A DNA stretch of 64,000 bases. It comes from Panorpa germanica (taxonomy: Eukaryota; Arthropoda; Insecta; Mecoptera; Panorpidae). The stretch is taken from contig CAVMBN010000184.1 in assembly GCA_963678705.1 (NCBI GenBank), positions 25,311 through 89,310 on the forward strand, in the 5' to 3' direction. Made by a program: the position numbers and the translations under genes. Below, in pieces: positions 1 through 64,000 of the stretch (the first letter of the stretch is position 1; every line of letters starts with the position of its first letter). Under the pieces are notes generated by a model, which saw only the letters and a list, made by a program, of their open reading frames with translations, made no database searches and was not told where the DNA came from.

Positions 1-1575
1 GTAACAAACAAATGGTAAGTAAGTAGGCATAAGTACAAGTATGTATATGAGATATTTATAGAAATTCAGTGCGCCTTTGTTGATGTCCGGTGGCCAAGTG
101 ACCTTCAAAGAATTAGACCGGCAGAAACCTATAGGTACGTCTACTGCGCTATGGAGAACTATTTTCATTGTCGAACATTATTTTACAAACCGATTACCGT
201 TCCATGAAAAGACAACTATCTAAATGTTGTCCTCAGCGATCTGTAATGGGGCCTGAGCTCTGGAACATGGTATTCGACGAGAACTGTGTTTCTCACTCGA
301 AAGGTTGTGTAGACATATGTTTTGCCAACGATAATGTGATCCTTATCGGTGCAAATAGTACAGAAACCCTAGAAAGCCGTTCTCGACCTGCTATATATAA
401 AATCTGTAGTTTCTTGAAGCTACAAAGCTACAAAACAAATACAGTAACAACGAATGATAAACTTGTAACACACCTTGCGCGTGTCACAAGGACGGAATAA
501 TGCTTAAACTCAGCAACTATGCCGACACTATACAAGGGGGCATTTATGCTAATAGTTGTGTATTGTGCTTCGGCATGGTATTACAGGATCAATCTTCCAG
601 ATCTTCCATGCAAAGAACTATGTTATTGACGATGACGCGTTGTTGCAGAACTGTATCTACAGAAGTGGTGCAAGTGATATTGGGGACAATTCCTTTAGAT
701 TTAAAAATCACTTATGCACTTACTCAAGTACAAATTACGCTAGAACTGTAAAAATTAAATCTTGATGATTTAAAATTAATGCGACAAATTTCGAGGATTT
801 AAAGTTAATGCGGCTGTAGGATAAAAGTCTGGAGACGATACCAAATATATTGCTAAAGTGATGAATGCATATATGCATAAGCTCTATCAAGACAGATGGG
901 ACTTAATACAAAAAAGAAGACCTACGTATTGGTTTACAAGGACGTTAATATTGCTTTGCAACACAAGTGGTTCCTATCTACAATGTGTGTGATCGGCTCC
1001 TGCTACTTTAGGTGAAAAAAGTGATTAAAAGTGAGAAAATAATTATGGAAAAAAATTAAATAAATTATATGAATACTTTTTTAAACGAAAAGTATTTAAG
1101 TTTGTTTTAAATTTGTGTTAATTTACCCTAAACAAAGTGTTTTTACAAAAGTTTGACAGTTGGAAACCAGTGTTAAAAACGAATTTTTCATTACGCGTAC
1201 ACGCGGTCTTATAAACATAACCTCAAATTTGTAACTTTGATGTTTGATATAAGACATTAATAAGTGCGATAGACAAAAAAAGTGATAATAATTAGGTTAG
1301 TGTTAGTGCTAAAACATCAAGTGGTTTAAAATTTAAGAAATCTGTAGAGATATATAAGAAAGACCTCATATAAATACTACAAATATACGGAAGACAAAAC
1401 GTTGCCGCCCACTATCAAGTAAGTCGAATAACATTAACTATAAATAATACTAAAACACAAAAATTAGTTTAGTTTTAAATAATAATGAGAGTGTATTAAT
1501 TGTTATAAGTGATTAAGTGAACAATATATGCGGTTTTCTTGGAAATAGTGATTGATCGTTCATGAACATTCAATG
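1..1575 (+). repeat. Unit 1
   Basis: 1,575 bp; the shortfall is an 11-bp deletion in the spacer near 1470 that removes the tataaatgcg stretch. The RT palm remnant is 168-500. The usual TGA after ARVTRTE is replaced by TAA (gaataatgc). Near-identical twin of unit 7. Confidence 0.93.
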
Positions 1576-3153
1576 GTAACAAACAAATGGTAAGTAAGTA
1601 GGCATAAGTACAAGTATGTATATGAGATATTTATAGAAATTCAGTGTGCCTTTGTTGATGTCCGGTGGCCAAGTGACCTTCAAAGAATTAGACCGGCAAA
1701 AACCTATAGGTACGTCTACTGCGCTATGGAGAACTATTTTCATTGTCGAACATTATTTTACAAACCGATTACCGTTCCATGAAAAGGCAACTATCTAAAG
1801 GTTGTCCTCAGCGATCTTTAATGGGGCCTGAGCTCTGGAACATGGTATTCGACGAGAACTGTGTTTCTCACTCGAAAGGTTGTGTAGACATATGTTTTGC
1901 CAACGATAATGTGATCCTTATCGGTGCAAATAGTACAGAAACCCTAGAAAGCCGTTCTCGACCTGCTATATATAAAATCTGTAGTTTCTTGAAGCTACGA
2001 AACAAATACAGTAACAACGAATGATAAACTTGTAACACACCTTGCGCGTGTCACAAGGACGGAATGAAGCTTAAACTCGGCAACTATGCCGACACTATAC
2101 AAGGGGGCATTTATGCTAATAATTGTGTATTGTGCTTCGGCATGGTATTACAGGATCAATCTTTCAGATCTTCCATGCAAAGAACTATGTTATTGACGAT
2201 GACGCGTTGTTGCAGAACTGTATCTACAGAAGTGTTGCAAGTGATATTAAGGACAATTCCTTTAGATTTAAAAATCACTCATGCACTTACTCAAGTACAA
2301 ATTACGCTAGAACTGAAAAAATCAAATTTTGATGATTTAAAATTAATGCGACAAATTTCGAGGATTTAAAGTTAATGCGGCTGTAGGATAAAAGTCTGGA
2401 GACGATACCAAATATATTGCCAAAGAGATGAATGCATATATGCATAAGCTCTGGCAAGACAGATGGGACTTAATACAAAAAGGAAGACCTACGTATTGGT
2501 TTACAAGGACGTTAATATTGCTTTGCAACACAAGTGGTTCCTATCTACTATGTGTGTGATCGGCTCCTGATACTTTAGGTGAAAAAAGTAATTAAAAGTG
2601 AGAAATTAATTATGAAAAAAAATTAAATAAATTATATGAATACTTTTTCAAACGAAAAGTATTTAAGTTTGTTTTAAATTTGTGTTAATTTACCCTAAAC
2701 AAAGTGTTTTTACAAAAGTTTGACAGTTGGAAACCAGTGTTAAAAACGAATTTTTCATTACGCGTACACGCGATCTTATAAACATAACCTCAAATTTGTA
2801 ACTTTGATGTTTGATATAAGACATTAATAAGTGCGATAGACAAAAAAAGTGATAATAATTAGGTTAGTGTTAGTGCTAAAACATCAAGTGGTTTAAAATT
2901 CAAGAAATCTGAAGAGATATATAAGGAAGACCTCATATAAACACTACAAATATACGGAAGACAAAAGGTTGCCGCCCACTATCAAGTAAGTCGAATAAAA
3001 TTAACTATAAATAATATTAAAACACAAGAATTAGTTTATATAAATGCGTGTTTTAAATAATAATGAGAGTGTATTAATTGTTATAAGTGATTAAGTGAAC
3101 AATATATGCGGTTTTCTTGGAAATAGTGATTGATCGTTCATGAACATTCAATG
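1576..3153 (+). repeat. Unit 2
   Basis: 1,578 bp. It lacks one 8-bp gctacaaa copy near 1995, which shifts the palm fragment (1743-2024) out of frame early. The CpG box reads cgcgatc instead of cgcggtc. Twin of unit 8. Confidence 0.93.
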
Positions 3154-4739
3154 GTAACAAACAAATAATAAGTAAGTAGGCATAAGTACAAGTATGTATA
3201 TGAGATATTTATATAAATTCAGTGTGCCTTTGTTGATGGCCGGTGGACAAGTGACCTTCAAAGAATTAGACCGGCAAAAACCAATAGGTACGTCTACTGC
3301 GCTATGGAGAACTATTTTCATTGTCGAACATTATTTTACAAACCGATTACCGTTCCATGAAAAGGCAACTATCTAAAGGTTGTCCTCAGCGATCTGTAAT
3401 GGGGCCTGAGCTCTGGAACATGGTATTCGACGAGAACTGTGTTTCTCACTCGAAAGGTTGTGTAGACATATGTTTTGCCAACGATAATGTGATCCTTATC
3501 GGTGCAAATAGTACAGAAACCCTAGAAAGCCGTTCTCGACCTGCTATATATAAAATCTGTAGTTTCTTGAAGCTACAAATCTACGAAACAAATACAGTAA
3601 CAACGAATGATAAACTTGTAACACTCCTTGCGCGTGTCACAAGGACGGAATGAAGCTTAAACTCAGCAACTATGCCGACACTATACAAGGGGGCATTTAT
3701 GCTAATAGTTGTGTATTGTGCTTTGGCATGGTATAACAGGATCAATCTTCCAGATCTTCCATGCAAAAAACTATGTTATTGACGATGACGCGTTGTTGCA
3801 GAACTGTATCTACAGAAGTAGTGCAAGTGATATTGGGGACAATTCCTTTAGATTTAAAAATCACTCATGCACTTACTTAAGTACAAATTACGCTAGAACT
3901 GAAAAAATCAAATTTTGATGATTTAAAATTAATGCGACAAATTTCGAGGATTTAAAGTTAATGCGGCTGTAGGATAAAAGTCTGAAAACGATACCAAATA
4001 TATTGCCAAAGAGATGAATGCATATATGCATAAGCTCTGGCAAGACAGATGGGACTTAATACAAAAAGGAAGACCTACGTATTGGTTTACAAGGACGTTA
4101 ATATTGCTTTGCAACACAAGTGGTTCCTATCTACTATGTGTGTGATCGGCTCCTGCTACTTTAGGTGAAAAAAGTGATTAAAAGTGAGAAATTAATTATG
4201 GAAAAAAATTAAATAAATTATATGAATACTTTTTCAAACGAAAAGTATTTAAGTTTGTTTTAAATTTGTGTTAATTTACCCTAAACAAAGTGTTTTTACA
4301 AACGTTTGACAGTTGGAAACCAGTGTTAAAAACGAATTTTTCATTACGCGTACACGCGGTCTTATAAACATAACCTCAAATTTGTAACTTTGATGTTTGA
4401 TATAAGACATTAATAAGTGCGATAGACAAAAGAAGTGATAATAATTAGGTTAGAGTTAGTGCTTAAACATCAAGTGGTTTAAAATTCAAGAAATCTGTAG
4501 AGATATATAAGGAAGACCTCATATAAACACTACAAATATACGGAAGACAAAAGGTTGCCGCCCATTATCAAGTAAGTCGAATAACATTAACTATAAATAA
4601 TATTAAAACACAAGAATTAGTTTATATAAATGCGTGTTTTAAATAATAATGAGAGTGTATTAATTGTTATAAGTGATTAAGTGAACAATATATGCGGTTT
4701 TTTTGGAAATAGTGATTGATCGTTCATAAACATTCAATG
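3154..4739 (+). repeat. Unit 3 (G-type start)
   Basis: 1,586 bp. It has the G-type motif-A region (gatggccggtggacaag, AFVDGRWT) and tatataaattc upstream, which opens a 60-codon frame at 3194-3376 containing YFTNR. Palm remnant 3321-3653. Twin of unit 9. Confidence 0.93.
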
Positions 4740-6323
4740 GTAACAAACAAATGGTAAGTAAGTAGGCATAAGTACAAGTATGTATATGAGATATTTATAG
4801 AAATTCAGTGTGCCTTTGTTGATGTCCGGTGGCCAAGTGACCTTCAAAGAATTAGACCGCCAAAAACCTATAGGTACGTCTACTGCGCTATGGAAAACTA
4901 TTTTCATTGTCGAACATTATTTTACAAACCGATTACCGTTCCATGAAAAGGCAACTATCTAAAGGTTGTCCTCAGCGATCTGTAATGGGGCCTGAGCTCT
5001 GGAACATGGTATTCGACGAGAACTGTGTTTCTCACTCGAAAGGTTGTGTAGACATATGTTTTGCCAACGATAATGTGATCCTTATCGGTGCAAATAGTAC
5101 AGAAACCCTAGAAAGCCGTTCTCGACCTGCTATATATAAAATCTGTAGTTTCTTGAAGCTACAAAGCTACGAAACAAATACAGTAACAACGAATGATAAA
5201 CTTGTAACACACCTTGCGCGTGTCACAAGGACGGAATGAAGCTTAAACTCGGCAACTATGCCGACACTATACAAGGGGGCATTTATGCTAATAGTTGTGT
5301 ATTGTGCTTCGGCATGGTATTACAGGATCAATTTTCCAGATCTTCCATGCAAAGAACTATGTTATTGACGATGACGCGTTGTTGCAGAACTGTATCTACA
5401 GAAGTGGTGCAAGTGATATTGGGGACAATTCCTTTAGATTTAAAAACACTCATGCACTTACTCAAGTACAAATTACGCTAGAACTGAAAAAATCAAATTT
5501 TGATGATTTAAAATTAATGCGACAAATTTCGAGGATTTAAAGTTAATGCGGCTGTAGGATAAAAGTCTGGAGACGATACCAAATATATTGCCAAAGAGAT
5601 GAATGCATATATGCATAAGCTCTGGCAAGACAGATGGGACTTAATACAAAAAGGAAGACCTACGTATTGGTTTACAAGGACGTTAATATTGCTTTGCAAC
5701 ACAAGTGGTTCCTATCTACTATGTGTGTGATCGGCTTCTGCTACTTTAGGTGAAAAAAGTAATTAAAAGTAAGAAATTAATTATGAAAAAAAATTAAATA
5801 AATTATATGAATACTTTTTCAAACAAAAAGTATTTAAGTTTGTTTTAAATTTGTGTTAATTCACCCTAAACAAAGTGTTTTTACAAAAGTTTGACAGTTG
5901 GAAACCAGTGTTAAAAACGAACTTTTCATTACGCGTACACGCGGTCTTATAAACATAACCTCAAATTTGTAACTTTGATGTTTGATATAAGACATTAATA
6001 AGTGCGATAAACAAAAAAGTGATATTAATTAGGTTAGTGTTAGTGCTAAAACATCAAGTGGTTTAAAATTCAAGAAATCTGTAGAGATATATAAGGAAGA
6101 CCTTATATAAACACTACAAATATACGGAAGACAAAAGGTTGCCGCCCACTATCAAGTAAGTCGAATAACATTAACTATAAATAATATTAAAACACAAGAA
6201 TTAGTTTATATAAATGCGTGTTTTAAATAATAATGAGAGTGTATTAATTGTTATAAGTGATTAAGTGAACAATATATGCGGTTTTCTTGGAAATAGTGAT
6301 TGATCGTTCATGAACATTCAATG
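4740..6323 (+). repeat. Unit 4
   Basis: 1,584 bp. V-type start. Palm remnant 4907-5239. A 1-bp deletion (aaaaacactc, near 5447) moves the frame inside the thumb remnant. Twin of unit 10. Confidence 0.93.
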
Positions 6324-8680
6324 GTAACAAACAAATGGTAAGTAAGTAGGCATAAGCACAAGTATGTATATAAGATATTTATAGAAATTCAGTGTGCCTT
6401 TGTTGATGTCCGGTGGCCAAGTGACCTTCAAAGAATTAGACCGGCAAAAACCTTTAGGTACGTCAACTGCGCTATGGAGAACTATTTTCATTGTCGAACA
6501 TTATTTTACAAACCGATTACCGTTCTATGAAAAGGCAACTATCTAAAGGTTGTCCTCAGCGATCTGTAATGGGGCCTAGGCTCTGGAACATGGTATTTGA
6601 CGAGAACTGTGTTTCTCACTCGAAAGGTTGTGTAGACATATGTTTTGCCAACGATAATGTGATCCTTATCGGTGCAAATAGTACAAATACCCTAGAAAGC
6701 CGTTCTCGACCTCCTATATATAAAATCTGTAGTTTCTTGAAGCTACAAAGCTACGAAACAAATACAGTAACAACGAATGATAAACTTGTAACACACCTTG
6801 CGCGTGTCACAAGGACGGAATGAAGCTTAAACTCGGCAACTATGCCGACACTATACAAGGGGGCATTTATGCTAATAGTTGTGTTTTGTGCTTCAACATG
6901 GTATTACAGGATCAATCTTCCAGATATTCCATGCAAAGAACTGTATCTACAGAAGTGGTGCAAGTGATATTGGGGACAATTCCTTTAGATTTAAAAATCA
7001 CTCATGCACTTACTCAAGTACAAATTACGCTAGAACTAAAAAAATCAAATTTTGATGATTTAAAATTAATGCGACAAATTTCGAGGATTTAAAGTTAATG
7101 CGGCTGTAGGATAAAAGTCTGAAAACGATACCAAATATATTGCCAAAGAGATGAATGCATATATGCATAAGCTCTGGCAAGACAGATGGGACTTAATACA
7201 AAAAGGAAGACCTACGTATTGGTTTACAAGGACGTTAATATTGCTTTGCAACACAAGTGGTTCCTATCTACTATGTGTGTGATCGGCTCCTGCTACTTTA
7301 GGTGAAAAAAGTGATTAAAAGTGAGAAATTAATTATGGAAAAAAATTAAATAAATTATATGAATACTTTTTCAAACGAAAAGTATTTAAGTTTGTTTTAA
7401 ATTTGTGTTAATTTACCCTAAACAAAGTGTTTTTACAAAAGTTTGACAGTTGGAAACCAGTGTTAAAAACGAATTTTTCATTACGCGTACACGCGGTCTT
7501 ATAAACATAACCTCAAATTTGTAACTTTTATGTTTGATATAAGACATTAATAAGTGCGATAGACAAAAAAAGTGATAATAATTAAGTTAGTGTTAGTGCT
7601 AAAACATCAAGTGGTATAAAATTCAAGAAATCTGTAGAGATATAAAAGGAAGACCTCATATAAACACTACAAATATACGGAAGACAAAAGGTTGCCGCCC
7701 ACTATCAAGTAAGTCGAATAACAATAACTATAAATAACTAGCTTTTACCCCCGTCGCAAGCGACGTTTTTTATTTTATGAGTGGCTTGAATTTCATGTCA
7801 AAATTTAATTCCATTTTTAAATTGAAATAATAAATAAACTCGTCCTATATTAATTTTAAATTTAATAACAATTAATTTTTCATACAAACTGACTAAGAAA
7901 ATACATTTTTTATATCAAAATAAAATTTTTTTTGAATTTATGCGATATTTGGACAACTTTTTTTCAAAATTTGTGATTTTTTTTTTCGATTCGTAAATAA
8001 GTTACCAAGGTTAGCCTATATACAAAATTTCAACTTTCTAGCACAATTTTTACTCTCGGAAAATACTGCCCCCGTGCCCCCAAATAAAATTTTGAAATTT
8101 TGATTTCTTTTTCATTAGTAATATACTTAATTATTCTAGAATTCAGAATATGAACTTTCTTCAAAGTTTCCTACCGGGCCACCGAATTTCTTTAACCCCC
8201 CCTTTTTCAATTTTTGAATTTCTAATTTTTGAGAAATATCAGCCTTAAATAGCTTAATACACATGCAAAATTTCAACTTTCTATCTTTTACGACTTAAAA
8301 GTAATACAGCAAAAAAGGGATCACTTTTTTTCCAGTTTTTCCAAAATTACGGGTTTCCAGGAAATTTAGGGAAAAATCCAGGGACGCCAAAAGTCTTAGA
8401 ATTTTTTTCTCTACGAATTAGGAAATTTTAAAAAACTTCCCTGGAGCCGTTTTCGAAATTCCATACAAAATTCAAACCAAACATATAAACATATAAACAT
8501 ATAAGAATTTAAATAAACACTTGGAACATTATAATATAGGATATTAAAACTCAAGAATTAGTTTATATAAATTCGTGTTTTAAATAATAATGAGAGTGTA
8601 TTAATTGTTATAAGTGATTAAGTGAACAATATATGCGGTTTTCTTGGAAATAGTGATTGATCGTTCATGAACATTCAATG
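6324..8680 (+). repeat. Unit 5, interrupted by 804-bp insertion
   Basis: 2,357 bp: 1,553 bp of unit sequence plus a foreign insertion at 7737-8540. It also has a 33-bp in-frame deletion between two gaact copies in the thumb remnant (near 6941). Palm remnant 6491-6823 carries private changes (GPRLWN, NTLES). Unit 11 shares the deletion but not the insertion. Confidence 0.92.
7737..8540. mobile_element. 804-bp interspersed repeat inserted in unit 5
   Basis: Unit sequence is interrupted between ctataaata (7736) and atattaaaac (8541). The insertion starts actagcttttaccc, is T-rich, has no useful ORF and ends with three acatata copies and aataatata-like AT sequence. The start and end resemble short interspersed repeats common in lepidopteran genomes, from memory. 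A 3-bp ata duplication is possible but cannot be separated from the AT context. No transposase is seen; class unknown. Confidence 0.75.
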
Positions 8681-10275
8681 GTAACAAACAAATGGTAAGT
8701 AAGTAGGCATAAGTACAAGTATGTATATGAGATATTTATAGAAATTCAGTGTGCCTTTGTTAAAGTCCGGTGGCCAAGTGACCTTCAAGGAATTAGACCG
8801 GCAAAAACCTATAGATACGTCTACTGCGCTATGGAGAACTATTTTCATTGTCAAACATTATTTTACAAACCGATTACCGTTCCATGAAAAGGCAACTATC
8901 TAAAGGTTGTCCTCAGCGATCTGTAATGTGGGCCTGAGCTCTGGAACATGGTATTCGACGAGAACTGTGTTTCTCACTCGAAAGGTTGTGTAGACATATG
9001 TTTCGCTAACGATAATGTGATCCTTATCGGTGCAAATAGTACAGAAACCCTAGAAAGCCGTTCTCGACCTGCAATATATAAAATCTGTAGTTTCTTGAAG
9101 CTACAAAGCTACAAAGCTACGAAACAAATACAGTAACAACGAATGATAAACTTGTAACACACCTTGCGCGTGTCACAAGGACGGAATGAAGCTTAAACTC
9201 GGCAACTATGCCGACACTATACAAGGGGGCATTTATGCTAATAGTTGTGTATTGTGCTTCGGCATGGTATTACAGGATCAATCTTCCAGATGTTCCATGC
9301 AAAGAACTATGTTATTGACGATGACGCGTTGTTGCAGAACTGTATCTACAGAAGTGGTGCAAGTGATATTGGGGACAATTCCTTTAGATTTAAAAATCAC
9401 TCATGCACTTACTCAAGTACAAATTACGCTAGAACAATAAAAATCAAATTTTGATGATTTAAAATTAATGCGACAAATTTCGAGGATTTAAAGTTAATGC
9501 GGCTGTAGGATAAAAGTCTGGAGACGATACCAAATATATTGCCAAAGAGATGAATGCATATATGCATAAGCTCTGGCAAGACAGATGGGACTTAATACAA
9601 AAGGGAATACCTACGTATTAGTTTACAAGGACGTTAATATTGCTTTGCAACACAAGTGGTTCCTATCTACTATGTGTGTGATCGGCTCCTGCTACTTTAG
9701 GTGAAAAAAGTGATTAAAAGTGAGAAATTAATTATGGAAAAAAATTAAATAAATTATATGAATACTTTTTCAAACGAAAAGTATATAAGTTTGTTTTAAA
9801 TTTGTGTTAATTTACCCTAAACAAAGTGTTTTTACAAAAGTTTGACAGTTGGAAACCAGTGTTAAAAACGAATTTTTCATTACGCGTACACGCGGTCTTA
9901 TAAACGTAACCCCAAATTTGTAACTTTGATGTTTGATATAAGACATTAATAAGTGCGATAGACAAAAAAAGTGATAATAGTTAGGTTAGTCTTAGTGCTA
10001 AAACATCAAGTGGTTTAAAATTCAAGAAATCTGTAGAGATATATAAGGAAGACCTCATATAAACACTACAAATATACGGAAGACAAAAGGTTGCCGCCCA
10101 CTATCAAGTAAGTCGAATAACATTAACTATAAATAATATTAAAACACAAGAATTAGTTTATATAAATGCGTGTTTTAAATAATAATGAGAGTGTATTAAT
10201 TGTTATAAGTGATTAAGTGAACAATATATGCGGTTTTCTTGGAAATAGTAATTGATCGTTCATGAACATTCAATG
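8681..10275 (+). repeat. Unit 6
   Basis: 1,595 bp. It gains an extra 8-bp gctacaaa copy near 9110 and one base in gtaatgtgggcc (near 8928), so the palm open frame is only 8948-9136. It lies between the two copies of the 10,275-bp block. Confidence 0.92.
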
Positions 10276-11850
10276 GTAACAAACAAATGGTAAGTAAGTA
10301 GGCATAAGTACAAGTATGTATATGAGATATTTATAGAAATTCAGTGCGCCTTTGTTGATGTCCGGTGGCCAAGTGACCTTCAAAGAATTAGACCGGCAGA
10401 AACCTATAGGTACGTCTACTGCGCTATGGAGAACTATTTTCATTGTCGAACATTATTTTACAAACCGATTACCGTTCCATGAAAAGACAACTATCTAAAT
10501 GTTGTCCTCAGCGATCTGTAATGGGGCCTGAGCTCTGGAACATGGTATTCGACGAGAACTGTGTTTCTCACTCGAAAGGTTGTGTAGACATATGTTTTGC
10601 CAACGATAATGTGATCCTTATCGGTGCAAATAGTACAGAAACCCTAGAAAGCCGTTCTCGACCTGCTATATATAAAATCTGTAGTTTCTTGAAGCTACAA
10701 AGCTACAAAACAAATACAGTAACAACGAATGATAAACTTGTAACACACCTTGCGCGTGTCACAAGGACGGAATAATGCTTAAACTCAGCAACTATGCCGA
10801 CACTATACAAGGGGGCATTTATGCTAATAGTTGTGTATTGTGCTTCGGCATGGTATTACAGGATCAATCTTCCAGATCTTCCATGCAAAGAACTATGTTA
10901 TTGACGATGACGCGTTGTTGCAGAACTGTATCTACAGAAGTGGTGCAAGTGATATTGGGGACAATTCCTTTAGATTTAAAAATCACTTATGCACTTACTC
11001 AAGTACAAATTACGCTAGAACTGTAAAAATTAAATCTTGATGATTTAAAATTAATGCGACAAATTTCGAGGATTTAAAGTTAATGCGGCTGTAGGATAAA
11101 AGTCTGGAGACGATACCAAATATATTGCTAAAGTGATGAATGCATATATGCATAAGCTCTATCAAGACAGATGGGACTTAATACAAAAAAGAAGACCTAC
11201 GTATTGGTTTACAAGGACGTTAATATTGCTTTGCAACACAAGTGGTTCCTATCTACAATGTGTGTGATCGGCTCCTGCTACTTTAGGTGAAAAAAGTGAT
11301 TAAAAGTGAGAAAATAATTATGGAAAAAAATTAAATAAATTATATGAATACTTTTTTAAACGAAAAGTATTTAAGTTTGTTTTAAATTTGTGTTAATTTA
11401 CCCTAAACAAAGTGTTTTTACAAAAGTTTGACAGTTGGAAACCAGTGTTAAAAACGAATTTTTCATTACGCGTACACGCGGTCTTATAAACATAACCTCA
11501 AATTTGTAACTTTGATGTTTGATATAAGACATTAATAAGTGCGATAGACAAAAAAAGTGATAATAATTAGGTTAGTGTTAGTGCTAAAACATCAAGTGGT
11601 TTAAAATTTAAGAAATCTGTAGAGATATATAAGAAAGACCTCATATAAATACTACAAATATACGGAAGACAAAACGTTGCCGCCCACTATCAAGTAAGTC
11701 GAATAACATTAACTATAAATAATACTAAAACACAAAAATTAGTTTAGTTTTAAATAATAATGAGAGTGTATTAATTGTTATAAGTGATTAAGTGAACAAT
11801 ATATGCGGTTTTCTTGGAAATAGTGATTGATCGTTCATGAACATTCAATG
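10276..11850 (+). repeat. Unit 7
   Basis: 1,575 bp. Twin of unit 1, including the 11-bp spacer deletion and the TAA after ARVTRTE. Palm remnant 10443-10775. Confidence 0.93.
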
Positions 11851-13427
11851 GTAACAAACAAATGGTAAGTAAGTAGGCATAAGTACACGTATGTATATGA
11901 GATATTTATAGAAATTCAGTGTGCCTTTGTTGATGTCCGGTGGCCAAGTGACCTTCAAAGAATTAGACCGGCAAAAACCTATAGGTACGTCTACTGCGCT
12001 ATGGAGAACTATTTTCATTGTCGAACATTATTTTACAAACCGATTACCGTTCCATGAAAAGGCAACTATCTAAAGGTTGTCCTCAGCGATCTTTAATGGG
12101 GCCTGAGCTCTGGAACATGGTATTCGACGAGAACTGTGTTTCTCACTCGAAAGGTTGTGTAGACATATGTTTTGCCAACGATAATGTGATCCTTATCGGT
12201 GCAAATAGTACAGAAACCCTAGAAAGCCGTTCTCGACCTGCTATATATAAAATCTGTAGTTTCTTGAAGCTACGAAACAAATACAGTAACAACGAATGAT
12301 AAACTTGTAACACACCTTGCGCGTGTCACAAGGACGGAATGAAGCTTAAACTCGGCAACTATGCCGACACTATACAAGGGGGCATTTATGCTAATAATTG
12401 TGTATTGTGCTTCGGCATGGTATTACAGGATCAATCTTTCAGATCTTCCATGCAAAGAACTATGTTATTGACGATGACGCGTTGTTGCAGAACTGTATCT
12501 ACAGAAGTGTTGCAAGTGATATTAAGGACAATTCCTTAGATTTAAAAATCACTCATGCACTTACTCAAGTACAAATTACGCTAGAACTGAAAAAATCAAA
12601 TTTTGATGATTTAAATTAATGCGACAAATTTCGAGGATTTAAAGTTAATGCGGCTGTAGGATAAAAGTCTGGAGACGATACCAAATATATTGCCAAAGAG
12701 ATGAATGCATATATGCATAAGCTCTGGCAAGACAGATGGGACTTAATACAAAAAGGAAGACCTACGTATTGGTTTACAAGGACGTTAATATTGCTTTGCA
12801 ACACAAGTGGTTCCTATCTACTATGTGTGTGTGATCGGCTCCTGATACTTTAGGTGAAAAAAGTAATTAAAAGTGAGAAATTAATTATGAAAAAAAATTA
12901 AATAAATTATATGAATACTTTTTCAAACGAAAAGTATTTAAGTTTGTTTTAAATTTGTGTTAATTTACCCTAAACAAAGTGTTTTTACAAAAGTTTGACA
13001 GTTGGAAACCAGTGTTAAAAACGAATTTTTCATTACGCGTACACGCGATCTTATAAACATAACCTCAAATTTGTAACTTTGATGTTTGATATAAGACATT
13101 AATAAGTGCGATAGACAAAAAAGTGATAATAATTAGGTTAGTGTTAGTGCTAAAACATCAAGTGGTTTAAAATTCAAGAAATCTGAAGAGATATATAAGG
13201 AAGACCTCATATAAACACTACAAATATACGGAAGACAAAAGGTTGCCGCCCACTATCAAGTAAGTCGAATAAAATTAACTATAAATAATATTAAAACACA
13301 AGAATTAGTTTATATAAATGCGTGTTTTAAATAATAATGAGAGTGTATTAATTGTTATAAGTGATTAAGTGAACAATATATGCGGTTTTCTTGGAAATAG
13401 TGATTGATCGTTCATGAACATTCAATG
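11851..13427 (+). repeat. Unit 8
   Basis: 1,577 bp. Twin of unit 2 with the same 8-bp loss. It differs by one substitution (11888) and small run-length indels near 12536, 12615, 12826 and 13118. Palm remnant 12018-12299. Confidence 0.93.
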
Positions 13428-15014
13428 GTAACAAACAAATAATAAGTAAGTAGGCATAAGTACAAGTATGTATATGAGATATTTATATAAATTCAGTGTG
13501 CCTTTGTTGATGGCCGGTGGACAAGTGACCTTCAAAGAATTAGACCGGCAAAAACCAATAGGTACGTCTACTGCGCTATGGAGAACTATTTTCATTGTCG
13601 AACATTATTTTACAAACCGATTACCGTTCCATGAAAAGGCAACTATCTAAAGGTTGTCCTCAGCGATCTGTAATGGGGCCTGAGCTCTGGAACATGGTAT
13701 TCGACGAGAACTGTGTTTCTCACTCGAAAGGTTGTGTAGACATATGTTTTGCCAACGATAATGTGATCCTTATCGGTGCAAATAGTACAGAAACCCTAGA
13801 AAGCCGTTCTCGACCTGCTATATATAAAATCTGTAGTTTCTTGAAGCTACAAATCTACGAAACAAATACAGTAACAACGAATGATAAACTTGTAACACTC
13901 CTTGCGCGTGTCACAAGGACGGAATGAAGCTTAAACTCAGCAACTATGCCGACACTATACAAGGGGGCATTTATGCTAATAGTTGTGTATTGTGCTTTGG
14001 CATGGTATAACAGGATCAATCTTCCAGATCTTCCATGCAAAAAACTATGTTATTGACGATGACGCGTTGTTGCAGAACTGTATCTACAGAAGTAGTGCAA
14101 GTGATATTGGGGACAATTCCTTTAGATTTAAAAATCACTCATGCACTTACTTAAGTACAAATTACGCTAGAACTGAAAAAATCAAATTTTGATGATTTAA
14201 AATTAATGCGACAAATTTCGAGGATTTAAAGTTAATGCGGCTGTAGGATAAAAGTCTGAAAACGATACCAAATATATTGCCAAAGAGATGAATGCATATA
14301 TGCATAAGCTCTGGCAAGACAGATGGGACTTAATACAAAAAGGAAGACCTACGTATTGGTTTACAAGGACGTTAATATTGCTTTGCAACACAAGTGGTTC
14401 CTATCTACTATGTGTGTGATCGGCTCCTGCTACTTTAGGTGAAAAAAAGTGATTAAAAGTGAGAAATTAATTATGGAAAAAAATTAAATAAATTATATGA
14501 ATACTTTTTCAAACGAAAAGTATTTAAGTTTGTTTTAAATTTGTGTTAATTTACCCTAAACAAAGTGTTTTTACAAACGTTTGACAGTTGGAAACCAGTG
14601 TTAAAAACGAATTTTTCATTACGCGTACACGCGGTCTTATAAACATAACCTCAAATTTGTAACTTTGATGTTTGATATAAGACATTAATAAGTGCGATAG
14701 ACAAAAGAAGTGATAATAATTAGGTTAGAGTTAGTGCTTAAACATCAAGTGGTTTAAAATTCAAGAAATCTGTAGAGATATATAAGGAAGACCTCATATA
14801 AACACTACAAATATACGGAAGACAAAAGGTTGCCGCCCATTATCAAGTAAGTCGAATAACATTAACTATAAATAATATTAAAACACAAGAATTAGTTTAT
14901 ATAAATGCGTGTTTTAAATAATAATGAGAGTGTATTAATTGTTATAAGTGATTAAGTGAACAATATATGCGGTTTTTTTGGAAATAGTGATTGATCGTTC
15001 ATAAACATTCAATG
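13428..15014 (+). repeat. Unit 9 (G-type start)
   Basis: 1,587 bp. Twin of unit 3, with one extra A in the run at 14442-14448. Palm remnant 13595-13927; YFTNR frame 13468-13650. Confidence 0.93.
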
Positions 15015-16598
15015 GTAACAAACAAATGGTAAGTAAGTAGGCATAAGTACAAGTATGTATATGAGATATTTATAGAAATTCAGTGTGCCTTTGTTGATGT
15101 CCGGTGGCCAAGTGACCTTCAAAGAATTAGACCGCCAAAAACCTATAGGTACGTCTACTGCGCTATGGAAAACTATTTTCATTGTCGAACATTATTTTAC
15201 AAACCGATTACCGTTCCATGAAAAGGCAACTATCTAAAGGTTGTCCTCAGCGATCTGTAATGGGGCCTGAGCTCTGGAACATGGTATTCGACGAGAACTG
15301 TGTTTCTCACTCGAAAGGTTGTGTAGACATATGTTTTGCCAACGATAATGTGATCCTTATCGGTGCAAATAGTACAGAAACCCTAGAAAGCCGTTCTCGA
15401 CCTGCTATATATAAAATCTGTAGTTTCTTGAAGCTACAAAGCTACGAAACAAATACAGTAACAACGAATGATAAACTTGTAACACACCTTGCGCGTGTCA
15501 CAAGGACGGAATGAAGCTTAAACTCGGCAACTATGCCGACACTATACAAGGGGGCATTTATGCTAATAGTTGTGTATTGTGCTTCGGCATGGTATTACAG
15601 GATCAATTTTCCAGATCTTCCATGCAAAGAACTATGTTATTGACGATGACGCGTTGTTGCAGAACTGTATCTACAGAAGTGGTGCAAGTGATATTGGGGA
15701 CAATTCCTTTAGATTTAAAAACACTCATGCACTTACTCAAGTACAAATTACGCTAGAACTGAAAAAATCAAATTTTGATGATTTAAAATTAATGCGACAA
15801 ATTTCGAGGATTTAAAGTTAATGCGGCTGTAGGATAAAAGTCTGGAGACGATACCAAATATATTGCCAAAGAGATGAATGCATATATGCATAAGCTCTGG
15901 CAAGACAGATGGGACTTAATACAAAAAGGAAGACCTACGTATTGGTTTACAAGGACGTTAATATTGCTTTGCAACACAAGTGGTTCCTATCTACTATGTG
16001 TGTGATCGGCTTCTGCTACTTTAGGTGAAAAAAGTAATTAAAAGTAAGAAATTAATTATGAAAAAAAATTAAATAAATTATATGAATACTTTTTCAAACA
16101 AAAAGTATTTAAGTTTGTTTTAAATTTGTGTTAATTCACCCTAAACAAAGTGTTTTTACAAAAGTTTGACAGTTGGAAACCAGTGTTAAAAACGAACTTT
16201 TCATTACGCGTACACGCGGTCTTATAAACATAACCTCAAATTTGTAACTTTGATGTTTGATATAAGACATTAATAAGTGCGATAAACAAAAAAGTGATAT
16301 TAATTAGGTTAGTGTTAGTGCTAAAACATCAAGTGGTTTAAAATTCAAGAAATCTGTAGAGATATATAAGGAAGACCTTATATAAACACTACAAATATAC
16401 GGAAGACAAAAGGTTGCCGCCCACTATCAAGTAAGTCGAATAACATTAACTATAAATAATATTAAAACACAAGAATTAGTTTATATAAATGCGTGTTTTA
16501 AATAATAATGAGAGTGTATTAATTGTTATAAGTGATTAAGTGAACAATATATGCGGTTTTCTTGGAAATAGTGATTGATCGTTCATGAACATTCAATG
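15015..16598 (+). repeat. Unit 10
   Basis: 1,584 bp. Twin of unit 4, including the 1-bp thumb deletion. Palm remnant 15182-15514. Confidence 0.93.
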
Positions 16599-18150
16599 GT
16601 AACAAACAAATGGTAAGTAAGTAGGCATAAGCACAAGTATGTATATAAGATATTTATAGAAATTCAGTGTGCCTTTGTTGATGTCCGGTGGCCAAGTGAC
16701 CTTCAAAGAATTAGACCGGCAAAAACCTTTAGGTACGTCAACTGCGCTATGGAGAACTATTTTCATTGTCGAACATTATTTTACAAACCGATTACCGTTC
16801 TATGAAAAGGCAACTATCTAAAGGTTGTCCTCAGCGATCTGTAATGGGGCCTAGGCTCTGGAACATGGTATTTGACGAGAACTGTGTTTCTCACTCGAAA
16901 GGTTGTGTAGACATATGTTTTGCCAACGATAATGTGATCCTTATCGGTGCAAATAGTACAAATACCCTAGAAAGCCGTTCTCGACCTCCTATATATAAAA
17001 TCTGTAGTTTCTTGAAGCTACAAAGCTACGAAACAAATACAGTAACAACGAATGATAAACTTGTAACACACCTTGCGCGTGTCACAAGGACGGAATGAAG
17101 CTTAAACTCGGCAACTATGCCGACACTATACAAGGGGGCATTTATGCTAATAGTTGTGTTTTGTGCTTCAACATGGTATTACAGGATCAATCTTCCAGAT
17201 ATTCCATGCAAAGAACTGTATCTACAGAAGTGGTGCAAGTGATATTGGGGACAATTCCTTTAGATTTAAAAATCACTCATGCACTTACTCAAGTACAAAT
17301 TACGCTAGAACTAAAAAAATCAAATTTTGATGATTTAAAATTAATGCGACAAATTTCGAGGATTTAAAGTTAATGCGGCTGTAGGATAAAAGTCTGAAAA
17401 CGATACCAAATATATTGCCAAAGAGATGAATGCATATATGCATAAGCTCTGGCAAGACAGATGGGACTTAATACAAAAAGGAAGACCTACGTATTGGTTT
17501 ACAAGGACGTTAATATTGCTTTGCAACACAAGTGGTTCCTATCTACTATGTGTGTGATCGGCTCCTGCTACTTTAGGTGAAAAAAGTGATTAAAAGTGAG
17601 AAATTAATTATGGAAAAAAATTAAATAAATTATATGAATACTTTTTCAAACGAAAAGTATTTAAGTTTGTTTTAAATTTGTGTTAATTTACCCTAAACAA
17701 AGTGTTTTTACAAAAGTTTGACAGTTGGAAACCAGTGTTAAAACGAATTTTTTATTACGCGTACACGCGGTCTTATAAACATAACCTCAAATTTGTAACT
17801 TTGATGTTTGATATAAGACATTAATAAGTGCGATAGACAAAAAAAGTGATAATAATTAGGTTAGTGTTAGTGCTAAAACATCAAGTGGTTTAAAATTCAA
17901 GAAATCTGAAGAGATATATAAGGAAGACCTCATATAAACACTACAAATATACGGCAGACAAAAGGTTGCCGCCCACTATCAAGTAAGTCGAATAAAATTA
18001 ACTATAAATAATATTAAAACACAAGAATTAGTTTATATAAATGCGTGTTTTAAATAATAATGAGAGTGTATTAATTGTTATAAGTGATTAAGTGAACAAT
18101 ATATGCGGTTTTCTTGGAAATAGTGATTGATCGTTCATGAACATTCAATG
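16599..18150 (+). repeat. Unit 11
   Basis: 1,552 bp. Twin of unit 5 (same 33-bp deletion and GPRLWN change) up to about 17736. From there its spacer switches to the form with agtgttaaaacgaattt found in units 15 and 19, and it has no 804-bp insertion. Palm remnant 16766-17098. Confidence 0.92.
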
Positions 18151-19729
18151 GTAACAAACAAATGGTAAGTAAGTAGGCATAAGTACAAGTATGTATATGA
18201 GATATTTATATAAATTCAGTGTGCCTTTGTTGATGGCCGGTGGACAAGTGACCTTCAAAGAATTAGACCGGCAAAAACCTATAGGTACGTCTACTGCGCT
18301 ATGGAAAACTATTTTCATTGTCGAACATTATTTTACAAACCGATTACCGTTCCATGAAAAGGCAACTATCTAAAGGTTGTCCTCAGCGATCTGTAATGAA
18401 GCCTGAGCTCTGGAACATAGTATTCGACGAGAACTGTGTTTCTCACTCGAAAGGTTGTGTAGACATATGTTTTGCCAACGATAATGTGATCCTTATCGGT
18501 GCAAATAGTACAGAAACCCTAGAAAGCCGTTCTCGACCTGCTATATATAAAATCTGTAGTTTCTTGAAGCTACGAAACAAATACAGTAACAACGAATGAT
18601 AAACTTGTAACACTCCTTGCGCGTGTCACAAGGACGGAATGAAGCTTAAACTCAGCAACTATGCCGACACTATACAAGGGGGCATTTATGCTAATAGTTG
18701 TGTATTGTGCTTCGGCATGGTATTACAGGATCAATCTTCCAGATATTCCATGCAAAAAACTATGTTATTGACGATGACGCGTTGTTGCAGAACTGTATCT
18801 ACAGAAGTGGTGCAAGTGATATTGGGGACAATTCCTTCAGATTTAAAAATCACTCATGCACTTACTCAAGTACAAATTACGCTAGAACTGAAAAAATCAA
18901 ATTTTGATGATTTAAAATTAATGCGACAAATTTCGAGGATTTAAAGTTAATGCGGCTGTAGGATAAAAGTCTGAAAACGATACCAAATATATTGCCAAAG
19001 AGATGAATGCATATATGCATAAGCTCTGGCAAGACAGATGGGACTTAATACAAAAAGGAAGACCTACGTATTGGTTTACAAGGACGTTAATATTGCTTTG
19101 CAACACAAGTGGTTCCTATCTACTATGTGTGCGATCGGCTCCTGCTACTTTAGGTGGAAAAAGTGATTAAAAGTGAGAAATTAATTATGGAAAAAAATTA
19201 AATAAATTATATGAATACTTTTTCAAACGAAAAGTATTTAAGTTTGTTTTAAATTTGTGTTAATTTACCCTAAAACAAAGTGTTTTTACAAAAGTTTGAC
19301 AGTTGGAAACCAGTGTTAAAAACGAATTTTTCATTACGCGTACACGCGGTCTTATAAACATAACCTCAAATTTGTAACTTTGATGTTTGATATAAGACAT
19401 TAATAAGTGCGATAGACAAAAAAAGTGATAATAATTAGGTTAGTGTTAGTGCTAAAACATCAAGTGGTTTAAAATTCAAGAAATCTGAAGAGATATATAA
19501 GGAAGACCTCATATAAACAATACAAATATATGGAAGACAAAAGGTTGCCGCCCACTATCAAGTAAGTCGAATAAAATTAACTATAAATAATATTAAAACA
19601 CAAGAATTAGTTTATATAAATGCGTGTTTTAAATAATAATGAGAGTGTATTAATTGTTATAAGTGATTAAGTGAACAATATATGCGGTTTTCTTGGAAAT
19701 AGTGATTGATCGTTTATGAACATTCAATG
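18151..19729 (+). repeat. Unit 12 (G-type start)
   Basis: 1,579 bp. It has lost the 8-bp gctacaaa copy and gained one A in ctaaaacaaag near 19274. Palm remnant 18318-18599 with gtaatgaagcc instead of gtaatggggcc. Confidence 0.93.
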
Positions 19730-21317
19730 GTAACAAACAAATGGTAAGTAAGTAGGCATAAGTACAAGTATGTATATGAGATATTTATATAAATTCAGTG
19801 TGCCTTTGTTGATGGCCGGTGGACAAGTGACCTTCAAAGAATTAGACCGGCAAAAACCTATAGGTACGTCTACTGCGCTATGGAAAACTATTTTCATTAT
19901 CGAACATTATTTTACAAACCGATTACCGTTCCATGAAAAGGCAACTATCTAAAGGTTGTCCTCAGCGATCTGTAATGGGGCCTGAGCTCTGGAACATGGT
20001 ATTCGACGAGAACTGTGTTTCTCACTCGAAAGGTTGTGTAGACATATGTTTTGCCAACGATAATGTGATCCTTATCGGTGCAAATAGTACAGAAACCCTA
20101 GAAAGCCGTTCTCGACCTGCTATATATAAAATCTGTAGTTTCTTGAAGCTACAAAGCTACGAAACAAATACAGTAACACCGAATGATAAACTTGTAACAC
20201 TCCTTGCGCGTGTCACAAGGACGGAATGAAGCTTAAACTCGGCAACTATGCCGACACTATACAAGGGGGCATTTATGCTAATAGTTGTGTATTGTGCTTC
20301 GGCATGGTATTACAGGATTAATCTTCCAGATCTTCCATGCAAAAAAACTATGTTATTGACGATGACGCGTTGTTGCAGAACTGTATCTACAGAAGTGGTG
20401 CAAGTGATATTGGGGACAATTCCTTTAGATTTAAAAATCACTCATGCACTTACTCAAGTACAAATTACGCTAGAACTGAAAAAATCAAATTTTGATGATT
20501 TAAAATTAATGCGACAAATTTCGAGGATTTAAAGTTAATGCGGCTGTAGGATAAAAGTCTGGAGACGATACCAAATATATTGCCAAAGAGATGAATGCAT
20601 ATATGCATAAGCTCTGGCAAGACAGATGGGACTTAATACAAAAAGGAAGACCTACGTATTGGTTTACAAGGACGTTAATATTGCTTTGCAACACAAGTGG
20701 TTCCTATCTACTATGTGTGCGATCGGCTCCTGCTACTTTAGGTGGAAAAAGTGATTAAAAGTGAGAAATTAATTATGGAAAAAAATTAAATAAATTATAT
20801 GAATACTTTTTCAAACGAAAAGTATTTAAGTTTGTTTTAAATTTGTGTTAATTTACCCTAAAACAAAGTGTTTTTACAAAAGTTTGACAGTTGGAAACCA
20901 GTGTTAAAAACGAATTTTTCATTACGCGTACACGCGGTCTTATAAACATAACCTCAAATTTGTAACTTTGATGTTTGATATAAGACATTATTAAGTGCGA
21001 TAGACAAAAAAAGTGATAATAATTAGGTTAGTGTTAGTGCTAAAACATCAAGTTGTTTAAAATTCAAGAAATCTGAAGAGATATATAAGGAAGACCTCAT
21101 ATAAACAATACAAATATATGGAAGACAAAAGGTTGCCGCCCACTATCAAGTAAGTCGAATAAAATTAACTATAAATAATATTAAAACACAAGAATTAGTT
21201 TATATAAATGCGTGTTTTAAATAATAATGAGAGTGTATTAATTGTTATAAGTGATAAAGTGAACAATATATGCGGTTTTCTTGGAAATAGTGATTGATCG
21301 TTTATGAACATTCAATG
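19730..21317 (+). repeat. Unit 13 (G-type start)
   Basis: 1,588 bp. A longer A-run near 20341 puts two normally out-of-phase RT segments into one 94-codon frame (20248-20532). Palm remnant 19933-20229. Confidence 0.93.
20248..20532 (+). pseudogene. RT remnant with D and E frames joined (unit 13)
   Basis: An added A in the run near 20341 links LYKGAFMLIVVYCASAWYY to the thumb segment RTVSTEVVQVILGTIPLDLK in a single 94-codon frame. This supports both segments being parts of one ancestral ORF. The palm, motif A and C-terminal parts remain out of phase, so this is not a working gene. Confidence 0.7.
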
Positions 21318-22902
21318 GTAACAAACAAATGGTAAGTAAGTAGGCATAAGTACAAGTATGTATATGAGATATTTATATAAATTCAGTGTGCCTTTGTTGA
21401 TGGCCGGTGGACAAGTGACCTTCAAAGAATTAGACCGGCAAAAACCTATAGGTACGTCTACTGCGCTATGGAGAACTATTTTCATTATCGAACATTATTT
21501 TACAAACCGATTACCGTTCCATGAAAAGGCAACTATCTAAAGGTTGTCCTCAGCGATCTGTAATGGGGCCTGAGCTCTGGAACATGGTATTCGACGAGAA
21601 CTGTGTTTCTCACTCGAAAGGTTGTGTAGACATATGTTTTGCCAACGATAATGTGATCCTTATCGGTGCAAATAGTACAGAAACCCTAGAAAGCCGTTCT
21701 CGACCTGCTATATATAAAATCTGTAGTTTCTTGAAGCTATAAAGCTACGAAACAAATACAGTAACACCGAATGATAAACTTGTAACACTCCTTGCGCGTG
21801 TCACAAGGACGGAATGAAGCTTAAACTCGGCAACTATGCCGACACTATACAAGGGGGCATTTATGCTAATAGTTGTGTATTGTGCTTCGGCATGGTATTA
21901 CAGGATCAATCTTCCAGATCTTCCATGCAAAAAACTATGTTATTGACGATGACGCGTTGTTGCAGAACTGTATCTACAGAAGTGGTGCAAGTGATATTGG
22001 GGACAATTCCTTTAGATTTAAAAATCACTCATGCACTTACTCAAGTACAAATTACGCTAGAACTGAAAAAATCAAATTTTGATGATTTAAAATTAATGCG
22101 ACAAATTTCGAGGATTTAAAGTTAATGCGGCTGTAGGATAAAAGTCTGGAGACGATACCAAATATATTGCCAAAGAGATGAATGCATATATGCATAAGCT
22201 CTGGCAAGACAGATGGGACTTAATACAAAAAGGAAGACCTACGTATTGGTTTACAAGGACGTTAATATTGCTTTGCAACACAAGTGGTTCCTATCTACTA
22301 TGTGTGTGACCGGCTCCTGCTACTTTAGGTGAAAAAAGTGATTAGAAGTAAGAAATTAATTATGGAAAAAAATTAAATAAATTATATGAATACTTTTTCA
22401 AACGAAAAGTATTTAAGTTTGTTTTAAATTTGTGTTAATTTACCCTAAACAAAGTGTTTTTACAAAAGTTTGACAGTTGGAAACCAGTGTTAAAACGAAT
22501 TTTTCATTACGCGTACACGCGGTCTTATAAACATAACCTCAAATTTGTAACTTTGATGTTTGATATAAGACATTAATAAGTGCGATAGACAAAAAAAGTG
22601 ATAATAATTAGGTTAGTGTAAGTGCTAAAACATCAAGTGGTTTGAAATTCAAGAAATCTGTCGAGATATATAAGGAAGACCTCATATAAACACTACAAAT
22701 ATACGGAAGACAAAAGATTGCCGCCCACTATCAAGTAAGTCGAATAACATTAACTATAAATAATATTAAAACACAAGAATTAGTTTATATAAATGCGTGT
22801 TTTAAATTATAATAAGAGTGTATTAATTGTTATAAGTGATTAAGTGAACAATATATGCGGTTTTCTTGGAAATAGTGATTGATCGTTCATAAACATTCAA
22901 TG
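21318..22902 (+). repeat. Unit 14 (G-type start)
   Basis: 1,585 bp. A C-to-T change at 21740 makes an early TAA after SFLKL, so the palm fragment is only 21521-21742. Shares acaccgaatg with unit 13. Confidence 0.93.
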
Positions 22903-24342
22903 GTAACAAACAAATGGTAAGTAAGTAGGCATAAGTACAAGTATGTATATGAGATATTTATAGAAATTCAGTGTGCCTTTGTTGATGTCCGGTGGCCAAG
23001 TGACCTTCAAAGAATTAGACCGGCTAAAACCTATAGGTACGTCTACTGCGCTATGGAGAACTATTTTCATTGTCGAACATTATTTTACAAATGTGATCCT
23101 TATCGGTGCAAATAGTACAGAAACCCTAGAAAGCCGTTCTCGACCTGCTATATATAAAATCTGTAGTTTCTTGAAGCTACAAAGCTACGAAACAAATACA
23201 GTAACAACGAATGATAAACTTGTAACACACCTTGCGCGTGTCACAAGGACGGAATGAAGCTTAAACTCGGCAACTATGCCGACACTATACAAGGGGGCAT
23301 TTATGCTTATAGTTGTGTATTGTGCTTCGGAATGGTATTACAGGATCAATCTTCCAGATATTCCATGCAAAGAACTATGTTATTGACAATGACGCGTTGT
23401 TGCAGAACTGTATCTACAAAAGTGGTGCAAGTGATATTGGGGACAATTCCTTTAGATTTAAAAATCACTCATGCACTTACTCAAGTACAAATTATGCTAG
23501 AACTGAAAAAATCAAATTTTGATGATTTAAAATTAATGCGACAAATTTCGAGGATTTAAAGTTAATGCGGCTGTAGGATAAAAGTCTGGAGACGATACCA
23601 AATATATTGCCAAAGAGATGAATGCATATATGCATAAGCTCTGGCAAGACAGATGGGACTTAATACAAAAAGGAAGACCTACGTATTGGTTTACAAGGAC
23701 GTTAATATTGCTTTGCAACACAAGTGGTTCCTATCTACTATGTGTGTGATCGGCTCCTGCTACTTTAGGTGAAAAAAGTGATTAAAAGTGAGAAATTAAT
23801 TATGGAAAAAAATTAAATAAATTATATGAATACTTTTTCAAACGAAAAGTATTTAAGTTTGTTTTAAATTTGTGTTAATTTACCCTAAACAAAGTGTTTT
23901 TACAAAAGTTTGACAGTTGGAAACCAGTGTTAAAACGAATTTTTTATTACGCGTACACGCGGTCTTATAAACATAACCTCAAATTTGTAACTTTGATGTT
24001 TGATATAAGACATTAATAAGTGCGATAGACAAAAAAAGTGATAATAATTAGGTTAGTGTTAGTGCTAAAACATCAAGTGGTTTAAAATTCAAGAAATCTG
24101 AAGAGATATATAAGGAAGACCTCATATAAACACTACAAATATACGGAAGACAAAAGGTTGCCGCCCACTATCAAGTAAGTCGAATAAAATTAACTATAAA
24201 TAATATTTAAACACAAGAATTAGTTTATATAAATGCGTGTTTTAAATAATAATGAGAGTGTATTAATTGTTATAAGTGATTAAGTGAACAATATATGCGG
24301 TTTTCTTGGAAATAGTGATTGATCGTTTATGAACATTCAATG
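22903..24342 (+). repeat. Unit 15, 145-bp internal deletion
   Basis: 1,440 bp. Sequence from just after ttttacaaa to just before tgtgatcc is missing (junction near 23090), removing GCPQ and FAND. The loss links the YFTN frame to the VILIGANS frame (22973-23257). Confidence 0.93.
22973..23257 (+). pseudogene. RT remnant with internal deletion (unit 15)
   Basis: The 145-bp deletion (48 codons plus one base) shifts the YFTN frame into the VILIGANS frame, giving one 94-codon open stretch. It lacks GCPQ and FAND, so it cannot be a polymerase. Confidence 0.7.
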
Positions 24343-25928
24343 GTAACAAACAAATGGTAAGTAAGTAGGCATAAGTACAAGTATGTATATGAGATATTTA
24401 TATAAATTCAGTGTGCCTTTGTTGATGGCCGGTGGACAAGTGACCTTCAAAGAATTAGACCGGCAAAAACCTATAGGTACGTCTACTGCGCTATGGAGAA
24501 CTATTTTCATTGTCGAACATTATTTTACAAACCGATTACCGTTCCATGAAAAGGCAACTATCTAAAGGTTGTCCTCAGCGATCTGTAATGGGGCCTGAGC
24601 TCTGGAACATAGAATTCGACGAGAACTGTGTTTCTCACTCGAAAGGTTGTGTAGACATATGTTTTGCCAACGATAATGTGATCCTTATCGGTGCAAATAG
24701 TACAGAAACCCTAGAAAGCCGTTCTCGACCTGCTATATATAAAATCTGTAGTTTCTTGAAGCTACAAAGCTACGAAACAAATACAGTAACAAAGAATGAT
24801 AAACTTGTAACACTCCTTGCGCGTGTCACAAGGACGGAATGAAGCTTAAACTCAGCAACTATGCCGACACTATACAAGGGGGCATTTATGCTAATAGTTG
24901 TGTATTGTGCTTCGGCATGGTATTACATGATTAATGTTCCAGATCTTCCATGCAAAAAACTATGTTATTGACGATGACGCGTTGTTGCAGAACTGTATCT
25001 ACAGAAGTGGTGCAAGTGATATTGGGGACAATTCCTTCAGATTTAAAAATCACTCATGCACTTACTCAAGTACAAATTACGCTAGAACTGAAAAAATCAA
25101 ATTTTGATGATTTAAAATTAATGCGACAAATTTCGAGGATTTAAAGTTAATGCGGCTGTAGGATAAAAGTCTGAAAACGATACCAAATATATTGCCAAAG
25201 AGATGAATGCATATATGCATAAGCTCTGGCAAGACAGATGGGACTTAATACAAAAAGGAAGACCTACGTATTGGTTTACAAGGACGTTAATATTGCTTTG
25301 CAACACAAGTGGTTCCTATCTACTATGTGTGCGATCGGCTCCTGCTACTTTAGGTGGAAAAAGTGATTAAAAGTGAGAAATTAATTATGGAAAAAAATTA
25401 AATAAATTATATGAATACTTTTTCAAACGAAAAGTATTTAAGTTTGTTTTAAATTTGTGTTAATTTACCCTAAACAAAGTGTTTTTACAAAAGTTTGACA
25501 GTTGGAAACCAGTGTTAAAAACGAATTTTTCATTACGCGTACACGCGGTCTTATAAACATAACCTCAAATTTGTAACTTTGATGTTTGATATAAGACATT
25601 AATAAGTGCGATAGACAAAAAAAGTGATAATAATTAGGTTAGTGTTAGTGCTAAAACATCAAGTGGTTTAAAATTCAAGAAATCTGAAGAGATATATAAG
25701 GAAGACCTCATATAAACACTACAAATATACGGAAGACAAAAGGTTGCCGCCCACTATCAAGTAAGTCGAATAAAATTAACTATAAATAATAATAAAACAC
25801 AAAAATTAGTTTATATAAATGCGTGTTTTAAATAATAATGAGAGTGTATTAATTGTTATAAGTGATTAAGTGAACAATATATGCGGTTTTCTTGGAAATA
25901 GTGATTGATCGTTCATGAACATTCATAG
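24343..25928 (+). repeat. Unit 16 (G-type start)
   Basis: 1,586 bp. Palm remnant 24510-24842 with WNIEFDE. The usual D-frame is disturbed by ttacatgattaatg near 24925. Its tail has the private forms aataataaaacac and attcatagataac, shared only with unit 18's tail. Confidence 0.93.
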
Positions 25929-27514
25929 ATAACAAACAAATGGTAAGTAAGTAGGCATAAGTACAAGTATGTATATGAGATATTTATATAAATTCAGTGT
26001 GCCTTTGTTGATGGCCGGTGGACAAGTGACCTTCAAAGAACTAGACCGGCAAAAACCTATAGGTACGTCTACTGCGCTATGGAGAACTATTTTCATTATC
26101 GAACATTATTTTACAAACCGATTACCGTTTCATGAAAAGGCAACTATCTAAACGTTGTCCTCAGCGATCTGTAATGGGGCCTGAGCTCTGGAACATGGTA
26201 TTCGACGAGAACTGTGTTTCTCACTCGAAAGGTTGTGTAGACATATGTTTTGCCAACGATAATGTGATCCTTATCGGTGCAAATAGTACAGAAACCCTAG
26301 AAAGCCGTTCTCGACCTGCTATATATAAAATCTGTAGTTTCTTGAAGCTACAAAGCTACGAAACAAATACAGTAACAACGAATGATAAACTTGTAACACA
26401 CCTTGCGCGTGTCACAAGGACGGAATGAAGCTTAAACTCGGCAACTATGCCGACACTATACAAGGGGGCATTTATGCTTATAGTTGTGTATTGTGCTTCG
26501 GAATGGTATTACAGGATCAATCTTCCAGATATTCCATGCAAAGAACTATGTTATTGACAATGACGCGTTGTTGCAGAACTGTATCTACAAAAGTGGTGCA
26601 AGTGATATTGGGGACAATTCCTTTAGATTTAAAAATCACTCATGCACTTACTCAAGTACAAATTATGCTAGAACTGAAAAAATCAAATTTTGATGATTTA
26701 AAATTAATGCGACAAATTTCGAGGATTTAAAGTTAATGCGGCTGTAGGATAAAAGTCTGGAGACGATACCAAATATATTGCCAAAGAGATGAATGCATAT
26801 ATGCATAAGCTCTGGCAAGACAGATGGGACTTAATACAAAAAGGAAGACCTACGTATTGGTTTACAAGGACGTTAATATTGCTTTGCAACACAAGTGGTT
26901 CCTATCTACTATGTGTGTGATCGGCTCCTGCTACTTTAGGTGAAAAAAGTGATTAAAAGTGAGAAATTAATTATGGAAAAAAATTAAATAAATTATATGA
27001 ATACTTTTTCAAACGAAAAGTATTTAAGTTTGTTTTAAATTTGTGTTAATTTACCCTAAACAAAGTGTTTTTACAAAAGTTTGACAGTTGGAAACCAGTG
27101 TTTAAAACGAATTTTTTATTACGCGTACACGCGGTCTTATAAACATAACCTCAAATTTGTAACTTTGATGATTGATATAAGACATTAATAAGTGCGATAG
27201 ACAAAAAAAGTGATAATAATTAGGTTAGTGTTAGTGCTAAAACATCAAGTGGTTTAAAATTCAAGAAATCTGTAGAGATATATAAGGAAGACCTCATATA
27301 AACACTACAAATATACGGAAGACAAAAGGTTGCCGCCCACTATCAAGTAAGTCGAATAACATTAACTATAAATAATATTAAAACACAAGAATTAGTTTAT
27401 ATAAATGCGTGTTTTAAATAATAATGAGAGTGTATTAATTGTTATAAGTGATTAAGTGAACAATATATGCGGTTTTCTTGGAAATAGTGATTGATCGTTC
27501 ATGAACATTCAATG
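25929..27514 (+). repeat. Unit 17 (G-type start), dimer A copy 1
   Basis: 1,586 bp. Palm remnant 26132-26428 begins KRQLSKRCPQ (aaacgttgtcc). Near-twin of unit 19 at 3,172-bp spacing. Confidence 0.93.
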
Positions 27515-29100
27515 GTAACAAACAAATGGTAAGTAAGTAGGCATAAGTACAAGTATGTATATGAGATATTTATAAAAATTCAGTGTGCCTTTGTTGATGT
27601 CCGGTGGCCAAGTGACCTTCAAAGAATTAGACCGGCAAAAACCTATAGGTACGTCTACTGCGCTATGGAAAACTATTTTCATTGTCGAACATTATTTTAC
27701 AAACCGATTACCGTTCTATGAAAAGGCAACTATCTAAAGGTTGTCCTCAGCGATCTGTAATGGGGCCTGAGCTCTGGAACATGGTATTCGACGAGAACTG
27801 TGTTTCTCACTCGAAAGGTTGTGTAGACATATGTTTTGCCAACGATAATGTGATCCTTATCGGTGCAAATAGTACAGAAACCCTAGAAAGCCGTTCTCGA
27901 CCTGCTATGTATAAAATCTGTAGTTTCTTGAAGCTACAAAGCTACGAAACAAATACAGTAACAACGAATGATAAACTTGTAACACTCCTTGCGCGTGTCA
28001 CAAGGACGGAATGAAGCTTAAACTCAGCAACTATGCCGACACTATACAAGGGGGCATTTATGCTAATAGTTGTGTTTTGTGCTTCGGCATGGTATTACAG
28101 GATCAATCTTCCAGATCTTCCATGCAAAGAACTATGTTATTGACGATGACGCGTTGTTGCAGAACTGTATCTACAGAAGTGGTGCAAGTGATATTGGGAA
28201 CAATTCCTTTAGATTTAAAAATCACTCATGCACTTACTCAAGTACAAATTACGCTAGAACTAAAAAAATCAAATTTTGATGATTTAAAATTAATGCGACA
28301 AATTTCGAGGATTTAAAGTTAATGCGGCTGTAGGATAAAAGTCTGGAGACGATACCAAATATATTGCCAAAGAGATGAATGCATATATGCATAAGCTCTG
28401 GCAAGACAGATGGGACTTAATACAAAAAGGAAGACCTACGTATTGGTTTACAAAGACGTTAATATTGCTTTGCAACACAAGTGGTTCCTATCTACTATAT
28501 GTGTGATCGGCTCCTGCTACTTTCGGTGAAAAAAGTGATTAAAAGTGAGAAATTATTTATGGAAAAAAATTAAATAAATTATATGAATACTTTTTCAAAC
28601 GAAAAGTATTTAAGTTTGTTTTAAATTTGTGTTAATTTACCCTAAACAAAGTGTTTTTACAAAAGTTTGACAGTTGGAAACCAGTGTTAAAAACGAATTT
28701 TTCATTACGCGTACACGCGGTCTTATAAACATAACCTCAAATTTGTAACTTTGATGTTTGATATAAGACAATAATAAGTGCGATAGACAAAAAAAGTGAT
28801 AATAATTAGGTTAGTGTTAGTGCTAAAACATCAAGTGGTTTAAAATTCAAGAAATCTGAAGAGATATATAAGGAAGACCTCATATAAACACTACAAATAT
28901 ACGGAAGACAAAAGGTTGCCGCCCACTATCAAGTAAGTCGAATAAAATTAACTATAAATAATAATAAAACACAAAAATTAGTTTATATAAATGCGTGTTT
29001 TAAATAATAATGAGAGTGTATTAATTGTTATAAGTGATTAAGTGAACAATATATGCGGTTTTCTTGGAAATAGTGATTGATCGTTCATGAACATTCATAG
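27515..29100 (+). repeat. Unit 18, dimer A copy 1
   Basis: 1,586 bp. Palm remnant 27682-28014 with AMYKICSF. Near-twin of unit 20 in the RT half, but the tail after about 28490 (ctatatgtgtg, tttcggtg) matches units 21 and 23 instead. Confidence 0.93.
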
Positions 29101-30685
29101 ATAACAAACAAATGGTAAGTAAGTAGGCATAAGTACAAGTATGTATATGAGATATTTATATAAATTCAGTGTGCCTTTGTTGATGGCCGGTGGACAAGTG
29201 ACCTTCAAAGAACTAGACCGGCAAAAACCTATAGGTACGTCTACTGCGCTATGGAGAACTATTTTCATTATCGAACATTATTTTACAAACCGATTACCGT
29301 TTCATGAAAAGGCAACTATCTAAACGTTGTCCTCAGCGATCTGTAATGGGGCCTGAGCTCTGGAACATGGTATTCGACGAGAACTGTGTTTCTCACTCGA
29401 AAGGTTGTGTAGACATATGTTTTGCCAACGATAATGTGATCCTTATCGGTGCAAATAGTACAGAAACCCTAGAAAGCCGTTCTCGACCTGCTATATATAA
29501 AATCTGTAGTTTCTTGAAGCTACAAAGCTACGAAACAAATACAGTAACAACGAATGATAAACTTGTAACACACCTTGCGCGTGTCACAAGGACGGAATGA
29601 AGCTTAAACTCGGCAACTATGCCGACACTATACAAGGGGGCATTTATGCTTATAGTTGTGTATTGTGCTTCGGAATGGTATTACAGGATCAATCTTCCAG
29701 ATATTCCATGCAAAGAACTATGTTATTGACAATGACGCGTTGTTGCAGAACTGTATCTACAAAAGTGGTGCAAGTGATATTGGGGACAATTCCTTTAGAT
29801 TTAAAAATCACTCATGCACTTACTCAAGTACAAATTATGCTAGAACTGAAAAAATCAAATTTTGATGATTTAAAATTAATGCGACAAATTTCGAGGATTT
29901 AAAGTTAATGCGGCTGTAGGATAAAAGTCTGGAGACGATACCAAATATATTGCCAAAGAGATGAATGCATATATGCATAAGCTCTGGCAAGACAGATGGG
30001 ACTTAATACAAAAAGGAAGACCTACGTATTGGTTTACAAGGACGTTAATATTGCTTTGCAACACAAGTGGTTCCTATCTACTATGTGTGTGATCGGCTCC
30101 TGCTACTTTAGGTGAAAAAAGTGATTAAAAGTGAGAAATTAATTATGGAAAAAAATTAAATAAATTATATGAATACTTTTTCAAACGAAAAGTATTTAAG
30201 TTTGTTTTAAATTTGTGTTAATTTACCCTAAACAAAGTGTTTTTACAAAAGTTTGACAGTTGGAAACCAGTGTTAAAACGAATTTTTTATTACGCGTACA
30301 CGCGGTCTTATAAACATAACCTCAAATTTGTAACTTTGATGTTTGATATAAGACATTAATAAGTGCGATAGACAAAAAAAGTGATAATAATTAGGTTAGT
30401 GTTAGTGCTAAAACATCAAGTGGTTTAAAATTCAAGAAATCTGTAGAGATATATAAGGAAGACCTCATATAAACACTACAAATATACGGAAGACAAAAGG
30501 TTGCCGCCCACTATCAAGTAAGTCGAATAACATTAACTATAAATAATATTAAAACACAAGAATTAGTTTATATAAATGCGTGTTTTAAATAATAATGAGA
30601 GTGTATTAATTGTTATAAGTGATTAAGTGAACAATATATGCGGTTTTCTTGGAAATAGTGATTGATCGTTCATGAACATTCAATG
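29101..30685 (+). repeat. Unit 19 (G-type start), dimer A copy 2
   Basis: 1,585 bp. Palm remnant 29304-29600, same KRCPQ change as unit 17. One A fewer in agtgttaaaacg near 30277. Confidence 0.93.
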
Positions 30686-30715
30686 GTAACAAACAAATGG
30701 TAAGTAAGTAGGCAT

Positions 30716-30799
30716 AAGTACAAGTATGTATATGAGATATTTATAGAAATTCAGTGTGCCTTTGTTGATGTCCGGTGGCCAAGTGACCTTCAAAGAATT
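30716..30799 (+). pseudogene. RT remnant segment A: motif A region (unit 20)
   Basis: Reading from 30716 gives KYVYEIFIEIQCAFVDVRW, then PSDLQRI. This resembles the R1-group motif A context (FLDIQGAFDNVWWP), where the Asp of AFD is a catalytic metal ligand. Here a Val is inserted before the Asp (AFVD). A stop lies 15 bp upstream in this frame, so the retroelement match seems to begin near here. RT fingers, endonuclease and ORF1 are absent. Moderately sure; the match is by eye. Confidence 0.6.
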
Positions 30800-30908
30800 A
30801 GACCGGCAAAAACCTATAGGTACGTCTACTGCGCTATGGAAAACTATTTTCATTGTCGAACATTATTTTACAAACCGATTACCGTTCCATGAAAAGGCAA
30901 CTATCTAA
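30789..30908 (+). pseudogene. RT remnant segment B: KELD to YFTNR (unit 20)
   Basis: This is a different frame from segment A, overlapping it by about 10 bp. It reads FKELDRQKPIGTSTALW, then IVEHYFTNRLPFHEKATI and a stop. KELG.P...L...YF..R is the usual stretch between RT motifs A and B in non-LTR elements, so order and spacing fit one colinear RT gene with a frameshift between the two segments. Confidence 0.7.
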
Positions 30909-31185
30909 AGGTTGTCCTCAGCGATCTGTAATGGGGCCTGAGCTCTGGAACATGGTATTCGACGAGAACTGTGTTTCTCACTCGAAAGGTTGTGTAGACA
31001 TATGTTTTGCCAACGATAATGTGATCCTTATCGGTGCAAATAGTACAGAAACCCTAGAAAGCCGTTCTCGACCTGCTATGTATAAAATCTGTAGTTTCTT
31101 GAAGCTACAAAGCTACGAAACAAATACAGTAACAACGAATGATAAACTTGTAACACTCCTTGCGCGTGTCACAAGGACGGAATGA
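30889..31185 (+). pseudogene. RT remnant segment C: GCPQ and FAND boxes (unit 20)
   Basis: A third frame reads QLSKGCPQRSVMGPELWNM, matching the RT motif B signature GCPQGS..GP.LWN. About 40 residues on comes VDICFANDNVILIGANS, in the place of the catalytic YADD/FADD box. The first Asp of that box is Asn (AAC) here and in every unit I read, which would be expected to abolish polymerase activity. The segment ends ARVTRTE followed by TGA, where non-LTR RTs often have Trp (TEWG), so the stop is probably a TGG-to-TGA change. The nominal ATG at 30853 has no special status. Confidence 0.85.
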
Positions 31186-31203
31186 AGCTTAAACTCAGCA
31201 ACT

Positions 31204-31314
31204 ATGCCGACACTATACAAGGGGGCATTTATGCTAATAGTTGTGTTTTGTGCTTCGGCATGGTATTACAGGATCAATCTTCCAGATCTTCCATGCAAAG
31301 AACTATGTTATTGA
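31204..31314 (+). pseudogene. RT remnant segment D: LYKGAF..ASAW (unit 20)
   Basis: Same frame as segment C beyond its TGA. It reads MPTLYKGAFMLIVVFCASAW, matching the LY.G.F.....YAA.AW stretch that follows the palm in R1-like RTs. It runs into TGA at 31312-31314 unless the frame changes, because the thumb continues in another phase. Confidence 0.7.
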
Positions 31315-31487
31315 CGATAACGCGTTGTTGCAGAACTGTATCTACAGAAGTGGTGCAAGTGATATTGGGAACAATTCCTTTAGATTTAAAAATCACTCAT
31401 GCACTTACTCAAGTACAAATTACGCTAGAACTAAAAAAATCAAATTTTGATGATTTAAAATTAATGCGACAAATTTCGAGGATTTAA
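31293..31487 (+). pseudogene. RT remnant segment E: thumb region RTVSTE (unit 20)
   Basis: This is another frame change. The segment contains CCRTVSTEVVQVILGTIPLD followed by LKI, resembling AYRT.ST.AL.VLAG..PLDL in the R1/I-type RT thumb. It continues through ITLELKKSNFDDLKLMRQIS to a TAA. Unit 20 has a private Met-to-Ile change just before this motif (acgataacg). The D-to-E phase change is a missing base in or near the caaag run, bridged only in unit 13. Confidence 0.75.
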
Positions 31488-31524
31488 AGTTAATGCGGCT
31501 GTAGGATAAAAGTCTGGAGACGAT

Positions 31525-31677
31525 ACCAAATATATTGCCAAAGAGATGAATGCATATATGCATAAGCTCTGGCAAGACAGATGGGACTTAATACAAAAAG
31601 GAAGACCTACGTATTGGTTTACAAGGACGTTAATATTGCTTTGCAACACAAGTGGTTCCTATCTACTATGTGTGTGA
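31525..31677 (+). pseudogene. RT remnant segment F: WQDRWD..GRPTYW (unit 20)
   Basis: It reads MHKLWQDRWDLIQKGRPTYW and onward to TGA. Many R1/I-type elements have W...W..S.KGRWTY.L.P after the thumb, and this segment fits in position and spacing. It includes the perfect palindrome at 31550-31563. Beyond it the frame may shift once more. Confidence 0.65.
31550..31563. other. Perfect 14-bp palindrome atgcatatatgcat (reference copy)
   Basis: Lies inside RT segment F and occurs in all full-length units. Part of it (tgaatgcatata) is the filler left in the rearranged units 39 and 41. Confidence 0.7.
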
Positions 31678-31700
31678 TCGGCTCCTGCTACTTTAGGTGA
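31626..31700 (+). pseudogene. Possible last RT-ORF remnant (unit 20)
   Basis: A shifted frame reads CVIGSCYFR then TGA, weakly like the LTGHG.F motif that follows the GRWTY region in non-LTR elements. It would mark the 3' limit of recognisable coding sequence. Weak evidence; chance is possible. Confidence 0.3.
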
Positions 31701-31756
31701 AAAAAGTGATTAAAAGTGAGAAATTAATTATGGAAAAAAATTAAATAAATTATATG

Positions 31757-31781
31757 AATACTTTTTCAAACGAAAAGTATT
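31757..31781. other. Inverted repeat, 9-bp stem, 7-nt loop (reference copy)
   Basis: aatactttt / aaaagtatt around a 7-nt loop. Kept in most units. Broken in units 27 and 30 (tacttcttc, aagttttta) and on the right arm only in unit 34. Confidence 0.75.
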
Positions 31782-31877
31782 TAAGTTTGTTTTAAATTTG
31801 TGTTAATTTACCCTAAACAAAGTGTTTTTACAAAAGTTTGACAGTTGGAAACCAGTGTTAAAACGAATTTTTCATTA

Positions 31878-31889
31878 CGCGTACACGCG
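31878..31889. other. CpG-dense imperfect palindrome cgcgtacacgcg (reference copy)
   Basis: Four CpGs in 12 bp within otherwise AT-rich spacer. Present in almost every unit; units 2 and 8 change only the next base pair context (cgcgatc). A protein-binding role is conceivable but not shown. Confidence 0.6.
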
Positions 31890-32252
31890 GTCTTATAAAC
31901 ATAACCTCAAATTTGTAACTTTGATGTTTGATATAAGACATTAATAAGTGCGATAGACAAAAAAAGTGATAATAATTAGGTTAGTGTTAGTGCTAAAACA
32001 TCAAGTGGTTTAAAATTCAAGAAATCTGTAGAGATATATAAGGAAGACCTCATATAAACACTACAAATATACGGAAGACAAAAGGTTGCCGCCCACTATC
32101 AAGTAAGTCGAATAACATTAACTATAAATAATATTAAAACACAAGAATTAGTTTATATAAATGCGTGTTTTAAATAATAATGAGAGTGTATTAATTGTTA
32201 TAAGTGATTAGGTGAACAATATATGCGGTTTTCTTGGAAATAGTGATTGATC

Positions 32253-32262
32253 GTTCATGAAC
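32253..32262. other. Perfect 10-bp palindrome gttcatgaac (reference copy)
   Basis: Sits 8 bp before the phase boundary of the next unit. Changed to gttcataacc at the junctions leading into units 26, 27, 29, 35 and 37, which marks that sub-family. Confidence 0.6.
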
Positions 32263-32270
32263 ATTCAATG

Positions 32271-33856
32271 GTAACAAACAAATGGTAAGTAAGTAGGCAT
32301 AAGTACAAGTATGTATATGAGATATTTATAGAAATTCAGTGTGCCTTTGTTGATGTCCGGTGGCCAAGTGACCTTCAAAGAATTAGACCGGCAAAAACCT
32401 ATAGGTACGTCTACTGCGCTATGGAAAACTATTTTCATTGTCGAACATTATTTTACAAACCGATTACCGTTCCATGAAAAGGCAACTATCTAAAGGTTGT
32501 CCTCAGCGATCTGTAATGGGGCCTGAGCTCTGGAACATGGTATTCGACGAGAACTGTGTTTCTCACTCGAAAGGTTGTGTAGACATATGTTTTGCCAACG
32601 ATAATGTGATCCTTATCGGTGCAAATAGTACAGAAACCCTAGAAAGCCGTTCTCGACCTGCTATGTATAAAATCTGTAGTTTCTTGAAGCTACAAAGCTA
32701 CGAAACAAATACAGTAACAACGAATGATAAACTTGTAACACTCCTTGCGCGTGTCACAAGGACGGAATGAAGCTTAAACTCGGCAACTATGCCGACACTA
32801 TACAAGGGGGCATTTATGCTAATAGTTGTGTTTTGTGCTTCGGCATGGTATTACAGGATCAATCTTCCAGATCTTCCATGCAAAGAACTATGTTATTGAC
32901 GATGACGCGTTGTTGCAGAACTGTATCTACAGAAGTGGTGCAAGTGATATTGGGGACAATTCCTTTAGATTTAAAAATCACTCATGCACTTACTCAAGTA
33001 CAAATTACGCTAGAACTGAAAAAATCAAATTTTGATGATTTAAAATTAATGCGACAAATTTCGAGGATTTAAAGTTAATGCGGCTGTAGGATAAAAGTCT
33101 GGAGACGATACCAAATATATTGCCAAAGAGATGAATGCATATATGCATAAGCTCTGGTAAGACAGATGGGACTTAATACAAAAAGGAAGACCTACGTATT
33201 GGTTTACAAGGACGTTAATATTGCTTTGCAACACAAGTGGTTCCTATCTACTATATGTGTGATCGGCTCCTGCTACTTTCGGTGAAAAAAGTGATTAAAA
33301 GTAAGAAATTATTTATGGAAAAAAATTAAATAAATTATATGAATACTTTTTCAAACGAAAAGTATTTAAGTTTGTTTTAAATTTGTGTTAATTTACCCTA
33401 AACAAAGTGTTTTTACAAAAGTTTGACAGTTGGAAACCAGTGTTAAAAACGAATTTTTCATTACGCGTACACGCGGTCTTATAAACATAACCTCAAATTT
33501 GTAACTTTGATGTTTGATATAAGACATTAATAAGTGCGATAGACAAAAAAAGTGATAATAATTAGGTTAGTGTTAGTGCTAAAACATCAAGTGGTTTAAA
33601 ATTCAAGAAATCTGTAGAGATATATAAGGAAGACCTCATATAAACACTACAAATATACGGAAGACAAAAGGTTGCCGCCCACTATCAAGTAAGTCGAATA
33701 ACATTAACTATAAATAATATTAAAACACAAGAATTAGTTTATATAAATGCGTGTTTTAAATAATAATGAGAGTGTATTAATTGTTATAAGTGATTAAGTG
33801 AACAATATATGCGGTTTTCTTGGAAATAGTGATTGATCGTTCATGAACATTCAATG
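32271..33856 (+). repeat. Unit 21, dimer B copy 1
   Basis: 1,586 bp. Palm remnant 32438-32770 (AMYKICSF). The WQDRW segment has a stop (ctctggtaagac). Near-identical to unit 23. Confidence 0.94.
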
Positions 33857-35442
33857 GTAACAAACAAATGGTAAGTAAGTAGGCATAAGTACAAGTATGT
33901 ATATGAGATATTTATAGAAATTCAGTGTGCCTTTGTTGATGTCCGGTGGCCAAGTGACCTTCAAAGAATTAGACCGGCAAAAACCTATAGGTACGTCTAC
34001 TGCGCTATGGAGAACTATTTTCATTGTCGAACATTATTTTACAAACCGATTACCGTTCCATAAAAAAGCAACTATCTAAAGGTTGTCCTCAGCGATCTGT
34101 AATGGGGCCTGAGCTCTGGAACATGGTATTTGACGAGAACTGTGTTTCTCACTCGAAAGGTTGTGTAGACATATGTTTTGCCAACGATAATATGATCCTT
34201 ATCGGTGCAAACAGTACAGAAACCCTAGAAAGCCGTTCTCGACCTGCTATATATAAAATCTGTAGTTTCTTGAAACTACAAAGCTACGAAACAAATACAG
34301 TAACAACGAATGATAAACTTGTAACACACCTTGCGCGTGTCACAAGGACGGAATGAATCTTAAACTCGGCAACTATGCCGACACTATACAAGGGGGCATT
34401 TATGCTAATAGTTGTGAATTGTGCTTCGGCATGGTATTACAAGATCAATCTTCCAGATCTTTCATGCAAAGAACTATGTTATTGACGATGACGCGTTGTT
34501 GCAGAACTGTATCTACAGAAGTGGTGCAAGTGATATTGGGAATAATTCCTTTAGATTTAAAAATCACTCATGCACTTACTCAAGTACAAATTACGCTAGA
34601 ACTGAAAAAATCAAATTTTGATGATTTAAAATTAATGCGACAAATTTCGAGCATTTAAAGTTAATGCGGCTGTAGGATAAAAGTCTGGAGACGATACCAA
34701 ATATATTGCCAAAGAGATGAATGCATATATGCATAAGCTCTGGCAAGACAGATGGGACTTAATACAAAAAGATAGACCTACGTATTGGTTTACAAGGACG
34801 TTAATATTGCTTTGCAACACAAGTGGTTCCTATCTACTATGTGTGTGATCGGCTCCTGCTACTTTAGGTGAAAAAAGTGATTAAAAGTGAGAAATTAATT
34901 ATTGAAAAAAATTAAATAAATTATATGAATACTTTTTCAAACGAAAAGTATTTAAGTTTGTTTTAATTTTGTGTTAATTTACCCTAAACAAAGTGTTTTT
35001 ACAAAAGTTTGACAGGTGGAAACTAGTGTTAAAAACGAATTTTTCATTACGCGTACACGCGGTCTTATAAACATAACCTCAAATTTGTAACTTTGATGTT
35101 TGATATAAGACATTAATAAGTGCGATAGACAAAAAAAGTGATAATAATTAGGTTAGTGTTAGTGCTAAAACATCAAGTGGTTTAAAATTCAAGAAATCTG
35201 TAGAGATATATAAGGAAGACCTCATATAAACACTACAAATATACGGAAGACAAAAGGTTGCCGCCCACTATCAAGTAAGTCGAATAACATTAACTATAAA
35301 TAATATTAAAACACAAGAATTAGTTTATATAAATGCGTGTTTTAAATAATAATGAGAGTGTATTAATTGTTATAAGTGATTAGGTGAACAATATATGCGG
35401 TTTTCTTGGAAATAGTGATTGATCGTTCATGAACATTCAATG
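33857..35442 (+). repeat. Unit 22, dimer B copy 1
   Basis: 1,586 bp. M-type unit: RSIKKQLSK and NDNMILIGANS in the palm remnant 34024-34356, then gaatgaatc. Spacer has gacaggtggaaactag. Near-identical to unit 24. Confidence 0.94.
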
Positions 35443-37028
35443 GTAACAAACAAATGGTAAGTAAGTAGGCATAAGTACAAGTATGTATATGAGATATTTA
35501 TAGAAATTCAGTGTGCCTTTGTTGATGTCCGGTGGCCAAGTGACCTTCAAAGAATTAGACCGGCAAAAACCTATAGGTACGTCTACTGCGCTATGGAAAA
35601 CTATTTTCATTGTCGAACATTATTTTACAAACCGATTACCGTTCCATGAAAAGGCAACTATCTAAAGGTTGTCCTCAGCGATCTGTAATGGGGCCTGAGC
35701 TCTGGAACATGGTATTCGACGAGAACTGTGTTTCTCACTCGAAAGGTTGTGTAGACATATGTTTTGCCAACGATAATGTGATCCTTATCGGTGCAAATAG
35801 TACAGAAACCCTAGAAAGCCGTTCTCGACCTGCTATGTATAAAATCTGTAGTTTCTTGAAGCTACAAAGCTACGAAACAAATACAGTAACAACGAATGAT
35901 AAACTTGTAACACTCCTTGCGCGTGTCACAAGGACGGAATGAAGCTTAAACTCGGCAACTATGCCGACACTATACAAGGGGGCATTTATGCTAATAGTTG
36001 TGTTTTGTGCTTCGGCATGGTATTACAGGATCAATCTTCCAGATCTTCCATGCAAAGAACTATGTTATTGACGATGACGCGTTGTTGCAGAACTGTATCT
36101 ACAGAAGTGGTGCAAGTGATATTGGGGACAATTCCTTTAGATTTAAAAATCACTCATGCACTTACTCAAGTACAAATTACGCTAGAACTGAAAAAATCAA
36201 ATTTTGATGATTTAAAATTAATGCGACAAATTTCGAGGATTTAAAGTTAATGCGGCTGTAGGATAAAAGTCTGGAGACGATACCAAATATATTGCCAAAG
36301 AGATGAATGCATATATGCATAAGCTCTGGTAAGACAGATGGGACTTAATACAAAAAGGAAGACCTACGTATTGGTTTACAAGGACGTTAATATTGCTTTG
36401 CAACACAAGTGGTTCCTATCTACTATATGTGTGATCGGCTCCTGCTACTTTCGGTGAAAAAAGTGATTAAAAGTAAGAAATTATTTATGGAAAAAAATTA
36501 AATAAATTATATGAATACTTTTTCAAACGAAAAGTATTTAAGTTTGTTTTAAATTTGTGTTAATTTACCCTAAACAAAGTGTTTTTACAAAAGTTTGACA
36601 GTTGGAAACCAGTGTTAAAAACGAATTTTTCATTACGCGTACACGCGGTCTTATAAACATAACCTCAAATTTGTAACTTTGATGTTTGATATAAGACATT
36701 AATAAGTGCGATAGACAAAAAAAGTGATAATAATTAGGTTAGTGTTAGTGCTAAAACATCAAGTGGTTTAAAATTCAAGAAATCTGTAGAGATATATAAG
36801 GAAGACCTCATATAAACACTACAAATATACGGAAGACAAAAGGTTGCCGCCCACTATCAAGTAAGTCGAATAACATTAACTATAAATAATATTAAAACAC
36901 AAGAATTAGTTTATATAAATGCGTGTTTTAAATAATAATGAGAGTGTATTAATTGTTATAAGTGATTAAGTGAACAATATATGCGGTTTTCTTGGAAATA
37001 GTGATTGATCGTTCATGAACATTCAATG
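35443..37028 (+). repeat. Unit 23, dimer B copy 2
   Basis: 1,586 bp. Copy of unit 21 at 3,172-bp spacing. Palm remnant 35610-35942. Confidence 0.94.
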
Positions 37029-38614
37029 GTAACAAACAAATGGTAAGTAAGTAGGCATAAGTACAAGTATGTATATGAGATATTTATAGAAATTCAGTGT
37101 GCCTTTGTTGATGTCCGGTGGCCAAGTGACCTTCAAAGAATTAGACCGGCAAAAACCTATAGGTACGTCTACTGCGCTATGGAGAACTATTTTCATTGTC
37201 GAACATTATTTTACAAACCGATTACCGTTCCATAAAAAAGCAACTATCTAAAGGTTGTCCTCAGCGATCTGTAATGGGGCCTGAGCTCTGGAACATGGTA
37301 TTTGACGAGAACTGTGTTTCTCACTCGAAAGGTTGTGTAGACATATGTTTTGCCAACGATAATATGATCCTTATCGGTGCAAACAGTACAGAAACCCTAG
37401 AAAGCCGTTCTCGACCTGCTATATATAAAATCTGTAGTTTCTTGAAACTACAAAGCTACGAAACAAATACAGTAACAACGAATGATAAACTTGTAACACA
37501 CCTTGCGCGTGTCACAAGGACGGAATGAATCTTAAACTCGGCAACTATGCCGACACTATACAAGGGGGCATTTATGCTAATAGTTGTGAATTGTGCTTCG
37601 GCATGGTATTACAAGATCAATCTTCCAGATCTTTCATGCAAAGAACTATGTTATTGACGATGACGCGTTGTTGCAGAACTGTATCTACAGAAGTGGTGCA
37701 AGTGATATTGGGAATAATTCCTTTAGATTTAAAAATCACTCATGCACTTACTCAAGTACAAATTACGCTAGAACTGAAAAAATCAAATTTTGATGATTTA
37801 AAATTAATGCGACAAATTTCGAGCATTTAAAGTTAATGCGGCTGTAGGATAAAAGTCTGGAGACGATACCAAATATATTGCCAAAGAGATGAATGCATAT
37901 ATGCATAAGCTCTGGCAAGACAGATGGGACTTAATACAAAAAGATAGACCTACGTATTGGTTTACAAGGACGTTAATATTGCTTTGCAACACAAGTGGTT
38001 CCTATCTACTATGTGTGTGATCGGCTCCTGCTACTTTAGGTGAAAAAAGTGATTAAAAGTGAGAAATTAATTATTGAAAAAAATTAAATAAATTATATGA
38101 ATACTTTTTCAAACGAAAAGTATTTAAGTTTGTTTTAATTTTGTGTTAATTTACCCTAAACAAAGTGTTTTTACAAAAGTTTGACAGGTGGAAACTAGTG
38201 TTAAAAACGAATTTTTCATTACGCGTACACGCGGTCTTATAAACATAACCTCAAATTTGTAACTTTGATGTTTGATATAAGACATTAATAAGTGCGATAG
38301 ACAAAAAAAGTGATAATAATTAGGTTAGTGTTAGTGCTAAAACATTAAGTGGTTTAAAATTCAAGAAATCTGTAGAGATATATAAGGAAGACCTCATATA
38401 AACACTACAAATATACGGAAGACAAAAGGTTGCCGCCCACTATCAAGTAAGTCGAATAACATTAACTATAAATAATATTAAAACACAAAAATTAGTTTAT
38501 ATAAATGCGTGTTTTAAATAATAGTGAGAGTGTATTAATTGTTATAAGTGATTAAGTGAACAATATATGCGGTTTTCTTGGAAATAGTAATTGATCGTTC
38601 ATGAACATTCAATG
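37029..38614 (+). repeat. Unit 24, dimer B copy 2
   Basis: 1,586 bp. Copy of unit 22 at 3,172-bp spacing; palm remnant 37196-37528. Its tail diverges (aacattaag near 38345, atagtgag near 38522). Confidence 0.94.
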
Positions 38615-40201
38615 GTAACAAACAAATGGTAAGTAAGTAGGCATAAGTACAAGTATGTATATGAGATATTTATAGAAATTCAGTGTGCCTTTGTTGATGT
38701 CCGGTGGCCAAGTGACCTTCAAAGAATTAAAACGGCAAAAACCTATAGGTACGTCTACTGCGCTATGGAGAACTATTTTCATTGTCGAACATTATTTTAC
38801 AAACCGATTACCGTTCCAATAAAAAGGCAACTATCTAAAGGTTGTCCTCAGCGATCTGTAATGGGGCCTGATCTCTGGAACATGGTATTCGACGAGAACT
38901 GTTTTTCTCACACGAAAGGATGTGTAGACATATGTTTTGCCAACGATAATGTGATCCTTATCGGTGCAAATAGTACAGAAACCCTAGAAAGCCGTTCTCG
39001 ACGTGCTATATATAAAATCTGTAGTTTCTTGAAGCTACAAAGCTACGAAACAAATACAGTAACAACGAATGATAAACTTGTAACACACCTTGCGCGTGTC
39101 ACAAGGACGGAATGAAGCTTAAACTCGTCAACTATGACGACACTATACAAGAGGGCATTGATGCTAATAGTTGTGTATTGTGCTTCAGCATGGTATTACA
39201 GGATCAATCTTCCAGATCTTCCATGCAAAGAACTATGTTATTGACGATGACGCCTTGTTGCAGAACTGTATCTACAGAAGTGGTGCAAGTGATATTGGGG
39301 ACAATTCCTTTAGATTTAAAAATCACTCATGCACTTACTCAAGTACAAATTACGCTAGAACTGAAAAAATCAAATTTTGATGATTTAAAATTAATGCGAC
39401 AAATTTCGAGGATTTAAAGTTAATGCGGCTGTAGGATAAAAGTCTGGAGACGATACCAAATATATTGTCAAAGAGATGAATGCATATATGCATAAGCTCT
39501 GGCAAGACAGATGGGACTTAATACAAAAAGGAAGACCTACGTATTGGTTTACAAGGACGTTAATATTGCTTTGCAACACAAGTGGTTCCTATCTACTATG
39601 TGTGTGATCGGCTCCTGCTACTTTAGGTGAAAAAAGTGATTAAAAGTGAGAAATTAATTATGGAAAAAAATTAAATAAATTATATGAATACTTTTTCAAA
39701 CGAAAAGTATTTAAGTTTGTTTTAAATTTGTGTTAATTTACCCTAAACAAAGTGTTTTTACAAAAGTTTGACAGTTGGAAACCAGTGTTAAAAACGAATT
39801 TTTCATTACGCGTACACGCGGTCTTATAAACATTATCTCCAATTTGTAACTTTGATGTTTGATATAAGACATTAATAAGTGCGATAGACAAAAAAAGTGA
39901 TAATAATTAGGTTAGTGTTAGTGCTAAAACATCAAGTGGTTTAAAATTCAAGAAATCTGTAGAGATATATAAGGAAGACCTCATATAAACACTACAAATA
40001 TACGGAAGACAAAAGGTTGCCGCCCACTATCAAGTAAGTCGAATAACATTAACTATAAATAATATTAAAACACAAGAATTAGTTTATATAAATGCGTGTT
40101 TTAAATAATAATGAGAGTGTATTAATTGTTATAAGTGATTAAGTGAACAATATATGCGGTTTTCTTGGAAATAGTGATTGATTGTTCATAACCATTCAAT
40201 G
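38615..40201 (+). repeat. Unit 25, trimer copy 1
   Basis: 1,587 bp. One extra base (ttccaataaaaagg, near 38818) and aattaaaacgg instead of aattagaccgg. Fragment 38765-39115 has GPDLWN and CFSHTKG. Near-identical to unit 28, 4,759 bp on. Confidence 0.94.
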
Positions 40202-41787
40202 GTAACAAACAAATGGTAAGTAAGTAAGCATAAGTACAAGTTTGTATATGAGATATTTATAGAAATTCAGTGTGCCTTTGTTGATGTCCGGTGGCCAAGT
40301 GACCTTCAAAGAATTAGACCGGCAAAAACCTATAGGTACGTCTACTGCGCTATGCAGAACTATTTTCATTGTCGAACATTATTTTACAAACCGATTACCG
40401 TTCCATGAAAAGGCAACTATCTAAAGGTTGTCCTCAGCGATCTGTAATGGGGCCTGAGCTCTGGAACATAATATTCGACGAGAACTGTGTTTCTCACTCG
40501 AAAGGTTGTGTAGACATATGTTTTGCCAACGATAATGTGATCCTGATCGGTGCAAATAGTACAGAAACCCTAGAAAGCCGTTCTCGACCTGCTATATATA
40601 AAATCTGTAGTTTCTTGAAGCTACAAAGCTACGAAACAAATACAGTAACAACGAATGATAAACTTGTAACACACCTTGCGCGTGTCACAAGGGCGGAATG
40701 AAACTTAAACTCGGCAACTATGACGACACTATACAAGAGGGCATTGATGCTTATAGTTGTGTATTGTGCTTCGGCATAATATTACAGGATTAATCTTCCA
40801 GATCTTCCATGCAAAGAACTATGTTATTAACGATGACGCCTTGTTGCAGAACTGTATTTACAGAAGTGGTGCAAGTGATATTGGGGACAATTCCTTTAGA
40901 TTTAAAAATCACTCATGCACTTACTGAAGTACAAATTACGCTAGAACTGAAAAAATCAAATTTTGATGATTTAAAATTAATGCGACAAATTTCGAGGATT
41001 TAAAGTTAATGCGGCTGTAGGATAAAAGTCTGGAGACGATACAAAATATATTGCCAAAGAGATGAATGCATATATGCATAAGCTCTGGCAAGACAGATGG
41101 GACTTAATACAAAAAGAAAGACTTACGTATTGGTTTACAAGGACGTTAATATTGCTTTGCAACACAAGTGGTTCCTATCTACTATGTGTGTGATCGGCTC
41201 CTGCTACTTTAGGTGAAAAAAGTGATTAAAAGTGAGAAATTAATTATGAAAAAAAATTAAATAAATTATATGAATACTTTTTCAAACGAAAAGTATTTAA
41301 GTTTGTTTTAAATTTGTGTTAATTTACCCTAAACAAAGTGTTTTTACAAAAGTTTGACAGTTGGAAACCAGTGTTAAAAACGAATTTTTCATTACGCGTA
41401 CACGCGGTCTTATAAACATTATCTCAAATTTGTAACTTTGATGTTTGATATAAGACATTAACAAGTGCGATAGACAAAAAAAGTGATAATAATTAGGTTA
41501 GTGTTAGTGCTAAAACATCAAGTGGTTTTAAATTTAAAAAATCTGTAGAGATATATAAGGAAGACCTCATATAAACACTACAAATATACGGAAGACAAAA
41601 GGTTGCCGCCCACTATCAAGTAAGTCGAATAACATTAACTATAAATAATATTAAAACACAAGAATTAGTTTATATAAATGCGTGTTTTAAATAATAATGA
41701 GAGTGTATTAATTGTTATAAGTGATTAAGTGAACAATATATGCGGTTTTCTTGGAAATAGTGATTGATTGTTCATAACCATTCAATG
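40202..41787 (+). repeat. Unit 26 (aacc-type start)
   Basis: 1,586 bp. Start region has gtaagtaagtaagc and acaagtttg, and ctatgcagaac. Palm remnant 40369-40701 ends RAE rather than RTE. Confidence 0.93.
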
Positions 41788-43373
41788 GTAACAAACAAAT
41801 GGTAAGTAAGTAAGCATAAGTACAAGTTTGTATATGAGATATTTATAGAAATTCAGTGTGCCTTTGTTGATGTCCGGTAGACAAGTGACCTTCAAAGAAT
41901 TAGACCGGCAAAAACCTATAGGTACGTCTACTGCGCTATGCAGAACTATTTTCATTGTCGAACATTATTTTACAAACCGATTACCGTTCCATGAAAAGGC
42001 AACTATCTAAAGGTTGTCCTTAGCGATCTGTAATGGGGCCTGAGCTCTGGAACATGGTATTCGACGAGAACTGTGTTTCTCACTCGAAAGGTTGTGTAGA
42101 CATATGTTTTGCCAACGATAATGTGATCCTTATCGGTGCAAATAGTACAGAAACCCTAGAAAGCCGTTCCCGACGTGCTATATATAAAATCTGTAGTTTC
42201 TTGAAGCTACAATGCTACGAAACAAATACAGTAACAACGAATGATAAACTTGTAACACACCTTGCGCGTGTCACAAGGACGGAATGAATCTTAAACTCGG
42301 CAACTATGCCGACACTATACAAGGGGGCATTTATGCTAATAGTTGTGTATTGTGCTTCGGCATGGTATTACAGGATCAATCTTCCAGATCTTCCATGCAA
42401 AGAACTATGTTATTGACGATGACGCGTTGTTGCAGAACTGTATCTACAGAAGTGGTGCAAGTGATATTGGGGAAAATTCCTTTAGATTTAAAAATCACTC
42501 ATGCATTTACTCAAGTACAAATTACGCTAGAACTGAAAAAATCAAATTTTGATGATTTAAAATTAATGCGACAAATTTCGAGGATTTAAAGTTAATGCGG
42601 CTGTAGGATAAAAGTCTGGAGACGATACCAAATATATTGCCAAAGAGATGAATGCATATATGCATAAGCTCTGGAAAGACAGATGGGACTTAATACAAAA
42701 AGGAAGACCTACGTATTGGTTTACAAGGACGTTAATATTGCTTTGCAACACAAGTGGTTCCTATCTACTATGTGTGTGATCGGCTCCTGCTACTTTAGGT
42801 GAAAAAAATGATTAAAAGTGAGAAAATAATTATGGAAAAAAATTAAATAAATTATATGAATACTTCTTCAAACGAAAAGTTTTTAGGTTTGTTTTAAATT
42901 TGAGTTAATTTACCCTAAACAAAGTGTTTTTACAAAAGTTTGACAGTTGGAAACCAGTGTTAAAAACGAATTTTTCATTACGCGTACACGCGGTTTTATA
43001 AACATAACCTCAAATTTGTAACTTTGATGTTTGATATAAGACATTAATAAGTGCGATAGACAAAAAAAGTGATAATAATTAGGTTAGTGTTAGTGCTAAA
43101 ACATCAAGTGGTTTAAAATTCAAGAAATCTGTTGAGATATATAAGGAAGACCTCATATAAACACACCAAATATACGGAAGACAAAAGGTTGCCGCCCACT
43201 ATCAAGTAAGTCAAATAACATTAACTATAAATAATATTAAAACACAAGAATTAGTTTATATAAATGCGTGTTTTAAATAATAGTGAGAGTGTATTAATTG
43301 TTATAAGTGATTAAGTGAACAATATATGCGGTTTTCTTGGAAATAGTGATTGATCGTTCATGAACATTCAATG
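41788..43373 (+). repeat. Unit 27 (aacc-type start)
   Basis: 1,586 bp. tccttagcg creates a stop inside GCPQ, so the palm remnant is open only from 42033 to 42287. ggtagacaag mixes V- and G-type signatures. Spacer carries the tttttaggtttg patch (42871-42910). Confidence 0.93.
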
Positions 43374-44960
43374 GTAACAAACAAATGGTAAGTAAGTAGG
43401 CATAAGTACAAGTATGTATATGAGATATTTATAGAAATTCAGTGTGCCTTTGTTGATGTCCGGTGGCCAAGTGACCTTCAAAGAATTAAAACGGCAAAAA
43501 CCTATAGGTACGTCTACTGCGCTATGGAGAACTATTTTCATTGTCGAACATTATTTTACAAACCGATTACCGTTCCAATAAAAAGGCAACTATCTAAAGG
43601 TTGTCCTCAGCGATCTGTAATGGGGCCTGATCTCTGGAACATGGTATTCGACGAGAACTGTTTTTCTCACACGAAAGGATGTGTAGACATATGTTTTGCC
43701 AACGATAATGTGATCCTTATCGGTGCAAATAGTACAGAAACCCTAGAAAGCCGTTCTCGACGTGCTATATATAAAATCTGTAGTTTCTTGAAGCTACAAA
43801 GCTACGAAACAAATACAGTAACAACGAATGATAAACTTGTAACACACCTTGCGCGTGTCACAAGGACGGAATGAAGCTTAAACTCGGCAACTATGACGAC
43901 ACTATACAAGAGGGCATTGATGCTAATAGTTGTGTATTGTGCTTCAGCATGGTATTACAGGATCAATCTTCCAGATCTTCCATGCAAAGAACTATGTTAT
44001 TGACGATGACGCCTTGTTGCAGAACTGTATCTACAGAAGTGGTGCAAGTGATATTGGGGACAATTCCTTTAGATTTAAAAATCACTCATGCACTTACTCA
44101 AGTACAAATTACGCTAGAACTGAAAAAATCAAATTTTGATGATTTAAAATTAATGCGACAAATTTCGAGGATTTAAAGTTAATGCGGCTGTAGGATAAAA
44201 GTCTGGAGACGATACCAAATATATTGTCAAAGAGATGAATGCATATATGCATAAGCTCTGGCAAGACAGATGGGACTTAATACAAAAAGGAAGACCTACG
44301 TATTGGTTTACAAGGACGTTAATATTGCTTTGCAACACAAGTGGTTCCTATCTACTATGTGTGTGATCGGCTCCTGCTACTTTAGGTGAAAAAAGTGATT
44401 AAAAGTGAGAAATTAATTATGGAAAAAAATTTAATAAATTATATGAATACTTTTTCAAACGAAAAGTATTTAAGTTTGTTTTAAATTTGTGTTAATTTAC
44501 CCTAAACAAAGTGTTTTTACAAAAGTTTGACAGTTGGAAACCAGTGTTAAAAACGAATTTTTCATTACGCGTACACGCGGTCTTATAAACATTATCTCCA
44601 ATTTGTAACTTTGATGTTTGATATAAGACATTAATAAGTGCGATAGACAAAAAAAGTGATAATAATTAGGTTAGTGTTAGTGCTAAAACATCAAGTGGTT
44701 TAAAATTCAAGAAATCTGTAGAGATATATAAGGAAGACCTCATATAAACACTACAAATATACGGAAGACAAAAGGTTGCCGCCCACTATCAAGTAAGTCG
44801 AATAACATTAACTATAAATAATATTAAAACACAAGAATTGGTTTATATAAATGCGTGTTTTAAATAATAATGAGAGTGTATTAATTGTTATAAGTGATTA
44901 AGTGAACAATATATGCGGTTGTCTTGGAAATAGTGATTGATTGTTCATAACCATTCAATG
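43374..44960 (+). repeat. Unit 28, trimer copy 2
   Basis: 1,587 bp. Copy of unit 25, sharing its extra base and private changes. Fragment 43524-43874. Confidence 0.94.
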
Positions 44961-46546
44961 GTAACAAACAAATGGTAAGTAAGTAAGCATAAGTACAAGT
45001 TTGTATATGAGATATTTATAGAAATTCAGTGTGCCTTTGTTGATGTCCGGTGGCCAAGTGACCTTCAAAGAATTAGACCGGCAAAAACCTATAGGTACGT
45101 CTACTGCGCTATGCAGAACTATTTTCATTGTCGAACATTATTTTACAAACCGATTACCGTTCCATGAAAAGGCAACTATCTAAAGGTTGTCCTCAGAGAT
45201 CTGTAATGGGGCCTGAGCTCTGGAACATGGTATTCGACGAGAACTGTGTTTCTCACTCGAAAGGTTGTGTAGACATATGTTTTGCCAACGATAATGTGAT
45301 CCTTATCGGTGCAAATAGTACAGAAACCCTGGAAAGCCGTTCTCGACCTGCTATATATAAAATCAGTAGTTTCTTGAAGCTACAAAGCTACGAAACAAAT
45401 ACAGTAACAACGAATAATAAACTTGTAACACACATTGCGCGTGTCACAAGGACGGAATGAAGCTTAAACTCGGCAACTATGCCGACACTATACAAAGGGG
45501 CATTTATGCTAATAGTTGTGTATTGTGCTTCGGCATAATATTACAGTATCAATCTTTCAGATCTTCCATGCAAAGAACTATGTTATTGACGATGACGCGT
45601 TGTTGCAGAACTGTATCTACAGAAGTGGTGCAAGTGATATTAAGGACAATTCCTTTAGATTTAAAAATCACTCATGCACTTACTCAAGTACAAATTACGC
45701 TAGAACTGAAAAAATCAAATTTTGATGATTTAAAATTAATGCGACAAATTTCGAGGATTTAAAGTTAATGCGGCTGTAGGATAAAAGTCTGGAGACGATA
45801 CCAAATATATTGCAAAAAAGATGAATGCATATATGCATAAGCTCTGGCAAGACAGATGGGACTTAATACAAAAAGGAAGACCTACGTATTGGTTTACAAG
45901 GACGTAAATATTGCTTTGCAACACAAGTGGTTCCTATCTACTATGTGTGTGATCGGCTCCTGCTACTTTCGGTGAAAAAAGTGATTAAAAGTGAGAAATT
46001 ATTTATGGAAAAAAATTAAATAAATTATATGAATACTTTTTCAAACGAAAAGTATTTAAGTTTGTTTTAAATTTGTGTTAATTTACCCTAAACAAAGTGT
46101 TTTTACAAAAGTTTGACAGTTGGAAACCAGTGTTAAAAACGAATTTTTCATTACGCGTACACGCGGTCTTATAAACATAACCTCAAATTTGTAACTTTGA
46201 TGTTTGATATAAGACATTAATAAGTGCGATAGACAAAAAAAGTGATAATAATTAGGTTAGTGTTAGTGCTAAAACATCAAGTGGTTTAAAATTCAAGAAA
46301 TCTGTAGAGATATATAAGGAAGACCTCATATAAACACTACAAATATACGGAAGACAAAAGGTTGCCGCCCACTATCAAGTAAGTCGAATAACATTAACTA
46401 TAAATAATATTAAAACACAAGAATTAGTTTATATAAATGCGTGTTTTAAATAATAATGAGAGTGTATTAATTGTTATAAGTGATTAAGTGAACAATATAT
46501 GCGGTTTTCTTGGAAATAGTGATTGATCGTTCATGAACATTCAATG
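44961..46546 (+). repeat. Unit 29 (aacc-type start), dimer C copy 1
   Basis: 1,586 bp. Palm remnant 45128-45460 has KISSFLK and TTNNKLVTHIARV, the S-type marks shared with units 31 and 33. Confidence 0.94.
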
Positions 46547-48132
46547 GTAACAAACAAATTGTAAGTAAGTAGGCATAAGTACGAGTATGTATATGAAATA
46601 TTTATAGAAATTCAGTGTGCCTTTGTTGATGTCCGGTGGCCAAGTGACCTTCAAAGAATTAGACCGGCAAAAACCTATAGGTACGTCTACTGCGCTATGG
46701 AGAACTATTTTCATTGTCGAACATTATTTTACAAACCGATTACCGTTCCATGAAAAAGCAACTATCTAAAGGTTGTCCTCAGCGATCTGTAATGGGGCCT
46801 GAGCTCTGGAACATGGTATTCGACGAGAACTGTGTTTCTCACTCGAAAGGTTGTGTAGACATATGTTTTGCCAACGATAATATGATCCTTATCGGTGCAA
46901 ACAGTACAGAAACCCTAGAAAGCCGTTCTCGACCTGCTATATATAAAATCTGTAGTTTCTAGAAGCTACAAAGCTACGAAACAAATACAGTAACAACGAA
47001 TGATAAACTTGTAACACACCTTGCGCGTGTCACAAGGACGGAATGAATCTTAAACTCGGCAACTATGCCGACACTATACAAGGGGGCATTTATGCTAATA
47101 GTTGTGAATTGTGCTTCGGCATGGTATTACAAGATCAATCTTATAGATCTTCCATGCAAAGAACTATGTTATTGACGATGACGCGTTGTTGCAGAACTGT
47201 ATCTACAGAAGTGGTGCAAGTGATATTAGGGACAATTCCTTTAGATTTAAAAATCACTCATGCACTTACTCAAGTACAAATTACGCTAGAACTGAAAAAA
47301 TCAAATTTTTATGATTTAAAATTAATGCGACAAATTTCGAGGATTTAAAGTTAATGCGGCTGTAGGATAAAAGTCTGGAGACGATACCAAATTTATTGCA
47401 AAAAAGATGAATGCATATATGCATAAGCTCTGGCAAGATAGATGGGACTTAATACAAAAAGGAAGACCTACGTATTGGTTTACAAGGACGTAAATATTGC
47501 TTTGCAACACAAGTGGTTCCTATCTACTATGTGTGTGATCGGCTCCTGCTACTTTAGGTGAAAAAAGTGATTAAAAGTGAGAAAATAATTATGGAAAAAA
47601 ATTAAATAAATTATATGAATACTTCTTCAAACGAAAAGTTTTTAGGTTTGTTTTAAATTTGAGTTAATTTACCCTAAACAAAGTGTTTTTACAAAAGTTT
47701 GACAGTTGGAAACCAGTGTTAAAAACGAATTTTTCATTACGCGTACACGCGGTCTTATAAACATAACCTCAAATTTGTAACTTTGATGTTTGATATAAGA
47801 CATTAATAAGTGCGATAGACAAAAAAAGTGATAATAATTAGGTTAGTGTTAGTGCTAAAACATCAAGTGGTTTAAAATTCAAGAAATCTGTTGAGATATA
47901 TAAGGAAGACCTCATATAAACACACCAAATATACGGAAGACAAAAGGTTGCCGCCCACTATCAAGTAAGTCAAATAACATTAACTATAAATAATATTAAA
48001 ACACAAGAATTAGTTTATATAAATGCGTGTTTTAAATAATAGTGAGAGTGTATTAATTGTTATAAGTGATTAAGTGAACAATATATGCGGTTTTCTTGGA
48101 AATAGTGATTGATCGTTCATGAACATTCAATG
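46547..48132 (+). repeat. Unit 30, dimer C copy 1
   Basis: 1,586 bp. M-type (NDNMILIGANS), with TAG after KICSF, so the palm fragment is 46714-46962. Spacer carries the same tttttaggtttg patch as unit 27. Confidence 0.94.
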
Positions 48133-49718
48133 GTAACAAACAAATGGTAAGTAAGTAGGCATAAGTACAAGTATGTATATGAGATATTTATAGAAATTCA
48201 GTGTGCCTTTGTTGATTTCCGGTGGCCAAGTGACCTTCAAAGAATTAGACCGGCAAAAACCTATAGGTACGTCTACTGCGCTATGGAGAACTATTTTCAT
48301 AGTCGAACATTATTTTACAAACCGATTACCGTTCCATGAAAAGGCAACTATCTAAAGGTTGTCCTCAGCGATCTGTAATGGGGCCTGAGCTCTGGAACAT
48401 GGTATTCGACGAGAACTGTGTTTCTCACTCGAAAGGTTGTGTAGACATATGTTTTGCCAACGATAATGTGATCCTTATCGGTGCAAATAGTACAGAAACC
48501 CTGGAAAGCCGTTCTCGACCTGCTATATATAAAATCAGTAGTTTCTTGAAGCTACAAAGCTACGAAACAAATACAGTAACAACGAATAATAAACTTGTAA
48601 CACACATTGCGCGTGTCACAAGGACGGAATGAAGCTTAAACTCGGCAACTATGCCGACACTATACAAAGGGGCATTTATGCTAATAGTTGTGTATTGTGC
48701 TTCGGCATAATATTACAGGATCAATCTTTCAGATCTTCCATGCAAAGAACTATGTTATTGACGATGACGCGTTGTTGCAGAACTGTATCTACAGAAGTGG
48801 TGCAAGTGATATTAAGGACAATTCCTTTAGATTTAAAAATCACTCATGCACTTACTCAAGTACAAATTACGCTAGAACTGAAAAAATCAAATTTTGATGA
48901 TTTAAAATTAATGCGACAAATTTCGAGGATTTAAAGTTAATGCGGCTGTAGGATAAAAGTCTGGAGACGATACCAAATATATTGCAAAAAAGATGAATGC
49001 ATATATGCATAAGCTCTGGCAAGACAGATGGGACTTAATACAAAAAGGAAGACCTACGTATTGGTTTACAAGGACGTAAATATTGCTTTGCAACACAAGT
49101 GGTTCCTATCTACTATGTGTGTGATCGGCTCCTGCTACTTTCGGTGAAAAAAGTGATTAAAAGTGAGAAATTATTTATGGAAAAAAATTAAATAAATTAT
49201 ATGAATACTTTTTCAAACGAAAAGTATTTAAGTTTGTTTTAAATTTGTGTTAATTTACCCTAAACAAAGTGTTTTTACAAAAGTTTGACAGTTGGAAACC
49301 AGTGTTAAAAACGAATTTTTCATTACGCGTACACGCGGTCTTATAAACATAACCTCAAATTTGTAACTTTGATGTTTGATATAAGACATTAGTAAGTGCG
49401 ATAGACAAAAAAAGTGATAATAATTAGGTTAGTGTTAGTGCTAAAACATCAAGTGGTTTAAAATTCAAGAAATCTGTAGAGATATATAAGGAAGACCTCA
49501 TATAAACACTACAAATATACGGAAGACAAAAGGTTGCCGCCCACTATCAAGTAAGTCGAATAACATTAACTATAAATAATATTAAAACACAAGAATTAGT
49601 TTATATAAATGCGTGTTATAAATAATAATGAGAGTGTATTAATTGTTATAAGTGATTAAGTGAACAATATATGCGGTTTTCTTGGAAATAGTGATTGATC
49701 GTTCATGAACATTCAATG
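48133..49718 (+). repeat. Unit 31, dimer C copy 2
   Basis: 1,586 bp. S-type like unit 29, but with an ordinary start region (gttcatgaac). Palm remnant 48336-48632. Confidence 0.94.
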
Positions 49719-51308
49719 GTAACAAACAAATTGTAAGTAAGTAGGCATAAGTACGAGTATGTATATGAAATATTTATAGAAATTCAGTGTGCCTTTGTTG
49801 ATGTCCGGTGGCCAAGTGACCTTCAAAGAATTAGACCGGCAAAAACCTATAGGTACGTCTACTGCGCTATGGAGAACTATTTTCATTGTCGAACATTATT
49901 TTACAAACCGATTACCGTTCCATGAAAAAGCAACTATCTAAAGGTTGTCCTCAGCGATCTGTAATGGGGCCTGAGCTCTGGAACATGGTATTCGACGAGA
50001 ACTGTGTTTCTCACTCGAAAGGTTGTGTAGACATATGTTTTGCCAACGATAATATGATCCTTATCGGTGCAAACAGTACAGAAACCCTAGAAAGCCGTTC
50101 TCGACCTGCTATATATAAAATCTGTAGTTTCTAGAAGCTACAAAGCTACGAAACAAATACAGTAACAACGAATGATAAACTTGTAACACACCTTGCGCGT
50201 GTCACAAGGACGGAATGAATCTTAAACTCGGCAACTATGTCGACACTATACAAGGGGGCATTTATGCTAATAGTTGTGAATTGTGCTTCGGCATGGTATT
50301 ACAAGATCAATCTTAGAGATCTTCCATGCAAAGAACTATGTTATTGACGATGACGCGTTGTTGCAGAACGGTATCTACAGAAGTGGTGCAAGTGATATTA
50401 GGGACAATTCCTTTAGATTTAAAAATCACTCATGCACTTACTCAAGTACAAATTACGCTAGAACTAAAAAAATCAAATTTTTATGATTTAAAATTAATGC
50501 GACAAATTTCGAGGATTTAAAGTTAATGCGGCTGTAGGATAAAAGTCTGGAGACGATACCAAATATATTGCAAAAAAGATGAATGCATATATGCATAAGC
50601 TCTGGCAAGACAGATGGGACTTAATACAAAAAGGAAGACCTACGTATTGGTTTACAAGGACGTAAATATTGCTTTGCAACACAAGTGGTTCCTATTATCT
50701 ACTATGTGTGTGATCGGCTCCTGCTACTTTCGGTGAAAAAAGTGATTAAAAGTGAGAAATTATTTATGGAAAAAAATTAAATAAATTATATGAATACTTT
50801 TTCAAACTAAAAGTATTTAAGTTTGTTTTAAATTTGTGTTAATTTACCCTAAACAAAGTGTTTTTACAAAAGTTTGACAGTTGGAAACCAGTGTTAAAAA
50901 CGAATTTTTCATTACGCGTACACGCGGTCTTATAAACATAACCTCAAATTTGTAACTTTGATGTTTGATATAAGACATTAATAAGTGCGATAGACAAAAA
51001 AAGTGATAATAATTAGGTTAGTGTTAGTGCTAAAACATCAAGTGGTTTAAAATTCAAGAAATCTGTAGAGATATATAAGGAAGACCTCATATAAACACTA
51101 CAAATATACGGAAGACAAAAGGTTTGCCGCCCACTATCAAGTAAGTCGAATAACATTAACTATAAATAATATTAAAACACAAGAATTAGTTTATATAAAT
51201 GCGTGTTTTAAATAATAATGAGAGTGTATTAATTGTTATAAGTGATTAAGTGAACAATATATGCGGTTTTCTTGGAAATAGTGATTGATCGTTCATGAAC
51301 ATTCAATG
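49719..51308 (+). repeat. Unit 32, dimer C copy 2
   Basis: 1,590 bp. M-type with the same TAG as unit 30; palm fragment 49886-50134. Extra 3 bp in cctattatctac (near 50694) and one T in ggtttgcc (near 51122). Confidence 0.94.
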
Positions 51309-52894
51309 GTAACAAACAAATGGTAAGTAAGTAGGCATAAGTACAAGTATGTATATGAGATATTTATAGAAATTCAGTGTGCCTTTGTTGATGTCCGGTG
51401 GCCAAGTGACCTTCAAAGAATTAGACCGGCAAAAACCTATAGGTACGTCTACTGCGCTATGGAGAACTATTTTCATTGTCGAACATTATTTTACAAACCG
51501 ATTACCGTTCCATGAAAAGGCAACTATCTAAAGGTTGTCCTCAGCGATCTGTAATGGGGCCTGAGCTCTGGAACATGGTATTCGACAAAAACTGTGTTTT
51601 TCACTCGAAAGGTTGTGTAGACATATGTTTTGCCAACGATAATGTGATCCTTATCGGTGCAAATAGTACAGAAACCCTGGAAAGCCGTTCTCGACCTGCT
51701 ATATATAAAATCAGTAGTTTCTTGAAGCTACAAAGCTACGAAACAAATACAGTAACAACGAATAATAAACTTGTAACACACATTGCGCGTGTCACAAGGA
51801 CGGAATGAAGCTTAAACTCAGCAACTATGCCGACACTATACAAAGGGGCATTTATGCTAATAGTTGTGTATTGTGCTTCAGCATAATATTACAGGATCAA
51901 TCTTTCAGATCTTCCATACAAAGAACTATGTTATTGACGATGACGCGTTGTTGCAGAACTGTATCTACAGAAGTGGTGCAAGTGATATTGGGGACAATTC
52001 CTTTAGATTTAAAAATCACTCATGCACTTACTCAAGTACAAATTACGCTAGAACTGAAAAAATCAAATTTTGATGATTTAAAATTAATGCGACAAATTTC
52101 GAAGATTTAAAGTTAATGCGGCTGTAGGATAAAAGTCTGGAGACGATACCAAATATATTGCAAAAAAGATGAATGCATATATGCATAAGCTCTGGCAAGA
52201 CAGATGGGACTTAATACAAAAAGGAAGACCTACGTATTGGTTTACAAGGACGTAAATATTGCTTTGCAACACAAGTGGTTCCTATCTACTATGTTTGTGA
52301 TCGGCTCCTGCTACTTTCGGTGAAAAAAGTGATTAAAAGTGAGAAATTATTTATGGAAAAAAATTAAATAAATTATATGAATACTTTTTCAAACGAAAAG
52401 TATTTAAGTTTGTTTTAAATTTGTGTTAATTTACCCTAAACAAAGTGTTTTTACAAAAGTTTGACAGTTGGAAACCAGTGTTAAAAACGAATTTTTCATT
52501 ACGCGTACACGCGGTCTTATAAACATAACCTCAAATTTGTAACTTTGATGTTTGATATAAGACATTAATAAGTGCGATAGACAAAAAAAGTGATAATAAT
52601 TAGGTTAGTGTTAGTGCTAAAACATCAAGTGGTTTAAAATTCAAGAAATCTGTAGAGATATATAAGGAAGACCTCATATAAACACTACAAATATACGGAA
52701 GACAAAAGGTTGCCGCCCACTATCAAGTAAGTCGAATAACATTAACTATAAATAATATTAAAACACAAGAATTAGTTTAAATAAATGCGTGTTTTAAATA
52801 ATAATGAGAGTGTATTAATTGTTATAAGTGATTAAGTGAACAATATATGCGGTTTTCTTGGAAATAGTGATTGATCGTTCATGAACATTCAATG
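51309..52894 (+). repeat. Unit 33, dimer C copy 3
   Basis: 1,586 bp. S-type. Palm remnant 51476-51808 with private FDKNCVFH. Confidence 0.94.
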
Positions 52895-54357
52895 GTAACA
52901 AACAAATTGTAAGTAAGTAGGCATAAGTACAAGTATGTATATGAAATATTTATAGAAATTCAGTGTGCCTTTGTTGATGTCCGGTGGCCAAGTGACCTTC
53001 AAAGAATTAGACCGGCAAAAACCTATAGGTACGTCTTCTGCGCTATGGAGAACTATTTTCATTGTCGAACATTATTTTACAAACCGATTACCGTTCCATG
53101 AAAAAGCAACTATCTAAAGGTTGTCCTCAGCGATCTGTAATGGGGCCTGAGCTCTGGAACATGGTATTCGACGAGAACTGTGTTTCTCACTCGAAAGGTT
53201 GTGTAGACATATGTTTTGCCAACGATAATATGATCCTTATCGGTGCAAACAGTACAAAAACCCTAGAAAGCCGTTCTCGACCTGCTATATATAAAATCTG
53301 TAGTTTCTAGAAGCTACAAAGCTACGAAACAAATATTAGTAACAACGAATGATAAACTTGTAACACACCTTGCGCGTGTCACAAGGACGGAATGAATCTT
53401 AAACTCGGCAACTATGCCGACACTATACAAGGGGGGCATTTATGCTAATAGTTGTGAATTGTGCTTCGGCATGGTATTACAAGATCAATCTTCCAGATCT
53501 TCCATGCAAAGAACTATGTTATTGACGATGACGCGTTGTTGCAGAACTGTATCTACAGAAGTGGTGCAAGTGATATTGGGGACAATTCCTTTAGATTTAA
53601 AAATCACTCATGCACTTACTCAAGTACAAATTGAGCTAGAACTGAAAAAAATCAAATTTTGATGATTTAAAATTAATGCGACAAATTTCGAGGATTTAAA
53701 GTTAATGCGGCTGTAGGATAAAAGTCTGGAGACGATACCAAATATATTGCCAAAGAGATGAATGCATATATGCATAAGCTCTGGCAAGACAGATGGGACT
53801 TAATACAAAAAGGAAGACCTACGTATTGGTTTACAAGGACGTTAATATTGCTTTGCAACACAAGTGGTTCCTATCTACTATGTGTGTGATCGGCTCCTGC
53901 TACTTTAGGTGAAAAAAGTGATTAAAAGTGAGAAATTAATTATGGAAAAAAATTAAATAAATTATATGAATACTTTTTCAAACGAAAAGTTTTTAGGTTT
54001 GTTTTAAATTTGAGTTAATTTACCCTAAACAAAGTGTTTTTACAAAAGTTTGACAGTTGGAAACCAGTGTTAAAAACGAATTTTTCATTACGCGTACACG
54101 CGGTCTTATAAACATAACCTAAAAATTTGTAACTTTGATGTTTGATATAAGACAATAATAAGTGCGATAGACAAAAAAAGTGATAATAATTAGGTTAGTG
54201 TTAGTGCTAAAACATCAAGTGGTTTAAAATTCAAGAAATCTGTAGAGATATATAAGAAAGACCTCATATAAACACTACAAATATACGGAAGACAAAAGGT
54301 TGCCGCCCACTATCAAGTAAGTCGAATAACATTAACTATAAATAATATTAAAACACA

Positions 54358-54373
54358 AGAATTAGTTTATATA
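54358..54373 (+). repeat. Target-site duplication, left copy
   Basis: agaattagtttatata, identical to 54612-54627. Other units carry it once. Confidence 0.88.
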
Positions 54374-54611
54374 TTTTTTTTTTTTTTTTTATTTAACGTC
54401 GGCCTATTTCCGATGCTGAGTCCTATCACCGACGACCTCCTTCAATGTTGGCAGTATTTATGGTGTCGTGGCCTCATATATGTGGGCTACACCACTGCCT
54501 AATAAATGTACGATTATGTATGACCATAATCAATATAAGTTCATAATAACCAAACCCAGAAAATATATATCTGGTCCGGGGATCGAACCCGAAGACACAA
54601 CAGTCGACGTC
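54374..54611 (-). mobile_element. SINE-like retroposon, minus strand, in unit 34
   Basis: 238 bp. On the minus strand it starts gacgtcgactg, has ggttcgatccccgg (a good tRNA/Pol III B box) about 24 nt in, and ends in a 17-nt poly(A), seen as T at 54374-54390. No A box fits before the B box, so it is probably 5'-truncated, or it is a LINE 3' end with a tRNA-like motif. Flanking 16-bp direct repeats show target-primed insertion. Confidence 0.8.
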
Positions 54612-54627
54612 AGAATTAGTTTATATA
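54612..54627 (+). repeat. Target-site duplication, right copy
   Basis: Second copy of the 16-bp duplication flanking the minus-strand retroposon. Confidence 0.88.
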
Positions 54628-54738
54628 AATGCGTGTTTTAAATAATAATGAGAGTGTATTAATTGTTATAAGTGATTAAGTGAACAATATATGCGGTTTT
54701 CTTGGAAATAGTGATTGATTGTTCATAACCATTCAATG

Positions 54739-56324
54739 GTAACAAACAAATGGTAAGTAAGTAAGCATAAGTACAAGTTTGTATATGAGATATTTATAGA
54801 AATTCAGTGTGCCTTTGTTGATGTCCGGTGGCCAAGTGACCTTCAAAGAATTAGACCGGCAAAAACCTATAGGTACGTCTACTGCGCTATGCAGAACTAT
54901 TTTCATTGTCAAACATTATTTTACAAACCGATTACCGTTCCATAAAAAGGCAACTATCTAAAGGTTGTCCTCAGCGATCTGTAATGGGGCCTAAACTCTG
55001 GATCATGGTATTCGACGAGAACTGTGTTTCTCACTCGAAAAGTTGTGTAGACATATGTTTTGCCAACGATAATGTGATCCTTATCGGTGCAAATAGTACA
55101 GAAACCCTAGAAAGCCGTTCTCGACCTGCTATATATAAAATCTGTAGTTTCTTGAAGCTACAAAGCTACGAAACAAATACAGTAACAACGAATGATAAAC
55201 TTGTAACACACCTTGCGCGTGTCACAAGGACGGAATGAAGCTTAAACTCGGCAACTATGACGACACTATACAAGAGGGCATTGATGCTAATAGTTGTGTA
55301 TTGTGCTTCGGCATGGTATTACAGGATCAATCTTCCAGATCTTCCATGCAAAGAACTATGTTATTGACGATGACGCCTTGTTGCAGAACTGTATCTACAG
55401 AAGTGGTGCAAGTGATATTGGGGACAATTCCTTTAGATTTAAAAATCACTCATGCACTTACTTAAGTACAAATTACGCTAGAACTGAAAAAATCAAATTT
55501 TGATGATTTAAAATTAATGCGACAAATTTCAAGGATTTAAAGTTAATGCGGCTGTAGGAAAAAAGTCTGGAGACGATACCAAATATATTGCCAAAGAGAT
55601 GAATGCATATATGCATAAGCTCTGGCAAGACAGATGGGACTTAATACAAAAAGGAAGACCTACGTATTGGTTAACAAGGACGTTAATATTGCTTTGCAAC
55701 ACAAGTGGTTCCTATCTACTATGTGTGTGATCGGCTCCTGCTACTTTAGGTGAACAAAGTGATTAAAAGTGAGAAATTAATTATGGAAAAAAATTAAATA
55801 AACTATATGAATACTTTTTCAAACGAAAAGTATTTAAGTTTGTTTTAAATTTGTGTTAATTTACCCTAAACAAAGTGTTTTTACAAAAGTTTGACAGTTG
55901 GAAACCAGTGTTAAAAACGAATTTTTCATTACGCGTACACGCGGTCTTATAAACATAACCTCAAATTTGTAACTTTGATGTTTGATATAAGACATTAATA
56001 AGTGCGATAGACAAAAAAAGTGATAATAATTAGGTTAGTGTTAGTGCTAAAACATCAAGTGGTTTAAAATTCAAGAAAACTGTAGAGATATATAAGGAAG
56101 ACCTCATATAAACACTACAAATATACGGAAGACAAAAGGTTGCCGCCCACTATCAAGTAAGTCGATTAACATTAACTATAAATAATAATAAAACACAAGA
56201 ATTAGTTTATATAAATGCGTGTTTTAAATAATAATGACAGTGTATTAATTGTTATAAGTGATTAAGTGAACAATATATGCGGTTTTCTTGGAAATAGTGA
56301 TTGATCGTTCATGAACATTCAATG
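54739..56324 (+). repeat. Unit 35 (aacc-type start)
   Basis: 1,586 bp. Palm remnant 54906-55238 with GPKLWIM and HSKSC. Has the acaagagggcattgatg form downstream. Confidence 0.93.
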
Positions 56325-57910
56325 GTAACAAACAAATGGTAAGTAAGTAGGCATAAGTACAAGTATGTATATGAGATATTTATAGAAATTCAGTGTGCCT
56401 TTGTTGATGTCCGGTGGCCAAGTGACCTTCAAAGAATTAGACCGGCAAAAACCTATAGGTACGTCTACTGCGCTATGGAGAACTATTTTCATTGTCGAAC
56501 ATTATTTTACAAACCGATTACCGTTCCATGAAAAGGCAACTATCTAAAGGTTGTCCTCAGCGATCTGTAATGGGGCCTGAGCTCTGGAACATGGTATTCG
56601 ACGAGAACTGTTTTTCTCACTCGAAAGGTTGTGTAGACATATGTTTTGCCAACGATAATGTGATCCTTATCGGTGCAAATAGTACAGAAACCCTAGAAAG
56701 CCGTTCTCGACGTGCTATATATAAAATCTGTAGTTTCTTGAAGCTACAAAGCTACGAAACAAATACAGTAACAACGAATGATAAACTTGTAACACACCTT
56801 GCGCGTGTCACAAGGGCGGAATGAAACTTAAACTCGGCAACTATGACGACACTATACAAGAGGGCATTGATGCTAATAGTTGTGTATTGTGCTTCGGCAT
56901 GGTATTACAGGATTAATCTTCCAGATCTTCCATGCAAAGAACTATGTTATTAACGATGACGCCTTGTTGCAGAACTGTATTTACAGAAGTGGTGCAAGTG
57001 ATATTGGGGACAATTCCTTTAGATTTAAAAATCACTCATGCACTTACTCAAGTACAAATTACGCTAGAACTGAAAAAATCAAATTTTGATGATTTAAAAT
57101 TAATGCGACAAATTTCGAGGATTTGAAGTTAATGCGGCTGTAGGATAAAAGTCTGGAGACGATACCAAATATATTGCCAAAGAGATGAATGCATATATGC
57201 ATAAGCTCTGGCAAGACAGATGGGACTTAATACAAAAAGGAAGACCTACGTATTGGTTTACAAGGACGTTAATATTGCTTTGCAACACAAGTGGTTCCTA
57301 TCTACTATGTGTGTGATCGGCTCCTGCTACTTTAGGTGAAAAAAGTGATTAAAAGTGAGAAATTAATAATGGAAAAAAATTAAATAAATTATATGAATAC
57401 TTTTTCAAACGAAAAGTATTTAAGTTTGTTTTAAATTTGTGTTAATTTACCCTAAACAAAGTGTTTTTACAAAAGTTTGACAGTTGGAAACCAGTGTTAA
57501 AAACGATTTTTTCATTACGCGTACACGCGGTCTTATAAACATTATCTCAAATTTGTAACTTTGATGTTTGATATAAGACATTAATAAGTGCGATAGACAA
57601 AAAAAGTGATAATAATTAGGTTAGTGTTAGTGCTAAAACATCAAGTGGTTTAAAATTCAAAAAATCTGTAGAGATATATAAGGAAGACCTCATATAAACA
57701 CTACAAATATACGGAAGACAAAAGGTTGCCGCCCACTATCAAGTAAGTCGAATAACATTAACTATAAATAATATTAAAACACAAGAATTAGTTTATATAA
57801 ATGCGTGTTTTAAATAATAATGAGAGTGTATTAATTGTTATAAGTGATTAAGTGAACAATTTATGCGGTTTTCTTGGAAATAGTGATTGATTGTTCATAA
57901 CCATTCAATG
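56325..57910 (+). repeat. Unit 36
   Basis: 1,586 bp. Palm remnant 56492-56824 ends RAE and has CFSHSKG. taatcttcc stop in the segment D/E overlap. Confidence 0.93.
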
Positions 57911-59496
57911 GTAACAAACAAATGGTAAGTAAGTAAGCATAAGTACAAGTTTGTATATGAGATATTTATAGAAATTCAGTGTGCCTTTGTTGATGTCCGG
58001 TGGCCAAGTGACCTTCAAAGAATTAGACCGGCAAAAACCTATAGGTACGTCTACTGCGCTATGCAGAACTATTTTCAATGTCGAACATTATTTTACAAAC
58101 CGATTACCGTTCCATAAAAAGGCAACTATCTAAAGGTTGTCCTCAGCGATCTGTAATGGGGCCTGAGCTCTGGAACATAGTATTCGACGAGAACTGTGTT
58201 TCTCACTCGAAAGGTTGTGTAGACATATGTTTTGCCAACGATAATGTGATCCTTATCGGTGCAAATAGTACAGAAACCCTGGAAAGCCGTTCTCGACGTG
58301 CTATATATAAAATCTGTAGTTTTTTGAAGCTACAAAGCTACGAAACAAATACAGTAACAACGAATGATAAACTTGTAACACACCTTGCGCGTGTCACAAG
58401 GGCGGAATAAAACTTAAACTCGGCAACTATGACGACACTATACAAGAGGGCATTGATGCTAATAGTTGTGTATTGTGCTTCGGCATGGTATTACAGGATC
58501 AATCTTCCACATCTTCCATGCAAAGAACTATGTTATTGACGATGACGCCTTGTTGCAGAACTGTATTTACAGAAGTGGTGCAAGTGATATTGGGGACAAT
58601 TCCTTTAGATTTAAAAATCACTCATGCACTTACTCAAGTACAAATTACGCTAGAACTGAAAAAATCAAATTTTGATGATTTAAAATTAATGCGATAAATT
58701 TCGAGGATTTAAAGTTAATGCGGCTGTAGGATAAAAGTCTGGAGACGATACCAAATATATTGCCAAAGAGATGAATGCATATATGCATAAGCTCTGGCAA
58801 GACAGATGGGACTTAATACAAAAAGGAAGACCTACGTATTGGTTAACAAGGACGTTAATATTGCTTTGCAACACAAGTGGTTCCTATCTACTATGTGTGT
58901 GATCGGCTCCTGCTACTTTAGGTGAAAAAAGTGATTAAAAGTGAGAAATTAATTATGCAAAAAAATTAAATAAATTATATGAATACTTTTTTAAACGAAA
59001 AGTATTTAAGTTTGTTTTAGATTTGTGTTAATTTACCCTAAAATAAGTGTTTTCACAAAAGTTTGACAGTTGGAAACCAGTGTTAAAAACTAATTTTTCA
59101 TTACGCGTACACGCGGTCTTATAAACATAACCTCAAATTTGTAACTTTGATGTTTGATATAAGACATTAATAAGTGCGATAGACAAAAAAAGTGATAATA
59201 ATTAGGTTAGTGTTAGTGCTCAAACATCAAGTGGTATAAAATTCAAGAAATCTGTAGAGATATATAAGGAAGACCTCATATAAACACTACAAATATACGG
59301 AAGACAAAAGGTTGCCGCCCACTATCAAGTAAGTCGAATAACATTAACTATAAATAATATTAAAACACAAGAATTAGTTTATATAAATGCGTGTTTTAAA
59401 TAATAATGAGAGTGTATTAATTGGTATAAGTGATTAAGTGAACAATATATGCGGTTTTCTTGGAAATAGTGATTGATCGTTCATGAACATTCAATG
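57911..59496 (+). repeat. Unit 37 (aacc-type start)
   Basis: 1,586 bp. Palm remnant 58078-58410; the following stop is TAA (gcggaataa). gcgataaattt makes an early stop in segment E. Spacer form ctaaaataagtg begins here. Confidence 0.93.
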
Positions 59497-61082
59497 GTAA
59501 CAAACAAATGGTAAGTAAGTAGGCATAAGTACAAGTATGTATATGAGATATTTATAGAAATTCAGTGTGCCTTTGTTAATGTCCGGTGGCCAAGTGACCT
59601 TCAAAGAATTAGACCGGCAAAAATCTATAGGTACGTCTACTGCGCTATGGAGAACTATTTTCATTGTCGAACATTATTTTACAAACCGATTACCGTTCCA
59701 TGAAAAGGCAACTATCTAAAGGTTGTCCTCAGCGATCTGTAATGGGGCCTGAGCTCTGGAACATGGTATTCGACGAGAACTGTGTTTCTCACTCGAAAGG
59801 TTGTGTAGACATATGTTTTGCCAACGATAATGTGATCCTTATCGGTGCAAATAGTACAGAAACCCTAGAAAGCCGTTCTCGACCTGCTATATATAAAATC
59901 TGTAGTTTCTTGAAGCTACAAAGCTACGAAACAAATACAGTAACAACGAATGATAAACTTGTAACACACCTTGCGCGTGTCACAAGGACGGAATGAAGCT
60001 TAAACTCGGCAACTATGCCGACACTATACAAGGGGGCATTTATGCTAATAGTTGTGTATTGTGCTTCGGCATAGTATAACAGGATCAATCTTCCAGATCT
60101 TCCATGCAAAGAACTATGTTATTGACGATGACGCGTTGTTGCAGAACTGTATCTACAGAAGTGGTGCAAGTGATATTAGGGACAATTCCTTTAGATTTAA
60201 AAATCACTCATGCACTTACTCAAGTCCAAATTACGCTAGAACTGAAAAAATCAAATTTTGATGATTTAAAATTAATGCGACAAATTTCGAGGATTTAAAG
60301 TTAATGCGGCTGTAGGATAAAAGTCTGGAGACGATACCAAATATATTGCCAAAGAGATGAATGCATATATGCATAAGCTCTGGCAAGACAGATGGGACTT
60401 AATACAAAAAGAAAGACCTACGTATTGGTTTACAAGGACGTTGATATTGCTTTGCAACACAAGTGGTTCCTATCTACTATGTGTGTGATTGGCTCCTGCT
60501 ACTTTAGGTGAAAAAAGTGATTAAAAGTGAGAAATTAATTATGGAAAAAAATTAAATAAATTATATGAATACTTTTTCAAACGAAAAGTATTTAAGTTTG
60601 TTTTAGATTTGTGTTAATTTACCCTAAAATAAGTGTTTTCACAAAAGTTTGACAGTTGGAAACCAGTGTTAAAAACTAATTTTTCATTACGCGTACACGC
60701 GGTCTTATAAACATAACCTCAAATTTGTAACTTTGATGTTTGATATAAGACATTAATAAGTGCGATAGACAAAAAAAGTGATAATAATTAGGTTAGTGTT
60801 AGTGCTAAAACATCAAGTGGTTTAAAATTCAAGAAATCTTTAGAGATATATAAGGAAGACCTCATATAAACACTACAAATATACGGAAGACAAAAGGTTG
60901 CCGCCCACTATCAAGTAAGTCGAATAACATTAACTATAAATAATATTAAAACACAAAAATTAGTTTATATAAATGCGTGTTTTAAATAATAATAAGAGTG
61001 TATTAATTAATATAAGTGATTAAGTGAACAAAATATGCGGTTTTCTTGGAAATAGTGATTGATCGTTCATGAACATTCAATG
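59497..61082 (+). repeat. Unit 38
   Basis: 1,586 bp. Marked by ctttgttaatgtcc and caaaaatctatag, both also present in the partial unit 42, 4,366 bp on. Palm remnant 59664-59996. Confidence 0.93.
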
Positions 61083-61679
61083 GTAACAAACAAATGGTAA
61101 GTAAGTAGGCATAAGTACAAGTATGTATATGAGATATTTATAGAAATTCAGTGTGCCTTTGTTGATGTCCGGTGGCCAAGTGACCTTCAAAGAATTAGAC
61201 CGGCAAAAACCTATAGGTACGTCTACTGCGCTATAAAGAACTATTTTCATTGTCGAACATTATTTTACAAACCGATTACCGTTCCATGAAAAGGCAACTA
61301 TCTAAAGGTTGTCCTCAGCGATCTGTAATAGGGCCTGAGCTCTGGAACATGGTATTCGACGAGAACTGTGTTTCTCGAAATGAATGCATATAGTGTTAGT
61401 GCTTAAACATCAAGTGGTTTAAAATTCAAGAAATCTTTAGAGATATAAAAGAAAGACCTCATATAAACACTACAAATATACGGAAGACAAAAGGTTGCCG
61501 CCCACTATCAAGTAAGTCGAATAACATTAACTATAAATAATATTAAAACACAAGAATTAGTTTATATAAATGCGTGTTTTAAATAATAATGAGAGTGTAT
61601 TAATTGTTATAAGTGATTAAGTAAACAATATATGCGGTTTTCTTGGAAATAGTGATTGATCGTTCATGAACATTCAATG
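61083..61679 (+). repeat. Unit 39, rearranged short unit
   Basis: 597 bp. After gtgtttctcgaaa (61380) it jumps to tgaatgcatata, then at 61393 straight to gtgttagtgc in the spacer. RT beyond FDENCVS, including FAND and the thumb, is gone. Confidence 0.94.
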
Positions 61680-63265
61680 GTAACAAACAAATGGTAAGTA
61701 AGTAGGCATAAGTACAAGTATGTATATGAGATATTTATAGAAATTCAGTGTGCCTTTGTTTATGTACGGTGGCCAAGTAACCTTCAAAGAATTAGACCGG
61801 CAAAAACCTATAGGTACGTCTACTGCGCTATGGAGAACTATTTTCATTGTCGAACATTATTTTACAAACCGATTACCGTTCCATGAAAAGGCAACTATCT
61901 AAAGGTTGTCCTCAGCGATCTGTAATGGGGCCTGAGCTCTGGAACATGGTATTCAACGAGATCTGTGTTTCTCACTCGAAAGGTTGTGTAGACATATGTT
62001 TTGCCAACGATAATGTGATCCTTATCGGTGCAAATAGTACAGAAACCCTAGAAAGCCGTTCTCGACCTGCTATATATAAAATATGTAGTTTCTTGAAGCT
62101 ACAAAGCTACGAAACAAATACAGTAACAACGAATGATAAACTTGTAACACACCTTGCGCGTGTCACAAGGACGGAATGAAGCTTAAACTCGGCAACTATG
62201 CCGACACTATACAAGAGGGCATTTATGCTAATAGTTGTGTATTGTGCTTCGGCATGGTATTACAGGATCAATCTTCCAGATCTTCCATGCAAAGAACTAT
62301 GTTATTGACGATGACGCGTTGTTGCAGAACTGTATCTACAGAAGTGGTGCAAGTGATATTGGGGACAATTCCTTTAGATTTAAAAATCACTCATGCACTT
62401 ACTCAAGTACAAATTACGCTAGAACTGAAAAAATCAAATTTTGATGATTTAAAATTAATGCGATAAATTTCGAGGATTTAAAGTTAATGCGGCTGTAGGA
62501 AAAAAGTCTGGAGACGATACCAAATATATTGCCAAAGAGATGAATGCATATATGCATAAGCTCTGGCAAGACAGATGGGACTTAATACAAAAAGGAAGAC
62601 CTACGTATTGGTTTACAAGGACGTTAATATTGCTTTGCAACACAAGTGGTTCCTATCTACTATGTGTGTGATCGGCTCCTGCTACTTTAGGTGAAAAAAG
62701 TGATTAAAAGTAAGAAATTAATTATGCAAAAAAATTAAATAAATTATATGAATACTTTTTTAAACGAAAAGTATTTAAGTTTGTTTTAGATTTGTGTTAA
62801 TTTACCCTAAAATAAGTGTTTCCACAAAAGTTTGACAGTTGGAAACCAGTGTTAAAAACTAATTTTTCATTACGCGTACACGCGGTCTTATAAACATAAC
62901 CTCAAATTTGTAACTTTGATGTTTGATATAAGACATTAATAAGTGCGATAGACAAAAAAAGTGATAATAATTAAGTTAGTGTTAGTGCTCAAACATCAAG
63001 TGGTTTAAAATTCAAGAAATCTGTAGAGATATATAAGGAAGACCTCATATAAACACTACAAATATACGGAAGACAAAAGGTTGCCGCCCACTATCAAGTA
63101 AGTCGAATAACATTAACTATAAATAATATTAAAACACAAGAATTAGTTTATATAAATGCGTGTTTTAAATAATAATGAGAGTGTATTAATTGGTATAAGT
63201 GATTAAGTGAACAATATATGCGGTTTTCTTGGAAATAGTGATTGATCGTTCATGAACATTCAATG
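61680..63265 (+). repeat. Unit 40
   Basis: 1,586 bp. Private tttatgtacgg and FNEICVS; palm remnant 61847-62179. Full-length partner of the short units. Confidence 0.93.
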
Positions 63266-63862
63266 GTAACAAACAAATGGTAAGTAAGTAGGCATAAGTA
63301 CAAGTATGTATATGAGATATTTATAGAAATTCAGTGTGCCTTTGTTGATGTCCGGTGGCCAAGTGACCTTCAAAGAATTAGACCGGCAAAAACCTATAGG
63401 TACGTATACTGCGCTATGAAGAACTATTTTCATTGTCGAACATTATTTTACAAACCGATTACCGTTCCATGAAAAGGCAACTATCTAAAGGTTGTCCTCA
63501 GCGATCTGTAATGGGGCCTGAGCTCTGGAACATGGTATTCGACGAGAACTGTGTTTCTCGAAATGAATGCATATAGTGTTAGTGCTAAAACATCAAGTGG
63601 TTTAAAATTCAAGAAATCTGTAGAGATATATAAGGAAGACCTCATATAAACACTACAAATATACGGAAGACTAAAGGTTGCCGCCCACTATCAAGTAAGT
63701 TGAATAACATTAACTATAAATAATATTAAAACACAAGAATTAGTTTATATAAATGCGTGTTTTAAATAATAATGAGAGTGTATTGATTGTTATAAGTGAT
63801 TAAGTGAACAATATATGCGGTTTTCTTGGAAATAGTGATTGATCGTTTATGAACATTCAATG
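63266..63862 (+). repeat. Unit 41, rearranged short unit
   Basis: 597 bp. Same internal junctions as unit 39 (63554-63577), 2,183 bp later. Minor differences include gtgctaaaac versus gtgcttaaac. Confidence 0.94.
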
Positions 63863-64000
63863 GTAACAAACAAATGGTAAGTAAGTAGGCATAAGTACAA
63901 GTATGTATATGAGATATTTATAGAAATTCAGTGTGCCTTTGTTAATGTCCGGTGGCCAAGTGACCTTCAAAGAATTAGACCGGCAAAAATCTATAGGTAC
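63863..64000 (+). repeat. Unit 42, partial (runs off window)
   Basis: 138 bp visible. Shares ttaatgtcc and aaatctatagg with unit 38. Confidence 0.9.

Follow-up and report, generated by a model that had tools for sequence, protein, structure and literature searches.

What is the origin of a tandem repeat that fills a whole stretch of a scorpionfly genome and carries part of a reverse transcriptase (RT), and what role could it have? We address this for the window, i.e., the complete 64,000-bp stretch of Panorpa germanica DNA analyzed here, which ends at the last base of an unplaced scaffold of 89,310 bases (G000:C199). We suggest that, very probably, a fragment of a LINE ORF2 was joined to a spacer, and that recombination instead of retrotransposition then spread the resulting unit.

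Structure of the array

A preliminary description had read the window as a macrosatellite filling at least 64 kb, built of a ~1.6-kb unit repeated head to tail more than 40 times, and our analysis agrees. The consensus of a 1,586-bp unit covers 98.3% of positions 1-64000 (blastn), and its 49 pieces all lie head to tail on the + strand. An anchor search finds 41 unit starts, most commonly spaced 1,586 bp apart, in addition to a partial first unit (1-1574), and the autocorrelation of the window peaks at 1586, 3172, 6345 and 4759. The 35 full-length copies are 97.7-99.4% identical to the consensus (blastn), and pairs of units within the window average 97.3% identity, short and insertion-bearing units included. 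Long, homogenised head-to-tail arrays of one unit are what characterizes satellite DNA. The consensus is interrupted for more than 10 bp by the insertions at 7738-8529 and 54374-54611 and, in deleted units, by two joints of 14 bp each. The array continues well past the window, since the upstream scaffold (20,000 of the other 25,310 bases inspected) is satellite but for two stretches, an identical copy of the first insertion and the last 871 bp at C199:9130-10000.

Within a unit such as u24, an AT-rich spacer (39619-40200, + strand; unit positions ~1006-1586) without recognised homology follows the RT-derived part, and a 29-bp internal tandem duplication (39371-39427, + strand) is said to recur in most units of the window. 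The unit lacks a CENP-B box, and within the window no Rfam family, rRNA included, matches at gathering scores and a tRNA scan finds nothing. The non-consensus rate is 1.18% in the spacer versus 1.51% in the RT-derived part. The two parts are equal at A/T sites (0.83% and 0.81%) and little apart at G/C sites (2.14% and 2.57%). Base composition thus accounts for most of the difference, which gives no ground for claiming constraint on the spacer. In the young units the signal by codon position is weak (1.30, 1.13 and 1.52% at the first, second and third positions).

The RT-derived part and its probable LINE lineage

The region of RT motifs A to C in u24 (38633-39112, + strand) is open over 160 aa in one frame. 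Its residues 7-122 match positions 66-166 of the 205 in the Pfam RVT_1 profile with E=3.4e-4, although the score of 20.8 bits is below the curated cut-off of 29.6. An older copy of the satellite gives an E of 3e-6, likewise under the cut-off. Altogether three of the seven satellite pieces tried match RVT_1, and the other four, including a 165-aa older piece spanning motifs A to C, have no match at E 1. Since unrelated Pfam families also appear in those scans, down to E 0.0078, we regard the weaker matches as modest. Stop-free runs of 160 and 165 aa are moderately unusual, each being reached in 8 of 2000 Markov sequences, and the 121-aa run of the young consensus is hardly unusual (92 of 2000). 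When the satellite RT piece was aligned to five LINE RTs of the same genome, one alignment did not score above shuffles; the score with the RT at locus L049 was reached by 4 of 1000 shuffles. The 165-aa older piece has no match in a PDB sequence search, and the AlphaFold model of an older RT piece has a pLDDT of 44 and was therefore left out of fold searches. Neither an RT piece nor a 24-base word of the unit has relatives among viral contigs, prokaryote genomes or phages. The unit thus carries RT-homologous sequence, as a LINE-ORF2-derived satellite does.

The following stretch of u24 (39113-39618, + strand; unit positions ~500-1005) is presumed to be the rest of the RT. It is broken over several frames, with the consensus peptides TVSTEVVQVILGTIPLDLK... 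and HKLWQDRWDLIQKGRPTYWF in different frames, has no Pfam profile match and resembles an RT by eye. Hence the earlier estimate that about 60% of the unit is RT stands by profile for residues 7-122 of 38633-39112, and for the remainder it follows from frames read by eye. The claim that a dead RT fragment is joined to a spacer is borne out by the RVT_1 match below the cut-off, by the broken frame and by the catalytic motif, which in u24 is degraded to FAND. Because the frame is broken and this motif is lost, the RT part is, judged by its sequence, a passenger that makes no enzyme.

The unit contains the motifs AFDNVWWP, CPQ..GP.LWN and TVST..LQV..G..PLDL, which we take to be R1-like. Where the R1-type reading is CPQ.SV.GP.LWN, four RTs of the P. 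germanica genome read GVPQGS.[LI].P.L[YF], and these we presume to be Jockey-like. The satellite fragment probably comes from an R1-like lineage, a tentative label based on motif resemblance. The rRNA context expected of R1 proper, which is inserted in 28S rDNA, was not found, there being no rRNA family match within the window; other R1-clade elements are not known to be inserted in rDNA. In a protein search for the parent element in this genome, the best 150 of 12,465 candidates were all 100% identical to the satellite query. From the RVT_1 matches (150 of 6,918 candidates listed), five RTs were read in part; four of them look Jockey-like and none resembles a parent.

Higher-order structure and insertions

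The multilayer higher-order structure proposed earlier resolves into a tandem duplication of 10,274 bp and periods of two units. When the window is joined with the preceding 10 kb of the scaffold, a self-match of 11,079 bp (99.74% identical) appears at an offset of 10,274 bp. In window coordinates (1-18011, + strand), the segment from -3337 to 7737, which starts before the window, recurs at 6937-18011. Accordingly, units u01-u03 are 99.94-100% identical to u07-u09, with u02 and u03 identical to u08 and u09, respectively. At 44960-54737 (+ strand) the period is two units, u28, u30 and u32 alternating with u29, u31 and u33 (u28/u30 99.43%, u29/u31 98.80%). Near-identical alternating units also occur elsewhere: the representative full-length unit u20 (32270-33855, + strand) is 100% identical to u22 (35442-37027), and the pairs u16/u18 and u21/u23 are 99.94% and 99.68% identical.

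The insertion at 7738-8529, seen as a blastn gap in the array, is 792 bp of AT-rich DNA (strand not assigned) at unit position ~1440. The scaffold has a 100% identical copy 10,275 bp upstream, and the insertion was thus amplified within the higher-order repeat. An insertion in the chromosome 1 locus L022 was considered as the same sequence and ruled out, as the two have no similarity. The second insertion (54374-54611, - strand; 238 bp) is presumably a SINE, from its poly-T start, tRNA B-box-like motif GGATCGAACCC and flanking duplication ~GAATTAGTTTATATA; a copy 99.5% identical over 212 bp is present in the chromosome 6 flank L038. A few units are shortened by deletion. One (61082-61678, + strand; anchor search and blastn) is 597 bp long, having lost ~1 kb, and a second such unit lies at 63265-63861.

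Copy number, distribution and age

The assembly searched has 464,208,970 bases in 249 contigs, with 21 chromosome scaffolds. The 24-base unit word occurs 4,315 times (2,265 + 2,050) and its reversed control 0 times. Since 104 of 155 sampled copies carry the exact word, we extrapolate to ~6,400 variant-corrected copies, i.e., 10.2 Mb or 2.2% of the assembly, from a sample biased to strong matches. Such copy numbers, exact or extrapolated, are those of satellite DNA.

At least seven of the 21 chromosome scaffolds (1, 3, 6, 7, 10, 11 and 15) carry blocks, as do many unplaced scaffolds. On chromosome 1 the matches lie at 10.95-14.83 Mb and change strand several times, and an older block is located at 8.81 Mb. 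Among the matches listed, the others are at 17.75-18.36 Mb on chromosome 3, at two sites on chromosome 6 (14.27-14.30 and 18.49-18.52 Mb), at 5.85-5.87 Mb on chromosome 7, at 0.31-0.63 Mb on chromosome 10 (older form), at 0.61-0.71 Mb on chromosome 11 and at 1.37-1.52 Mb on chromosome 15. These ranges are outer limits, and filling by the array was seen only at loci whose sequence was inspected. At 12.46-14.67 Mb of chromosome 1, all 12 inspected 10-kb stretches, chosen beside strong matches, are satellite, one of them with an 839-bp insertion. For four words 100 places were listed (of 4,315, 118, 314 and 351) and for one all 33; as part of the places was listed, in contig order, late contigs are under-sampled. 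The genome contains no (TTAGG)6.

This distribution bears on whether the array is an assembly artefact, as one might suspect from stretches identical over whole units (u02 and u08, u03 and u09), which are hard to place, and from the unplaced scaffold. The chance of this is close to negligible, because the unit recurs in different variant forms on a number of chromosome scaffolds, and on many unplaced scaffolds, of an assembly described as HiFi at 52x with a QV of 59.9 (PMC11464959), and because the 10.3-kb repeat carries differences (99.74%). The exact copy number and the order of blocks are uncertain.

Identity was compared by class among 136 full units. Adjacent units are 97.80% identical and others of one locus 97.73%; between loci within one chromosome or contig the figure is 97.24%, and between contigs 97.35%. 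The comparison includes 64 units from chromosome 1, one from chromosome 6, four from chromosome 7 and nine from chromosome 15, and several of the contigs, being unplaced, could come from a single chromosome. There is thus little divergence between contigs, which a recent spread of the copies would lead one to expect. Old versus young units are 92.72% identical, with two full units from the older block in the comparison. The substitutions are chiefly G>A and C>T, and the older array keeps FADD where the young array has FAND. Near the chromosome 7 block, 104 bases of the 200-base probe L043 match the unit with 82% identity, which places an older layer there as well. These age layers let one trace the path from a LINE fragment to megabases of satellite.

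Proposed route of origin

In the route we favor, a LINE copy would have broken, leaving only the palm-to-thumb part of the RT ORF, and this remnant would have come to adjoin ~0.6 kb of other AT-rich DNA. The 1.6-kb junction sequence would then have been duplicated in tandem. We infer further multiplication by unequal exchange and gene conversion within and between blocks, to which circular copies re-entering the genome possibly contributed. The outcome would be the blocks, up to megabases in size, on several scorpionfly chromosomes. Recombination is the simplest driver, since the units read contain no working RT and a whole multi-unit block has been duplicated.

Could an active retroelement instead have made the copies through recurrent target-primed insertion? 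The unit contains RT sequence, and site-specific LINEs are generally known to insert in tandem. However, the RT frame is broken in the consensus and its motif altered, the joins within 1-6000 show by eye no poly(A) tail or flanking duplication, and an 11-kb multi-unit block was duplicated as one piece, so that we hold this origin to be very improbable.

Dispersal of satellite pieces inside a large terminal-inverted-repeat transposon is suggested by the chromosome 6 block, where ~three units lie exactly between 1,133-bp inverted repeats that are 98% identical, and by the terminus word, which occurs 37 times in the assembly, with 13 convergent pairs 12-22 kb apart. Yet the elements run outward from the satellite, and both ends of the block carry GGCCTGAG, which suggests that the elements inserted into the satellite and did not carry it. 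Moreover, among the 49 inspected loci and the window, the exact terminus word is found only in L037 and L038. We thus consider such carriage highly unlikely. The ends of the chromosome 6 block, at unit positions 251/258, had also been considered as a sign of carriage by a circular intermediate; this was dropped, as the flanks are the element's inverted-repeat termini.

Possible roles in heterochromatin and at the centromere

Panorpidae have achiasmate male meiosis and variable C-bands (terminal, subterminal and intermediate). The blocks of the satellite are internal on chromosomes 1 and 3 and nearer the ends on 10, 11 and 15, positions that resemble the panorpid C-band pattern without proving it. 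By this analogy, a structural role in constitutive heterochromatin of the terminal, subterminal or intermediate C-band type is likely, and the satellite is a candidate for the DNA sequence of panorpid heterochromatin.

An alternative is that the satellite forms the functional, CENP-A-bearing centromeres of P. germanica. The megabase-scale region inside chromosome 1, the single site found so far on each of chromosomes 3, 7, 10, 11 and 15, and the high homogenisation of the units would fit. Against this, two chromosomes carry the satellite at a pair of separate sites, chromosome 1 at 8.81 and at 10.9-14.8 Mb and chromosome 6 at 14.27 and at 18.49 Mb. In addition, among the 100 places listed for a variant word that occurs 314 times, which reach chromosome 11 in contig order, none is on chromosomes 2, 4, 5, 8, 9 and 10, although chromosome 10 carries the older form. 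This second argument is weak, as other variants were listed in part and the arrays missing from these chromosomes may be among the unplaced scaffolds. On balance a centromeric function seems unlikely. A bolder proposal, which we rate as a long shot, is that the satellite is the main C-band DNA of Panorpa and a platform for pairing or cohesion of homologues in achiasmate male meiosis. If this were true, a dead retrotransposon fragment would have turned into a chromosome-segregation sequence.

Comparison with known systems

The putative likeness to R1-clade LINEs consists in RT motifs; unlike these elements, the satellite lacks an intact ORF in all units read, and the window shows no rRNA match around it. 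In titles and abstract openings, among the matches listed, neither a satellite of this kind from Panorpa or other scorpionflies nor this repeat in the R1 and non-LTR satellite literature is described, and the main text of the Panorpa cognata genome paper does not contain 'satellite', 'centromer' or 'tandem'. LINE untranslated regions are named among the sources of satellites (PMC12628747), and a paper on rDNA repeats of Lepidoptera names R1 retrotransposons together with satellite DNA (PMC10257491).

The preliminary description had called a satellite built from the central and 3' part of an RT ORF, with multilayer higher-order structure, unusual. This is weakened by the LINE-ORF2-derived satellites HinfI/SCR1 of chicken (CR1), PROsat of Phodopus (L1) and Pvc20 of the harbour seal (L1), as described in PMC9659126. 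HinfI/SCR1 likewise contains part of a LINE ORF2 (PMC9659126), but it derives from CR1 and includes the 3' UTR, whereas the Panorpa unit joins a fragment of another LINE to a spacer, in an insect. The monomers of PROsat and Pvc20 are related to L1 ORF2, and in PROsat the L1-like region is small (PMC9659126), whereas the RT-derived part of the Panorpa unit is estimated at 60%. 18HT of Drosophila melanogaster, which derives from HeT-A and TART, is also an insect satellite from non-LTR elements (PMC9659126), but its sources are telomeric retroelements and it lies in the Y centromeric region. Thus, the scorpionfly repeat is a new example of a known route, from LINE ORF2 to satellite, made a little more interesting by the size of its arrays, its preserved older layer and its meiotic context.

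Satellite copies and their insertions

An older layer of the 1,586-bp satellite is found at L041, a locus on chromosome 1 (8.813-8.823 Mb), and on chromosome 10 (0.31-0.63 Mb). On both chromosomes this layer is marked by the FADD version of the word, FADD being a form of the reverse-transcriptase catalytic motif, and among the matches listed there are at least 6 such places on chromosome 1 and at least 46 on chromosome 10, with the rest unplaced. In some of the units at L041, the 29-bp tandem duplication internal to the unit is missing.

Insertions interrupt the unit in the window (7738-8529, 792 bp; scaffold C199) and at the chromosome 1 locus L022 (1869-2707, 839 bp). The two are unrelated, sharing no similarity, and they enter the unit at nearly the same position, ~1440-1449, which is possibly an insertion hot spot.

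On chromosome 6 (18.485-18.494 Mb; L037, L038 and L042), a satellite block of ~3 units is adjoined on both sides by a transposon-like element whose terminal inverted repeats are 1,133 bp long. The terminus starts TAGGTGAGGAGAGCGGG, and GGCCTGAG is present at each end of the block. Exact matches to the terminus word number 37 in the assembly; by our own count of places, they form 13 convergent pairs spaced 12-22 kb apart and 11 singles. Nine termini, four pairs and one single, lie within 18.41-18.51 Mb of chromosome 6.

Other sequences of the genome

Outside the mitochondrial contig C249, cox1-like pieces occur at 19 places, distributed over chromosome scaffolds and a single unplaced contig. 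Of these, 17 exceed the family cut-off and two fall under it. Most likely they are mitochondrial DNA copied into the nucleus. On chromosome 5, two equal-scoring pieces recur ~104 kb apart (24.09 and 24.19 Mb).

Because (TTAGG)6 is absent from the whole assembly, the telomeres of Panorpa germanica probably differ from the common insect type.

Among the matches listed to the reverse-transcriptase family RVT_1 (150 of 6,918 candidates), some with reading frames open over 926 and 946 aa recur with identical scores at many places, on many chromosomes. Such long-frame, equal-scoring elements probably represent recently active families, and two of the long-frame matches are presumably Jockey-like LINEs.
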